The notes beneath the pieces were generated by a model. The model had not been told where the DNA came from, did not search any database, and was given only the letters and a program-made list of their open reading frames with translations. The translations under genes and the position numbers were made by a program. 53,913 nt of DNA from Bacteroidota bacterium. Its GTDB lineage: Bacteria; Bacteroidota; Bacteroidia; Chitinophagales; Saprospiraceae. How positions within the stretch are numbered: the stretch's first letter is position 1; every line of letters begins with the position of its first letter. This document shows, piece by piece, positions 1 through 53,913 of the stretch. The stretch covers positions 1-53,913 of the forward strand of contig JAIUPL010000035.1 in the NCBI GenBank assembly GCA_020160935.1, in the 5' to 3' direction.

Positions 1-52
1 GTTCTATCATTTGGGCTATCTGGTGCCGTTCTTCTTGTGTCGTAGCCTTCAT
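1..52 (-). CDS. N-terminal fragment of an unidentified gene running off the left edge
   Basis: On the minus strand an ATG at 50-52 opens a frame that stays open to the window edge and begins MKATTQEERHQIAQMIE. Only 17 residues are visible. The charged, helical start resembles the beginning of helix-turn-helix transposases, but that is a weak impression and I assign no family. Between it and the next gene, the words CTACGACTTTTTGAAACTC and CTATGACTTAATGAAACTC (about 79-123) are near-copies in direct orientation and could be an upstream regulatory or element-end repeat. Confidence 0.3.
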   Translation of the reverse strand, partial: MKATTQEERHQIAQMIE

Positions 53-78
53 CAAATGCCAATTTTTAGCATTCAAGT

Positions 79-123
79 ACTACGACTTTTTGAAACTCAT
101 GATACTATGACTTAATGAAACTC
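79..123. repeat. Two near-identical 19-bp direct repeats
   Basis: The words CTACGACTTTTTGAAACTC and CTATGACTTAATGAAACTC lie about 25 bp apart, just upstream of the leftmost partial gene on the minus strand. They could be tandem operator sites or part of a mobile-element end. No function can be assigned from this sequence alone. Confidence 0.35.
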
Positions 124-182
124 GGCATAACCAATAACTAATCGCAAAAGTAAACCTTTTGTTTGAAAAATCCCTTCTCCAC

Positions 183-221
183 AAACAAAAAGGGTCATCC
201 TGCTGGTGCGGGACGACCCTT
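183..221 (-). terminator. Rho-independent terminator after the NlpC/P60 gene
   Basis: Read on the minus strand, an 11-bp stem (AAGGGTCGTCC pairing with GGATGACCCTT, one G-T type mismatch) is followed by a T-rich run TTTTTGTTT. It sits about 37 bp past the stop codon of the minus-strand NlpC/P60 gene, the expected place for an intrinsic terminator. Confidence 0.75.
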
Positions 222-257
222 CTCATGGTACGTTTTGTTGTGTTGCGACGGCGCTAC

Positions 258-803
258 TTAGCCGGCCGTTTGGCTACTGATCACATCGCGTGCGAACAGG
301 ATTTTAGGTTTCCAGTATTTGGAAGTTGAGATATTCTCTACAATGATGCCGCGGCTGCAAGTGCTGTGTACGCACATAATGCCGTCGACGGTTTTCTCCA
401 CCACCATCGCAACGTGTTGGATATGGCCTTTACGACCGAAGAACACGAGGTCGCCCGGCAGTACTTCATCGAGTGAAATACGTTTGCCCTGGCGTGATTG
501 GGAGGAGGAACAGGAAGACACTTTCATGTCAAATTCCTTCAGAATGTAACTGGTAAAGCCGGAGCAGTCGAAACCGGTTTTGGGCGTTACGCCCGCGTGG
601 CGGTAGCGAAGTCCCAGAAAATTCTGGGCGTATCCGGTGATGTCGCAGCGAAGTTGCATGGCCTCAGGATCTTCGGCGCGGTCTGTTGGGCGGCGTCCGA
701 TGCTCTTGAAGGAAGAGCAGGCAATGACAACGAGCAGTAGGAGAGATACAAATGGACGAGTAAGCTGGCCTTGGGGTCGACTGGAAGGTTCAATTGTAAT
801 CAT
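258..803 (-). CDS. NlpC/P60-family cell-wall peptidase, lipoprotein
   Basis: A 181-residue predicted lipoprotein that should cleave peptidoglycan stem peptides in the periplasm. Residues 18-29 form a hydrophobic signal ending in a lipobox (VIAC, Cys29). The NlpC/P60 domain covers about 50-175 and shows the catalytic Cys80 in FDCSGF, His130 in GHIQHVAMVV and a third polar residue, His146. The frame is open for 71 codons further upstream, but those codons look non-coding; the ATG at 801-803 puts the signal peptide at the N-terminus. The gene stands alone, followed by an intrinsic terminator. The family is clear; the exact bond cleaved (often gamma-D-Glu-diaminopimelate) is family knowledge and not visible here. 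Confidence 0.88.
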   Translation of the reverse strand: MITIEPSSRPQGQLTRPFVSLLLLVVIACSSFKSIGRRPTDRAEDPEAMQLRCDITGYAQNFLGLRYRHAGVTPKTGFDCSGFTSYILKEFDMKVSSCSSSQSRQGKRISLDEVLPGDLVFFGRKGHIQHVAMVVEKTVDGIMCVHSTCSRGIIVENISTSKYWKPKILFARDVISSQTAG

Positions 804-1061
804 GTGTGTAAGTTTACAGCTCAAGTCGGGCACTGAATAAAAAGCCCAAAATTCCCGTAAAAGGGTTCGCTGTGTGGTGAAGATTAAACTGGTTCTGCTG
901 GGGGCCGAACGGGCTTCGTGGCTTGCTCGAAGGGGGAGGGTTCCCGGATGGAAAGGATTATGACGAAGCCTTAAAAAAAGGTTAAAATTGCTGCAAGCCG
1001 GTGGCAAAGGTAACAATGCATTTGAAAAAACAATGCTTTTGGAATAAAAAGTGGAAAAAAG

Positions 1062-1856
1062 TTATTCGTGCAGCGTAAAAAAGTCTGCATCCTGCAAAAA
1101 AGGCAATTGTTGGCGGTATTGCTGTTGATTCGCCAATGATAGTTCGGCAGTATACGTGCCTTCCTGCCCGGAAATTTGACAAATCACCTGTCCTCCAAAA
1201 TCAATTACGGCGGAGTCGCCGCTGTATTCCAGGCCGCTTCCATCGGTTCCAAAAATATTTACACCAAGTGTAAATGATTGATTTTCAATAGATCTTGCCA
1301 CTAAAAGTGATTTCCAGTGGTGCGAACGACGGTTGGGCCAGTTGGCCACGTATATCAGCAGGTCGTACGGCGAATTTTCTCTTGTTAAAGAATTGCTAAC
1401 GCTGTTTCTGCTCCATGCCGGAAAGCGCAAATCATAGCAAATCAGCGGGCAAATACGCCAGCCTTTCCACTCCACTATCAGGCGTTTTTTTCCGGCAGCG
1501 TAATGTTCGTTTTCACCTGCCAGGCCGAACAAATGGCGCTTGTCGTAGGTGTCGAAAGCGCCATCCGGGCGCATAAATACCAGCCGGTTGAAGTGTTGTC
1601 CCGCGTCCGAACAAATAAAACTGCCGACGATGGCGGCGCCTGTTTTTTTGGCCGTATCGGCCAGCCAGGTCATCGTGGGGCCCGTCATGGGTTCGGCCAG
1701 TTCAGCAGCCCGCATCGAAAAACCGGTGGTAAACATTTCCGGCAACACGATCAGGTCGGTTCGATCGATCAGTTCGTCTGTTTTTCGGCTAAAATTTGCC
1801 CGGTTTTGTTCGGCATTTTCCCAGACGAGGGAAGATTGGAGGATGGATACTTTCAT
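1062..1856 (-). CDS. Carbon-nitrogen hydrolase (nitrilase superfamily, omega-amidase-like)
   Basis: 264 residues, the usual length for single-domain nitrilase-superfamily amidases. The Glu-Lys-Cys triad is visible: Glu40 in VLPEMF, Lys106 in YDKRHLF and Cys140 in PLICYDLRFP. The FTTGFSM and YDKRHLF motifs match the YafV/omega-amidase branch, which deaminates alpha-keto acid omega-amides such as ketoglutaramate (family knowledge); the substrate here is inferred. The start ATG directly abuts an arm of the 1857-2003 heptamer repeat, so any 5' untranslated region would consist of repeat sequence. It is divergent from the enoyl-CoA hydratase gene. Confidence 0.88.
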   Translation of the reverse strand: MKVSILQSSLVWENAEQNRANFSRKTDELIDRTDLIVLPEMFTTGFSMRAAELAEPMTGPTMTWLADTAKKTGAAIVGSFICSDAGQHFNRLVFMRPDGAFDTYDKRHLFGLAGENEHYAAGKKRLIVEWKGWRICPLICYDLRFPAWSRNSVSNSLTRENSPYDLLIYVANWPNRRSHHWKSLLVARSIENQSFTLGVNIFGTDGSGLEYSGDSAVIDFGGQVICQISGQEGTYTAELSLANQQQYRQQLPFLQDADFFTLHE

Positions 1857-2003
1857 AAGTCCTGAGTCGTAAGTCCTGAGTCCTGAGTCGTACGCCCTGC
1901 TTCAACGGAGATCAGGTATTGGTTGGTCGAAAGGTACGATTGATTTTCAACATACTATCCTCCACGACGACTCAGGACTTACGACTCAGGACTCAGGACT
2001 CTT
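1857..2003. repeat. Inverted repeat with heptamer-word arms (AGTCCTG/AGTCGTA)
   Basis: The left arm (about 1857-1891) and right arm (about 1968-2002) are both built of 7-bp words, AGTCCTG and AGTCGTA, in opposite orientation. The word order differs between arms (left: CTG, GTA, CTG, CTG, GTA; right, reverse-complemented: CTG, CTG, GTA, CTG, GTA). The arms are therefore related by word content and not by an exact copy. The roughly 75-bp centre is unique. The element fills the gap between two divergent genes, and the left arm touches the nitrilase start codon. Confidence 0.85.
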
Positions 2004-2006
2004 ATT

Positions 2007-2014
2007 TACCTTTG
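2007..2014 (+). promoter_or_regulatory. Possible -7 element (TACCTTTG) for the enoyl-CoA hydratase gene
   Basis: TACCTTTG fits the Bacteroidota -7 consensus TAnnTTTG. It lies only five bases before the ATG at 2019, so a transcript from it would be essentially leaderless. No good TTG element is seen about 19 bp upstream, because that region is repeat arm. Confidence 0.35.
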
Positions 2015-2018
2015 TCCC

Positions 2019-2789
2019 ATGGATATCACACAACAAGGCTATGTTCGTTCCGAACTGACCCCCGAAGGGGCGCTGCACATCACGTTTTTTCACCCCAATC
2101 ACAACAGCCTGCCCAGTCGTTTGCTGGCCGAACTGACCGCCGCATTCGAGGCTGCGGGCAAGAATGCTGATGCCAAAATCGTGGTATTGCGCAGTGCTGA
2201 GTACAAGACGTTTTGTGCGGGCGCCAGTTTCGACGAGTTAATGGCCATCAACGATTTCGAGACAGGTAAAACTTTTTTTTCCGGTTTTGGAAATGTAATC
2301 AATGCCATGCGCAAATGCCCGAAAATCGTGGTAGGGCGTATTCATGGCAAATCGGTTGGCGGCGGCGTAGGGCTGTCGGCAGCGACGGATTTTTGTATGG
2401 CCTCGCATTATGCCACTTTCCGTTTGAGCGAACTGGCGGTCGGTTTCGGCCCGTTTGTTATTGGCCCTGCTGTAGAACGCAAAACAGGGGTAGCCGCTTT
2501 TTCAAAACTGTCGCTTACTCCGTCTGAATGGCAAACGGCGGAATGGGGCAAGGCCCACAACCTGTATCAGGAAGTGTTCGACACCGTGGAACAACTCGAC
2601 GCTTACCTCGACCATTTTTGTAAAAACCTGTGCTCCTATAGCCCGGAAGCCCTGGCCGAACTCAAAAAGATTTTCTGGCAAGGCACCGATCACTGGGATA
2701 CGCTGCTGCACGAACGCGCCGCTATCAGCGGCCGACTGGCGCTTACGCCGTTTTCGAAAGAAGCGATAGCGGAGTTTAAGAAGGGTTAG
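2019..2789 (+). CDS. Enoyl-CoA hydratase/isomerase family protein
   Basis: 256 residues with the crotonase fold throughout. The oxyanion-hole segments are FCAGASFDEL (residues 65-74) and GKSVGGGVGLS (110-120), and Glu138 in RLSELAVGFGP is the likely acid/base residue. The first catalytic Glu of classic hydratases (near 114-118) is replaced by glycines, so isomerase or other crotonase chemistry is also possible. Crotonases act on acyl-CoA thioesters in fatty-acid or amino-acid degradation. The gene ends GGT TAG, and that codon pair forms the outer edge of the long inverted repeat shared with carA. Confidence 0.88.
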   Translation: MDITQQGYVRSELTPEGALHITFFHPNHNSLPSRLLAELTAAFEAAGKNADAKIVVLRSAEYKTFCAGASFDELMAINDFETGKTFFSGFGNVINAMRKCPKIVVGRIHGKSVGGGVGLSAATDFCMASHYATFRLSELAVGFGPFVIGPAVERKTGVAAFSKLSLTPSEWQTAEWGKAHNLYQEVFDTVEQLDAYLDHFCKNLCSYSPEALAELKKIFWQGTDHWDTLLHERAAISGRLALTPFSKEAIAEFKKG

Positions 2790-2940
2790 TTATTGGTTAT
2801 CCGTTATTAGTTATTGGTTATCAGGGTGGTAGGGCGCCATCTTCACTCATTATTGGCTTTATTTTTTGTGAGGCCAATAATGAGTGAAGATGGCGCCCTA
2901 CCACCCTGATAACCAATAACTAATAACGGATAACTAACCC
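2783..2940. repeat. Long near-perfect inverted repeat spanning two convergent gene ends
   Basis: The left arm (2783-2857, 75 bp) and right arm (2873-2940, 68 bp) are identical apart from one extra 7-bp word (TGGTTAT) in the left arm; the loop is only 15 bp. The outer part consists of heptamers TTAT+NNN (TTATTGG, TTATCCG, TTATTAG, TTATCAG). The inner part is unique sequence (CAGGGTGGTAGGGCGCC and onwards). Both ends run into coding sequence: each arm contains the final Gly codon and the TAG stop of the adjacent convergent gene (enoyl-CoA hydratase, carA). Confidence 0.95.
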
Positions 2941-4016
2941 ATTTGGGTCACAAACTGATCAAACAAATACCGCGCGTCGTGCGGCCCGGGGCTTGCTTCG
3001 GGGTGGTATTGAACGCTGAAAGCCGGGTAATTTTTCAGTCGAATGCCTTCGATGGTCTGGTCGTTCAAATTGAGATGTGTAGCCTCTACGATGGAAGGGC
3101 TATCGTACACGGCTTGTTCGAGTACGCCGAATCCGTGGTTCTGGCTGGTGATTTCGGAGAGGCCGGTCACCAGATTTTTCACCGGATGATTGAGGCCGCG
3201 GTGGCCGTGGTGCAGTTTGTAAGTGGGTAGCCCGGCAGCCAGGGCCAGCAGTTGTTGACCAAGGCAGATACCGAACAATGGTTTGCCGTCGGCCAGCATT
3301 TTTTTCACATTTTCCACGGCATAGGGCATGGAGGAGGGGTCGCCGGGGCCGTTGGACAGGAAGTAGCCGTGGGGATTCCAGGCTTTGACTTCGCTAAAAT
3401 CCGTTTTTGCAGGAAACACTTTCAGGTAGCAGTCCCGCTGATCGAAACAGCGCAAGATGTTCTTTTTTACCCCATAATCCATCACTGCGATGCGGTATTT
3501 GGCATTTTCATCGCCGATGTAATAAGGTTCGCGGGTGGTGATATGGCTGGAAAGTTCGAGCCCGGCCATACCGGGTGTAGCGGCCAGGCGTTTTTTCAGT
3601 TCCTCCACATCATCCGTTTCCGAGGAAATAATGCAGTTCTGGGCCCCGCGTTCGCGAATATGCTGCACAATGGCGCGGGTATCGAGGTCGTGAATCGCCA
3701 CCAAACCTTCCGCCTCAAAATAGTCCTGAATGCTTTGATCTGCTACCTGACGGCTGTAAGGAACATTAAAATTGCGGCACACAAAACCGGCAATTTTGAC
3801 GCTTTCACTTTCTACTTCATCCTTTTTGATGCCATAATTGCCGATATGGACATTGGTGGCCACCAGCACCTGCCCGGTATAGGATGGGTCGGTAAAAATT
3901 TCCTGATAACCGGTCATACCGGTGTTGAAACAAATTTCGCCGGTAGTTGTACCGATTTTGCCGGCTGCTTTGCCGTGAAACACGGTGCCGTCTTCGAGAA
4001 GGAGAATCGCTTTCAA
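2934..4016 (-). CDS. carA: Carbamoyl-phosphate synthase small subunit (glutamine amidotransferase)
   Basis: 360 residues, full length for CarA, the subunit that hydrolyses glutamine and passes ammonia to CarB for carbamoyl phosphate, the precursor of pyrimidines and arginine. The N-terminal CPSase small domain (about 1-150) carries the family signature around NTGMTGYQEIFTDPSY. The class I glutamine amidotransferase domain has nucleophile Cys251 in FGICLGQQ with His338 and Glu340 in QYHPEASPGP. No ATG lies in the right place: the codon before AAA-GCG-ATT is TTG (4014-4016), with a stop upstream in frame and a good promoter 54 bp before it, so a TTG start is likely. carB is not in the window. 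Confidence 0.95.
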   Translation of the reverse strand: MKAILLLEDGTVFHGKAAGKIGTTTGEICFNTGMTGYQEIFTDPSYTGQVLVATNVHIGNYGIKKDEVESESVKIAGFVCRNFNVPYSRQVADQSIQDYFEAEGLVAIHDLDTRAIVQHIRERGAQNCIISSETDDVEELKKRLAATPGMAGLELSSHITTREPYYIGDENAKYRIAVMDYGVKKNILRCFDQRDCYLKVFPAKTDFSEVKAWNPHGYFLSNGPGDPSSMPYAVENVKKMLADGKPLFGICLGQQLLALAAGLPTYKLHHGHRGLNHPVKNLVTGLSEITSQNHGFGVLEQAVYDSPSIVEATHLNLNDQTIEGIRLKNYPAFSVQYHPEASPGPHDARYLFDQFVTQMG

Positions 4017-4069
4017 GGTAAAAGATTGAATTGTGAGAGCGGAACAATCTGTTGCGCTGAAACCGGGCG

Positions 4070-4099
4070 CAAAGGTCGATTAATTAATGGGGTTTTCAA
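4070..4099 (-). promoter_or_regulatory. Bacteroidota-type promoter for carA
   Basis: On the minus strand, TTG (4097-4099) is followed after 19 bp by GACCTTTG (4070-4077). This fits the Bacteroidota primary sigma factor pattern (TTG, 19-20 bp, TAnnTTTG) except for G in place of the first T. The predicted transcript would start about 47 bp before the TTG start codon of carA. Confidence 0.6.
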
Positions 4100-4113
4100 A
4101 GGGGGTGGTGAAT

Positions 4114-4300
4114 GTTGATGAGGTTGATAAAGTTGATGAGGGTTGATGAGGGTTGATGAGGGTTGATATTTAACGGCTCGGAGAAGTAAAAAACATTCTT
4201 ACCCGAGTCGTTAAATATCAACACTTATCAACCCTCATCAACCCTCATCAACCCTCATCAACTTTATCAACCTCATCAACCCTATCAACCCTATCAACCC
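4114..4300. repeat. Inverted repeat with GTTGAT-word arms and a conserved inner core
   Basis: The left arm (4114-4180) is made of words such as GTTGATGAG, GTTGATAAA and GTTGATGAGG. The right arm (4204-4280) is its near-exact reverse complement with one extra word (GTTGATAAGT). Two further words run on to 4300 and include the TGA stop of the amino-acid permease gene. The inner part, TTAACGGCTCGG ... CCGAGTCGTTAA, closes on a 23-bp loop. A closely related core is found in the 8106-8338 element. Confidence 0.92.
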
Positions 4301-5940
4301 CTCCTTATCCTCCCAACCCCATACACCACCAGCCCCACTCCGAACCAGATAAAAAACCATTTCCAATTGCTTTCGCGGATGCCAGTAAGCAGGTACAGGC
4401 AGGATGTGAGCCCCAGAAGCGGGATCACGGACAGGTTTTTCAGAAAAGCCATCACAGCCAGCGCGCCACAAATGAGCCAGAAAAGTAAGGTGGGCACATG
4501 GCTGAGAAGTGCTTCAGGGTTGAACACGGCGAACGCTGAAAACCCGGCCAGCACCAGCAAAGGGTACACATATTTCCCATTCCAGTAAGGCATATGAAAC
4601 TGCCCGGGCGTCTTTTCCCTGCGCGGCAAAAACAACACGCCGGCGCATACAATCACAAAAGCGAACAAGGTACCCGTACTTGTAAAATCGAGGACAAACT
4701 GGCTGTTGCTCAACACAATCATGGAGCCCACCACAAGGCCGGTCATCAGGGTAGCGATATGCGGTGTTTTGTATTTGGGGTGAATTTTTTGAAAAGCAGC
4801 AGGCATCAATCCATCGCGGCTCATACTCATCCAGATGCGCGGCTGGCCCATTTGCATCACCAGCATGACACTGCTCATGGCAATGACGGCGCACACTGCT
4901 ACGAGAAACTGCATCCAGCCAATATTCAGGTTTTGAGGTTCAAAAATGAACGCCAGCGGGTCGTTTACATTCATAAAACGATCGTAAGGCACTACGCCGG
5001 TGAGGGCCAGCGACAACAGAATATAAATGACCGTGCAGATTACCAGCGACAGAATCATGCCACGCGGCAGGTCGCGCTGCGGATTTTTGCTTTCTTCTGC
5101 CAGAATACTCACCGCATCGAAGCCAATATAGGCAAAAAAAACGCCGCTCACGGCTTTCATGACGCCGCTGAACTGATTGGGGAAAAAATGGTGCTCGCCA
5201 GCGGCATTGGGTGGCGTCCAGTTGTAGGTGAGCCCGTTGTGAAAAATCAAATATCCGGTAATGAGTAGTATGAGCGCGATGATCGACAATTTCATGATGA
5301 CCATCACATTACTGAAGTTGCGTGACTCCCGAATGCCGATGTACACCAGCCAGGTGATCAGTGCATTGATTACCAGGGCGGGCAGGTCGACAATAAGCCG
5401 CAAACCACCTATCTGTGGCGCCGTTTCCCAGGCGCGGAGCAGGTCGGGCCGGGCGCTTCCCGACGCTTCGCTGTAACTACAAGTCAGGTACTCCGGCAGG
5501 TGTATGTGCAGCCTCGACAGCAGCGAGGTAAAATAATCGCTCCACGAAAAGGCCACATATACATTTCCAATAGCATATTCCATCAGCAAGGCCCACCCGA
5601 TAATCCAGGCCACGATTTCACCCAAAGATGCATAAGCATAGGTGTAGGCGCTACCGGCCACCGGAATACGGCTTGCAAAATCGGAATAACACAGCGCAGT
5701 GAACGCACACGCAATGCCGCACAACACGAATAATACGGATACGCCCGGACCGCCGTTGTAAATGGCTGGCCCAAGGGCACTGAAACTCCCGGCGCCGATA
5801 ATGGCCGCAATACCAAAAAATGTAAGATCGCGCAGGCTCAATACACGTTTAAGGCCATGTGCCTCCGTGTCCGCACTTTTGTTGTAGGCATCCTGTAAGA
5901 TGGATTCGATTGTTTTTCTGCGAAAAAGATTGTTCGGCAT
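4294..5940 (-). CDS. APC-superfamily amino acid permease
   Basis: 548 residues with about twelve to fourteen hydrophobic segments, an inner-membrane transporter. The N-terminal TM1 region (FFGIAAIIGAGSFSALGPA) with the broken-helix glycine motif, and the ESKNPQRDLPRGM loop, are typical of the cationic amino acid transporter branch of the APC superfamily. Substrate cannot be read from sequence. A longer open frame begins at 6033, but the first 31 codons look non-coding; the ATG at 5938-5940 gives the usual hydrophilic N-terminus before TM1. The stop codon is part of the GTTGAT repeat arm downstream. Confidence 0.88.
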   Translation of the reverse strand: MPNNLFRRKTIESILQDAYNKSADTEAHGLKRVLSLRDLTFFGIAAIIGAGSFSALGPAIYNGGPGVSVLFVLCGIACAFTALCYSDFASRIPVAGSAYTYAYASLGEIVAWIIGWALLMEYAIGNVYVAFSWSDYFTSLLSRLHIHLPEYLTCSYSEASGSARPDLLRAWETAPQIGGLRLIVDLPALVINALITWLVYIGIRESRNFSNVMVIMKLSIIALILLITGYLIFHNGLTYNWTPPNAAGEHHFFPNQFSGVMKAVSGVFFAYIGFDAVSILAEESKNPQRDLPRGMILSLVICTVIYILLSLALTGVVPYDRFMNVNDPLAFIFEPQNLNIGWMQFLVAVCAVIAMSSVMLVMQMGQPRIWMSMSRDGLMPAAFQKIHPKYKTPHIATLMTGLVVGSMIVLSNSQFVLDFTSTGTLFAFVIVCAGVLFLPRREKTPGQFHMPYWNGKYVYPLLVLAGFSAFAVFNPEALLSHVPTLLFWLICGALAVMAFLKNLSVIPLLGLTSCLYLLTGIRESNWKWFFIWFGVGLVVYGVGRIRRG

Positions 5941-6065
5941 CTGTTTTTCTTTTGAAACCCGACGCCGGGATATTCCGACGCCTGTTTCCAAAAGTAGAAG
6001 CCCACCCAGGCAGGGAAAAACCGCAAAAAACAAGTTTGGGGGAAAAGACCCGAAATATGGGGGAA

Positions 6066-6126
6066 TTTCTCACCTCTCACCTCTCACCTCTCACCTCTCA
6101 CCTCTCACCTCTCACTTCTCACCTCT
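6066..6126. repeat. Tandem array of CTCTCAC heptamers
   Basis: About eight consecutive copies of a 7-bp word TCACCTC/CTCTCAC lie between the permease start and the stop of the next minus-strand gene (6125). The last words run up to that stop codon. Unlike most other arrays in the window, no inverted second arm is seen, so this may be a half element. The same word forms arms at 23784-23973, 28716-28843 and 43590-43788. Confidence 0.85.
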
Positions 6127-7252
6127 ATTTAGGATACTCCAGCAGCCCTCGCTTCAGCGCCGTCACCACAATTTTTATTTGTGATTGTCCACTCAACTGA
6201 AACTCCCGGGCAATGGCGCCGATGCGGTCGTCGACCCCTTTGGCGCCGTTGGGGAAATCGGCGGGGTAGGCTGCTGCAATGGCGGTCGTTTTTTCGCCCC
6301 GCACCAGCGCTTCCAGGATCATCCAGTCTTTTGGGCCCAGCAGTCGGTATTGTTGCCTGCCGGCTTGTATATCGGCACTGACCATATCCGGTGCGGGCCG
6401 ACCGGGTTTGGTCTGAGGAGGCATTTCTTTCCGATTGATGCGTTTCAATTGCCAGGAGTAAATCAAAACGAAATAGGAAATAATCAGCAACGGTTTGTAC
6501 GAAAAAAGCAGTGTCTCATACAGGTTTATCAATACAGGGTCTGATAAGCCACCTTGTTTGAAAGACGCCAGCCGAAACACCTCCGCGAGCAGGGTAATGA
6601 CGATGGGCGCCCACGACAGCACGGCGATTTCCACACTTTTGATGCGCGTTTCCAGCAGGTAAAAGAAACTGAATCCGATAAAATACAGCGTGTACAAAGA
6701 GAAGGCCAAATCGGGTATCAGCATGGCAAAATTGGGCAAACCCACTGCGTGTACCCCTGCGGCAATGGTGCCTGTTACCAACACCACCATGATAAAAACC
6801 GTCCAGATCGTGTGCCGGGTAGGGAAATAACTGCTGAAGTTGGCAGGCAGGTCTTCTTTGTCGAGGTGCCGCAAAAAAAGCAACAAAAACCCTGAATTGA
6901 GAGAAGAACACACACTGGTCGCCAGCAACTCAATAAATGGATCAGGTACCAGTGAAAACAAGCCCGACACAAACCAACAGAGGATGGCCAGCGACAGGGC
7001 CAATACCCCCAGGTCGTGCTGCTCGTTGCCTACCTGCCGAACGATAATATGCCACAATTGACGCCAGCGAATGCGGTTGTAGCCAGCAAGATTTTTCCAG
7101 ATGAAAAACAAAATGGAAGCGGAAAAGCCCGACACCAGAATCAGCCACCAGGTATGTACCTGACCGGGAATTTGGGGAGTGGCAGACGGATTTTGTAACG
7201 CGCTGTTGCAGGAACAACAACAAAACAACAGCAACAATAACAAGAGGCGCAT
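6125..7252 (-). CDS. Seven-TM membrane protein with cytoplasmic HTH-like C-terminal domain
   Basis: 375 residues. An N-terminal hydrophobic, Cys-rich leader (LLLLFCCCSC) is followed by about seven transmembrane helices between residues 35 and 265, then a cytoplasmic tail of about 100 residues. The tail (LGPKDWMILEALVRGEKTTA, then a second helix pair ending LKRGLLEYPK) resembles the helix-turn-helix layout of LuxR/wHTH output domains, though degenerate. This suggests a membrane-bound sensor or regulator; that function is inferred. An in-frame ATG six codons upstream (7268-7270) is an alternative start. The stop abuts the CTCTCAC array. I do not recognise a named family. Confidence 0.7.
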   Translation of the reverse strand: MRLLLLLLLFCCCSCNSALQNPSATPQIPGQVHTWWLILVSGFSASILFFIWKNLAGYNRIRWRQLWHIIVRQVGNEQHDLGVLALSLAILCWFVSGLFSLVPDPFIELLATSVCSSLNSGFLLLFLRHLDKEDLPANFSSYFPTRHTIWTVFIMVVLVTGTIAAGVHAVGLPNFAMLIPDLAFSLYTLYFIGFSFFYLLETRIKSVEIAVLSWAPIVITLLAEVFRLASFKQGGLSDPVLINLYETLLFSYKPLLIISYFVLIYSWQLKRINRKEMPPQTKPGRPAPDMVSADIQAGRQQYRLLGPKDWMILEALVRGEKTTAIAAAYPADFPNGAKGVDDRIGAIAREFQLSGQSQIKIVVTALKRGLLEYPK

Positions 7253-7388
7253 AAGGCAAACAGGTTTCAATTGGCGGTAAAATTGAAAAATTTTATCTGT
7301 TTGGCGCCACTTGCATGCCCAACAAATGCAAACCTTGGCTGTTATAAAATCTGCAAAACCCCTGTGAAACGTATATATTACACACCAG

Positions 7389-7545
7389 GGAACGATAAAA
7401 TAGTAAGGTCACGATTTTGGGGAGATTCATCTGGCGCAAAAGCAGGCGAGAGGAAGGAGCATAGTAGCGCTACGTGACTGACGAACAACGAAGTTTAGCG
7501 CCAGATGAAGCCGCCAAAATCGTGACCTTATTATTTCATCGTTCC
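7389..7545. mobile_element. MITE-like palindromic element
   Basis: 48-49-bp arms (7389-7437 and 7498-7545; GGAACGAT(A/G)AAATA.TAAGGTCACGATTTTGG at the outside, CATCTGGCGC at the inside) face each other with few mismatches around a 60-bp centre that holds the palindrome GTAGCGCTAC. Unlike the other elements, the arms are not made of short words, and there is no transposase. The size and layout suggest a miniature inverted-repeat element or a remnant of one. It lies between divergent genes, ending 17 bp before the msrB start. Confidence 0.65.
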
Positions 7546-7562
7546 TAAATATCCTTTTTGCA

Positions 7563-8105
7563 ATGCGCGTATTTTTGTTTGCCTTACTGGCAATGTTGGC
7601 CTCCTGTCGACCCAAGTCTGCTCAGGTAGCCTCCACTACCTCTGCTGATAGCAAGCCCTCTGTTACCAATCCCTATTATTCTCGTTCCGATACAACGGTA
7701 CTGCATGTATCGGATGCCGAATGGAAAAAAATTCTGCCCGACAGTATCTACGACGTGGCCCGCGAAAAAGACACGGAATATGCTTTTACCGGCAAATACT
7801 GGAATTATACGGGCATTGGCACGTACTATTGTGCGGTTTGTGGCAATGCGCTGTTCCGCTCGGATAGTAAATTTGCCAGCGAATGCGGCTGGCCCAGTTT
7901 TTTTGAAACCATGCGCCCCAACAGCGTTGCTTATCAAGACGACCATTCTTATAATATGGAACGCGTAGAGGTATTGTGCGGCCGTTGCGGCAGCCACCTC
8001 GGCCACTTGTTCGACGATGGCCCACCACCCACCGGAAAACGCTATTGCATGAATTCTGTCGTGCTGGAATTTGAGCCGGATGTGTTGAGTGGGAAGGTGG
8101 ATTAA
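7563..8105 (+). CDS. msrB: Peptide-methionine (R)-S-oxide reductase, lipoprotein
   Basis: 180 residues. A lipoprotein signal with Cys15 in LASC anchors it on the outside of a membrane, so it should repair oxidised methionines in envelope proteins. The MsrB domain (about 50-170) is complete: zinc ligands Cys90/Cys93 (YCAVCG) and Cys139/Cys142 (CGRCGSHLGH), resolving Cys108 in ECGWPSF, and catalytic Cys162 in RYCMNS. The TAA stop runs directly into the GTTGAT repeat array that fills the gap to the next gene. Confidence 0.93.
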   Translation: MRVFLFALLAMLASCRPKSAQVASTTSADSKPSVTNPYYSRSDTTVLHVSDAEWKKILPDSIYDVAREKDTEYAFTGKYWNYTGIGTYYCAVCGNALFRSDSKFASECGWPSFFETMRPNSVAYQDDHSYNMERVEVLCGRCGSHLGHLFDDGPPPTGKRYCMNSVVLEFEPDVLSGKVD

Positions 8106-8338
8106 GGTTGATAGGGGTTGATGAGGTTGATAAAGTTGATAGGGTTGATAAAGTTGATAAAGGTTGATGAGGGTTGATGATAAGCCACTCGGTGAAGAGA
8201 AAATCCAACCCTTACCTCGAGTTGCCCTTTATCAACCCTCATCAACCTTTATCAACCTCATCAACCCTATCAACCTCATCAACCCTATCAACCTCATCAA
8301 CCCCATCAACCTCATCAACCCCATCAACCCCCTTTCTC
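8106..8338. repeat. Inverted repeat with GTTGAT/ATCAACC arms filling a stop-to-start gap
   Basis: The left arm (8106-8187) has about nine words of the GTTGATAGG/GTTGATGAG/GTTGATAAA type. The right arm (8228-8335) has about twelve nonamers CATCAACCT/TATCAACCC/CATCAACCC. The centre (8190-8227) reads CACTCGG-TGAAG-AGAAAA ... CTTACC-TCGAGT and closely matches the core of the 4114-4300 element. The array starts at the base after the msrB stop and ends within a few bases of the next ATG (8339), so it occupies the whole junction. Confidence 0.92.
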
Positions 8339-8911
8339 ATGCAAATCTCCTCCGTCGTCTACCCCCTCAACCGCGCCGAATGGCGCGCATGGCTCGAAGC
8401 CAACCACCAGTCAGAAACCGAAGTGTGGGTGCGCACTTTCCGCAAAGCCTCTGGTATGCCCTGTATCACTTATGATGAACTGGTGGAAGAATGCCTGTGT
8501 TTCGGCTGGATCGATGGTTCGGTCAAGAAATACGATGAAGACAGTATGGTGCAGCGCACGACACCGCGAAGAAAAAAATCATTTCTATCCGAACTGAATC
8601 GCCAGCGGGTGTGGAAACTGCAACGCCAGGGACTGATAATGCCGGCGGGTATTGCGGCCATCGAATCGCAGATCGGTTCGCCCGATGACCCGCTGCATAT
8701 TCCTGATTGGGTGCAGGAACAATTGCAGGCCGACGCATCCGTGTGGGCTACGTTTGAGGCATTTCCACACCACTACAAAAGGCTTAAAATCGGCTGGATT
8801 GCCGAGATTAAGGGCGCCAGCCGCCAGCCGGAAGCCCAGAAAAGGCTCAACTACCTGATCAAAATGACCCGGCAAGGGAAAATGTACGGCACGATCCCTT
8901 TTCAACCCTGA
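8339..8911 (+). CDS. YdeI/OmpD-associated-family protein
   Basis: 190 residues. The N-terminal half contains the family pattern WLEANH...EVWVRTFRK...ITYDELVEECLCFGWIDG (about 15-60) and the RRKKSFLSELNRQRVWKLQRQGL stretch; the C-terminal region ends in an IGWIAEIKGA...RLNYLIKMTRQGK helix pair, as in other YdeI-like proteins. The biochemical role of the family is not established; some members are linked to stress tolerance. The frame is open upstream through the repeat arm (8174-8338), giving a low-complexity Ser/Thr/Pro run that I regard as non-coding, so I start at the ATG at 8339. No ribosome binding site is visible. Confidence 0.82.
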   Translation: MQISSVVYPLNRAEWRAWLEANHQSETEVWVRTFRKASGMPCITYDELVEECLCFGWIDGSVKKYDEDSMVQRTTPRRKKSFLSELNRQRVWKLQRQGLIMPAGIAAIESQIGSPDDPLHIPDWVQEQLQADASVWATFEAFPHHYKRLKIGWIAEIKGASRQPEAQKRLNYLIKMTRQGKMYGTIPFQP

Positions 8912-8986
8912 GAAACTGTTTTAAAACCCCTGCCGAGTCGAAAAGACAAGTCTTTGCAGCCGGTGAGGGGTTTTAAAACAGTTTCT
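8911..8986. terminator. Strong hairpin at the 3' end of the YdeI-like gene
   Basis: Perfect 21-bp arms (8911-8931 and 8966-8986; AGAAACTGTTTTAAAACCCCT outside-in) face each other over a 34-bp loop, which itself contains AAGACAAGTCTT. The left arm begins with the last base of the TGA stop. There is no clean T-run after it, so it could act as a processing or stability hairpin as well as a terminator. Confidence 0.7.
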
Positions 8987-9096
8987 GAACATTTCGCTCG
9001 GTTTTTCAGCCTGAAACAGGCATTTCTGTAGTTTTTACAGGCTTTTTTGTCGTAAGAGTATTACTTTGCAAGTGTCAAAACCAAACCGACCCTGCA

Positions 9097-10551
9097 ATGA
9101 AATACCGGATATTCCTCGTGCTGTGCCTGTACGCCGGTGCCGCCGGTGCACAAAACTGGTTGCCTCTTACGCCCTCCGATCGTTACAGTTTTCGGCAGTC
9201 AGACTCCTTGTTGATTTCCAATGTCATTCAAGTGGATTCCCTGCAATTGTTTCCTTCAGGTGACCTGCTGCTTTTCCTAAACAAGGTGGTTGCTGATTGC
9301 GACACTTGTATGTTTCAACCCGGAAAATTGTCTAACCAGGGCCAGTTCTTACAAAAAACGGCTACTCGCAAGCCGGATAGCCGCTGGATATTTTCCGGTA
9401 AAAATACGTTTGTACTGTTCCCGCTGGCCTCGCCGGGCAGCACCTGGATATTCGACACCCTGCAAAACGTGGGCGCTACAGTGCAGGGCGCCTTCGCGTT
9501 CGAGGTGTTCGGCGAAGCGGATTCTATCAAAACCATTCAGTTGTCGGACGGGCGGCAAATCATACTCAGCAAAAACCACGGCCTGCTCCGTTTCCCCGAC
9601 GGGAATGAAGGCGCCGCCTATCTGCTCACGGGTATTCCCACACGCAACCTGGGAGAAAACCTGCCCGATTGGAAAGACTTGTATGATTTTAACTCAGGTG
9701 ACGTGTTGGAATACGAAAGCAATCGATCCTGGGATCCCGGCACTGCCTCCAACCTGGGTACGCTTATGAAGCGCCGTATTATTCAACGCTCCAACGACGC
9801 CGATACACTGGTGTACACCGTTGAAACCTTCGTTCGGCATGCCTTGCAATTGTTTGGCCCGACGATGTACTCTTACCACCATAGCATCGGGCAGTGGCGC
9901 ATCCATCCTGCCTTGTCCGAACCCTGGACAGATGGTTACCCCGGGCAGTTTTTTCAAGCGCCCGAATCTCCCAATGGCCCGCAAGGCAGTCATGTGCACT
10001 GGCTGACCGACACCCTGTACGGGCTCAGCCATACGCTGGGCATTCCACGCAATCCATTTGATTGGGGGCCTTGTGCATTATATGCCGCGCCGGAAAGCAG
10101 TGCGGAGCAGGTACTTCCCTGCGACGCTTGCGGCTCGGTGTTTTATCGGCAGCATGCCGCCGGACTGGGGTTGGTGCGGCACGCCATCTCCTGTTTTGAA
10201 GTATGGGACTACGGGGAGTTGCGGGCATGGGTAAAAAACGGCGATACTACCGGCGTCATTACACCGGATTCTTCCTTTCTGGTGTCGGCCGTCAACGAAC
10301 CTCTGGCGGTGCCGGTATCGATCATGCCCAATCCAAGTGCCGACTCCTGGCGCTTGTTTTTCCCAGGGACTCTTCATGAAACGCTCGAATTCAGCCTGTT
10401 CGACATACATGGCAAGATGCTTGCAAGTGGTGTCTTACCCTCGGGGCAATCCGAGTACTGGTTGTCAGGTGAAAACTGGCCACCCGGCGCCTATCTGTTT
10501 CAGTTGAGCGGCAAAAAAGGCACAAAGACCCTTCGATTAATGCGGCAATAG
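9097..10551 (+). CDS. Secreted protein with type IX sorting domain, function unknown
   Basis: 484 residues. A signal peptide (about 1-19, ending AGAAGAQ) leads to a long beta-rich region of no recognised family, with a Cys-pair region around CDACGS near residue 345. The last roughly 80 residues are a T9SS type A C-terminal domain: the IMPNPSADSWRL motif, a FSLFDIHGKMLASG strand pair and the closing PPGAYLFQLSGKKGTKTLRL. It should be exported across both membranes and either anchored on the cell surface or released. It is followed after 3 bp by a membrane-protein gene on the same strand. Confidence 0.85.
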   Translation: MKYRIFLVLCLYAGAAGAQNWLPLTPSDRYSFRQSDSLLISNVIQVDSLQLFPSGDLLLFLNKVVADCDTCMFQPGKLSNQGQFLQKTATRKPDSRWIFSGKNTFVLFPLASPGSTWIFDTLQNVGATVQGAFAFEVFGEADSIKTIQLSDGRQIILSKNHGLLRFPDGNEGAAYLLTGIPTRNLGENLPDWKDLYDFNSGDVLEYESNRSWDPGTASNLGTLMKRRIIQRSNDADTLVYTVETFVRHALQLFGPTMYSYHHSIGQWRIHPALSEPWTDGYPGQFFQAPESPNGPQGSHVHWLTDTLYGLSHTLGIPRNPFDWGPCALYAAPESSAEQVLPCDACGSVFYRQHAAGLGLVRHAISCFEVWDYGELRAWVKNGDTTGVITPDSSFLVSAVNEPLAVPVSIMPNPSADSWRLFFPGTLHETLEFSLFDIHGKMLASGVLPSGQSEYWLSGENWPPGAYLFQLSGKKGTKTLRLMRQ

Positions 10552-10554
10552 CAT

Positions 10555-11193
10555 ATGAATATACGCTCGTTCTTTGCAGCACCCCTGCAACAACATCCAC
10601 GCCCGTGGTGGCTGCCCGTGCTTACACTCGGTATCACATTGTATGGTATTTTCGTACTGCACTGGGATTTGAAACCCATTGTTTTCCTGTTCTGGTGGGA
10701 AGTAATCCTGATCGTGGGCAGCGCACTTGTGCGTATGTTGTTTGCCCTCGACGGACGGCGTTTTACTGACAATATGGGTCAAAAAATATTCTTCCTGTTG
10801 GGAGGCCTGTTGATGGGCGCAACGTTTGTTATGTTTTCCGTAACATTTACTTTTCAGGCGTTTAGCGGCAACGACTACTCGGCACTGGCAGGCATCGGCA
10901 ATGAAGTAAGGATCATGGTAGCCGGGTACCTGCTCGGGCTGATCGTTCATTATTTCGGAAGCGGCTATTTCCGGAAAGCCAGTCCGGCTGCAGAATTAAT
11001 GGCTCCTTTCGTACACATGCTGGTATTGCTTGCGTTCCTGCAGGCGCTCACCATGCACCTTATTCCACGATACCCACAACTCGATCAGGCCACCTGGGTA
11101 GCGGTGGCACTGGTAGTGCTGAAATTTGCAGTAGATATGTTGTTTGCACAAATCGGCAAGCCGCTGCGGCAGGCATTGCAACACAGCGATTAA
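10555..11193 (+). CDS. Multi-pass membrane protein (possibly DUF6498-like)
   Basis: 212 residues with about six hydrophobic helices (roughly 18-38, 42-62, 78-100, 117-140, 148-170, 180-200). The FLFWWEVILIVG segment recalls the DUF6498 family of uncharacterised membrane proteins; that match is from memory and tentative. It starts 3 bp after the T9SS protein gene, so the two are probably co-transcribed. Its TAA stop overlaps by four bases the stop of the convergent gene, with no terminator between. Confidence 0.72.
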   Translation: MNIRSFFAAPLQQHPRPWWLPVLTLGITLYGIFVLHWDLKPIVFLFWWEVILIVGSALVRMLFALDGRRFTDNMGQKIFFLLGGLLMGATFVMFSVTFTFQAFSGNDYSALAGIGNEVRIMVAGYLLGLIVHYFGSGYFRKASPAAELMAPFVHMLVLLAFLQALTMHLIPRYPQLDQATWVAVALVVLKFAVDMLFAQIGKPLRQALQHSD

Positions 11194-11606
11194 TCCCTGT
11201 AATACAAATACGAGATGAGGAAAAACAACCAGCAAACCGTATAGCAGGTGGTGGGAATAATAAACGTGAGCAGATTGAGCGGAATCAGATAAATCGTCCA
11301 GAAAATCAGGTTGGCGCCTATCCATTTTCGGGCATGAGCCGAAGGCATGTAGTAGCGTGCAAACAACAGGTTGAGTGCGGCAGCAAACAACGTAAACATC
11401 GACATGCTGAGCGAAAAGAAGTAGAAAAAGTTGTACATCGTTCTACCGACGCCCGCCAGTTGGTAATGCATCATCAGGTCGAGCATCTGGCGCTCGGTGT
11501 CGTTTTCGCCGGTAGGCGCCTTGATGAGGCTCAGGCTGTGCAGCAGGGCCGTAACGATCAGGGCCCAGGCGCCTGCTTTAAACCAGAATTTGTAGTTTCG
11601 GAACAT
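11190..11606 (-). CDS. Small four-TM membrane protein (LIC_13387-like)
   Basis: 138 residues with four predicted transmembrane helices (about 9-28, 55-82, 90-112, 115-135). The helix layout and the MMHYQLAGVGRTMYNFFYFFSLSMS segment resemble the uncharacterised LIC_13387 family; I am not certain of it. It is tail-to-tail with the preceding gene, their stop codons overlapping within TTAA at 11190-11193. Confidence 0.7.
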   Translation of the reverse strand: MFRNYKFWFKAGAWALIVTALLHSLSLIKAPTGENDTERQMLDLMMHYQLAGVGRTMYNFFYFFSLSMSMFTLFAAALNLLFARYYMPSAHARKWIGANLIFWTIYLIPLNLLTFIIPTTCYTVCWLFFLISYLYYRD

Positions 11607-11660
11607 GACTTGGGTGTGCGAATTTTGCAGAAAAGTAATGGGTTTTCCTCAATCCACCAA

Positions 11661-11895
11661 TCAGCGCCGCAAACGCGCCAAACGATCGTTCGAGGCCTTT
11701 TCCAGTGCTTTTTTCAAACCATCATCATAGCCGCCGCTATGAATCAGTTCAAGACATTTTTCGCTGGCAGCAATCGCCTGGTCCGATTTTCCCATCAATT
11801 CGCAGGTTTCGGAATAACTGTCCCAGGCATTGGCCAAGGGTGGAAACTTGCATGGATAGCAGGAATAGAAATGCAAAATGAGGGAATCGTTTCAT
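11661..11895 (-). pseudogene. Decayed exported TPR gene: signal peptide and TPR tail in different frames
   Basis: An ATG at 11893-11895 opens a convincing signal peptide, MKRFPHFAFLFLLSMQVSTL, ending in GQ. About 20 codons in, a different frame takes over and encodes ANAWDSYSETCELMGKSDQA and the rest of one tetratricopeptide repeat to the stop at 11661. This looks like the C-terminal TPR found in many exported Bacteroidota hydrolases (PNSANAYDSLGEAY-type). The simplest reading is an internal deletion that joined the two ends of a larger gene out of frame. As it stands neither frame makes a sensible protein. Confidence 0.65.
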
Positions 11896-12011
11896 AGCTG
11901 TTATTTTTTTAAAACCAAAGTTATTCCCTGCAACTTCATGCGTACCGGCATGTCTTCTTTTGGCGTTTAATTGTCCGAATTATTCCTTTTTCCTCTCGCT
12001 ACAACACAGGT

Positions 12012-12977
12012 ATGGATTCGACGCAAATCGTTTTTTTACTGCTACCTAAAATGCACCTGCAGGATGTGGCAGGCCCTGCACAGGTGTTCTTCGAAGCGTC
12101 GGAACTGGGGAAACACTCTTTTCGGGTAAAGTTTGCCACTACAGGGCAGTCTGTATGCAGCGCGCAGGGGCTGGGTTTGTCGACCGGGGTACATATACAC
12201 GATTTATCGCTTCGGCCCGGCGATTTGGTCTGTATTCCCGGGTTTGATTTTGCCAGTTTTCAGGCAGGAATGCTGGATGCCGCCATCGATGCCTACCGCG
12301 ACTGGGTATGGGAACAAAAAAGGAAAGGCGTATTCGTTGCTTCCATTTGCTCGGGAGCTATGGCGCTGGGGCAAATGGGTTTGCTCGACCATGTGGAATG
12401 TACCAGCCACTGGAAATGTATACCGTTTATGAAAACGTATTTCCCGAAATGCAAGGTGCTGGACAACCGCCTGTATGTGTTTGATAAAGGCATTTTTACC
12501 AGTGCGGGCATGACTTCCGGCATCGATATGTCGCTGGCACTGGTAGAGCGCTGGCGCAACCCCCTGCTGGCCGCCAAAGTGGCCCAGGAAATGGTGATCA
12601 ACGTACGCCGAAATGAGACAACCGAGCAAAAAAATATCTTCCTTGATTTCAAAAACCACTTCAATGCCGACGTGTACAAGGCCCAGGAAATGCTCTCCAA
12701 TCACCTGGAAGCATCCTTTACGCTCAGCGACCTTGCACGCCGGATGAATCTGAGTGTTCGTCATCTCTCGCGTCTTTTCAAAGACCATACCGGCGAAACC
12801 ATACAGGTCTATCGTGAAAAGGTACGCATCGAACACGGCGAACAACTGCTGCTGCACACCGAAATGTCGGTCAAGGAAATTGCCGTTCAGTGCGGCTTCG
12901 GTAATCCGCGCCAGTTTAGCCGGATTTGGCTGAAAGCAAAAGGGAAAACGCCAGGGCAGTTTCGGAAGGAAATTTAG
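12012..12977 (+). CDS. AraC-family regulator with DJ-1/PfpI-like N-terminal domain
   Basis: 321 residues. Residues 5-190 form a DJ-1/PfpI (class I amidotransferase-like) domain with the nucleophile-elbow Cys113 in VASICSGA and His133 in TSHW, as in GlxA/FtrA-type regulators, where it senses a ligand and need not be an enzyme. Residues about 215-320 are an AraC DNA-binding domain with two helix-turn-helices (FTLSDLARRMNLSVRHLSRL and MSVKEIAVQCGFGNPRQFSR). The inducer and targets are unknown. Its stop codon TAG is followed immediately by the GGCAAG heptamer array. Confidence 0.92.
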   Translation: MDSTQIVFLLLPKMHLQDVAGPAQVFFEASELGKHSFRVKFATTGQSVCSAQGLGLSTGVHIHDLSLRPGDLVCIPGFDFASFQAGMLDAAIDAYRDWVWEQKRKGVFVASICSGAMALGQMGLLDHVECTSHWKCIPFMKTYFPKCKVLDNRLYVFDKGIFTSAGMTSGIDMSLALVERWRNPLLAAKVAQEMVINVRRNETTEQKNIFLDFKNHFNADVYKAQEMLSNHLEASFTLSDLARRMNLSVRHLSRLFKDHTGETIQVYREKVRIEHGEQLLLHTEMSVKEIAVQCGFGNPRQFSRIWLKAKGKTPGQFRKEI

Positions 12978-13151
12978 GCAAAAGGGGCAAGAAGCAAGGG
13001 GCAAGGGGCAAGAAGCAAGGGGCAAAAGGCAAGGGGCAAGAAGCAAGAGGCAAGAAGCAAAACAGATTTTTTTGCCTCTTGCTTTTTTTGCCTCTTGCCC
13101 CTTGCCCCTTGCCTTTTGCCTTTTGCCCCTTGCCCTTTGCCCCTTGCTCTA
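12978..13151. repeat. Inverted repeat of TTGNNNN heptamers between convergent genes
   Basis: The left arm (about 12978-13061) reads as GGCAAGA, AGCAAGG, GGCAAGG, GGCAAAA and similar words. The right arm (about 13071-13151) is the reverse-strand counterpart TTGCCTC, TTGCTTT, TTGCCCC, TTGCCTT, TTGCTCT. In each word the TTG (or CAA) is fixed and the four-base remainder varies. Word order is not strictly mirrored. The loop is about 10 bp (CAGATTTTTT). The array spans the whole space between the two stop codons and runs into the right-hand one. Confidence 0.92.
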
Positions 13152-15245
13152 GATCTTCACAACTTTTCTTACAAAGCGCTCATTTCCTACCTGAATATGG
13201 AGGTAATACGTTCCGGCAGGCAGGTTTTTCAAGTCGATAGGTAATTGGATGCGCTGGTTTTCCATGTTTTGGGAAAACAACTGCCGCATCTGCCGGTCTT
13301 GCAGAACGATGGAAACGCGTTCTGTTTTTTGCAAGTCCATTTGCAGGGTAACAGAGCGATCCGTAGGATTGGGCGATAACAAAAAAGAGCGCACCGAAGC
13401 AGGCGTGGCCACATCTACAACAGTCAAAGAAACGGCATTCGATTGCCGCTGGCAGCCATTGGCGGTAATCACCTCGAGGGTGTAGGTGCCCGACTCTGTA
13501 GCAATATGGTATGCGCCGGTAGCGCCCTCGATGGGAGCGCCATCCAGCAGCCACTGACAACTGCCGGTACAAGACTGATTGGAATACAGGCTGTCGGCAT
13601 TGGCTGCAATAATGGGTGCTACCGAGTCGTCGAGCAAGACCTGGGCAGGTGTTGCTCGCAGGGAGTTGCAGAGGCCAGTACTGGTGTAATAGAAAACAGA
13701 GTAAGCGCCGGGTTCTGTTACCGTAAGCGATTGCCCTGTGGCCCCAGACAGCCATTCGTCATTTCGTGTCCACTGATAGGTATAATCCGGTGGCGCCTCG
13801 GAGGTCGACAGTACGATGCTATCTCCACCGCACAACACCAGTTCGCCGCTCAGCAGCAGGGGCGATGGTGGAGAGGCACTTTCTATATCGAAGGAAAGGG
13901 TACGTGAGCATCCGTTTCCATTGGTGGCCGTAACCGTGTAAGTGCCGGGATTGAGATATACGATGTCTTTTTCGGTGCGACCGTTCGACCATTGGTACGT
14001 TACATTGCCGGTAATTCCAATTGTATCCAGGAAAACCCATCCGCTAAGAGAACTGTCGCAAACAGGGCTGTTGATACTGGAGGCCAACACCTGGAAAGGT
14101 GAGCATATCTCCTTGATTTTCTGTATTTTACCGGATGAAAGCAGCGCGGCATACAATTCGCCGTCGCGGTCTTCGCCGAGCGCACTGAACTCATAATCGC
14201 CCAGATTGGCGAGTTGGGTGGTTGAAAAAGTGCCATCGTCGTTCTGGCGCGTAGCCCACCAGCGGCCGCTGCAATAATCAGTAAAAAGGTACACCCCGTA
14301 CAAATCAGAGTATTTGGAACCGCGATAGATAAAGCCGCCGGTTACGGAGCAGCCCAGCGAAGAGTTGTCGTAGTCAAAAACAGGCCCTGTATAATTGGAA
14401 GCAGGCTGGCAACCACTCGTGTTGTATGCCTGTGTGCCTTCATAGCAGCGCCAGCCGTAATTGCGGCCACCGGTAGCAGCAGGCTCGAAGTCGATTTCCT
14501 CCCGGTCGCCCTGACCCACGTCGGCGATCCACATATCGCCAGTAAGACGGTCGAAAGAATAACGCCAGGGGTTGCGAAGGCCAAGCGACCAGATTTCCGG
14601 CAGGTAAGCGGAATTGCCTACAAACGGATTGTTGGCAGGTACTACATACGGCGTATCGACGGTGGAATTGTTGACGTCGATGCGCAGGATTTTACCCAGG
14701 AAAGTTGTTTTTTTCTGCCCGTTGTTCTGAGGGTCGCCACCCGAACCACCATCGCCCAGGCCAATGTACAGGTATCCGTCGGGGCCGAATTTGATACAGC
14801 CGCCGTTGTGGTTGCTGTAAGGCTGGTTTTGTGTAAGAATAGTCAATTCGCTGTTCGGATCGGCCTTGTTCGGATCGTCGGGCATCACAGAAAAACGCGA
14901 CACGTGGGTGTGCCCGCCTGTAGTTTGGGTGTAGTACACAAAGAAATAGCCGTTTTGGGTATAATTTGGGTGAAAAGCAAGCCCCAGCAAACCTTGTTCG
15001 TTGCCGGTGGAATTGACCAGCGGATCGATGTTCAGAAATGGCTCGGGCAGGACATTGCCAAGGGAATCGACAATTTTGATAATACCGGCCTGTTCGACCA
15101 CGAACAGCCGACTGTCGCCACGGTGTGCAATATCAACCGGACGGTTGAAGCCCGAGGCGAAATCGACCAACTGGATTTTGGGTTGCGCCGCCAGCAACAA
15201 GGGCAGCAAGAGAAGTGAAAGCGGAGTAGTGATTCTTTTCAGCAT
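13149..15245 (-). CDS. Secreted PQQ-dependent sugar dehydrogenase-like protein with T9SS domain
   Basis: 698 residues. A signal peptide (1-19) precedes a six-bladed propeller of the soluble glucose/sorbosone dehydrogenase family (about 25-400), recognisable by GRLFVVEQAG-like, LGLAFHPNYTQNGYFFVYY, NHNGGCIKFGPDGYLYIGLGDGG and GLRNPWRYSFDRLTG motifs. Next comes a roughly 200-residue region of surface-protein repeat character with Cys pairs (TVTATNGNGCSRT), then a T9SS sorting domain (LLSPNPTDRSVTLQM to the end). It probably oxidises a sugar or works as a propeller scaffold outside the cell. An upstream extension of 22 codons is rejected in favour of the ATG before MLKRITTPLSLLLLP. Confidence 0.9.
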   Translation of the reverse strand: MLKRITTPLSLLLLPLLLAAQPKIQLVDFASGFNRPVDIAHRGDSRLFVVEQAGIIKIVDSLGNVLPEPFLNIDPLVNSTGNEQGLLGLAFHPNYTQNGYFFVYYTQTTGGHTHVSRFSVMPDDPNKADPNSELTILTQNQPYSNHNGGCIKFGPDGYLYIGLGDGGSGGDPQNNGQKKTTFLGKILRIDVNNSTVDTPYVVPANNPFVGNSAYLPEIWSLGLRNPWRYSFDRLTGDMWIADVGQGDREEIDFEPAATGGRNYGWRCYEGTQAYNTSGCQPASNYTGPVFDYDNSSLGCSVTGGFIYRGSKYSDLYGVYLFTDYCSGRWWATRQNDDGTFSTTQLANLGDYEFSALGEDRDGELYAALLSSGKIQKIKEICSPFQVLASSINSPVCDSSLSGWVFLDTIGITGNVTYQWSNGRTEKDIVYLNPGTYTVTATNGNGCSRTLSFDIESASPPSPLLLSGELVLCGGDSIVLSTSEAPPDYTYQWTRNDEWLSGATGQSLTVTEPGAYSVFYYTSTGLCNSLRATPAQVLLDDSVAPIIAANADSLYSNQSCTGSCQWLLDGAPIEGATGAYHIATESGTYTLEVITANGCQRQSNAVSLTVVDVATPASVRSFLLSPNPTDRSVTLQMDLQKTERVSIVLQDRQMRQLFSQNMENQRIQLPIDLKNLPAGTYYLHIQVGNERFVRKVVKI

Positions 15246-15302
15246 AGCATTCTGTTGGTTGTTAATCCGACGTTGAAGGTACCCGGATTGTTCAAAAACG
15301 CA

Positions 15303-15345
15303 GAAACACATTCGCCGGGATGTCTCCTATTGGCGAATGTGTTTC
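15303..15345 (-). terminator. Hairpin downstream of the GH3 gene
   Basis: Perfect 14-bp arms GAAACACATTCGCC (15303-15316) and GGCGAATGTGTTTC (15332-15345) with a 15-bp loop lie just past the minus-strand GH3 stop. On that strand the hairpin is followed by TGCGTTTTT. It could terminate the GH3 operon or attenuate read-through into the T9SS dehydrogenase gene. Confidence 0.5.
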
Positions 15346-15369
15346 ATTAAAATGTGTCAGGGGAGGGGG

Positions 15370-16893
15370 TTAGCCCTCTACATATTGCACCACTTCTTCT
15401 ACGAATTTGCGGTGGTTAGCCAGGCGCGGTACCTTGTTCTGGTTGCCAAATTTGCCACGGGCGCGCATCCATCGGTGGAAGGTGCCTTTCGGAACAGCGC
15501 GCAGGAGCAGGCGTTCGAGCGCCAGCCCTTTGAAACGTTTGGCTTCGTAGTCGGAATTGATGCGTTGCAGGGTTTGGTCGAGCAGGTCGTTGAAGCGTTC
15601 GAGGTCGGCAGGTTCCTTTTCAAATTCCACAATCCATTCATGACCGCCCTTGCTTTTTCCGGAACCAAAGTACACTGGTGCGGCTGTGTATTCCGATACC
15701 ACGGCGTTCATCTGGCGGCAGGTTTCCGCCAGCGCCTTGTCGGCGTCGCCTACCATAACCTCTTCTCCAAACGCGTTGATGAATTGTTTGGTACGGCCGG
15801 AAATCTGGAAACAATGCGGGTATTTTCGTGTAAACACCACTGTGTCGCCGGGCTGGTAGCGCCACAAACCGTTGTTACAGGAAATCATAATGGCGTAATC
15901 CTTGCCCAGTTCCACATCCGACAGGGTGACTGTTTTGGGGTGTTCCTTTTCCCATTCTTCCATGGGCACAAACTCATAGAACACGCCGTTGTCGGTAAAC
16001 AAAAGCATATCGTTTCGATCCAGGTCGAGTTGGGCGCCGAAGTATCCTTCCGAGGCGTTGTAAATCTCCTGGTACACAAAATCGTCGCTCGGTATGAGTT
16101 CTCGAAACGTTTGCCGGTAGGGTTCAAAACCCACGCCGCCGTGCATGTAGGCTTGCAGGTGAGGCCATACTTCGAGCATGTTTTTCTTGCCGGTTTTTTC
16201 CAGAATCAACCTGAACAGTACGATAATCCAGGTGGGGACGCCGCCAAACATTACCACGTCATCTTCCTTGCTGGTGATTTCGGCCACCTGCTCAATTTTG
16301 TCTTCAAAATTCGATTGCAGTACCACTTCCAGGTCAGGCGTATAAAACGGCCGGGCGATAGCAGGCATGTGGTAGGTGAGCACAGCGCTCACGTCGCCAT
16401 AATTCGTTTTCGGGTAATCGATGAGCGATTCAAAACTGCCCGACATTACCAGGTTTTTGCGGCGGAAAATTTCCATATCGGGCTTGTTGTTGTACAACAT
16501 AGCCAGCGAATCCCAACTACCCGCGATGTGGCAATCATACATATTGGCGTATGGTACCGGGATGTATTTGCTTTTATCGCTGGTAGTGCCGCTGCTTTTC
16601 GAATACCAGTTGATTTCGCCGGGCCACAACACATCCTGCTCGCCGTGCATCATGCGGTTGATGTCGCCCTTGAGTTTTTCATAGTCGTGTACTGGCACAC
16701 GCCGTGCAAATTCTTCAGCATCCCTGATTTCCGAAAATCCGTATCGACGGCCAAATTCGGTGCTTTGCGCCGCATCGATCAAACTACGCAGCCAGCGCTC
16801 CTGCACTTCCTCAGGATGCTCGATGTAATGTTCGATGCGCTTCATGCGAACCGACAGGTATTGCTTCAGGACTTTATTTACCAACCACTTCAT
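15370..16893 (-). CDS. GH3-family acyl-adenylating enzyme (bacterial GH3 homologue)
   Basis: 507 residues, full length for the GH3 family of the ANL adenylate-forming superfamily, whose plant members conjugate amino acids to jasmonate or auxin. The ATP-binding region SKSSGTTSDKSKYIPV (about 108-123) and YNASEGYFGAQ (about 284-294) are clear, and the C-terminal region contains the SGRTKQFINAFGEE hinge. The natural substrate of bacterial GH3 proteins is not established. It lies 89 bp after the DUF4197 gene on the same strand and may end the five-gene minus-strand run that starts at the glycosyltransferase. Confidence 0.9.
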   Translation of the reverse strand: MKWLVNKVLKQYLSVRMKRIEHYIEHPEEVQERWLRSLIDAAQSTEFGRRYGFSEIRDAEEFARRVPVHDYEKLKGDINRMMHGEQDVLWPGEINWYSKSSGTTSDKSKYIPVPYANMYDCHIAGSWDSLAMLYNNKPDMEIFRRKNLVMSGSFESLIDYPKTNYGDVSAVLTYHMPAIARPFYTPDLEVVLQSNFEDKIEQVAEITSKEDDVVMFGGVPTWIIVLFRLILEKTGKKNMLEVWPHLQAYMHGGVGFEPYRQTFRELIPSDDFVYQEIYNASEGYFGAQLDLDRNDMLLFTDNGVFYEFVPMEEWEKEHPKTVTLSDVELGKDYAIMISCNNGLWRYQPGDTVVFTRKYPHCFQISGRTKQFINAFGEEVMVGDADKALAETCRQMNAVVSEYTAAPVYFGSGKSKGGHEWIVEFEKEPADLERFNDLLDQTLQRINSDYEAKRFKGLALERLLLRAVPKGTFHRWMRARGKFGNQNKVPRLANHRKFVEEVVQYVEG

Positions 16894-16982
16894 AAAAAGT
16901 TATCGCCGTTTTGTTCTGATAGATTTAACGCAAGTGGTTTTTGAAATGAAGAATGGGGATTCGGGGTGCGAAGTTAAAAAAC

Positions 16983-17702
16983 TTATTTCCGCGAAGCATC
17001 CTGCTTGGCAAATACCTTGCGCAGCAGGTCGGTGGTGCGGCTGGCTTTGTTGCGCCGGATATTGCGTTCTTCTTCCTCGATCTTTCCAAACAGTCCTTTG
17101 AGCGCCTGTTTGGTCACATAATCGTCGAAATCGTTGTTGACTTTCGTGACGAGCGGAATTTTGTTGTACGCATCTGCGGCCTTGCGCCAGAGTTGGTTGG
17201 CCCCGATTTTATCGAGAGACGCCACGATTTTTGGATTGAATTTGTCGTACAACTGCTGGTTGGTCGTGCGGTTGAGGTAATCGGTAGCTGCGTTGTCGGC
17301 CCCCAGCAGGATATTGGTGGCATCCTGAAAAGTGAGTTGACGAATGGCGCTCACGAAGATCGGGCCGGCTTCTTTGGCAGCATCTTCGGCGCCCCGGTTC
17401 ATTTTTTCGAGCAGTTCGTTTTCCAGGTTGTTGAAGCCGGGAATGTTGCGGAGTTTGTCGGCTACCTTGCGCGCATCTTCGGGGAGCAGGATTTTGTAGG
17501 CGCTTTTAAAATACCCGTCTTTCTGCGACAGTTGGTCTACCCCTTTGGAAATACCGTTGTTCAGGGCTTCTTTCAGGCCTCGGCCGATTTCCTCGATCGA
17601 GGGTTCCGACAGCACATCATTGGCTACTTCTTTCAGCACATCGCAGGCAGCGAAGGAAAACAGCAGACCGGCGAGCAGGGAAAACACAAAGAATTTTTTC
17701 AT
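16983..17702 (-). CDS. DUF4197 lipoprotein
   Basis: 239 residues. The lipoprotein signal ends in FAAC with Cys20. The rest is a helical DUF4197 domain (about 35-235), recognisable by GLKEALNNGISKGVDQLSQKDGYF, KILLPEDARKVADKLRNIPG and FKPKI/FNPKIVASLDKIGANQLW-type segments. No function is established for the family. It starts 44 bp after the dihydroorotase-like gene on the same strand, so co-transcription is likely. Confidence 0.88.
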   Translation of the reverse strand: MKKFFVFSLLAGLLFSFAACDVLKEVANDVLSEPSIEEIGRGLKEALNNGISKGVDQLSQKDGYFKSAYKILLPEDARKVADKLRNIPGFNNLENELLEKMNRGAEDAAKEAGPIFVSAIRQLTFQDATNILLGADNAATDYLNRTTNQQLYDKFNPKIVASLDKIGANQLWRKAADAYNKIPLVTKVNNDFDDYVTKQALKGLFGKIEEEERNIRRNKASRTTDLLRKVFAKQDASRK

Positions 17703-17746
17703 GATCTGTGGTGAATTTTTTGAGTCAATAGTTCGGGTATTATTTC

Positions 17747-18988
17747 TTATGCCGAGATGATCGTAGTCAGGACTTTACCCTGCAAGGTACGACCCATAAA
17801 CGGTGTATTGCGCGATTTGGAGCCCAGGCTGTCGGGCGTCACGGTCCAGGATACTGTCGGATCAAAGACTGTTAATTCGGCTTTTTCCCCTACTTTGATC
17901 TCTGGAACCGGAATACCCAGGATGCGGCGTGGCGCCAGCGACATTTTTTCTACGAGCAAAGGCAAAGGCAACTGTCCGAAGTTGCAACACAGTGAAAATG
18001 CCGTTTCCAGCCCGATCATACCGAATTCGGCGTATGGAAACTCCAGGTTTTTGGCTTCTTCGTCCCAGGGGCTGTGGTTGGACACCAAAAAGTCGATGGT
18101 ACCATCGCGCAGCCCTTCCAGCAGTGCTTCGGTGTCCGCTTGCGTGCGCAAAGGTGGCAACACCTTCCAGTGGCTGTCAAAGTCGCGCATTTCTGCATCG
18201 GTAAAAAACAGGTTGGCCACCGCCGCCGAGCAGGTAACCTGCAGGCCGGCTCTTTTAGCAGCGCGGATGAGCGCAACGCTCCGGGCTGTCGACACCAGGT
18301 GTATATGCAAACGGCCTTCCGCGTATTCCAGGAGGCTCAAATCGCGCTGCACCATCATTTCTTCGGCCAGGGCTGGTACGCCTTTTAAGCCAAGGGAGGT
18401 GCTTATGGCGCCTTCGTGCATCTGGCCGCCGCCAGCGATGGTTTTGTGGTGTGGCTCGTTGATAATGAGCCCGTCGAATGCCCGCACGTATTGCATGGCA
18501 CGTAGCAGCAGGCCAGCATCCTGCACCGATTTTTTGCCATCGCTGAACGCTACAGCGCCAGCGGCGTGCATATCGAACAGTTCGGCGAGGTCTTTCCCCG
18601 CACAATCCTCCGACACCGCGCCGATAGGGTAAAAGTGGACGCCCAAAGCGCTCGTATTATTTCGGATATACAGTATTTCCGATTTGGAATGTATAGCAGG
18701 TGCGGTATTCGGGAATGGTGCAATAGCCGTAAATCCGCCCCGCGCTGCGGCCATAGCCACTGTGCGCAGGTCTTCGCGGTGTTCGTAACCGGGGTCACCC
18801 GTTTGAACGCCCACATCCAGCCAGCCGGCAGACACGCATAAGTGCTGAGATGCCCACACCTGCGTATCTTTTTCCGCTTCCAGGGAAGAGCCGATGGCAA
18901 CAATCCGGCCATCCTGAATCAGGATATCCTGTGGTTCGGATTCCGAAGAGCCGTCGACAATACGGACTTTTTGCAAAAGAATTTTCAT
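17747..18988 (-). CDS. Dihydroorotase homologue, probably non-catalytic (PyrC'-like)
   Basis: 413 residues of the amidohydrolase fold in the class I dihydroorotase (multifunctional complex) family. Active enzymes carry DxHxH with an Arg after the first strand; here the place reads LDVGVQTGDPGYEH, so the two metal-binding histidines are missing. The late catalytic motif DHAP reads NHSPWDEE. The substrate loop FPNTAPAIHSK is retained. In several bacteria a non-catalytic PyrC' supports aspartate transcarbamoylase as a structural partner (established for Pseudomonas); that role is inferred here. It starts 10 bp after the preceding membrane-protein gene stop. Confidence 0.85.
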   Translation of the reverse strand: MKILLQKVRIVDGSSESEPQDILIQDGRIVAIGSSLEAEKDTQVWASQHLCVSAGWLDVGVQTGDPGYEHREDLRTVAMAAARGGFTAIAPFPNTAPAIHSKSEILYIRNNTSALGVHFYPIGAVSEDCAGKDLAELFDMHAAGAVAFSDGKKSVQDAGLLLRAMQYVRAFDGLIINEPHHKTIAGGGQMHEGAISTSLGLKGVPALAEEMMVQRDLSLLEYAEGRLHIHLVSTARSVALIRAAKRAGLQVTCSAAVANLFFTDAEMRDFDSHWKVLPPLRTQADTEALLEGLRDGTIDFLVSNHSPWDEEAKNLEFPYAEFGMIGLETAFSLCCNFGQLPLPLLVEKMSLAPRRILGIPVPEIKVGEKAELTVFDPTVSWTVTPDSLGSKSRNTPFMGRTLQGKVLTTIISA

Positions 18989-18998
18989 CAGAGCGTAT

Positions 18999-21443
18999 TT
19001 ATTCCAGATCGGTTTTGTACCAGAAGTTATTTTTTGCTACCCAACCCGGCCTGGTATGGTACAAGTTGAAACCATCGGCCCGGAGCAGCACCTCGTCGAG
19101 GTAAAAAGTAGTGTTGATGCCTTTTTGGAGCAGGTACACGCGCATGCTGCTGTTGTCTTCCTTCACAGATACGGGGATGTCGAACAGCGCCCAGTCGCCC
19201 ACAATTTCTTTTAAGTGAAAACGGGCCTGCACGTCCTGCGCTTGTATTTCATGGCCATCGGAAACGGCATTTTCCACAAGGTGCAGCGCATGCACCATGC
19301 CCATGTCCTGTTTTACATCGATCCAGAAGCCGAGGTGATAATTCCCTTTAGGCAGGGGCGCATTCCAGAGCCAGGTGGTATCGTGCATATTGCCCGAAAA
19401 AGCACCTTTTCCCTGAAATATGTGTTCGGTAGTCGTCAGCGAGTCAAACGTTTGCAAGTGGAAAAATCCGGGCGGCCGGTCACTTTTGTACCGACCAGCC
19501 GGGTAAATGCCCTCGTTGGCGGCTTCCGTCTGCATAGCCCGTATTCGTTCTGCCGCAGCAGCCTGAATACTGTCGGGCGACACAGCGAGCAGGCGGATTT
19601 TTGTACCTGTGTACACCGGCACGGCTTTATCGAGCAGGTAAGGATACTGGCGTTGCACGGTATCCCAGAGGCGTTGTTCGGTAAAGAGCAGCAAAGGGCG
19701 ATTGTCAGGCAGGTCGGCCAGGATTTGCGGCACTTCGCCGGGCGGCAGGGTTAGTTGCACCGATTTGAGCATTTGCCCGATCGAACTGCGGCTCATATTG
19801 ACGCCCATATCCGGCAGGCCGTGTACAAATCCAGTGAGTTGTACTTTCCGGAACAGGGCAAAATCCATATCGAGCCACAGGTTTTCGGAACCTACATGGT
19901 AGTAAGGCAACGGAAGCATGGCTTGATAGGGTTTGTAATCCACTTTTTCCAGCCATTTATCCTGGAAAGTGGCCTGCTCGGGCGGATACATGGGGTTGTT
20001 TTCAATCTGCAAGGGCCTGCTGTGGTGGAAATACCAGGCCTCATAACCCAACACGGCCAGCGGAAGCAGGGCTATCACCCAACGAAACCAAAGATTGGTA
20101 TGGCCTTTAAAACCTTTGAAGTGGATGCTCCAGTTCCAAAGCCAGTAAAAGGCTACCAGGTTGATGACGTAGTAAAACGCCCAGGTAAAGCGACCCATGC
20201 CCCGGAACTGGCGCAGCGGGCCGAAATAATCGGCTATCCACTCCAGTCCGTGAATGGCATACGGAAATCCGCAGGCAAAAATGAGCAATGCCAGGGCTGC
20301 CGCAAGAATGCCCTGCAGGTAGCGCTTGTGGACACGGTGGTAGGCCGCCAGTTCCCAGTCGTGCGGGAATAATCCTGGTGCAGGAGTTGTATCTTTTTTA
20401 AACAATGCCTGTATGCGCCGCACAGCGCGCCTGAACACACCCGAAAAAATCAGCCAGAGCGTAAACCCGAAAGCCACCAAGCCCGCATAGGCCTGCGATT
20501 CGCTGTCGAGCCGCCGAATGTGTGCGATGTGCCCATCAATCCATTGGTACATCGGGAAGTTTTCATACGGCAAAAAAACGCCTTCCCAAAAACCGATGTA
20601 TCCTGTAAACCCATAGGGTGTAGCCGGGCGATCGGGCCGGAAATCAGCCCAGTGAATCCATACATTCAGCAAGGCAAACGGCAGCAAAATCATCACCACC
20701 AAATGGCTCAGTCGCACCCTGAAATTGCGCAAGGAAGGATCTATCCACAACTGATACGCCGTGTACAGCAGCAGGAAAAGGGCCGACAACCCGAAGTAAT
20801 AAAAGTGAATTTGTGCCGCTACCCACAGCAATATCCCGATTTGCAGGCTTTGGTAGCGGCGGCTGTGTCGCTCTTCGTACCGGCACAACAGGAGCAGCAG
20901 CAAAGGGAACACCCAGGTGTGCGACAGGCCAAAATGTACATCGAAACGAGCGCATTGAGGCGACAAAAACAACACGCCTAGCGATACCATGGTGGCATAC
21001 CACACCGGGAAGTGAAGTTTTCGGAACAAGAGGTAAATAATACCGGCTCCGAAAATAAGCGACCACACCTGTAGCAGGTTCAGAATGCCGGTGGTGTCGC
21101 CCGAAATATCCGAAACGTGTAGACTCCACCAGCGCAGGACACCGCTGATAATCGGCTGATTATCTGTAAACAGCACATGCTCGCCATAGGGATAATCCAT
21201 GCCAGAATAGTGCACATAACCAGCATCGTATTTCACATGCCAGGCGGAGGTCATGTAATTTTTATACGAGTCCGTGGAGTCACGTAGCAGCCACGCATTT
21301 GGGTTGTCGATCCAACTGCTGTTGCGAATCCACAAAAAAACAGCCGCGATCATCATGACCAGCACCCAGCCCCAAAACGTGTGCGCACGCTTGGGCGAGG
21401 CCAGGCGTTGCAAGGTGTGTTCGATGTATTCGAGATGTTTCAA
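18999..21443 (-). CDS. Large polytopic membrane protein, probable lipid-linked glycosyltransferase
   Basis: 814 residues. About ten transmembrane helices occupy residues 22-490, followed by a roughly 320-residue extracytoplasmic domain without helices in the membrane. The overall shape (short N-terminal loop with an Asp-rich NAWLLRDSTDSYKNY segment, many helices, large soluble tail) is like GT-C/PMT-type glycosyltransferases, although no diagnostic family motif is certain. The start codon is TTG (21441-21443), overlapping the TGA of the upstream family 2 glycosyltransferase in TTGA, which implies translational coupling. The pair probably makes or transfers a polyprenyl-linked sugar. Confidence 0.75.
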   Translation of the reverse strand: MKHLEYIEHTLQRLASPKRAHTFWGWVLVMMIAAVFLWIRNSSWIDNPNAWLLRDSTDSYKNYMTSAWHVKYDAGYVHYSGMDYPYGEHVLFTDNQPIISGVLRWWSLHVSDISGDTTGILNLLQVWSLIFGAGIIYLLFRKLHFPVWYATMVSLGVLFLSPQCARFDVHFGLSHTWVFPLLLLLLCRYEERHSRRYQSLQIGILLWVAAQIHFYYFGLSALFLLLYTAYQLWIDPSLRNFRVRLSHLVVMILLPFALLNVWIHWADFRPDRPATPYGFTGYIGFWEGVFLPYENFPMYQWIDGHIAHIRRLDSESQAYAGLVAFGFTLWLIFSGVFRRAVRRIQALFKKDTTPAPGLFPHDWELAAYHRVHKRYLQGILAAALALLIFACGFPYAIHGLEWIADYFGPLRQFRGMGRFTWAFYYVINLVAFYWLWNWSIHFKGFKGHTNLWFRWVIALLPLAVLGYEAWYFHHSRPLQIENNPMYPPEQATFQDKWLEKVDYKPYQAMLPLPYYHVGSENLWLDMDFALFRKVQLTGFVHGLPDMGVNMSRSSIGQMLKSVQLTLPPGEVPQILADLPDNRPLLLFTEQRLWDTVQRQYPYLLDKAVPVYTGTKIRLLAVSPDSIQAAAAERIRAMQTEAANEGIYPAGRYKSDRPPGFFHLQTFDSLTTTEHIFQGKGAFSGNMHDTTWLWNAPLPKGNYHLGFWIDVKQDMGMVHALHLVENAVSDGHEIQAQDVQARFHLKEIVGDWALFDIPVSVKEDNSSMRVYLLQKGINTTFYLDEVLLRADGFNLYHTRPGWVAKNNFWYKTDLE

Positions 21444-22174
21444 ATTGTACGTTGTCTATTGCCGTTTGAATTACGCAAGAGCAGCCACAGGAAATTTCGC
21501 CCTTCCGTGGCCAGTATTTTCCAACTTACTGCGCTGAAAATTACGCTTTCACGCAGTTCTACAGGCACGGGTGTTACCGGTACTTTCCCATTGGCAAGCA
21601 TCAGAAACTCCAGATCGAATAAAAATCGATCGATCGAGGTTTGCAAAAATACCGCTTTGCCGGCTTGGTCAAATGCCTTGAGCCCGCATTGCGAATCGTC
21701 GATGGGTTGCCGCAAGATATTCCGCAACATCCAGCGCAGGAACTTCGACAGCCACCTGCGCAGCAGCGGTACCCGATTGTAGTACGCCGTATCGCGGTTG
21801 CCGGCCACAATGCCACCCCTGGCTTTCAGCACTTGCGCCACCTGCACCATACTATCGATGGTATAGGGGAAATCGGCGTCCGTCACCAGATAAAAATCGG
21901 CATCCGTGCCGGCTACGCCCTGCCGGAGGGCATATCCTTTGCCGCGGTTCGCCGGGTAATCTACAATGGCCACATTCGGCAGCAGTTCTTGCAAACGATC
22001 GAAATTAGCCGATTGGGTATGTGTAGAAGTGCCGTCCATTACTACCACCAATTTCAGGTCTTCAAACAAGCCCTTCGACGCCTGTTGAAAACCCTGAAAA
22101 TGCGCTGCCAAAGTCTGCTCCCAACCCGAAGGAGGGTTGTAGCACGGAACAATAACATGCAGGCGGGTTGACAT
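21440..22174 (-). CDS. Family 2 glycosyltransferase (DPM1/DolP-mannose synthase-like)
   Basis: 244 residues of a GT-A fold. The nucleotide-sugar strand (LHVIVPCYNPPSGWEQTL), the RGKGYALRQGV segment and the metal-binding TDADFPY (DxD, about residues 118-124) are clear, and DSQCGLKAF (about 175-183) is the acceptor-side motif of polyprenyl-phosphate glycosyltransferases. There is no C-terminal membrane segment, so it likely docks with the coupled membrane protein encoded next. The ATG at 22172-22174 is preferred over one ten codons upstream, since a -7 element lies 28 bp before it. Confidence 0.88.
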   Translation of the reverse strand: MSTRLHVIVPCYNPPSGWEQTLAAHFQGFQQASKGLFEDLKLVVVMDGTSTHTQSANFDRLQELLPNVAIVDYPANRGKGYALRQGVAGTDADFYLVTDADFPYTIDSMVQVAQVLKARGGIVAGNRDTAYYNRVPLLRRWLSKFLRWMLRNILRQPIDDSQCGLKAFDQAGKAVFLQTSIDRFLFDLEFLMLANGKVPVTPVPVELRESVIFSAVSWKILATEGRNFLWLLLRNSNGNRQRTI

Positions 22175-22201
22175 GGGAGACAAGGTCGTAAAAAATCGGC
22201 G

Positions 22202-22209
22202 CAAAAGTA
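22202..22209 (-). promoter_or_regulatory. -7 element for the glycosyltransferase operon
   Basis: On the minus strand TACTTTTG exactly fits TAnnTTTG and lies 28 bp before the ATG of the family 2 glycosyltransferase. A TTG at the expected upstream distance is not obvious. It is back-to-back with the fumC promoter. Confidence 0.5.
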
Positions 22210-22260
22210 GAAAAAGATCAGGATGACGAAGATCAGTCCTGCCTTTTCCGATCCGGGAAG

Positions 22261-22290
22261 TTGGAATAAAGCGGGCCTGCCATACCTTTG
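22261..22290 (+). promoter_or_regulatory. Bacteroidota-type promoter for fumC
   Basis: TTG (22261-22263) is followed after 19 bp by TACCTTTG (22283-22290), an exact match to the Bacteroidota pattern TTG-N19-TAnnTTTG. It leaves a 5' untranslated leader of about 70 bases before the fumC ATG at 22366. Confidence 0.75.
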
Positions 22291-22365
22291 CGGCCTCAAA
22301 ACCTATCCGGGAAACCCATTAGACCCAAAAAAACCATCTTATTTCACAAAAATCATTAGCCAGAA

Positions 22366-23781
22366 ATGGATTTTCGTATTGAAAAAGATACCATGGGCCA
22401 GGTACAGGTGCCTGCACATGTTTACTGGGGCGCTCAAACGCAACGCTCCATCGAGAATTTTAAAATTGCACGCGATACCAATCGGATGCCCATCGAGATC
22501 ATCCGCGCGTTTGCCTATCTGAAAAAAGCGGCGGCCCTGACCAATCTGGAAGCAGGTATTTTGCCCAAAGACAAATGCGACCTCATCGCCCGCGTGTGCG
22601 ACGAAATCCTGGATGGCCAACTTGACGACCAGTTTCCGCTGGTGGTTTGGCAAACCGGCTCCGGCACTCAAAGCAACATGAACGCCAATGAGGTGATTGC
22701 CTACCGTGCCCACGTGCTGAACGGTGGCCAACTCAGCGACGAGCAAAAATATGTGCATCCCAACGACGATGTGAACAAATCGCAGTCGAGCAACGACACG
22801 TTCCCGACGGCCATGCACATCGCTGCGTTTAAAATGCTGGTGGAAACAACCATCCCTGGCATCGAAAAACTGCGCGATACCCTGAAAGCGAAGTCGGCGG
22901 CCTTTATGCATGTGGTAAAAATCGGCCGTACGCACTTTATGGACGCTACGCCACTCACCCTGGGGCAGGAATTCAGCGGCTATGTGGCCCAACTCGACCA
23001 CGGCATCCGCGCCATCCGCAACACGCTGGCCCACCTGAGCGAACTGGCGCTGGGCGGCACGGCCGTCGGCACGGGCATCAATACGCCTGAGGGATATTCC
23101 GAAAACGTGGCGCGCCACATCGCTGCCCTGACCGGCCTGCCGTTTGTGACCGCACCCAACAAGTTTGAGGCCCTCGCCGCCCACGATGCTATCGTGGAAT
23201 CGCACGGCGCACTGAAAACTGTGGCGGTCAGCCTCATGAAAATTGCCAACGACGTGCGTATGCTCTCTTCCGGCCCACGCTCGGGTATCGGCGAAATTTT
23301 CATCCCCGACAATGAACCCGGTTCTTCTATCATGCCGGGCAAGGTGAACCCGACCCAATGCGAAGCACTCACGATGGTGGCTGCGCAGGTGATGGGCAAT
23401 GACGTCGCCATCGGTATTGGTGGCGCCAACGGCCATTTTGAACTGAATGTGTTCAAACCCGTCATGATCTACAACTTCCTGCACTCCGCCCGCCTCATCG
23501 GCGAAGCCTGTGTGTCGTTCAACGATAAATGCGCGGTCGGTATCGAGCCGCTGGAAGATAATATCCGCAAACACGTGCAAAACTCACTGATGCTGGTGAC
23601 GGCCCTCAATCCGAAAATCGGCTACTACAATGCAGCGGCCATTGCCCAGAATGCGCATAAAAAAGGTATTACGCTGAAAGAATCGGCCCTGGAATACGAA
23701 CTGAAAGGACTGGATTTTAAACATATGACGGCCGAGCAGTTTGATGCGTGGGTGCGGCCGGAGAATATGGTAGGCAGGTAA
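22366..23781 (+). CDS. fumC: Class II fumarate hydratase
   Basis: 471 residues, full length for the iron-independent tetrameric fumarase of the citric acid cycle (fumarate to L-malate). Signatures in order: [13 protein letters not shown] (98-110), the substrate segment [11 protein letters not shown] (141-151), [14 protein letters not shown] with catalytic His190, and the signature loop [15 protein letters not shown] (319-333) with the catalytic serine. It has its own strong promoter. The TAA stop is followed within two bases by a CTCTCAC-type inverted repeat. Confidence 0.96.
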
Positions 23782-23783
23782 CA

Positions 23784-23973
23784 GAGGGTGAGAGAGTGAG
23801 AGAGGTGAGAGGGTGAGAGACGTAGAGTGTACCATTTACCCGTAAAATGGTTATTTTTGTGGCCAACAAACTTATTAAGAGCGAAGCGGTACACTCTACA
23901 CCTCTCACCCTCTCACCCTCTCACCCTCTCACCCTCTCACATCTCTCACATCTCTCACCCTCTCACCTCTATC
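23784..23973. repeat. Inverted repeat with CTCTCACC arms and GTAGAGTGTACC inner motif
   Basis: The left arm (23784-23833) consists of GAGGGTGAGA/GTGAGAG words and ends CGTAGAGTGTACC. The right arm (23888-23973) begins GGTACACTCTAC and continues as CACCTCT and CACCCTCT words up to the ATG at 23974. The 54-bp loop is unique, AT-rich sequence. The right arm is nearly twice as long as the left. The same inner motif, with changed centre bases, occurs in the 49221-49358, 28716-28843 and 43590-43788 elements. Confidence 0.92.
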
Positions 23974-24072
23974 ATGAGACTTTCCCGCTACCAACGTTTT
24001 ATAGAAGTGCTGATGCACGCCTTTATCATCGTGGTATTGTTGGGAATATTCCTGAAGGTGCTGGTAATTTGA
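23974..24072 (+). CDS. 32-residue single-pass membrane protein
   Basis: The short frame begins MRLSRYQRFIEVLMHAFI and continues as a hydrophobic helix to the stop: a basic N-terminus followed by one membrane span, a credible small inner-membrane protein. Its ATG immediately follows the repeat arm. The upstream extension of the frame (to 23827) translates only repeat sequence and is rejected. The segment after it is a strong hairpin, which fits a real 3' end. I do not recognise a family. Confidence 0.55.
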   Translation: MRLSRYQRFIEVLMHAFIIVVLLGIFLKVLVI

Positions 24073-24087
24073 CACAGCGCCTTTTTT

Positions 24088-24136
24088 AAGTGCCAAGACC
24101 TAATTAATTGATAAAATTAATTAGGTCTTGGCACTT
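24088..24136. terminator. Perfect 22-bp hairpin
   Basis: The arms at 24088-24109 and 24115-24136 (AAGTGCCAAGACCTAATTAA plus TT, and its exact reverse complement) have a five-base loop. It is flanked by CCTTTTTT on the left and TTATAA on the right. It lies between the 32-residue membrane protein and the O-antigen-ligase-like gene and could terminate transcription in either direction, most plausibly leftward, where the T-run would be an A-run reversed. It is not built of short words. Confidence 0.7.
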
Positions 24137-24179
24137 ATAATCCGCCGAAAGGCTAATTTGCCACCCAAATATCCGTTCG

Positions 24180-25685
24180 ATGTCGCAGATCAATTACGGC
24201 GAAATGTTCGATCGCAGGCGCTCCCGGCTGGAGCAGGCGAAAGAATGGTTGAATGAGCGTTTGCTGTTGCAAAAACTCAACAATCCGCTGGGCATGGCCC
24301 TGCTGTTGCTGGCTACGTTGCCAGTAGCGTATGTGCTGTCTGTGCTGGATCTGAAAATCAGCCTGGTGCTTTTTATGGCGCTGGTGGGACTGCCCCTGAT
24401 TATTTTCAGTCTGTTCAATATTGCCTTTTCCATTGGACTGATGCTCGTCATAGCGCTGATGGTACCTTTTGGCGCCAAGTTTACTTCAGCGCCCATTGGC
24501 ACGCTGCTCGACTTGCTGATACTGGTGAGTGCCGTGGGTATTTTACTACGGCAAATCAAGGAGCGTGACTGGACATTTGCCAAATTTCCCCTGAGTTACA
24601 TGATTCTCATCTGGCTGTATTACAATGTGATACAGGTGCTCAATCCGGGTGCGGAATCCAAATTGGCCTGGCTGTACACCGTGCGCAGCGTGGCGATACA
24701 ACAGATCGTGTTTTTTATCGGCGCCTATGCTTTTCGCAACAACCGCCGCGGCATCATGCTGGTATTGAAACTGATTATCGGCATCTGTTTTGCTTCGGCG
24801 CTGTACGGATTGAAACAGCAATTTGTGGGTTTCAGCGCGGCCGAAACGGCCTGGATCATGTCGGACAAGGAGCGTTTCGAACTCTATTACCAGTGGGGTA
24901 TGATGCGCATTCCATCGTTTTGTTTCGACCCTACGACGTTCGGGATATTGATGGCGTGTTTCAGCATTTTTTGTGTGGCCCTGCTGGTTGGCCCGGGGAG
25001 TATGGCACGAAAAGCGCTGCTGAGCCTGATGGCCGGTTGCGCGCTTTGGGTCATGGCATACACGGGCACCCGCACGGCTTTTGCGCTGGTGCCGGTGGGA
25101 GCGGTGTTTTTCTGCGGACTTATTCTGAGTAAACGGGTGCTGCTGATCGGAGGCATTTTTGCCGTGCTGGGCGCCGGATTTGTGCTGAAATCCTCATCGA
25201 GCGGGGTCATTTACCGCATACAATCGGCTTTTAAACCGGCACAGGACGATTCGATGAACCTGCGCCTGGCCAACCAGAAAAAAATTCAGCCTTTTATTCA
25301 AAGCCATCCGATGGGTGGCGGACTAGGCAGTTGTGGGGTTTGGGGAAAAAGATTCAACCCCGATTCGGAACTCTCAAAATTCCCGCACGACTCCAGTTTT
25401 GTGCGTATGGCCGTCGAACTCGGCTGGATCGGACTCATTTTGTACACCCTGCTGCACTACTTTGTGCTGCGAACGGGCTTGTATTATTTTGTCAGATGTT
25501 CCGATCCGTTTATCAAGTCCTTGTATGCCGGTATCACTACCTGGTGTTTTATGCTGGCAGTAGCCTGCTATGCACAGGAGGCCATTTTGCAATTGCCGAT
25601 GAATGTGATTTACAATGTTTTCCTGGCGCTGATGGTTACCCTGAAAAATTTTGACCCGGCATTTCAGGCGCAGGACAATACATAG
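24180..25685 (+). CDS. O-antigen ligase/polymerase-like membrane protein (Wzy/WaaL family)
   Basis: 501 residues, about eleven to twelve transmembrane helices from residue 36 onward. The large periplasmic loop late in the protein contains NLRLANQKKIQPFIQSHPMGGGLGSCG and FPHDSSFVRMAVELGWIGLILY, the hallmark of the O-antigen ligase (PF04932) family, which polymerises or ligates lipid-linked polysaccharide. Its neighbour is a TolC-like outer membrane protein fragment-sized gene, fitting a polysaccharide or envelope locus. The exact polymer is unknown. Confidence 0.85.
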   Translation: MSQINYGEMFDRRRSRLEQAKEWLNERLLLQKLNNPLGMALLLLATLPVAYVLSVLDLKISLVLFMALVGLPLIIFSLFNIAFSIGLMLVIALMVPFGAKFTSAPIGTLLDLLILVSAVGILLRQIKERDWTFAKFPLSYMILIWLYYNVIQVLNPGAESKLAWLYTVRSVAIQQIVFFIGAYAFRNNRRGIMLVLKLIIGICFASALYGLKQQFVGFSAAETAWIMSDKERFELYYQWGMMRIPSFCFDPTTFGILMACFSIFCVALLVGPGSMARKALLSLMAGCALWVMAYTGTRTAFALVPVGAVFFCGLILSKRVLLIGGIFAVLGAGFVLKSSSSGVIYRIQSAFKPAQDDSMNLRLANQKKIQPFIQSHPMGGGLGSCGVWGKRFNPDSELSKFPHDSSFVRMAVELGWIGLILYTLLHYFVLRTGLYYFVRCSDPFIKSLYAGITTWCFMLAVACYAQEAILQLPMNVIYNVFLALMVTLKNFDPAFQAQDNT

Positions 25686-25745
25686 CCAGGATATCGGTAA
25701 ACTTGCACCCGTTTTGGCCTTTTTCCACCAATATTTTCGAACGCA

Positions 25746-26456
25746 ATGCGCCCTCTCATACTTTTTACCTTTTTTCTTTTTTGTGTAAAACTGGCTGCCC
25801 AGCAAACAGATTACAACCTGATCGTGCAGCCGGTAGATACCAAAGCACGCGATTTTTCAGAATACCTCGTGCAGTTGGCCTGGATGAACGGCCCTGACGG
25901 CCTGATTGCTATTGAAGAAGTAAAAAATGCCCTGAGCGCCGACAAAAACGTCAAAAAAGAGTGGATGCGCGACGTACAGGCCACCTTCAACCTGAACGAA
26001 GCCAACCTGCGCTCGGCCGACACTACCAACAATGTGTTTTTCCCACGCTACAACCTGGGGCTCAACCTCAACCTGTACAATATCCTCAGCCAGAAGGAAA
26101 AAAACAAAATCAGCAAGCGCGACATCGACATTGCCGAACAAAAAGTGAACAAGCGCAAACTGGAAATCCGCGCCGAAACCCTTACCCGATATGCCAACTA
26201 CAAACTGGCCCACGACATCCTGAAAGCCCGCACACTGGTGGAGCAGGATATGAACGCCACGTATATTCTGGTGCAGCAACTTTACAAAAACGACGAAAAA
26301 ACCCTGGAAGACTACACCACGGCGTCGGCAGCTTATTTCGCTGCACAGGAAGCCCGCATCCGCGCTGAAAACGATGTGCTGCTGGCCAAATACCGCGTCG
26401 AGGAAATGATCGGCCTCAAATGGGAGCAGGTGCAGCACCCGGCCAAGGAATTTTGA
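25746..26456 (+). CDS. TolC-like outer-membrane efflux family protein, short
   Basis: 236 residues with a signal peptide (1-19, ending KLAAQQ). The mature part has an early beta-rich segment (FNLNEANLR...PRYNLGLNLNLYNILSQ) followed by long helices (KEKNKISKRDIDIAEQKVNKRK to EEMIGLKWEQVQ), like one of the two repeats of a TolC barrel-coil protein. It is about half the usual length, so it could form a higher-order trimer/hexamer or be an atypical family member. It follows the O-antigen-ligase-like gene by 60 bp on the same strand. Confidence 0.75.
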   Translation: MRPLILFTFFLFCVKLAAQQTDYNLIVQPVDTKARDFSEYLVQLAWMNGPDGLIAIEEVKNALSADKNVKKEWMRDVQATFNLNEANLRSADTTNNVFFPRYNLGLNLNLYNILSQKEKNKISKRDIDIAEQKVNKRKLEIRAETLTRYANYKLAHDILKARTLVEQDMNATYILVQQLYKNDEKTLEDYTTASAAYFAAQEARIRAENDVLLAKYRVEEMIGLKWEQVQHPAKEF

Positions 26457-26509
26457 CAGATTTTTTCCGACTTTTGCACCCTCAAGTTTCTTATCAACAT
26501 ACCTACAGC

Positions 26510-27100
26510 ATGAAAAACCTTTCATTGATCCTCAATATCGTCCTGTTTGCCCTGGTAGGCCATTTGTATTACCTGAATTTGAAAAAACCGGCTACGGCCA
26601 ATACGGCCATTGTTCCGCCTACCTCTCAATCGGGCGGCGTTAAAATAGCCTATGTAAATGGCGATACGCTCGACGAACAGTATATCTGGCTGAAAAAACA
26701 AAAAGAGGATATCCAGAAACGCATGGAATCGGCGGAAAACAGCCTCGCTGCTAAAGAACAAGCGCTCATGAAAGACGCCGCAGCCCTGCAACAACGCTTC
26801 CAAGGCGGCAACATGACCCAGGCGGAAGCAGAAAAAGAGCAGAACGGCCTGATGCAACGCAGTCAGCGACTGGAAGAAGAAAAAGCGCGCCTCGGCAAAT
26901 CGCTCGCTGAAGACCAGAAAAAAGCCTTCAACGACCTGTATGCCAATGTGGAAACCCAACTCAAAACCTTGTCCAGCCAGATTGGCTACGACTATATCCT
27001 GTCGTATTCCCGCGGCGGACAAATTCTGCTGGCCAACGACAGCCTCGACATCACGAAACAGGTACTTCAACTGCTGAACGCACAGGAAAAAGGCAAGTGA
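26510..27100 (+). CDS. OmpH/Skp-like periplasmic chaperone, membrane-tethered
   Basis: 196 residues. An uncleaved-looking N-terminal hydrophobic segment (about 4-24) is followed by KIAYVNGDTLDEQYIWLKKQ, the OmpH/Skp start, and a long coiled coil (about 62-145). The closing YDYILSYSRGGQILLANDSLDITKQVLQLLN strand-helix is characteristic. Members hold unfolded outer-membrane proteins in the periplasm. The ATG at 26510 is chosen over upstream frame extension, which overlaps the previous gene. Its TGA overlaps the next ATG by one base (TGATG). Confidence 0.88.
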   Translation: MKNLSLILNIVLFALVGHLYYLNLKKPATANTAIVPPTSQSGGVKIAYVNGDTLDEQYIWLKKQKEDIQKRMESAENSLAAKEQALMKDAAALQQRFQGGNMTQAEAEKEQNGLMQRSQRLEEEKARLGKSLAEDQKKAFNDLYANVETQLKTLSSQIGYDYILSYSRGGQILLANDSLDITKQVLQLLNAQEKGK

Positions 27101-27591
27101 TGGTTTCCTTACAACGCGCTGTTGAGTCGGATATTCCTTTGATACGCGATCTGGCGCACCGCATCTGGTGGGCCCATTACCCGGATATTATCAGCGACGA
27201 ACAGATCGCCTACATGCTGGAGCAGGGTTATAGCGAATCGGCACTTTCAGCCCAACTCGCCGACCCTGCCCTGGCATTCTGGCTGGTGCTGGCCGATGGT
27301 GTTGCTGCCGGTTTTCTGGCTATCAGCGGTAAAGGCGACGGCGCGTATTTTATCCACAAATTTTACCTCGACAATACCCAGCGCGGCCGTGGTGTCGGTG
27401 CAGCAGCATTCGAGACTTTGCTAAACCAATATCCCGACCTGCGCGAAGCGCGGCTGAATGTCAATCGGCGCAATTTCAAAAGCGTCAATTTTTATTTCAA
27501 GGTCGGTTTTGTCATCCACCATTGTATGGACACGCCGTTCGGCGAAGGGTATGTGATGGATGATTTTCAAATGGTATATCGGAAAGGATAA
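27100..27591 (+). CDS. GNAT-family N-acetyltransferase
   Basis: 163 residues with the GNAT fold: acetyl-CoA-binding motif A in IHKFYLDNTQRGRGVGAAAFETLL (about 85-110) containing the Q/RxxGxG/A signature (RGRGVGA), then the LNVNRRNFKSVNFYFKVGFVIHH segment typical of small-molecule acetyltransferases. Substrate unknown. It begins at the ATG that overlaps the previous gene's TGA; a GTG one codon earlier is possible. Its TAA stop directly meets the TTGNNNN heptamer array. Confidence 0.87.
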   Translation: MVSLQRAVESDIPLIRDLAHRIWWAHYPDIISDEQIAYMLEQGYSESALSAQLADPALAFWLVLADGVAAGFLAISGKGDGAYFIHKFYLDNTQRGRGVGAAAFETLLNQYPDLREARLNVNRRNFKSVNFYFKVGFVIHHCMDTPFGEGYVMDDFQMVYRKG

Positions 27592-27820
27592 GGGGCAAAG
27601 GGCAAAGAGCAAGGGGCAAGGGGCAAAAGGCAAGGAGCAAGGGATATTTTGTAGATAAACATAAAATAATTAAGAAATTTGCGGCAAGGGACCTCAGCGC
27701 CAAGGTACATTGTTTGCCCCTTGCTCTTTGCCTTTTGCCTTTTGCCTCTTGTTCCTTGCCTCTTGCCTCTTGCCCCTTGCTCTTTGCCTTTTGCCTCTTG
27801 TTCCTTGCTAACTGCCTTTC
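27592..27820. repeat. Inverted repeat of TTGNNNN heptamers between GNAT and EamA genes
   Basis: The left arm (27592-27643) has words GGGCAAA, GAGCAAG, GGGCAAG, AGGCAAG. The right arm (27713-27818) is a run of fifteen in-phase heptamers TTGCCCC, TTGCTCT, TTGCCTT, TTGCCTT, TTGCCTC, TTGTTCC and so on. Within the right arm a block of about six words is repeated (TTGCCCC, TTGCTCT, TTGCCTT, TTGCCTC, TTGTTCC), which shows internal duplication. The 68-bp AT-rich loop is unique. It uses the same words as the 12978-13151 element. Confidence 0.92.
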
Positions 27821-27825
27821 CAACC

Positions 27826-28740
27826 ATGACACGTGCCTACCTCGCCCTCGCTGCCATCTGTATCATTTGGGGCACTACCTATACTGCTATCAAACTGGCG
27901 GTGCGCGATTTTCCACCTTTTCTGCTGGTAGGCATGCGACAAACCTCTGCCGGGCTGATTCTGTTGGGGCTGGCCTGGGCCAACCATAAAACCTCGGTGC
28001 CCGACCGAAAATACATCTTGCGGCAAGCCCTGACCGGCCTGGCCACCATTACCGGCGGCAATGGATTCATTACCTGGGGCATGCAATACGTGTCATCGGG
28101 GCTGGCATCCATCATTGGCTCGCTCACACCGGTCATGGTGGTACTGTTTTCACTGGCACTGCGCAACAAGGAACGCGTCAATCTGATGATCATTCTGGGT
28201 GTTTTGCTGGGTTTTGGCGGGCTGGGCATCATTTTCAACAATGGCTGGCAAGATTTTTTGAAACCCGAATATTCGATGGGTATTGTGGGTTGTTTTGCTT
28301 CCTGCTGCACCTGGTCGCTGGGGACGGTACTGGCCAAGCGCTGGAATTCGCCGGATGTATCGCCGCTGATGAACGCGGGGTTGCAGATCACTGCCGGCGG
28401 CATGGGCGGGTTTTTATTAAGTGCCCTGTTTGATACCCACTACGACATACACCATACCATTCATGGATGGGCAGCGATGATTTACCTGATATGCATTGGT
28501 TCGGCCCTGGCATTTACCTTATATATGTATGCGCTGAAACACCTGAGCGCGGCTGTTTCTTCCCTTTACACTTACATCAATCCTGTTGTCGCAATTTTAT
28601 TGGGCTGGATCGTGCTGGGCGAATCGCTCACCACCGGCGCGTTGATGGGCATGGCCGTTACGATCGTAGGGGTGTGGATGGTAAATGCCGGGCACAGAAA
28701 GATGAGGCGAGAAATGTTGAGGAGAGTTGATGAGGGTTGA
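27826..28740 (+). CDS. EamA/DMT-family transporter
   Basis: 304 residues with ten predicted transmembrane helices and two EamA repeats (about 5-140 and 152-290), the drug/metabolite transporter superfamily. IIWGTTYTAIKLAV (TM1) and the closing LGWIVLGESLTTGALMGMAVTIVGVWMVN of repeat two are typical. Substrate unknown. The upstream open frame translates the heptamer arm and is rejected; the ATG at 27826 opens TM1. The last codons (MLRRVDEG) and the TGA stop are written in GTTGA-word sequence, so the repeat element has apparently reached into the coding end. Confidence 0.88.
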   Translation: MTRAYLALAAICIIWGTTYTAIKLAVRDFPPFLLVGMRQTSAGLILLGLAWANHKTSVPDRKYILRQALTGLATITGGNGFITWGMQYVSSGLASIIGSLTPVMVVLFSLALRNKERVNLMIILGVLLGFGGLGIIFNNGWQDFLKPEYSMGIVGCFASCCTWSLGTVLAKRWNSPDVSPLMNAGLQITAGGMGGFLLSALFDTHYDIHHTIHGWAAMIYLICIGSALAFTLYMYALKHLSAAVSSLYTYINPVVAILLGWIVLGESLTTGALMGMAVTIVGVWMVNAGHRKMRREMLRRVDEG

Positions 28741-28843
28741 TAAATGTTGATGAGGGTTGATAGTTGAGGGGGTGAGGTCAACTCTACGCCTCTCACTGTC
28801 TCACCTCTCACTTCTCACCTCTCACCTCTCACCTCTCTCTCTC
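28716..28843. repeat. Composite repeat: GTTGAT words on one side, CTCTCAC words on the other
   Basis: From 28716 to about 28766 the sequence is GTTGATGAGG-type words that overlap the end of the EamA gene. The centre reads GTTGAGGGGGTGAGGTCAAC then TCTACGCC. From about 28795 to 28843 it is CTCTCAC/CTCTCACC words running to the next ATG (28844). The two sides carry different words and do not pair with each other outside the centre. The same layout in the reverse orientation is found at 43590-43788. Confidence 0.88.
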
Positions 28844-29260
28844 ATGTGGACTTTTTACGCTATTCTTTCTGCTATCTTCGCTGCCCTTACGGCCATCTTT
28901 GCCAAAATCGGGGTAAAGGATGTCAACTCCAATCTTGCTACTGCCATACGTACTGTGGTGGTTTTGCTAATGATCTGGGGAATTGTGCTGGTTCGTGGTG
29001 AAATAAAAGGCATACACGCACTCGGCACCAGAAACTGGATATTTCTGGCAATTTCCGGCATTGCTACGGGTCTGTCCTGGGTGTTCTATTTCAAGGCATT
29101 GCAGGCAGGACCGGTGTCGCAGGTGGCTGCCATCGATAAATTGAGCCTGGCGTTTACTATAGGGTTATCTTTGGTGTTTCTTGGAGAAACGCTTACCTGG
29201 AAAACGGGGGTCGGCGCTGCTCTGATCATTGCAGGCACGCTCCTGTTGGCGTGGAAATAA
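28844..29260 (+). CDS. Half-size EamA-family membrane protein
   Basis: 138 residues, four to five transmembrane helices, one EamA repeat only (FAALTAIFAKIGVKDVNSNLATAIRT at the start, GPVSQVAAIDKLSLAFTIGLS and LVFLGETLTWKTGVGAALI at the end). Single-repeat relatives work as dimers in the DMT superfamily, which is a plausible reading here. The start codon follows the CTCTCAC arm without a gap. It may be co-transcribed with the full-size EamA gene upstream and the YjbR-like gene 13 bp downstream. Confidence 0.85.
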   Translation: MWTFYAILSAIFAALTAIFAKIGVKDVNSNLATAIRTVVVLLMIWGIVLVRGEIKGIHALGTRNWIFLAISGIATGLSWVFYFKALQAGPVSQVAAIDKLSLAFTIGLSLVFLGETLTWKTGVGAALIIAGTLLLAWK

Positions 29261-29273
29261 AACCTCTTTACCA

Positions 29274-29624
29274 ATGGTTTCGACCGATACATTTCGCGAC
29301 ATTGCCCTTTCGCTTAACGGCGTTATCGAACAACCGCACTTTGACCGCACAGCCTTCAAAGTGACCGGCAAAAAAATATTCGCCAGCCTGCTCGAATCTG
29401 AACATTCTGCTAATATTCTGGTACCCGTAGAAGAACAAGGTGTTTTTGCACAGTACGCGCCGGATGCTATTTACCCGGTACCCAATAAATTCGGGCTAAA
29501 GGGCTGGACGACATTTGAACTGGATCGGCTGGATGTAAGTATGGTTTCGGAAGCACTTTATGTGGCATATCAGCAGGTTATGAACCCTGCATCCGGAAAA
29601 ATATCTTCAAAAGATGAGCGATAG
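29274..29624 (+). CDS. MmcQ/YjbR-family protein
   Basis: 116 residues of the YjbR fold: FRDIALSLNGVIEQPHFDRTAFKV (about 7-30), a central Q-rich strand and the PNKFGLKGWTTFELDRLD segment (about 70-87) that is the family hallmark. YjbR proteins are small, CyaY-like folds proposed to bind DNA or a ligand; no firm function is known. It starts 13 bp after the half-size EamA gene, so it probably shares its transcript. Confidence 0.85.
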   Translation: MVSTDTFRDIALSLNGVIEQPHFDRTAFKVTGKKIFASLLESEHSANILVPVEEQGVFAQYAPDAIYPVPNKFGLKGWTTFELDRLDVSMVSEALYVAYQQVMNPASGKISSKDER

Positions 29625-29755
29625 CGCTAAAGTATTTTTCCTGTTATGTGCAAAACGCGTTCTTTCCTCTAATTTGGAGATTGAAACCCATATAGCAAAA
29701 TCTCTCAATAAGGTTAAAAGTTGATTGCTTTCACAATCCAACTGATGAACTGCTT

Positions 29756-29763
29756 TATATTTG
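29756..29763 (+). promoter_or_regulatory. -7 element for the sigma/anti-sigma/CHAT operon
   Basis: TATATTTG exactly fits TAnnTTTG. It lies 40 bp before the TTG start codon of the sigma factor gene. No TTG is seen 19-20 bp upstream, so the promoter may be weak, or may be read by an alternative sigma factor such as the one encoded next. Confidence 0.45.
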
Positions 29764-29802
29764 ATTTGAAATTATGAGCATCCAAACTTACTGTAATAAT
29801 AC

Positions 29803-30414
29803 TTGGAAAAGATTACACACTGGTTGAGAGGGAATAAACACAAGTACTCCAATTCTGAGGAATTGGCCGAACGTTTACGTCTTCGAGATGATAAAGCGAT
29901 AACGCATATTATCTCTCTTACAGAAGGAACAATCCAGAAACTGGCACGGAAAAATGGCCTGCCAATGCCTGTCGCTACCGATGTGCTCAATGATGCCATC
30001 ATCATACTGATTGAAAAAATATCCGACAAAGTATATGATCCCAATCTGGCTACACCACAGACTTATCTTATGGGAATCTGCAAATTTTTGCTACTGCAGC
30101 AATTGAAGAAGGCTTCATCTGCCAGTTTTATTTCTCTTGAGTTGGCAGAAGATCTTATGCAAGAATATGTAGAAGAGGAATTCCAACAAAAAGATATCCG
30201 GGAGGTGATCGAAATCTGGCTTGCCGAACTGGGAGCCCCCTGCAACAATCTTATCAAGTTAAGGTACCTCGACAATTATTCGGATCAAGAGCAGATTGAT
30301 CTGAAACTGACAGATTACTCATCCGTGAATTCCCTGAAAGTCACACGTTCGAAGTGTATGGACAAACTGGTTGTTATAGCCGAAAAATGGAAGAAAAAAT
30401 ATGAAACATTCTGA
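29803..30414 (+). CDS. RNA polymerase sigma-70/ECF-like sigma factor
   Basis: 203 residues of the sigma-70 ECF type: a region-2 segment (LNDAIIILIEKISDKVYDPNLATPQTYLMGICKFLLLQQLKK, about 65-110) and a region-4-like helix-turn-helix near the C-terminus (LIKLRYLDNYSDQEQIDLKL...SVNSLKVTRSKCMDKL, about 147-190). It would steer RNA polymerase to its own set of promoters. No ATG exists near the beginning of the domain; an in-frame stop lies two codons upstream, so TTG at 29803 is the only sensible start. It overlaps the next gene by 14 bp, which couples it to an anti-sigma-like protein. Confidence 0.82.
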   Translation: MEKITHWLRGNKHKYSNSEELAERLRLRDDKAITHIISLTEGTIQKLARKNGLPMPVATDVLNDAIIILIEKISDKVYDPNLATPQTYLMGICKFLLLQQLKKASSASFISLELAEDLMQEYVEEEFQQKDIREVIEIWLAELGAPCNNLIKLRYLDNYSDQEQIDLKLTDYSSVNSLKVTRSKCMDKLVVIAEKWKKKYETF

Positions 30415-31222
30415 TATAGAATCATATTTAAACGGAGAACTGCAAGGCGAGGCGCTTGAACAGTTTCAGCAGGCATTGGAGCAGAATCCGGCAATCCAAG
30501 AAGAAGTAGCGCGCCTGAAACCGGTATGGCATATGCTCCGACGTGCAGGAATTGCTCAAAAAGTGGGAAATGCGATGGCTTCATACGAACGCAAAAAACG
30601 CTTGCAACGCCTTGTTTTTGTTGTCTTTGCAAGCCTGGTGGCATTGGCGATGCTTCTTTACGGGTGGAAGCGACATGCCAGTTACCAGCAAAAAAGCGAG
30701 CAGAATCCTTCATTCAAAGAGGAAACCCCTACACAGCAGCCATCCATCCCGACTGTCCAACGGCAAGATACGCTCAAACAAAAAGAAATAACAGCCAGCC
30801 ATAGTCCCGAGAGCCGTGTCGACCAAAGGGTGCAGGCACTGGCGGTTCAGTTTTACAGACGAAACCCCGCCGAACGAATGTACACGAGCAGTGATGAGCG
30901 ATCCGGCCAGGATACCACTCAGCATATCACACATATGCTGAGTGTTTCCGAAAAAGCCCTGAAGCAAGCAGCGGATTTATTTGAAGAAACAAAGTACAAG
31001 CAGGCTAAACTGGCTTTTCAGAAATTGAGCACACAATACCCGATTTACAAAGATGACGGCGAATGGTATGCGTTATTGAGTGCCCTGGCAGAAACGCCTG
31101 CTGATACCCAAACCGCAGGCAAGTTATCCAGACAAATAATGATGGACCCCAATCAGCATACTTACTTGAAAGAAACTGAATTATTGATCTCGGAATTGAA
31201 AAGGTTAAATAAAACACTATAA
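30401..31222 (+). CDS. Membrane-anchored anti-sigma-like protein
   Basis: 273 residues. The N-terminal 50 (IESYLNGELQGEALEQFQQALEQNPAIQEEV) match the short helical module common to Bacteroidota anti-sigma factors, though it lacks the zinc-binding residues of the ZAS type. One transmembrane helix spans about 70-88. The periplasmic part has a Gln/Ser-rich linker (90-160) and a TPR-like tail (about 185-270). It overlaps the sigma gene by 14 bp and sits 29 bp before the exported TPR-CHAT gene. I infer that it restrains the sigma factor at the membrane and may be the target of the CHAT protein. Confidence 0.72.
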   Translation: MKHSDIESYLNGELQGEALEQFQQALEQNPAIQEEVARLKPVWHMLRRAGIAQKVGNAMASYERKKRLQRLVFVVFASLVALAMLLYGWKRHASYQQKSEQNPSFKEETPTQQPSIPTVQRQDTLKQKEITASHSPESRVDQRVQALAVQFYRRNPAERMYTSSDERSGQDTTQHITHMLSVSEKALKQAADLFEETKYKQAKLAFQKLSTQYPIYKDDGEWYALLSALAETPADTQTAGKLSRQIMMDPNQHTYLKETELLISELKRLNKTL

Positions 31223-31251
31223 ACCATTCTTTACCAACGCTTTAAAATAAA

Positions 31252-34170
31252 ATGAAAATATTTCTACTTTTTTTAACGACCTTTTTTTTTATCTCTTTTT
31301 CATCGCCCTCAAGTGCGCAATCCTCCTACGAAAAGGATAGCCTTGCTATTAAAGCAGTAATGGATAGTGCCAAAACGCTACTCAACCAGCACGAATTTCC
31401 TCCTGCACTTGCCTTGTTGAATCGTGCAGGCCAATTACTGCAAGTATACCCCGATTCCAATACGAATATGTATGCCTACTGGTATGAGTATCAGGGATAT
31501 GCATATTACTATGACGGGCAAGTAACGAAGGCTATCGGATTGTTTGAAAAAAGTATAGAAGTGTACAGGAGAAGTTACCCAGTGGGCGATATTCATTTGG
31601 CTGTCCCTCTTTACAATTACGGGGTCTTATGTAAACTTAAACACGATTTTAAACGATCACGCGAATACCTGCAGGAAGTACTACAGATTCGAATGCGGCA
31701 TGTCCCTGAATCCATAGAAACCGGGCAAACCTGGTCTGCTCTTGGAGCGCTGGAATATGATATGGGCAATTATTCAGATGCTACCCGGTACATTCAAAAA
31801 GCAGAGGAGATATTCCAGAAATATCCCGAAAACTTTAAGGCTCGCGAATCTATCGCAACAGTTTATCTTAATATGGCAAACATATATGATGAATGGGGAG
31901 ATTACGATCGCGCAATAGAGTTCTATCGTAAATCGCTATCCATCCGCAAAGCCAACATGAAAAAGGACGATAGCCGAATAGCAACCTGCCTGTCATTGCT
32001 TGGCAACAGTTATGAAAACAAACTTGATCTGGATAATGCTGAAACCTCTTACCGGGAGGCGCTGCGTATTTGTACCGCAAATGCACCCGACGTAGATTCC
32101 TCCGAACTGGCTATTTGTTTCGAAAATATAGCGTCCCTGCTGAACAAGAAAAAGAACTATCCGGAAGCAATCCAATATCAAAACCAGTGTATCAATATTC
32201 GCCGGCAATGCCAATGGCTGGGTATAGGCAGGGTAGCCGATGCCCAGGTCCTGCTTGCACAAATATACAAGAGTGCAGGGAACCTTGACTCTGCTGCATG
32301 GTATGCCCGGCAAGCGATAACAATATGGGATGAATCTTACGAGGAAATCTACCCTGCAACCAGACTGGATGGCTGGTTAATGCTGGCAGAGGTTCAACTC
32401 CTGCGCGACAATATCGACGAAGCCTGGCAACTGACGGAAGAAGCGTTGAAGCACAATAAAAAGTCGTCAGATGAAGATTTTGAACGGGGTCAACACACTT
32501 TTATTCTTCGAGCAAGGATATGCAATGCCCGCTACAAAAAATCCGGCCAACTATCCGATTTGCAAGCCGCTATCCCGGCCCTTAAAACCATACTCGACTT
32601 GAGAAGCACACAACAACAGCGCTTTGGTCGTAGTGGTTCGAGACTAACATCTGCCGCACTCCTTTACCCTGTTGCAGAAGAAGCGCTTGATATATGTACA
32701 AAATTGTACGAAATAACACAAGACAAATCAGTGGCCGACCTTGCGTTCAAATACATGGAGCAAACAAAGAGTACATTGCTCCGCTTGAGTATCAATGAAA
32801 TGCACATTCTGTTTGCCGATCTGATACCCAACAACTTGTCTGATCAGGAATCTTTCCTGATGTTCACTATTGCGGAAGTAGAAGCCGAGCGCGATGAACT
32901 GCTCATGACGGGTACCCCTTTAAATGATCCGGAAATACTGGAACTGGATAGCCACCTGTTCGAATTGAACCAGCAAACGGATTCCCTGAAAAACATCATC
33001 CAGCAGAAGTACCCTGCTTATTTTCAGGCCCGCTATAATACAACAACGATTGATCTCAACGACCTTCAACAACATCTGCTTAAAAAGGAACAAACCCTGC
33101 TGTCCTATTTTTGGGGAGAGCAAGACGTGTATGTGATTGGTATTCAAAAGGAAGGTGTATTTCTAAAACAACTTCCCGGTCGAATGACCCTTGAATCTTC
33201 CGCCCGCCAACTCTTGCAGGAAGTCCGCACACCTAAAAAGGAAAGTGATGGCCTGATCACCAGTGCCCGGAGTTTGTATAACAACCTGATAGCCCCCGTA
33301 GCCTCCCGACTCACGGAGGAACTGATCGTGGTGCCGGATGGGCTACTGAATTATTTGCCATTTGAGGTACTACTAAGCCGGCAACCGGAGCATGTATATC
33401 GATACCATACTTTCCCTTATCTGCTCTTGAGCCACCAGATATCTTATGCTCCTTCGGCCACGATCTGGCAGGAGATGGTTCATAAAATACCTTCACCGCA
33501 GCATTATAGCACACTGGCAGCCTTCGCCCCTTTTTACGAAGGCAATCCCGGCCAATTGGTTTATATGCCAGAATTGGATACTATGCGCAGACAAACGTTC
33601 GAACCGCTGCCCCATTCCGGTGAGGAAGTTTACAGCATTGAAAAAATCATTGGAGGGGAGGTCTTTTTTCGCAATGCTGCCACGGTCACCCGATTCGACA
33701 GTGTAGCGCCCCGATCCCGCATCATCCATCTGGCAACACACGGAAAAGCCAATGACCGCTCGGGCGATTTTTCCTACATGGCCTTCCTTGGCGCTATCGA
33801 TACCACGCAATGCGATCTGCTGCTGGCCCGTGATCTGTATAAAATGCGCTTGCAAGCAGATTTGGTTACCCTTTCTGCCTGTGAGACGGGTGCTGGCGAA
33901 ATGCGACGTGGCGAAGGCGTTATCAGCCTGGCACGGGCATTTGTCATGGCTGGGGCCAAAAGTATTGTTACATCCCTTTGGGCCGTAAACGATGCCAGTA
34001 CCCGACATCTGATGGTGGGCTTCTATACCAATCTTAAAAAAGGTATGACCAAAGACAAGGCTCTGGCATCTGCTAAAAGACAGTATATCAAAAACTACAA
34101 TCCGACAGCACATCCGTATTACTGGGCGCCATTTGTAGCCATCGGAGATATGCAGGCGCTTTGGCGCTGA
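31252..34170 (+). CDS. Exported TPR-CHAT caspase-like protein
   Basis: 972 residues. The signal peptide (1-23, FFFISFSSPSSAQ) sends it to the periplasm or outside. Tetratricopeptide repeats fill about 40-450 (for example YNYGVLCKLKHDFKRSREYL, YLNMANIYDEWGDYDRAIEFY). A linker with coiled-coil character precedes a CHAT domain (about 690-970) of the caspase/separase clan with the catalytic pair His830 in HLATHGKAND and Cys877 in TLSACETGAGE. A TPR-CHAT protein works as a protease in type III-E CRISPR (Csx29), and other CHAT proteins do in gasdermin defence; here the partners are a sigma factor and a membrane protein. The substrate is unknown. Confidence 0.9.
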   Translation: MKIFLLFLTTFFFISFSSPSSAQSSYEKDSLAIKAVMDSAKTLLNQHEFPPALALLNRAGQLLQVYPDSNTNMYAYWYEYQGYAYYYDGQVTKAIGLFEKSIEVYRRSYPVGDIHLAVPLYNYGVLCKLKHDFKRSREYLQEVLQIRMRHVPESIETGQTWSALGALEYDMGNYSDATRYIQKAEEIFQKYPENFKARESIATVYLNMANIYDEWGDYDRAIEFYRKSLSIRKANMKKDDSRIATCLSLLGNSYENKLDLDNAETSYREALRICTANAPDVDSSELAICFENIASLLNKKKNYPEAIQYQNQCINIRRQCQWLGIGRVADAQVLLAQIYKSAGNLDSAAWYARQAITIWDESYEEIYPATRLDGWLMLAEVQLLRDNIDEAWQLTEEALKHNKKSSDEDFERGQHTFILRARICNARYKKSGQLSDLQAAIPALKTILDLRSTQQQRFGRSGSRLTSAALLYPVAEEALDICTKLYEITQDKSVADLAFKYMEQTKSTLLRLSINEMHILFADLIPNNLSDQESFLMFTIAEVEAERDELLMTGTPLNDPEILELDSHLFELNQQTDSLKNIIQQKYPAYFQARYNTTTIDLNDLQQHLLKKEQTLLSYFWGEQDVYVIGIQKEGVFLKQLPGRMTLESSARQLLQEVRTPKKESDGLITSARSLYNNLIAPVASRLTEELIVVPDGLLNYLPFEVLLSRQPEHVYRYHTFPYLLLSHQISYAPSATIWQEMVHKIPSPQHYSTLAAFAPFYEGNPGQLVYMPELDTMRRQTFEPLPHSGEEVYSIEKIIGGEVFFRNAATVTRFDSVAPRSRIIHLATHGKANDRSGDFSYMAFLGAIDTTQCDLLLARDLYKMRLQADLVTLSACETGAGEMRRGEGVISLARAFVMAGAKSIVTSLWAVNDASTRHLMVGFYTNLKKGMTKDKALASAKRQYIKNYNPTAHPYYWAPFVAIGDMQALWR

Positions 34171-34197
34171 ACGTATAAGCGAATCAGGTGTGTATTG

Positions 34198-34239
34198 AAA
34201 ATCCCGCCGTGCAGAAACTGTGCGGCGGGATTTTTTTTT
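34198..34239 (+). terminator. Rho-independent terminator after the TPR-CHAT gene
   Basis: AAATCCCGCCG pairs with CGGCGGGATTT around a 14-bp loop and is followed by a run of nine T. It lies 28 bp after the TPR-CHAT stop and closes the sigma/anti-sigma/CHAT operon. Confidence 0.92.
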
Positions 34240-34429
34240 AATTTTTTTGAGAGGAGCATTAACCTTTTGGATGAGTAGGGTGAATATTTAGTAAAGTAGA
34301 ATTGGTTTTTCATCAGCCATGCATGTCTATATCAACTTATAGAAAGCAGTGATAATAAAACTTGTGCACGGCACCATTGCTCTTCAAGTGCATCGGCCGA
34401 TTTTATCACAAAACACTAAATTCTTAATC

Positions 34430-35989
34430 ATGAAGAAAAAAATTGCAACAACTTTCACAATTGTAGTCTTCAGCACTATTTTTTCTTATGCTCAAGTAGA
34501 GCAAAAAAAATATATCCCCAATGATTTTCTGCAAAACATGAAGAACTATGGAGAAATAATTTTGAAAAAATTGCCCAGTGGGCATGACCTGGGGGCATCT
34601 GTTATTTCAGCAAGAGATTATACCATTGCTACAAAACTTCGAGCCCTTTGCGAAATTTTAGTAGCAAAAAAATCAATGACCCTTTCAGAACTACAGGATT
34701 TGGAAAAACAACTGAAAGAGGCAACCAATCCTACTGTTTTGTTGCAAATGAAAGATCAAGACGATGCCAATAAGAATAAAAATATTCAGATTTCAATAGG
34801 AGAGGTGCCCTGTGAACATTCTCAGGATGAATATAATGATTGTCTAGATAATAAGCCTTATGTCCTTCCCAATGTGCCTGATGGCGCTTCTGCATATCTA
34901 TGTACAATGGAACATGCAATGAGAGTGGGCAGTTGTTCGCTTCAAGTGAAAATGAGTAATATCTCTGATACTACAGAAGATGCAGAAGCATTTGTCTTTG
35001 AAAACATGGGTAATCATTTTATTGAGAGGCATCAATCATTTCTTTATAAGTATTGGGATTCCCAAAAATGGATGGTCGGTGATTTCAATGGTGACGGCAA
35101 AGACGACCTGATGTATGTTTACAAACACAGCAGTGGCGATGCAAGGGCAATGCTACATTTCTCTATAGAGTCAGGGTTCGAGCCAAATTCCGGCGTTTCT
35201 CCGCTTTACAAATATTGGGATTCCCAAAGATGGATGGTGGGTGATTTCAATGGCGACGGCAAAGACGACCTGGTGAATGTTTACGAACACAGCAGTGGCG
35301 ATGCAAGGGCGATGCTACACTTCTCTACAGGAATAGAATTCAAAGAAAATTCCGGCGTTTCTCCGCTTTACAAATATTGGGATTCCCAAAGATGGATGGT
35401 AGGTGATTTCAATGGTGACGGCAAAGACGACCTAGTAAATATTTACAAGCATAGCAGTGGTGATGCAAGGGCGATGCTACACTTCTCTACAGGGTCTGGG
35501 TTCGAACAAAATTCTGGCGTTTCTCCACTTTACAAGTATTGGGACTCTCAAAGATGGATGGTGGGTGATTTCAATGGTGACGGCAAAGACGATCTTGTGA
35601 ATGTTTACGAACACAATGTTACTCCACAAAATAAAAAGATGGCAAGAGCCATGCTCCACTTTTCAAATGGAGAAAAGTTTGAAAAACAATCAAAAGTGAT
35701 ATCTATAAACTCACTCATTACCCCGACGCAACAGTGGGCCGTAGGCGATTTTGACGGCGACTTACTTGATGACCTGATAGTATTCAAAGAAGTGGAGAGA
35801 AGTCATGTAAATACTGTGACTGCAAATGTTTACAGACTAACAGATAGTGCATCCATAATGACTTCGGACTTTTTACACGTACTTCCTGACAACAGAATCC
35901 TTGTAGGGTCTTTTGGGTCTGACAAGAAAGATGATATTTATTGGGTACGCATAGCCTGGCCCCAAATTTCAAAAGAAAGCAGGTTTTAA
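34430..35989 (+). CDS. Secreted FG-GAP/VCBS-like repeat protein
   Basis: 519 residues. A signal peptide (1-21, ending FSYAQ) precedes a helical region (25-120), a Cys-containing segment, and from residue about 206 four tandem 54-residue repeats, each starting YKYWDSQ(K/R)WMVGDFNGDG and carrying the Ca-binding DFNGDGKDDL. Degenerate copies follow (WAVGDFDGDLLDDL, VGSFGSDKKDDI). FG-GAP/VCBS blades build propellers on surface or secreted proteins. At the DNA level the four copies recur every 162 bp (35045, 35207, 35369, 35531) with only few differences, a sign of recent duplication. No T9SS domain is seen. Confidence 0.85.
   Translation: MKKKIATTFTIVVFSTIFSYAQVEQKKYIPNDFLQNMKNYGEIILKKLPSGHDLGASVISARDYTIATKLRALCEILVAKKSMTLSELQDLEKQLKEATNPTVLLQMKDQDDANKNKNIQISIGEVPCEHSQDEYNDCLDNKPYVLPNVPDGASAYLCTMEHAMRVGSCSLQVKMSNISDTTEDAEAFVFENMGNHFIERHQSFLYKYWDSQKWMVGDFNGDGKDDLMYVYKHSSGDARAMLHFSIESGFEPNSGVSPLYKYWDSQRWMVGDFNGDGKDDLVNVYEHSSGDARAMLHFSTGIEFKENSGVSPLYKYWDSQRWMVGDFNGDGKDDLVNIYKHSSGDARAMLHFSTGSGFEQNSGVSPLYKYWDSQRWMVGDFNGDGKDDLVNVYEHNVTPQNKKMARAMLHFSNGEKFEKQSKVISINSLITPTQQWAVGDFDGDLLDDLIVFKEVERSHVNTVTANVYRLTDSASIMTSDFLHVLPDNRILVGSFGSDKKDDIYWVRIAWPQISKESRF
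35045..35692 (+). repeat. Four 162-bp tandem repeats inside the FG-GAP gene
   Basis: Repeat units start at 35045, 35207, 35369 and 35531, exactly 162 bp (54 codons) apart. Each contains TACAAATATTGGGATTCCCA or a near match, followed by the FG-GAP-coding GATTTCAATGGTGACGGCAA. Differences between units are scattered and few; the last unit is the most changed at its 3' side. Copy number could vary by recombination. Confidence 0.92.
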
Positions 35990-36124
35990 TTTGTGATTAA
36001 CATGAGTTTACTATCCCAAAAATAACAACATAAATGCATCCCTTACAGATCGAAACAAAATAGTTGAAAACGATCTAATGCCTATGCTATAAGGCGAACT
36101 GTTCATCATTAAATTCCCCTTTTT

Positions 36125-36607
36125 ATGAAAGTCAATTTTTTAGTATTCCTATTAGCCTTCCCTTTTTTTGTTTTTGGACAAAAGGCTACATCCCAATCCT
36201 CAACAAGTAAAGAATGTGCTGTCTGTGTCAGATATGATCAAAAAGGCAGATGCAAAGAATATGACTTTAGCAATTGCAAGCCGGATATCATTGTTGCAAA
36301 ATATAAAAAGTATAAGGATATTACTAAATCTGAGCACAATGAAGGAGCGCTTAAAAAAATTATTTTTTCCGACACAGCAAATGGTCGGCTTAATCCTGGA
36401 TGGGAAGTTTCTGGAAAAAACAATGGTACAATAATTTTAGTAAATGCGAAGAGAAAAACAACTGCTGGAATCGTATGTAAGGGCTGCTGCAGTATTGTAA
36501 CAGAAAACAATACTGTAAGATGTGCAACAAGTGCAGGTTGCACCGACTGCGGAATGATAGTAATATCACCACTCCCGAAAACGGCTGGAAGTTCAACAAA
36601 GAAATAA
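36125..36607 (+). CDS. Small secreted Cys-rich protein, unknown
   Basis: 160 residues. A signal peptide (1-18, FFVFGQ) leads to a mature protein with about ten cysteines in three clusters (ECAVCVRYDQKGRCKEYDFSNC, VCKGCCSIV, RCATSAGCTDCG). The spacing suggests disulphides or a metal site outside the cell. I recognise no family. It stands between the FG-GAP gene and the Kelch-T9SS gene on the same strand, 20 bp before the latter, in a region richer in A+T than its surroundings. Confidence 0.65.
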   Translation: MKVNFLVFLLAFPFFVFGQKATSQSSTSKECAVCVRYDQKGRCKEYDFSNCKPDIIVAKYKKYKDITKSEHNEGALKKIIFSDTANGRLNPGWEVSGKNNGTIILVNAKRKTTAGIVCKGCCSIVTENNTVRCATSAGCTDCGMIVISPLPKTAGSSTKK

Positions 36608-36627
36608 ATTCAGGCAACTTTAACACT

Positions 36628-37968
36628 ATGAAACTCCCATTCTTTCTCCTGCTCACTGCCATTTCTCTTTTCTCCCTCCCTCTCTCTGCCCAAAACTGGT
36701 CGCTCGAGCATTTACCTGGCGATCAAGCCATTGCCGGAGCCAGTGGTACCGTCGTAGGCAATAAAATCATCATAGCAGGTGGCGTCAGGTCCGACCAAAG
36801 TAGTTCTGATGGGGTTTTTATATACGATGTTACAACTGGAACATGGACAGAAGCCACGCTTGCAGCACCCAGAGAATCACTTCCAGGCGTTACAGTGGGC
36901 AACAAAGCCATTTTTGCAGGAGGTGGGAAGTGGGCGCCCGGTACCGGTTATGTTGAAAGTCCTTTAATCGATATATACGATGCCGTATCGGATGTTTGGA
37001 CGACCGATACCTTGCCTCTTGCAGCACCACGTTTAGGGGTGGCACTTGCAGCGATCGGAGACAAGGTGTACATGGCTGGCGGGCAGGATATTAATGGGTT
37101 CGAAAGCAATCAGATGTTTGTTTACCATCCAGAAACGGGAATATTCCAAAATACAACCATGCCTTATGCTGCTTCCTATTCTTTTGCGGCAGCGGCAGGC
37201 TCCAAACTGCTATTATTTGATTGGGTACGTTGTATGATTTTCGATACTGCAACCGAAACATGGAACATCCATGAATTTGATACAGAACGAACCCGTTATG
37301 GGTGCACGATTGTGACGCCGGAGGAAGTGTGGTTTGTAGGAGGCCTACCGTATCTGATTGATGTGTACAACATCTCTGATGGCACCTGGAGTACGCGCAA
37401 CACCCAATATCGGCACGTTTCAGCACTTGGGGCATATGTCGACGGGAAAGTTCTGATCGCAGGAGGAGGAAATGGAGTCACCTCTTCTTCCACTTCCATC
37501 GTAGAAGTGTATAATGTGGCATTGGATGGATGGGAAGATACCCAGTTGCTTTCTGCACCCCGACAATTCTTTCTTTGGAACCCTATGACGGCACCTGTAA
37601 TCGGCAACAAAGCCTATTTCCCGGGCGGTATGGCTACCAACGACTGGACGGGCTTTTCCGGCAATATGGATATTTATAGCGCACAGGTTTCGGGTACGAA
37701 TACGTCTGTTTCGGGAGGCTTTGAAATTACGTGTTCCCCTTCTCCTTTTTCAGAGTACGTACAGATACGCCCGCAGCCTTCGCAATCAATAGAAGGCGGA
37801 TTAATTGAAATTTGTAACCTGCATGGACGGCTAATGTACTCCCAAATGATCCCTGTCCCTTTCACTAAAGAAATAACAGTACCCACTCAGGAATGGCCAG
37901 CCGGCGCATACCTGCTTCGATTCAGATACAAGGAAGGAATGGCCGTTCGAAAAATCATAAAAAATTAA
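36628..37968 (+). CDS. Secreted Kelch-repeat protein with T9SS sorting domain
   Basis: 446 residues. Signal peptide 1-22 (SLFSLPLSAQ). Kelch-type beta-propeller repeats occupy about 28-360, recognisable by repeated G-N/D-K-I/V-aromatic-hydrophobic-A-G-G patterns (VGNKIIIAGGVRSDQSSSDG, IGDKVYMAGGQDINGFESNQ, VDGKVLIAGGGNGVTSSSTS). The last roughly 75 residues are a T9SS domain (CSPSPFSEYVQIRPQPSQ to AVRKIIKN). It should be displayed on or released from the cell surface, a possible carbohydrate- or protein-binding propeller. The start at 36628 excludes an upstream extension that overlaps the Cys-rich gene. Confidence 0.87.
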   Translation: MKLPFFLLLTAISLFSLPLSAQNWSLEHLPGDQAIAGASGTVVGNKIIIAGGVRSDQSSSDGVFIYDVTTGTWTEATLAAPRESLPGVTVGNKAIFAGGGKWAPGTGYVESPLIDIYDAVSDVWTTDTLPLAAPRLGVALAAIGDKVYMAGGQDINGFESNQMFVYHPETGIFQNTTMPYAASYSFAAAAGSKLLLFDWVRCMIFDTATETWNIHEFDTERTRYGCTIVTPEEVWFVGGLPYLIDVYNISDGTWSTRNTQYRHVSALGAYVDGKVLIAGGGNGVTSSSTSIVEVYNVALDGWEDTQLLSAPRQFFLWNPMTAPVIGNKAYFPGGMATNDWTGFSGNMDIYSAQVSGTNTSVSGGFEITCSPSPFSEYVQIRPQPSQSIEGGLIEICNLHGRLMYSQMIPVPFTKEITVPTQEWPAGAYLLRFRYKEGMAVRKIIKN

Positions 37969-37982
37969 ACCACTATCAGAAC

Positions 37983-40900
37983 ATGTCGATATTCGTTCGA
38001 AATAGTCTGTTGCATGTACTCCTCCTTTTTTCATTTTCTTTCCATGCAAGCGCAGCCACCATCGAAAGCGCTACTACCGGCATCTGGTCTGTACCCGCTA
38101 CCTGGGTCGGTGGCGTAGTGCCTTCGGCCACAGATGATGTCGTGATTAAGCCGACTCATACAGTCACCTTGAGCAGTAGCCAGGCTTGCGCGAATTTGAC
38201 GGTAGAAGGGGTTCTTTCTGTAAATTCAGGAGGCAATTTGTCACAATCGGGTGCTACGAGTATTTCAGGGACGCTGAATATCCTGAATACGGGCTTGCTA
38301 GACTACTCGCAAGTGTATTCATTGAGCGGCACATGTTCAATTGCCGGGGGCGCACAATTCATCGACGGCGGATTTTCAGGCAGTGGCACTTTAATTGTGA
38401 CAGGAGGGTCGACCTCCGTTACACTTAATCCAGGCAGCGTTTTAAATACCCATCTATCTTTAAGTTCCACTATATTCACAGATAACAGCGGACTGACGCC
38501 GAATACAGTAACGATTCAAAACGCTACCTACAGCGGCACGGGCAGCCCTACATTCGCCAGTCTGGCCTGGAATTCAAGCGGTACTCTTGCCGGAAGTGGA
38601 ACTGTGACCGTAACGGGCAGCATTACCGGCAGTGCATCTACCTGCAATATGGCCAACAGCAAAGAACTTCGAGTGGCCGGTGTTGCCAATTTTACCAATG
38701 GAGCAGGTTTTTACTTATCCGGAACGGCCAAAATTACAGTACTCAACGGGGGCATTTTTGGCAACGCATTCGGCACTATTAACGGAACTTCCACGAATAA
38801 TATCGAAGTACAGGCGGGCGGAGCATTTATACTTTCTTCGGGTACAAGCAGCCTGTACTGCAATTTCACCTTGAATGGGGGCACCCTGACGGTAGGTGGT
38901 ACATTAAACATGTATGGCACTGGTACTACGCATTCCTTTACGAATGGTACGATTATCATTAACGGCGCCCTCACCCTGGGGGGCGCAGCAAATAGTGTGG
39001 TAAACAGCAATAATTCCGTTTTTTCGGGAAATGGCACCTTGTCTAATGGCAATGGTACTGTCAATTATTACAGCGGCAACACCATTGCTGTGACTGGAGG
39101 TTTCAATGTGCTGGGCGGTATCGTCATCGTCGGGTGCTCAGTCACGGGCGTACCGCCTGTGGCTATTTCCGGAAGTGGGAATTTGGTTGACAACGTCGGA
39201 TTGAATTTTGGTGCGGTCAGCATTCAAAATGCTACATACAGCGGCACAGGCAGCCCCACATTCGCCAGCCTGACCTGGAGCTCGGGTACCCTTGCCGGAA
39301 GTGGAACTGTGACCGTAACGGGCAGCATAACCGGCAGTGCCTCTACCCGCAATCTGGCCGACAGCAAAGAACTTCGAGTGGCCGGTACCGCCAATTTTAC
39401 CAATGGAGCAGGTTTTAACTTATCCGGAACGGCTAAAATTACAGTACTCAACGGGGGCGTTTTTGGCAACGCATTCGGCACCATTAACGGAACTTCCACG
39501 AATAATATCGAAGTACAGGCGGGCGGAACATGTATGCTTTCTTCGGGCACCAGCAGCATGTACTGCAATTTTACCTTGAATGGGGGCACCCTGACGGTAG
39601 GTGGTACGTTAAATATGTTTGGCACTGGCACTACGCATTCCTTTACGAATGGTACGATTATCATTAACGGTACCCTTACCCTGGGAAGCGCCATAAACTG
39701 TGTGGTAAACAGCAATAATTCCGTTTTTTCGGGAAATGGCACCTTGTCGACCGCCAATGGTACTGTCAATTATTACAGCGGCAATACGATTAGCGTAACA
39801 GGGGGCTTTAATGTGCTGGGAGGTACCGTCATCGTCGGGTGCACCGTTTCCGGCATGCCACCTGTGCTTATTTCCGGAAGCGGGAATTTGGTTGACAACG
39901 TGGGTGTGAATTTTGGAGCGGTCAGTATTCAAAACGCTACATACAGCGGCACGGGCAGCCCTACATTCTCCAGTTTGGCCTGGAATTCGGGCGGCACCCT
40001 TGCCGGCAGTGGTACTATAACTGTAACAGGCAGCATTACCTGCAATTCTTCGACACGCAATATAGCCGACAGCAAAGTACTTCTGGTAGCAGGTGCCGCC
40101 AATTTTACTGGTGGAGCAAGTATTAACGTATCCGGCACCGCTAAAATCACAGTGCCCAGCGGAGGGGTTTTTGGTGGTTCCTTCGGTGGTATTAGCAACA
40201 GTGGATCTGGAAGTATGGAAATTCAACCCGGTGGCACGATGAGTTTTAGTGGTACACTCTGCACGATTGCTGTTCTATTCACCAATAACGGAAATACACT
40301 GGTCAATTCCGGGGTAATATCAATTATTCAAAGCAATACTCACTACGGTGATTTTTCTGTTAGCGCAGGCGCTACCATAAGATTTACCAACACCACTTCC
40401 AATACCATTTTGGCAGGCACTACACTTACTAATAATGGAACACTGTATGTACCGAACGGCCGTACGATCGTTTTATCTGGGAATGCACAACAGGAACTGA
40501 CTGGCAACGGCACGAGTATTATCAGCCTTTCTTTGAATAATTCTGCAGGATTGCTGATCTCCGGTAGTCAAACGATCAACATCTTCAGTTTTATCAACGG
40601 CCTGGTACAAATGATGGATGGCGATGTAAATATCAGTACACTAAATGGCGCAGCCAGTACCCGGTTCTTTGTAACCGCTGGCGCTGGACGTCTGGTAATG
40701 CCTGTAAGTACCAGTGTACAAATCTTTCCGGTAGGAGCCGTCGGTGGCACGTACAATCCTGCTACCCTCCAACAAGTGAGCGGAAGTGCATCGTTTGGAG
40801 TACGAGTGGCTCCCATGAACGCTTATGCACCGGTCAACGGAGGATATGTAGACAGGATATGGCAGATCGATCTGATTTCAGGCACAGCAAATACAAATTT

Positions 40901-41636
40901 AACTCTTTCCTGGTTACCCGATGAGGAAACGTCCGGTTTTGATTCCCAGGAGTGTACAGTTGCCCGATACGATGGCAGCGCCTGGCAAGGCTATACATTG
41001 GGAGGCGCTGTCTGTCAGGATATGTGTAGTCGATCTGCTCAAAATATTACCGCATTTTCACCTTTTACGGTGCTTTCCAGTATTGCACTCCCCATAGAAT
41101 TTGTGCGTTTTGACGGATGGGTAAATAACGACGGTAGTGCCTCTCTTCGCTGGCAAACTGCGCTGGAAGTAAATAATCGGGGATTTTTTATTGAAAAAAG
41201 CCTCGACGGTAACTGGTTCTCTTCTATTGGATTTGTACCCTCAGTTTCAGAACATTATTCTGAAAATTCATCCTATATTTTTGCCGATAAAACTTTCTAT
41301 TCAGATGCGTATTTCAGGCTGAAACAACAGGATGTAAATGGTACCATCACATATTCTTCTATTATTTTTCTAAAAAAAGAAGGAAAAAACAAACGCATCA
41401 TTTTTAACAATCCGGTAGCAGGGCAAATACATTTTTCTGGCGAGGAAAATACCACAGATATGAGTGTAGAACTTTACCATACCAACGGTCAAAAAGCGGC
41501 CTCATTTCTGATACCTGCCTTTTCATTGAATTCGGCTCAGATAGATTTACCCGACCTGCCATCTGGCATGTATCTGCTGCATATTAGCAATGGTACGATC
41601 CAACAATCAGAATGGATACAAGTACTGGAACGATAG
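37983..41636 (+). CDS. Large T9SS surface adhesin-like protein with long internal repeats
   Basis: 1217 residues. A signal peptide (1-24) is followed by a G8-like/beta-helix start (TGIWSVPATWVGGVVPSATD, about 28-75). Three repeats of about 235 residues begin near residues 181, 416 and 651 (each with ATYSGTGSPTFASL); their Gly/Ser/Thr/Asn-rich strands suggest a beta-helix. Residues about 1040-1130 hold the IEFVRFDGWVNNDGSASLRWQTALEVNNRGF module common to T9SS surface proteins, and the protein ends in a T9SS sorting domain. It is most likely an adhesin or matrix protein. It follows the Kelch gene by 14 bp. Confidence 0.82.
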   Translation: MSIFVRNSLLHVLLLFSFSFHASAATIESATTGIWSVPATWVGGVVPSATDDVVIKPTHTVTLSSSQACANLTVEGVLSVNSGGNLSQSGATSISGTLNILNTGLLDYSQVYSLSGTCSIAGGAQFIDGGFSGSGTLIVTGGSTSVTLNPGSVLNTHLSLSSTIFTDNSGLTPNTVTIQNATYSGTGSPTFASLAWNSSGTLAGSGTVTVTGSITGSASTCNMANSKELRVAGVANFTNGAGFYLSGTAKITVLNGGIFGNAFGTINGTSTNNIEVQAGGAFILSSGTSSLYCNFTLNGGTLTVGGTLNMYGTGTTHSFTNGTIIINGALTLGGAANSVVNSNNSVFSGNGTLSNGNGTVNYYSGNTIAVTGGFNVLGGIVIVGCSVTGVPPVAISGSGNLVDNVGLNFGAVSIQNATYSGTGSPTFASLTWSSGTLAGSGTVTVTGSITGSASTRNLADSKELRVAGTANFTNGAGFNLSGTAKITVLNGGVFGNAFGTINGTSTNNIEVQAGGTCMLSSGTSSMYCNFTLNGGTLTVGGTLNMFGTGTTHSFTNGTIIINGTLTLGSAINCVVNSNNSVFSGNGTLSTANGTVNYYSGNTISVTGGFNVLGGTVIVGCTVSGMPPVLISGSGNLVDNVGVNFGAVSIQNATYSGTGSPTFSSLAWNSGGTLAGSGTITVTGSITCNSSTRNIADSKVLLVAGAANFTGGASINVSGTAKITVPSGGVFGGSFGGISNSGSGSMEIQPGGTMSFSGTLCTIAVLFTNNGNTLVNSGVISIIQSNTHYGDFSVSAGATIRFTNTTSNTILAGTTLTNNGTLYVPNGRTIVLSGNAQQELTGNGTSIISLSLNNSAGLLISGSQTINIFSFINGLVQMMDGDVNISTLNGAASTRFFVTAGAGRLVMPVSTSVQIFPVGAVGGTYNPATLQQVSGSASFGVRVAPMNAYAPVNGGYVDRIWQIDLISGTANTNLTLSWLPDEETSGFDSQECTVARYDGSAWQGYTLGGAVCQDMCSRSAQNITAFSPFTVLSSIALPIEFVRFDGWVNNDGSASLRWQTALEVNNRGFFIEKSLDGNWFSSIGFVPSVSEHYSENSSYIFADKTFYSDAYFRLKQQDVNGTITYSSIIFLKKEGKNKRIIFNNPVAGQIHFSGEENTTDMSVELYHTNGQKAASFLIPAFSLNSAQIDLPDLPSGMYLLHISNGTIQQSEWIQVLER
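38523..40230 (+). repeat. Three long (about 705-708 bp) direct repeats inside the adhesin-like gene
   Basis: The marker GCTAC(C/A)TACAGCGGCAC recurs at 38523, 39231 and 39936, spacings of 708 and 705 bp. The first two units are very close in sequence over several hundred bases; the third is more diverged and ends earlier. The near-identity of units one and two points to a recent in-frame duplication. Confidence 0.9.
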
Positions 41637-41659
41637 TAGCAGGGGCATTATTCCCTTTG

Positions 41660-42340
41660 CTACCCATACGCTTCCCCCACCGGCAGCCACACGCCACTCA
41701 CTTTCACCCTCGATTTCTGCCGGGCCTCCACCCTGTTTTCATTGACGAGGTAGGAGCGATGAATGCGTCGGAAACCTTTGGATTGCAGGCGTTCGGCAAA
41801 GTTTTTCAGGCGTTCCAGTGTCATAATCGGCTTGGATTGGGCGGCCAAAAAAATTTTCACATAATCGCCCATGCTTTCCATGTACAGGATGTCTTTGACG
41901 ACGATTTTCACTTGTTGGTACTCCGAAAAAACAAAAAAGTGATCATCCGCAGGCGCTAAGGCATTCGCTTCGGCCCGGCGCCGGAGTTCGAGCAGGTCGG
42001 CGGCTTTTTGCAGGGCTTTGGTAAAACGTTCGGGCGAAACGGGTTTTACCAGATAATCGACCACATCGAGGTTGAAGCCTTCGTGGGCGTGTTCCTTATA
42101 AGCCGTTACAAAAATCACCATCGGGTGTTCGTCGGGCAGGTCGCGCACAAATTGCAGCCCGTTGACATCCGGCATATTGATGTCGCTGAGCAACAGATCG
42201 ACCGTGTTGTTTTGCAAAAAAACGGACGCCTCGGCTGCGTCTGTAAACGTAGCGAGCAGGTTCCATTCCGGCAAATCCTGTGCAAATTTCCGTATCAGCA
42301 CAAGTGCCAGCGGTTCGTCGTCGAGGGCTATAAAAGTCAT
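41660..42340 (-). CDS. LytTR-type response regulator
   Basis: 226 residues. The receiver domain (1-120) has the acidic pair Asp7-Asp8, phosphoacceptor Asp53 in LLLSDINMPD, the conserved Thr in VTAYKEHAHEG and Lys in LVKPVS. The LytTR DNA-binding domain spans about 130-226 (ILYMESMGDYVKIF, FRRIHRSYLVNENRVE). It regulates genes together with the histidine kinase encoded just upstream, with which it overlaps by four bases (ATGA). The adhesin-like gene ends 23 bp away on the other strand, and the receptor gene lies beyond the kinase; either may be a target, which is an inference from position. Confidence 0.93.
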   Translation of the reverse strand: MTFIALDDEPLALVLIRKFAQDLPEWNLLATFTDAAEASVFLQNNTVDLLLSDINMPDVNGLQFVRDLPDEHPMVIFVTAYKEHAHEGFNLDVVDYLVKPVSPERFTKALQKAADLLELRRRAEANALAPADDHFFVFSEYQQVKIVVKDILYMESMGDYVKIFLAAQSKPIMTLERLKNFAERLQSKGFRRIHRSYLVNENRVEARQKSRVKVSGVWLPVGEAYG

Positions 42341-43374
42341 GGCTGGAGGTTTAGTTTCAGTTCGACGCGGTAGGTGGTCGCATTATTGCTTACATCCAAT
42401 TGATACCTGCCTGCATAGGAATGTTCGAGTCGCTGTCGCGTATTGGCCATCCCTATGCCCGAAGGGTCGATGTTGGGCTTGGGTGGCAGCACCGGATTTT
42501 CAACCTGTAGCACTACCTGGCAGTCGTTTACCTTCAGCGACACCGACAGCGTGCAGGGCTGTTTGGTGGTGAGCCCGTGTTTGAAAGCGTTTTCGATAAA
42601 CGGAATGAGAATCATCGGCTCGATCTGGCAGTCATTGCCGAGGCTGGATGGCAAATCGACGTGCAGACTGGCATTGGGCGGCAAACGTAGTTTTTGAAGG
42701 GCAATGTAGTTTCGTATAAAATCCAGGTCGTGGGACAGCGGCACTTTGGGCTGTGCGCACTCGTGCAGAATATAGGCCATCATTTCCGACAGTTTGAGCA
42801 GGGCGTCGGGCGTTTTGGCCGGTTCTGTCAGCGAGAGGGCATACAGGTTGTTGAGGGTATTAAGCAGGAAATGCGGGTTGATTTGCGATTTAAGTAAAGC
42901 GATTTCCGCTTCCAGCCGGCGACGGTTGGCTTCTTCCTCCGCTTGTTTTTTGTTTTCAAATGCAGAAAACCCACGAATAGACGCCGCCGCGCCGAACAGA
43001 ATAAGCCCCAGAAAAATCGGCGGAACCAGAATAAACGAAAGCGGGCGTTCCGACCGGTCTTTCATCTCTCTGGGCATGCGCTTCATCGTTTTTTCTGGTT
43101 GCGCAATGCTGGTGTCCATCCACACGGAACTGGCTACATACAGGGCAAACAATACCGGCGACAATGCATAAAAAGCACGCTTTCTGCCTGTAAAATACAA
43201 TGGCAGCAGAACCAGGTACATCACATTGAAAAATACGGCAAACCCCAGCACCCGCAATGCCAGCGTAACATAGAACATCGGGAGTTTGTCTGAATTGTCG
43301 CCTGCAAAAGCAAAAACGGACCAGATACCTGTCCAAATGATCAATTGCCGTAGTACGTAACCTGAATTTTTCAT
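42337..43374 (-). CDS. LytS/YehU-type sensor histidine kinase
   Basis: 345 residues. Four hydrophobic helices (about 10-25, 36-60, 66-86, 114-132) are followed by a coiled linker and the His_kinase domain with phosphoacceptor His168 in SQINPHFLLNTLNNLY, then a HATPase region (IENAFKHG, GIGMANTRQRLEHSY). This is the LytS/YehU layout, where the kinase pairs with a LytTR regulator. The ATG at 43372-43374 is preferred over an upstream frame start 23 codons earlier; the promoter at 43385-43415 then fits. The membrane input is unknown. Confidence 0.92.
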   Translation of the reverse strand: MKNSGYVLRQLIIWTGIWSVFAFAGDNSDKLPMFYVTLALRVLGFAVFFNVMYLVLLPLYFTGRKRAFYALSPVLFALYVASSVWMDTSIAQPEKTMKRMPREMKDRSERPLSFILVPPIFLGLILFGAAASIRGFSAFENKKQAEEEANRRRLEAEIALLKSQINPHFLLNTLNNLYALSLTEPAKTPDALLKLSEMMAYILHECAQPKVPLSHDLDFIRNYIALQKLRLPPNASLHVDLPSSLGNDCQIEPMILIPFIENAFKHGLTTKQPCTLSVSLKVNDCQVVLQVENPVLPPKPNIDPSGIGMANTRQRLEHSYAGRYQLDVSNNATTYRVELKLNLQP

Positions 43375-43384
43375 ATTCGAGCAA

Positions 43385-43415
43385 CAAAGGTCGCAACTAT
43401 TACAACAGCACCCAA
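43385..43415 (-). promoter_or_regulatory. Bacteroidota-type promoter for the kinase/regulator operon
   Basis: On the minus strand, TTG (43413-43415) is followed after 20 bp by GACCTTTG (43385-43392). This is the same GA-variant of the -7 box seen before carA. It lies 10 bp before the kinase ATG, so the leader is very short or absent. Confidence 0.5.
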
Positions 43416-43589
43416 CTGCACTTCCGGTGTTTGGACTACACATTTCTCCTGTTCATCGACACTCGCCGCATCTCCGTATTTCATACCAACATCTTTGCCC
43501 CGAATTCATTCGATTCACATCTCTTTCCAAACCCTCTGGCACATTTGGAAGGTATGCTTAAAGCCGGTAGCATGCAGTTCAGGTGGCTG

Positions 43590-43788
43590 GAGGGTAGAGA
43601 GAGTGAGAGAGTGAGAGGGTGAGAGAGTGAGAGGGGTAGAGTTGACCTCAACATCTCAACTATCAACCCTCATCAACCCTCATCAACTTTATCAACCTCA
43701 TCAACCTTCATCAACACTATCAACCCTCACAACCTCATCAACCTTCATCAACACTATCAACCCTCACAACTCCAACCAACCAACCACT
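43590..43788. repeat. Composite repeat: GTGAGAG words on one side, ATCAACC words on the other
   Basis: From 43590 the sequence runs in GTGAGAG-type words (the CTCTCAC family on the other strand) to GGGGTAGAGTTGACC, then TCAACATCTCAAC, then about twelve ATCAACCCTC/ATCAACCTC words to the ATG at 43789. A 40-bp block, CCTCATCAACCTTCATCAAC and onwards, is present twice at about 43696-43735 and 43731-43770. Read on the other strand the order (GTTGAT words, GTTGAGGTCAACTCTAC centre, CTCTCAC words) is the same as at 28716-28843. Together with the kinase promoter it fills the 415-bp gap between the divergent kinase and receptor genes; I see nothing else there. Confidence 0.88.
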
Positions 43789-46431
43789 ATGCAAAAGTTC
43801 CTGTTCCTTCTTGTAACAATTCTGCTGGGCGCTTCGGCCCCGGCTTTCTCACAAATGCCCGGCGCGGGTGGCCCGCCTGGTGGCGGCTTCGACCCTTCCA
43901 AAATGAACATCGGCCACTTTTACGGAAAAGTAGTCGATGAATCCGGCAAAGGCGTCGGCTATGCAACCGTACAACTGTCGGGCAAAAAATTCGACCCAGC
44001 CACCCGTGCGTTGAAAGACACGCTCTGGGCCGGGCAACTCACCCGCGATAACGGCGATTTCAGCCTGGAAAAATTGCCGGTTGTGGGCGAATATACCCTG
44101 GTTATTTCATTTTTAGGATACGCCGAAGTGCGCCAAACCGTTAGTTTCGGCATCAAACCGCCAGCCCCGGGCAGCAAACCCGGAGCGGGTGCGCCGCCAC
44201 AGGGTGGTATGCCCGCAGGTGGATTCCCTGGAGGTGGTGCAGCCAATTTTGAAAAAGATCTCGGCAACATCAAACTCACCGAAGGGATAACCGCACTCAA
44301 AGAAATAACGGTGACCGGCCAGGCTTCTACAACAACGCTTTCGCTGGATCGAAAAACATATCGGGTTGATAAAGACCTGACCACAGCAGGCGGCACTGCG
44401 CAGGATGCCCTGAAAAACGTACCCTCCCTGTCAGTCGATCTCGATGGCAATGTGTCGCTGCGCAATGGCTCGCCACAGATATTCGTCGACGGCCGACCAA
44501 CGACCCTCTCGCTCGACCAGATTGCAGCTGATGCTATTGAAAGTGTGGAAGTTATCACCAATCCTTCAGCCAAATTCGACGCCGGCGGGGGCGCTGCAGG
44601 CATTGTCAATATCGTACTGAAAAAAGAACGCCGGGTAGGCTACAACGGCAACGTACGTGTAGGCGGCGACTCCCGGGGCGGTTATAACCTCGGCGGCGAC
44701 CTCAATGCACGCGGCGAAAAGGTGAACATATTCGGCTCTGCCATGCTCAACCACAACCAAGGACAAGGCGAAGGCACCACCTTCCGCCAAAACCTGTATG
44801 GCGAACCGCTGACCAACGTGACGCAAGAAACGAGCAATAAAATGAATGGCCTGTTTGCCAATGCCCGTGCCGGTGTCGACTTTTTCCTCGACAACCGCAA
44901 CACCCTCACGTTCAGTGGCAACTTTACCCGCGGTAAATTTCAGCCCGGTGATGCTATTACGACCACTACGGATTTTCTGTTTCCCGGCGGCACTACTTCC
45001 AGTTCTTATCTGCGCAGTTCGGATCAGGACAGGAATTTCCGGAACCTCGGCGCTTCGGCCCAGTTCAAACACCTTTTCCCGAAAAAAGGCGCTGAATGGA
45101 CGGCCGACGTCAATTACAACCGCGTGAAATTCCAGGGCGGCAGCGACTACAACACCCTGTACGACAATGGTTTGCAAAGCCTGGAAAAACAGGAAGGTAC
45201 CGGACGCGGCGCATTTTTTACCCTGCAATCCGATTTTGTGAACCCTATTGGCGACAAAGGAAAAATAGAAGGTGGTATCAAGGCTACCCTGCGCGACAAC
45301 CGCAACGACAACAAAAGCACGTATTTCGATGCGGCTGAAAATGTATGGCTGCAAGCCTCACAACTGTCCGATCACTACAAATTCAGCGACGACGTGTACG
45401 CCGCATACCTGCAAGGCAGCCGTACTTTCGGCAAATGGGGCGTTCAGGGCGGCCTGCGGGCAGAAAGCAGTTTTTACACCGGCGCGCTCACCGACCGCGA
45501 TTCGTCGTTTACCATCGCATACCCGATCAGTCTGTTCCCGAGTTTGTTTGTGACGCGGAAAATCAATGAGTCCGACCAGTTCCAGTTTGCCTATACCCGT
45601 CGGGTAAATCGGCCGAATTTCTTCCAGACGATGCCATTCACCGATTTTTCCGATTCACTCAACCTGCGTCGCGGCAATCCGACACTGCTGCCAGAGTTTA
45701 CCAATTCGGTGGAACTGTCGTACCAAAAGGTATTTTCAAAAGGCCACAACCTGCTGATTTCGGTGTACTACAAACAGGCGACCGATCTGATCGCTTCGTA
45801 CCAGTTTACCGAATTCAACGAGGAACTCAACAAGGAAGTCGTCATTTCCAGTTATGCTAACAGCAATAAAGCGGCTGCATATGGAGTGGAACTGACGCTG
45901 AAAGACAATTTTTTCAACTGGCTCGACCTCACTACCAATGTGAATACGTACCAGTCGGATGTGGATGCTACCAATGTGGAAAGCAGCCTGAAAACAAGCC
46001 GTATGAGCGTTTTTGTAAAGGAAAATGTGCAGATCAAACTCCCGGCTGGTTTTTCTTTCCAACTGAACGGCGAGTACCGCACCCGGGCGTCTTTTGTTCC
46101 GGTGACGAACAACGACCCTTTCCGTCCGGGCGGCCCACCCAGCCAGAACACGGCGCAGGGCTACACTAAATCCTACTGGTTTGTAGACGCGTCGCTGCGC
46201 AAGGATTTCTGGAAAAACCAGGCTTCCCTCACGCTGAGCATGCAAGACGTATTTGCTTCGCGGAAAATGGGTTCGTACACGGCGACCGATTTCTTCACGC
46301 AGGATACGGGCCGCATCATGAACCCGCAAACGCTGCGCCTCAACTTCTCGTATCGTTTTGGTAAAATGGATACTTCGCTGTTCACACGCAAAAACAACCG
46401 CGTGAGCAATCAGGGAAGTGATATGATGTAG
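43789..46431 (+). CDS. TonB-dependent receptor-like outer-membrane beta-barrel protein
   Basis: 880 residues. Signal peptide 1-22 (SAPAFSQ); a Gly/Pro-rich start; a CarboxypepD_reg-like domain (about 38-125, GKVVDESGKGVGYATVQLSG); a Gly/Pro-rich insert (about 124-155); a plug domain (about 165-285, QDALKNVPSLSVDLDGNVSL, SVEVITNPSAKFDAGGGAAG); and a 22-strand-type barrel of the outer membrane beta-barrel family to residue 880. Such proteins import or bind nutrients or mediate signalling; the ligand is unknown. The upstream extension is translated repeat and is rejected. The gene ends in TAG, whose last base begins the next repeat. Confidence 0.9.
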   Translation: MQKFLFLLVTILLGASAPAFSQMPGAGGPPGGGFDPSKMNIGHFYGKVVDESGKGVGYATVQLSGKKFDPATRALKDTLWAGQLTRDNGDFSLEKLPVVGEYTLVISFLGYAEVRQTVSFGIKPPAPGSKPGAGAPPQGGMPAGGFPGGGAANFEKDLGNIKLTEGITALKEITVTGQASTTTLSLDRKTYRVDKDLTTAGGTAQDALKNVPSLSVDLDGNVSLRNGSPQIFVDGRPTTLSLDQIAADAIESVEVITNPSAKFDAGGGAAGIVNIVLKKERRVGYNGNVRVGGDSRGGYNLGGDLNARGEKVNIFGSAMLNHNQGQGEGTTFRQNLYGEPLTNVTQETSNKMNGLFANARAGVDFFLDNRNTLTFSGNFTRGKFQPGDAITTTTDFLFPGGTTSSSYLRSSDQDRNFRNLGASAQFKHLFPKKGAEWTADVNYNRVKFQGGSDYNTLYDNGLQSLEKQEGTGRGAFFTLQSDFVNPIGDKGKIEGGIKATLRDNRNDNKSTYFDAAENVWLQASQLSDHYKFSDDVYAAYLQGSRTFGKWGVQGGLRAESSFYTGALTDRDSSFTIAYPISLFPSLFVTRKINESDQFQFAYTRRVNRPNFFQTMPFTDFSDSLNLRRGNPTLLPEFTNSVELSYQKVFSKGHNLLISVYYKQATDLIASYQFTEFNEELNKEVVISSYANSNKAAAYGVELTLKDNFFNWLDLTTNVNTYQSDVDATNVESSLKTSRMSVFVKENVQIKLPAGFSFQLNGEYRTRASFVPVTNNDPFRPGGPPSQNTAQGYTKSYWFVDASLRKDFWKNQASLTLSMQDVFASRKMGSYTATDFFTQDTGRIMNPQTLRLNFSYRFGKMDTSLFTRKNNRVSNQGSDMM

Positions 46432-46607
46432 AGTGTTTTTGTGTTTTAGTGTTTTAGTGTTTTGGTGTTTTTGTGTGCTTCGCTCATGGCATTTGTGTTG
46501 AATAGTCATGCTATGAAATGAACATAGCGACATTCAAATTACCTCCAATACCGAGAGCGAAGCACACCAAAACACTAAAACACTAAAACACCAAAACACA
46601 AAAACTC
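46431..46607. repeat. Inverted repeat of GTGTTTTN octamers with GTGCTTCGCTC inner motif
   Basis: The left arm (46431-46485) reads GTGTTTTT, GTGTTTTA, GTGTTTTA, GTGTTTTG, GTGTTTTT, then GTGTGCTTCGCTC. The right arm (46555-46607) is the near-exact inverse with the words in slightly different order. The loop is about 69 bp with a small GCTATG/CATAGC stem. Each arm end lies inside the stop codon of an adjacent convergent gene: the receptor's TAG on the left and the CNNM-like gene's TGA on the right. Confidence 0.93.
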
Positions 46608-47916
46608 AATCCAGATCCTCTGTGTCATCCTGGCGCAACTTCACCCGAAGTTGGGTCAGGATATTTTGTTTTCGGGCCAGAATAGTCACTTCGTATTTAT
46701 CGAATGTAAACGTTTCATTGCCAGGCGGGATGCGACCGAAACGATTGAGGATCATGCCGTTGAAAGTATTGTACTGTCTGTTTTCGGGAAATGGCACGGG
46801 CAGATAATTATTCACATCGTGCAGGGGAGCGATGCCGGAAATGGTAAAGGAGCCGTCATCGTTTTTCGTGACGGGCAGTTTTTCGTCGTCGTATTCGTCC
46901 TGAATTTCCCCTACAATTTCCTCCAGAATATCTTCCATGGAAATCATGCCTTCTGTGCCGCCGTACTCGTCGATGACGATACCGATATGGATGTGTTTGG
47001 TCTGGAAATCTTTCAGCACCCGGTTGAGTTTGGCGTTGCCGTACACGTACTGAACCGGGCGCAGCAGTTCGCGCAGGCTCCATTCGGCATTTTTCAGGTT
47101 GGCCTGGAAAATGTCTTTGGCAAACACAATGCCCAGCACATTGTCGATATCATCTTCGAACACAGGAATACGAGAATAGCCGTTTTCCACCAGTTCCTTC
47201 AGGATTTCTTCCTGCGGCGTGTCTACATCCAGAGCAAATATGTTTTTACGCGGCGTCATGATCTGCTGTGCTGTCACTTCCGAAAAATCGAAGGCTTTTT
47301 GGATGATCTGGTAGTTGTCTTCCTTAATAGCGCCGCTTTCCTGGCTTTGTTTGACGAGCAGGCGGAGTTCGTCCGAACTGTGTGCTTCGTGTTCTTCGGC
47401 AGGTTCGATGCCGATCAGGCGCAGGATGTTGTTAGACAGGCCATTGAGCACCCAGATAAACGGCCGGAACAGGATAAAAAACAGGCGCATCGGCAGCGAA
47501 ACAGCCAGCGTGGTTTCTTCCGATTTGCGGATGGCGATCGATTTGGGCGCCAGTTCGCCAAAAACAATATGCAGCACCGTGATGAGGGCAAATGCAAACG
47601 GAAGGGCGATCTTGTGGGCCGTTTCTTCATCCATATCCATCCCGGCGGCATGCATCCCGGCAATGAGTATTTTCGACACCACAGGCTCGCCGATCCAGCC
47701 CAGGCCCAGGCTGGCCAGGGTAATACCCAGTTGGGTAGCCGACAGGTAGGCGTCCAGATGATTCAGCATACCTTTGGCTACGCCTGCGAGGCGATTGCCT
47801 TTTTGTGCGCGTAGTTCAATTTGCGAATACCGCACTTTGACGATGGCAAATTCGGCGGCTACAAAAAAACCATTGAGCGCAACAAGAAAAAAAGTGATCA
47901 GTATATCGTAGAGCAT
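46606..47916 (-). CDS. CNNM/CorC-like hemolysin-family transporter (DUF21-CBS-CorC)
   Basis: 436 residues. A DUF21/CNNM membrane domain with four helices (about 1-190, GFFVAAEFAIVKVRYSQIELRAQKGN, LASLGLGWIGEPVVSKI), a tandem CBS pair (about 205-330, IMTPRKNIFALDVDTPQEEI, SRIPVFEDDIDNVLGIVFAKD) and a C-terminal CorC_HlyC domain (about 345-430). Family members are involved in Mg2+ or other divalent-cation efflux (established for several relatives); direction here is inferred. Its stop lies inside the right arm of the octamer repeat. Confidence 0.92.
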   Translation of the reverse strand: MLYDILITFFLVALNGFFVAAEFAIVKVRYSQIELRAQKGNRLAGVAKGMLNHLDAYLSATQLGITLASLGLGWIGEPVVSKILIAGMHAAGMDMDEETAHKIALPFAFALITVLHIVFGELAPKSIAIRKSEETTLAVSLPMRLFFILFRPFIWVLNGLSNNILRLIGIEPAEEHEAHSSDELRLLVKQSQESGAIKEDNYQIIQKAFDFSEVTAQQIMTPRKNIFALDVDTPQEEILKELVENGYSRIPVFEDDIDNVLGIVFAKDIFQANLKNAEWSLRELLRPVQYVYGNAKLNRVLKDFQTKHIHIGIVIDEYGGTEGMISMEDILEEIVGEIQDEYDDEKLPVTKNDDGSFTISGIAPLHDVNNYLPVPFPENRQYNTFNGMILNRFGRIPPGNETFTFDKYEVTILARKQNILTQLRVKLRQDDTEDLD

Positions 47917-48147
47917 GCGAGGGTATGAGCAGGATTTTGTCGCAAAAAACGGGAATTTTTCCCGGAGAAGGCATTTGTTTGGAAGATTTCCGGGAATGGC
48001 AGCGAACAGGCACTGGCAGCCGATATATTAAAAACCAATTTTTTGTCATATTTTTGGCAACTTTGCCTGTACATTATTAGTTTATCCAGCCCTTTTTGTG
48101 TAGAAAATTCTGAAACAAACGTCTCAACTTTTCATCCGACTCCAGTT

Positions 48148-49218
48148 ATGAATCGCAGCAAAATTGCCGGTATCGGCTATTACGTTCCCGAACGCGTGGT
48201 GACCAACGACGACCTCACCAAAGTAATGGACACCACTGACGAGTGGATACAGGAACGCACGGGCATCCGGGAACGCCGTTATGGCAAAAAACATGAAGAA
48301 ACCACCACCACCATGGCTGCCGCCGCTGCCCGTATCGCTTGCGAACGGGCGGGCATTCAACCTCAAGAGATCGACTTTATCGTTTTTGCCACCCTCAGTC
48401 CCGACTATTATTTCCCCGGTTGCGGCGTTCTGCTCCAGCGCGAACTGGGCATCACATCACAGGAGGCCGGCGCGCTCGACATTCGCAACCAGTGCAGCGG
48501 ATTCGTGTATGCCCTGAGCATTGCCGATCAGTTTGTGAAAACCGGCATGTATAAAAATGTGCTGGTAGTTGGCTCCGAAATGCACTCGATGGGCCTCGAT
48601 TTCAGTACGCGCGGCCGCAATGTGACCGTCATTTTCGGCGATGGAGCCGGCGCAGTGGTCGTTCAACCTTCCGACGACCCCAATCGTGGAATTTTGACCA
48701 CCAAACTCCATTCAAATGGTACCTATGCAGAAAAACTGGCGTTTATCAACCCCGGCGCACATGGCGGTTACCACAAACAACACATGGACGAGCAGGTGGA
48801 TTTTGGATACCCGCCTACAGATACCTACGGCGAAATTTTTATTACCCCGAAAATGATCTCCGAAGGCAATTACTACCCCAATATGGAGGGGCAGTTTGTG
48901 TTTAAAATGGCTGTCAGCAAATTCCCCGAAGTGATCCACGAAGCCTTGAAAGAACAGGGATTGGAGGCTTCCGATATAAATATGCTGATTCCGCACCAGG
49001 CCAATTTGCGCATCAGCCAGTTTGTACAAAAAACGCTCCGCCTGCGCGACGACCAGGTGTGGAACAATATTCAGAAATACGGCAATACCACTGCGGCTTC
49101 GGTGCCCATTGCCCTGTGTGAAGCCTGGGAAGCCGGTAAAGTCAAAGATGGCGATCTGGTGTGCCTGGCAGCCTTTGGCAGCGGATTTACTTGGGCGAGC
49201 GCGCTGATTAGGTGGTAA
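48148..49218 (+). CDS. fabH: 3-oxoacyl-ACP synthase III (KAS III)
   Basis: 356 residues, KAS III family. The Cys-His-Asn triad is complete: Cys116 in RNQCSGFVYAL, His283 in IPHQANLRI and Asn313 in YGNTTAASVP. FabH condenses acetyl- or branched acyl-CoA with malonyl-ACP to start fatty-acid synthesis. The protein is slightly longer than typical FabH (about 317-330) because of an insertion (HGGYHKQHMDEQVDFGYPPT, near 205-225), so a related specialised KAS III is possible; the symbol is given for the family. The ATG at 48148 is chosen since upstream codons lack a family match. Confidence 0.85.
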   Translation: MNRSKIAGIGYYVPERVVTNDDLTKVMDTTDEWIQERTGIRERRYGKKHEETTTTMAAAAARIACERAGIQPQEIDFIVFATLSPDYYFPGCGVLLQRELGITSQEAGALDIRNQCSGFVYALSIADQFVKTGMYKNVLVVGSEMHSMGLDFSTRGRNVTVIFGDGAGAVVVQPSDDPNRGILTTKLHSNGTYAEKLAFINPGAHGGYHKQHMDEQVDFGYPPTDTYGEIFITPKMISEGNYYPNMEGQFVFKMAVSKFPEVIHEALKEQGLEASDINMLIPHQANLRISQFVQKTLRLRDDQVWNNIQKYGNTTAASVPIALCEAWEAGKVKDGDLVCLAAFGSGFTWASALIRW

Positions 49219-49220
49219 AA

Positions 49221-49358
49221 TAAGTCCTGAGTTCTAAGTCCTGAGTCCTAAGTCTGTAGAGTACACCTTGTTACGCCTGGTATTTATATAAACAAAAGCC
49301 AAGTGTACCAAGGTGTACTCTACAGACTTAGGACTCAGGACTCAGGACTCAGGACTTT
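49221..49358. repeat. Inverted repeat of AGTCCTG heptamers with GTAGAGTACACC inner motif
   Basis: The left arm (49221-49269) is TAAGTCCTGAG, TTCTAAGTCCTGAGTCC, then TAAGTCTGTAGAGTACACCTT. The right arm (49310-49358) is its near-exact reverse complement, differing at three positions in the outer words. The loop is 40 bp. The element starts two bases past the fabH stop and its last words run to about 35 bp before the M16 protease ATG. It uses the same heptamer (AGTCCTG) as the 1857-2003 element and the same inner motif as 23784-23973. Confidence 0.93.
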
Positions 49359-49392
49359 AAACTCAGGACATTTAACAATTAAACATATCAAC

Positions 49393-52149
49393 ATGAAGAC
49401 AACTCCATTTGTCGGGCGGCTCACCTTGTTCCTTGCTGCCCTTTTTTCATATTATTTTGCACAAGGTCAAACAAAACTACGCCTTCCGGAAGGCGTACAA
49501 TACGTCACTTCCGTGGAGGGTATTACAGAATATCGCCTGGCCAATGGATTGCAGGTGCTGCTGTTCCCGGATCAGTCCAAGCCAATCCTTACGGTAAATA
49601 TCACCTACAAAGTAGGTTCCCGCCACGAAGACTATGGTGAAACGGGTATGGCTCACTTGCTCGAACACCTGGTGTTTAAAGGCACGCCTAAACACCCTAA
49701 TATCCCGCAGGAACTGACCGAACACGGCGCAAGGCCCAATGGTACTACTTCGTTTGACCGTACCAATTATTTTGAAACCTTCGACGCTACGGATGAGAAC
49801 CTGCGCTGGGCGCTCGACCTGGAAAGCGATCGCATGGTGAATTCCTACATCGCCCGCAAAGACCTGGAAAGTGAATTTACCGTGGTGCGCAATGAATATG
49901 AATCGGGCGAAAACAGCCCTGGTGCCGTATTGTACAAACGAATGATGGCAACAGCCTTCAATTTTCACAACTACGGACACCTGACCATCGGTGAAAAATC
50001 GGACATTGAAAAAGCGCCCATCGAACGCCTGCAGGCATTTTATCACAAATATTACCAGCCGGACAATGCCGTGCTGTTGATTGCCGGAAAAATGGACGAG
50101 CAAAAAACGCTCGACCTCGTGCATCAGTATTTCTCTCCAATTCCGCGCCCGGAACGCAAACTCGTGCCCACCTACACCGAAGAGCCTACGCAAGACGGCG
50201 AACGCTCTGTTACCCTGCGCCGCAGCGGCGATATTCAGGTGTTTGCAGCCATGTACCGCAGTTGCGCGAGTACACATCCCGACTACCCGGCACTGACGGT
50301 TTTGTCGAACCTTCTCACAGACGAACCCACGGGCCGCCTTTACAAAGCCCTGGTAGAAAGCAAAAAAGCCGTGGCGGCCTACGGCGGCGCGTCCGGTTTT
50401 GCAGAAGCCGGTGTGACACGTTTCGTCACCGAAGTACGCGCCGACGGCTCGCTCGACTCTGCCAGTCAGATCATGCTGGCCGTGCTCGAAGAAATTAAAA
50501 CCAACCCGCCTACCCAGGAAGAAGTGGATAAGGCCAAGGCGCGCCTGATAAAAAACCAGGAAATGTTTTTCAAGGAAAGCAGCCGCGTTGGACTCAGCCT
50601 GAGCAATTTTGTGGGCGCCGGTGACTGGCGACTGGCGTTTTTGTACCGCGATAACCTCGAAAAAGTGACCCGCGAGGATGTCATGCTGGTGGTAGCCAAA
50701 TATTTCAAATCGGCCAACCGTACCCTCGGCACTTTTATTCCTGACAAAAACCCGGACCGTGCCGAAATTCCCGCTGCCCCCGATGTGGCTGCATTGTTGA
50801 AGGACTACAAGGGCAGGGCCCCTATTTCGCAAGGCGAAGATTTCGACCCTTCGCCCGAGAATATTGAAAAACGCACTATCCGCAAATCCTTGCCGAATGG
50901 TATGAAATACGCGCTGTTGCCCAAGGAAACCCGCGGCGACGTAGTAACTGCGCGCATTTCGCTCAATTTCGGTACCCTGCAAACGGCTATGGGCAAATCG
51001 ACCATCGGCGATTTCACAGGCTCTATGCTCGATAAAGGCACGCTGACCAAAAACCGTGAACAACTCAAAGAGGCCTTTGACAAATTGAAAGCCCGGGCTT
51101 CTTTCTTCGGCGGCGCCAATGGCGTGGAAATTTCTATCGAAACCGACCGCGAACACTTTGCCGATGTGATTCGGCTGGCTGGAGAAGTGCTGCGCAAACC
51201 CGCATTCCCGCAGAATGAATTCGACAAAATGAAGCAGGAACAATTGGCTGGGATCGAAGAAACCCGTACCGACCCTACTTCCATTGCCTACAATGTTTTC
51301 GGACGTATTTCCCGCCCGGAATATCCTAAAGACGACCCGCGCTATTCAGAAACGTTCGACGAACAGATTGCATCCATCAAAGCCGTCACGCTCGATCAGG
51401 TGAAAACCTTCTACAAGGATTTCTACGGCGCTTCCGATGCCACAGCAGCCATTGTGGGCGATTTTGACCAAAAAGAAGCCGAAGCGGTACTGAAAGAAGT
51501 ATTTGGCGACTGGAAAAACCCTGTTCGGTACAAACGTTACAGCACGGATTACCAGCCCGTGGCGCCCCGTACAGAAGAAATCAATACGCCTGACAAGGCC
51601 AATGCAGCCTATGTAGCAGGCTATGGCTTCTCTATGCGCTCCGACGACGCAGACTACCCGGCCGTCGAACTCGGCGGCTACATGCTCGGCGGCGGTTTCC
51701 TCAATTCGCGCCTCGCTACCCGTATTCGCCAGAAAGAAGGATTGAGTTATACCGTACGCGGCAGTTTTTCGGCCAGCGACTGGGACCAAAATGCGGCGTT
51801 CTCGTCGTTTATGATTTACAACCCTGAAAACCTGTCGAAACTTGAAGCCGCTTTCAAGGAAGAAATCGAACGCGCTTCGAAAGAAGGGTTTACGGCTACT
51901 GAACTGGAAGCAGCCAAATCGGGCTGGCTAAGTTCGCAAAAGGTAAATCGTGCCGGCGATGGCTACCTGGCCAATACGCTGAATTATTACCTCGAACTGG
52001 GCCGCGATTTTTCCTGGAATGCCAACAAGGAAAAAAATGTGGCTGCCCTCACTCCCGAAAAAGTGAACGCAGCCATCAAAAAACACCTCGATTATTCGAA
52101 AATGATCGTGGTAAAAGCGGGTGATTTCAAGAAGGTGGTGAAGCCTTGA
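49393..52149 (+). CDS. M16-family zinc protease (insulinase/processing-peptidase type)
   Basis: 918 residues, exported (signal peptide 1-26, FSYYFAQGQ). Two tandem M16 domain pairs. The first has the inverted zinc motif HxxEH at His88-Glu91-His92 (MAHLLEHLVFKG) with a downstream Glu in LESEFTVVRNEYESG. The second half (from about 500) begins RKSLPNGMKYALLPKETRGD and lacks HxxEH, as is usual for the non-catalytic half, but keeps the substrate-binding YTVRGSFSASDWDQ-like region. It probably degrades peptides in the periplasm. The gene is preceded by the heptamer element and followed by a long octamer element. Confidence 0.92.
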   Translation: MKTTPFVGRLTLFLAALFSYYFAQGQTKLRLPEGVQYVTSVEGITEYRLANGLQVLLFPDQSKPILTVNITYKVGSRHEDYGETGMAHLLEHLVFKGTPKHPNIPQELTEHGARPNGTTSFDRTNYFETFDATDENLRWALDLESDRMVNSYIARKDLESEFTVVRNEYESGENSPGAVLYKRMMATAFNFHNYGHLTIGEKSDIEKAPIERLQAFYHKYYQPDNAVLLIAGKMDEQKTLDLVHQYFSPIPRPERKLVPTYTEEPTQDGERSVTLRRSGDIQVFAAMYRSCASTHPDYPALTVLSNLLTDEPTGRLYKALVESKKAVAAYGGASGFAEAGVTRFVTEVRADGSLDSASQIMLAVLEEIKTNPPTQEEVDKAKARLIKNQEMFFKESSRVGLSLSNFVGAGDWRLAFLYRDNLEKVTREDVMLVVAKYFKSANRTLGTFIPDKNPDRAEIPAAPDVAALLKDYKGRAPISQGEDFDPSPENIEKRTIRKSLPNGMKYALLPKETRGDVVTARISLNFGTLQTAMGKSTIGDFTGSMLDKGTLTKNREQLKEAFDKLKARASFFGGANGVEISIETDREHFADVIRLAGEVLRKPAFPQNEFDKMKQEQLAGIEETRTDPTSIAYNVFGRISRPEYPKDDPRYSETFDEQIASIKAVTLDQVKTFYKDFYGASDATAAIVGDFDQKEAEAVLKEVFGDWKNPVRYKRYSTDYQPVAPRTEEINTPDKANAAYVAGYGFSMRSDDADYPAVELGGYMLGGGFLNSRLATRIRQKEGLSYTVRGSFSASDWDQNAAFSSFMIYNPENLSKLEAAFKEEIERASKEGFTATELEAAKSGWLSSQKVNRAGDGYLANTLNYYLELGRDFSWNANKEKNVAALTPEKVNAAIKKHLDYSKMIVVKAGDFKKVVKP

Positions 52150-52153
52150 GATA

Positions 52154-52425
52154 GGTGTTTTAGTGTTTTTGGGGGCTTCGCTCTTGGTGTTGAGAGGTTG
52201 GATAAGACGCGCCTTACGGCGCTATGGGGTTTGGGATTAGGCGGATGATGCGGATTAAATAGATTTATATTTCAATGGAATATCTCAAAACAAATAATTC
52301 AGCAAAATCCATTTAATCCGCATCATCCGCCCAATCCCAAACCCCATAGCGCCGTAAGGCGCGTCTTATCCAACCTCTCAACCCCAAGAACGAAGCCCCC
52401 CAAAACACAAAAACACCAAAACACA
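52154..52425. repeat. Long inverted repeat with GTGTTTTN words and a GCGCCTTACGGCGC block
   Basis: Arms of about 107-115 bp (52154-52260 and 52311-52425) surround a 50-bp loop. From the outside in: GTGTTTTA/GTGTTTTTG words, GGGGGCTTCGCTC, GTTGAGAGGTTGGATAAGAC, the GC-rich palindrome GCGCCTTACGGCGC, and GGCGGATGATGCGGATTAAA. The arms are nearly identical in the inner 90 bp and diverge in the word region. The element fills the gap between the convergent M16 protease and ScyD/ScyE-like genes. Confidence 0.95.
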
Positions 52426-52430
52426 CCCCT

Positions 52431-53705
52431 TCACATCCGCACCAGCATGTGCGCAGCCCGGCCACGCTCCGTGATGATTTCCAGTTGATAGGCGCCGGAA
52501 GGGCATGCGCCTGGCAGCCATTCCGTCTGGTGCGCGCCTTCGGGCAGGCGGCCCAGGTTTTGAGTGTACACCAGTTGCCCTTGTGCATTGAGGACGCGCA
52601 GTTGTACGTCCGAAACATCGGGAAGAGAAAACGAAATGCGCGTCTGTGTGGCAACAGGGTTGGGCGCAATGGAAAGATCATTTACAGCAGCCTTCAACTC
52701 GTGCGAAGCAGTGGTGATATTGTCCCATTTCAGCAATTCCCCCGTCGCAATTTGCGTGATATACAGATTGCCATGTGCATCGAGCGCCAGACCCGCCGAA
52801 GGGTCAAAGTTTTCCAGTACCACTTCCTGCGTTCCATTCGGTTTGATACGGGTTACCCGGGCGCTGCCCGGCGCAAAACCCGGCGGTAAATTGGGGTCGA
52901 GTTCGAAATGCCCGAATTGTAAGACATACAAGTCGCCCGTAGCAGCATCCAGTGCCATATCGGTGAGTGTTGTGAGTCCCCAGGCATAGGTGCTTACAGT
53001 GCCGGTTGCATCCACCAGAAATATTTGCGCAGAGCCGTCCAAAAACGGGAAGCCGGTGAGTTGGCACACATAAAAGCCGCCGCCAGGCTTGCTGATGATC
53101 CGGGTTGGAACGGCATCTACCATTGGCGGACCGAACGGCAAAGGGTTGGGGGTAGACGGGAAAGTAGCGAAAATCGACATTTGGCCTACCGGCGTTACTT
53201 TTATGATGGCGTTGGCCGCTGCATCTGCCACATACAAATTGGAAAACTCATCGAGCGCCATAGAGTAGGGGTCGCTTTCCGGAATGCCTTGTCCAAGAAC
53301 AAATTCGGCAATATTCAAGGTGGCAACCGCTTCCACCAGTGTCTGTGGAGCGCTTATGCCGGGCGTGAAGCCGCTCAGGTCAAAAATCAGCACCTGGCCC
53401 GTTGCGCCCTCTGTTATCGCCAGTCTGTTGCCTGGCAATTCAAGGGTATGCCAGGGCCCGACACCCTCCTGATTGACCGTGTCGAACAGCGAAGGCAGTC
53501 CGACCACTACCGGCCAAATGTCGCCGTTGCCTTGAACGAGGGAAACGGCGCCGTCGTTGAAACCATAGCCGGATTCTACTACCCACGCACGTCCCTGGAC
53601 GTCGATGCCGACCCCCACCGGCACCCGCAGGCTGTCGGCAATGATTGTTTGTGCGTTCGCAGAAATGCAGAGTAAAGAAAGGAATGTGAAAAGAAGTGTT
53701 CTCAT
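52431..53705 (-). CDS. ScyD/ScyE-family secreted propeller protein with T9SS domain
   Basis: 424 residues. Signal peptide 1-18 (LLCISANAQ). A beta-propeller of the ScyD/ScyE (NHL/SMP-30-like) type covers about 20-340: RVPVGVGIDVQGRAWVVESG, EGVGPWHTLELPGNRLAITE, DPYSMALDEFSNLYVADAAA, LDPNLPPGFAPGSARVTRIK, and SAGLALDAHGNLYITQIATG. ScyD/ScyE are accessory proteins of scytonemin gene clusters in cyanobacteria, but the family is wide and no such cluster is seen here. The last roughly 75 residues are a T9SS sorting domain (SIAPNPVATQTRISFSLP to AAHMLVRM). Confidence 0.88.
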   Translation of the reverse strand: MRTLLFTFLSLLCISANAQTIIADSLRVPVGVGIDVQGRAWVVESGYGFNDGAVSLVQGNGDIWPVVVGLPSLFDTVNQEGVGPWHTLELPGNRLAITEGATGQVLIFDLSGFTPGISAPQTLVEAVATLNIAEFVLGQGIPESDPYSMALDEFSNLYVADAAANAIIKVTPVGQMSIFATFPSTPNPLPFGPPMVDAVPTRIISKPGGGFYVCQLTGFPFLDGSAQIFLVDATGTVSTYAWGLTTLTDMALDAATGDLYVLQFGHFELDPNLPPGFAPGSARVTRIKPNGTQEVVLENFDPSAGLALDAHGNLYITQIATGELLKWDNITTASHELKAAVNDLSIAPNPVATQTRISFSLPDVSDVQLRVLNAQGQLVYTQNLGRLPEGAHQTEWLPGACPSGAYQLEIITERGRAAHMLVRM

Positions 53706-53790
53706 GTGTAAACAGGTTTTTTTCGGTGAACATCCTGCAACATCGCAGGTGAAGGCATATACGAAGTGAATGGAGATTTGGATAATGATT

Positions 53791-53913
53791 GGTGTTTTTG
53801 TGTGCTTCGCACTTGGGGTTGAGATGTTGGATGAGACACGCCTTACGGTGCTGATAAAACGCGCCTTACGGCGCTATGGGGTTTGGGATTGGGCGGATGA
53901 TGCGGATTAAACA
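53791..53913. repeat. Second copy of the GTGTTTT/GCGCCTTACGGCGC element, cut by the window edge
   Basis: The sequence GGTGTTTTTGTGTGCTTCGC begins a left arm like that of 52154-52425. It continues through GTTGAGATGTTGGATGAGAC, a doubled CGCCTTACGG block, and the identical stretch ending GGCGGATGATGCGGATTAAA at the edge. Compared with the other copy it carries one extra GATRARAC-(A/G)CGCCTTACGG(T/C)GCT unit. The matching right arm must lie outside the window. Confidence 0.9.

Follow-up and report, generated by a model that had tools for sequence, protein, structure and literature searches.

The window (the whole contig of 53,913 nucleotides, which ends within an element) belongs to a genome in which very long hairpins, built of short repeated words, seem to lie just behind genes at several hundred sites. 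We suggest, with a probability of about 0.55, that the pairing of their arms is kept by arm-to-arm copying of DNA through template switching and word slippage, and not by selection on RNA. The host is an uncultured member of the Saprospiraceae (Bacteroidota), known as a MAG and placed by its Por_Secre_tail domains and nearest named genomes; the same two lines of evidence rule out a cyanobacterial host. Hairpins were counted in 1,246 kb (21%) of this genome (G000), and relatives of the same genus (G040, G016, G021 and others) were compared with it.

Word-built hairpins at gene ends

In the sampled part of the host genome 196 hairpins were found, with a mean arm of 53 nt, a longest arm of 145 nt and a median arm identity of 0.964; in 39 of them pairing is perfect over the ungapped arm. 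Typically, 7-10-bp words form the outer part of an element, and further in come a core specific to the family and the loop. The earlier note had proposed a comparison with shuffled sequence, and hairpins prove far more frequent than chance would give: 93 hairpins lie in 680 kb of the genome outside the window, against none in three dinucleotide-preserving shuffles. The gaps, 186 kb in all, contain 328 tandem arrays of 6-10-mers, compared with 40 in coding DNA, which spans 1,039 kb. Of the gap arrays, 184 have a period of 7; in the others it is 6 or 8-10. Within 300 nt, 256 of the 328 have an inverted partner and 21 a direct one, compared with 21 inverted and 29 direct when the flanks of another array were used. 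The strict inverted layout and the placement from the stop codon onwards, both claimed for the window, hold genome-wide. In tandem gaps the hairpin starts at a median of 5 nt behind the upstream stop codon, and 58 of 92 lie within 15 nt of it where 29.5 are expected. Convergent gaps are occupied in 73/154 cases in the host and 23/38 in G040. TTTT occurs within 12 nt downstream of only 7 of the 92 tandem hairpins, and the T fraction is 0.28 on both sides.

In the window, facing arms had been described at 13 junctions, and ten of these are inverted pairs (Table 1). The junctions at 28716 and 43590 look like half-elements of two different families joined together; the hairpin detector listed no inverted repeat at either. 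Of the last one, at 53791, only the left half lies before the end of the contig, and it resembles the 52154 element closely enough to suggest a relative. Words and word classes agree with the earlier description. The statement that word order is not simply mirrored fits a minority of hairpins, most being near-exact mirrors. The first hairpin of the window separates two divergent genes, one nitrilase-like and one enoyl-CoA hydratase-like, the second occupies a convergent gap to carA, and the one at 8116 begins 10 nt past the stop of a SelR-domain gene. For the second, scoring 40 of 160 candidates gave at least 87 matches in the host genome, both strands included; for the element at 49222, scoring 40 of 466 gave dozens of relatives of nearly full length in G040. 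Rfam gave no matches in the window at gathering cut-offs.

Table 1. Word-built elements of the window and the pairing of their arms (paired positions/arm length, without gaps).
Position	Element	Pairing
1858..1993	Hairpin, AGTC(CTG/GTA) words	outer arms 25/25 (ungapped)
2796..2934	Hairpin, GTTATT(A/G/C) words, core GGGTGGTAGGGCGCC..TTATTGGC	arms 62/62, loop 15
4114..4280	Hairpin, GGTTGATRA words	outer arms 55/55
6068..6124	Lone TCTCACC tandem array, no inverted partner	
8116..8293	Hairpin, GGTTGATRA words	57/63
12993..13148	Hairpin, GCAAGGG words, convergent gap	54/61
23804..23917	Hairpin, GTGAGAG words, core GTAGAGTGTACC	28/30 ungapped, longer with gaps
27590..27799	Hairpin, GCAAGGG words	47/52
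28713..28845	Apparent chimera of half-elements: left GTTGATGAGG words; right core GTCAACTCTACGC and CTCTCACC words	no inverted pair
43590..43787	Apparent chimera of half-elements: left GAGAGTG words and GTAGAGTTGACC core; right ATCAACC words	no inverted pair
46435..46605	Hairpin, GTGTTTTN words, core GTGTGCTTCGCTC, fills convergent gap	48/51
49222..49357	Hairpin, AGTCC words, core CTGTAGAGTACACC	50/53
52154..52417	Hairpin, GTGTTTTN words and long further arms, convergent gap	107/113
53791..53913	Left half only, rest cut by contig end	

Turnover between relatives and pairing within copies

At orthologous junctions of close relatives, hairpins often have other words or belong to another family, as the earlier note had foreseen; both sides are paired and the words differ, and the opposite pattern of the same words inherited vertically without pairing was not seen. 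In a first pass 14 elements with hand-set borders were looked up, of which 11 could be placed in G040, and this was later recomputed. G040 has the same word class in a different order at 1858, a GGATTAGAAGGATT-type hairpin at 4114, no hairpin at 8116 and a two-family chimera at 27590. The first recomputation gave no hairpin-bearing junctions outside the window in common with relatives, and two hairpin-rich regions were then searched in G040 and G016 for orthologous junctions. Among 51 orthologous gaps of the host and G040, both genomes have a hairpin in 15, one alone in 5 and 3, and neither in 28 (p 2.6e-6), and this sharing holds also where the families differ. Presence is mismatched in 8/51 gaps with G040 and 9/30 with G016 (p 0.057); for example, a 162-nt hairpin in G040 faces a 3-nt convergent gap in the host.

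For same-family orthologous pairs, the two arms of one copy are more alike than the same arm is between species in 10/12 cases (0.68 vs 0.51, p 0.012; arms defined by matching). A less selective version based on half-gaps, in which the halves took in unique spacer and cut arm ends overlapping genes, gave 7/10 (p 0.375). Between species the cross-arm score of 0.52 equals the same-arm score, so the separate ancestry of the arms has been lost. Of 48 aligned differences in the left arm, 29 have their mirror counterpart in the right arm in both species.

Variable columns with at least two Watson-Crick pair types make up 48/48 in the GTTATT family (12 copies), 20/22 in AGTCC (22 copies) and 3/4 in AGTTATG (10 copies); the four copies of the GTGAGAG family gave no usable columns. 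When right arms were dealt among copies, pairing fell from 0.976 to 0.600, from 0.966 to 0.814 and from 0.971 to 0.926 in the first three families, respectively. The best-pairing right arm is the copy's own partner in 83/98 copies (families of at least four copies), a figure that, like those of the covariation and within/between tests, is biased toward within-copy similarity by arms defined through matching. An anchor-based test free of this bias gave an own-arm identity of 0.86 vs 0.61, with the own partner best in only 13/23 and 19 anchors lacking an inverted partner. Among the 196 copies, drawn from 21% of the genome, no pair is identical at 0.95 or more when whole elements are compared, the highest value being 0.905, while the arms inside a copy have a median identity of 0.964.

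The mismatches and the base composition of the arms can also be compared. On the sense strand in tandem gaps there are 73 G·T and 68 C·A mismatches in the host and 24 and 30 in G040; summed, the ratio is 97:98, against 9:0 in tRNA acceptor stems (Fisher p 0.003), a small control (21/24 distinct tRNAs, all fetched loci, acceptor stem alignable). The 5' arm is G+T-rich in 164/196 hairpins of the host, 47/60 of G040 and 33/44 of other genus members, and in 11/12 host families of at least three copies, one component of this analysis (68 copies) being several word families merged by single linkage. Short intergenic hairpins have no such bias (28/61). The large GCAAGGG family (7 copies; G+T 0.43) goes against the trend, and with singletons counted in, G+T exceeds 0.5 in only 20/28 families.

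Proposed arm-to-arm copying and its rivals

We infer that copying at the DNA level is probable because G·T and C·A mismatches balance each other, 29 of the 48 differences between species are mirrored and the arms of one copy mostly resemble each other more than the same arm does between species. A strand left single during replication or transcription would fold into a hairpin, and a stalled polymerase could switch onto the opposite arm and copy it, words slipping by one or more units on the way. One arm would then be rewritten from the other (quasipalindrome correction), so that the arms change together, words are gained or lost in mirror fashion and copies diverge from one another. Gene 3' ends would be the sites where such DNA is tolerated or useful, and new sites were probably seeded by the movement of whole elements or halves. 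According to the cited part of PMC8794818, intrastrand template switching enriches stems in G-C and U-A pairs, as counted from the 5' side, and the G/T-rich 5' arm agrees with this prediction. No template-switch event was seen directly. A side role as a bidirectional transcript end or an mRNA 3' shield is possible. We only tentatively go further, to a palindrome drive in which arm-to-arm rewriting by template switching, a G/T bias of the 5' arm and expansion by word slippage act together, with neither a transposase nor RNA-level selection maintaining pairing; if so, the hairpin would persist at gene 3' ends while its vocabulary is exchanged. Perfect hairpins recently inserted from copies in the unread 79% of the genome could imitate homogenisation.

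Another option is that selection on the RNA maintains the pairing, the elements being functional RNA hairpins that act as bidirectional terminators or shield the 3' end of the mRNA. The closeness to stops, the many occupied convergent gaps and the presence shared with G040 at orthologous gaps, even across families, all fit it, and a stem as long as 50 bp may withstand a single mismatch. Yet the sense strand has no G·U excess, no T tract follows the stem and hairpin presence differs between relatives, and we regard this option as unlikely. It would be improbable, too, that the elements are of the REP/BIME/REPIN type and mobilised by a Y1 (RAYT) transposase. They are interspersed, palindromic, extragenic and close to stops, several cores contain GTAG (CGTAGAGT), and the genome has two Y1_Tnp genes; REP-like repeats flank one of these and a non-word hairpin lies directly upstream of the other, but neither is adjoined by a word hairpin. 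Arms of 53 nt on average and up to 145 nt also contrast with the 5-13-bp stems given for GTAG REPs in the cited part of PMC3733652, and Y1 genes occur in 34/42 genus genomes, including the hairpin-poor G007 and G009. A Y1 transposase is improbable as the driver, its gene counts not visibly tracking hairpin density in the sampled genomes.

Occupied and empty junctions, such as the 3-nt gap described above, could also be left by MITE-like DNA transposons with terminal inverted repeats. This we consider very improbable: the elements have no fixed ends and their arm length varies by words, target duplication is not apparent by eye at the few clean empty sites, and near-identical copies are absent from the sample. 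We give almost no weight to fold-back chimeras of assembly or amplification; the named relatives are indeed MAGs, but hairpins recur at the same junctions in different genome records, concentrate at gene ends and have family-specific cores. Loss of a palindrome-cutting nuclease was rejected as the sole cause. In the host, a search for the Mre11/Rad50-like (SbcCD-type) pair gave no match for the nuclease and one weak 53-residue match for the ATPase, and the pair is present in the hairpin-rich G040, G016 and G021. Such a loss, if real, may only allow longer arms: hairpins scoring at least 60 make up 36/196 in the host vs 6/83 in G040 and G016 (p 0.017), the G016 stretches having been chosen as orthologues of hairpin-rich host regions.

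Covariation of base pairs is regarded as the best indication that an RNA is functional. In the present set many stems covary, and the G·U test shows no trace of selection at the RNA level, which indicates that covariation can come from a DNA process. The hairpins offer a natural system with many replicates in which to test template switching, how well bacteria tolerate long palindromes and the rate at which a genome swaps its repeat vocabulary.

Comparison with known systems

Describing the hairpins as an undescribed system, as was done earlier, is too strong, since both long palindromes of interspersed type and stems built of heptamers have been known before. STRRs are heptamer repeats of cyanobacteria; the present arrays share with them tandem degenerate 7-bp words in intergenic DNA, in a host that is not cyanobacterial. 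REPINs occur as near-identical dispersed copies with a master sequence, unlike the hairpins, where none of 196 copies in the 21% sampled has a relative at 0.95 or above. Unlike an intrinsic terminator, the stem has no T tract after it. Like REP/BIME/REPIN elements and the GTAG and CGTC palindromes, as far as the cited part of PMC3733652 describes them, the hairpins are interspersed, extragenic, often in contact with stops and divided into lineage-specific families. The same part gives REP units as 20-40 bp long with stems of 5-13 bp and a terminal tag, the GTAG type having an associated transposase. The hairpins differ in arm length, in their variable words and in having no unpaired terminal GTAG or CGTC tag; GTAG, where found, sits inside the paired arms.

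No hairpin system of Saprospiraceae was named among the literature matches listed, and a 2026 survey of perfect inverted repeats was limited to spacers of up to 8 nt and names neither Bacteroidota nor Bacteroidetes in its main text (PMC13155455). TAACTGA direct repeats of Beggiatoaceae, some Cyanobacteria and Bacteroidetes are likewise intergenic heptamer arrays of sporadic distribution; in the excerpt cited they are direct, have a single fixed word and lie mostly just upstream of starts in BOGUAY (PMC4679880). Nematomorpha mitochondria are, like the host, a lineage rich in long and perfect inverted repeats, but these lie inside animal mitochondrial coding genes and not in word arrays at gene ends (PMC6649704, as excerpted). 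Quasipalindrome correction and template switching are, like the copying proposed here, mutational processes that make and keep perfect hairpin arms; the cases in the cited part of PMC8794818 are RNA genes such as rRNA and microRNA with mostly short events, unlike the hundreds of intergenic loci found here. In the cyanobacterial trnL (tRNA-Leu UAA) intron, the P6b stem is built of heptamers (PMC4476775, in the part consulted). There, too, degenerate 7-mer words make up a stem, length shifts by words, sometimes on both sides, and one repeat class is repeatedly exchanged for another. P6b is one RNA locus in a cyanobacterial self-splicing intron; the present hairpins occupy hundreds of loci at gene ends in Bacteroidota, with several families per genome and family-specific cores.

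Word-built hairpins in the window and its relatives

The window (contig G000:C9, 53,913 bases) belongs to a 5.84 Mb genome in 51 contigs, whose Por_Secre_tail and related domains and nearest named genomes, Saprospiraceae MAGs, place the host in Bacteroidota. The nearest genome found was MAG-362 (G040, locus L063), with a DNA identity of 79-87% over the window's aligned blocks and of 84-95% in the 350-nt sequences flanking the listed gaps; G016 (locus L059) was second in closeness. No common theme was found among 20 scanned window proteins. Repeat finders place tandem-word arms of up to 113 nt in large inverted repeats at most of the junctions named in the earlier note, and very stable folds are predicted for the window's inverted repeats. 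With one ungapped detector, ten of the 13 junctions were recovered as the inverted pairs that had been described, whilst 28716 and 43590 are not inverted pairs and 53791 is truncated by the contig end.

Most elements consist, from the end inwards, of a word array, a core that copies of the family have in common, such as CTGTAGAGTACACC or GGTGGTAAGG, and a loop. The host's words include AGTCCTG, GTTATTA, GGTTGATRA, GCAAGGG, GTGTTTTN, GTGAGAGN and AGTTATG, among others. This vocabulary is partly common to G040 (AGTCC, GTTATT, GTGAGAG, CACGGATT) and to G016 (GTTATT, GTGAGAG, GGTTGAT), which has the additional word AGTGCGAAGTC; words differ in more distant members such as G021 (ACGGTNG and GATTACATGATTGAC) and G008 (AGTTGTT).

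The host has 196 hairpins in 1,246 kb (157 per Mb, extrapolating to ~900 per genome) and G040 has 60 in 470 kb (128 per Mb), part of these stretches having been picked for known copies. Outside the window, 680 kb not so picked contain 93 hairpins, against 0 in three dinucleotide shuffles of this sequence. Sphingobacteriaceae and similar loci (816 kb) yielded 10 hairpins with the same detector, other Saprospiraceae-type loci (217 kb) yielded 3 and three same-genus loci (58 kb in all) yielded none. In a genus survey of one 7-20-kb locus per member, 7 of 20 members had at least one; G007 and G009 are poor in hairpins (3 each in 80 kb, including a 788-nt inverted repeat of a different kind). Tandem 6-10-mers numbered 328 in gaps totalling 186 kb vs 40 across 1,039 kb of coding sequence. 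The array layout is strictly inverted, as had been claimed, since 256 of the 328 arrays have an inverted partner within 300 nt and 21 a direct one, vs 21 inverted and 29 direct in the flanks of another array; arrays lacking an inverted partner are solo arms or chimeras. Word-built palindromes are a real, abundant and lineage-restricted class.

Placement and turnover at gene ends

By the report's own codon-usage based and later retrained gene calls, hairpins occupy 73/154 convergent, 90/496 tandem and 21/159 divergent gaps in the host and 23/38, 25/232 and 4/37 in G040 (convergent vs rest, p = 2e-14 and 4e-11), with no gap assigned for 9/196 and 6/60 hairpins. In the host, tandem-gap hairpins start at a median of 5 nt past the upstream stop and end 64-84 nt short of the next start; of 92, 58 stand no more than 15 nt from the stop, where uniform placement expects 29.5 (maximum 40 in 5,000 trials). 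A role at transcript ends is possible. A T tract follows only 7 of the 92, so these are not textbook intrinsic terminators.

Among 51 gaps common to the host and G040, hairpins were found in both genomes in 15, in the host alone in 5, in G040 alone in 3 and in neither in 28 (p = 2.6e-6). The tandem subset gave 5, 3, 1 and 19 (one-sided hypergeometric ~0.003), and 30 gaps common with G016 gave 8, 3, 6 and 13 (p = 0.057). Two extra compared regions had been picked for hairpin richness in the host. By shared 7-mers the family is the same in 10/15 both-hairpin junctions with G040, the 2790 pair being scored as different although its words look alike, and in 2/8 with G016. The expectation of different words at orthologous junctions is often borne out, and hairpins persist or recur at gene ends as words and families are replaced. 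This may reflect inheritance with replacement or independent insertion.

Matching of the arms: RNA selection or a DNA process

Within a family, copies diverge while both arms of each copy vary jointly. At least two Watson-Crick pair types were found in 48/48 variable columns of the GTTATT family (12 copies), 20/22 of AGTCC (22 copies) and 3/4 of AGTTATG (10 copies). In families of four or more copies the best-pairing arm was the own partner in 83/98 copies. Because arms had been found by matching, fixed anchors were added as a test: own-arm identity was 0.86 vs 0.61 across copies, exceeding all 10,000 permutations, but the own partner was best in only 13/23 and 19 anchors were unpaired. Within-copy similarity exceeded same-arm similarity between species in 10/10 pairs for arms as found (host vs G040) and in 7/10 (p = 0.375) in a half-gap version, which unique spacer dilutes. 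In a further version that compared the host with G040 and G016 it did so in 10/12 (p = 0.012), with equal cross-arm (0.52) and same-arm (0.51) similarity between species and 29/48 differences mirrored in both. The arms show signs of DNA-level concerted evolution.

Under selection on an RNA stem, G·U is acceptable on the transcribed strand and C·A is not. In tandem gaps G·T and C·A mismatches numbered 73 vs 68 (host) and 24 vs 30 (G040); convergent gaps, whose transcribed strand may be either one, had 70 vs 70 and 26 vs 14. A small control of tRNA acceptor stems (21/24 tRNAs, all fetched loci) gave 9 G·T and 0 A·C (difference p = 0.003), and the balance in the hairpins, unlike that of tRNA stems, favours arm copying at the level of DNA. 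The 5' arm is G+T-rich in 164/196 host hairpins (mean 0.611), in 11/12 families of three or more copies (20/28 including singletons, p = 0.036; the GCAAGGG family, at 0.43, is an exception), in 47/60 hairpins of G040 and in 33/44 of other genus members, compared with 28/61 short intergenic hairpins (40 host stretches) and 8/15 long hairpins outside the genus. Folding that tolerates G·T would act as a drive on DNA alone. The G+T richness agrees with a published prediction (PMC8794818) that intrastrand template switching makes G-C and U-A pairs over-represented, reading from the 5' side.

Nuclease genes, neighbouring features and known repeats

A Mre11/Rad50-like (SbcCD-type) gene pair was not found in the 98% complete host genome and is present in G040, G016 and G021; 38/42 genus genomes match each of two models and the host matches neither. 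G040 cleanly lacks the non-word window hairpin, and no target duplication could be made out by eye. The REP-like repeats round one Y1 gene are possibly a small separate REP system, and the G014 inverted repeat is probably a contig assembly artefact. Alignments of G040 contigs C145, C215, C288 and C266 to the host start close to contig ends, and assemblies may break at word-built hairpins.

Coordinates of individual features
Feature	Location	Details
Non-word hairpin	window:7389-7545	32-nt arms, 30 paired
TPR-CHAT protein gene	window:31360-34170	936 aa
162-bp tandem repeat	window:35042-35615	3.5 copies, inside FG-GAP repeat gene 34430-35989
Mre11/Rad50-like (SbcCD-type) pair	G040:C67:129902-133428; L266:2940-6469	
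Y1 transposase gene (2317-2838)	L170:1-3000 (G000:C29)	REP-like repeats around GTTGGCGAGGACGCCAAC on either side
Non-word 41-bp hairpin	L169:9522-9708 (G000:C42)	40 paired; directly upstream of other Y1 gene (24793-25245 of C42); short, unrelated word arrays either side
Perfect inverted repeat	L161:12841-20000 (G014)	3,580-bp

As a class, word-built palindromes represent a variant form of interspersed palindromic repeats and heptamer repeats.
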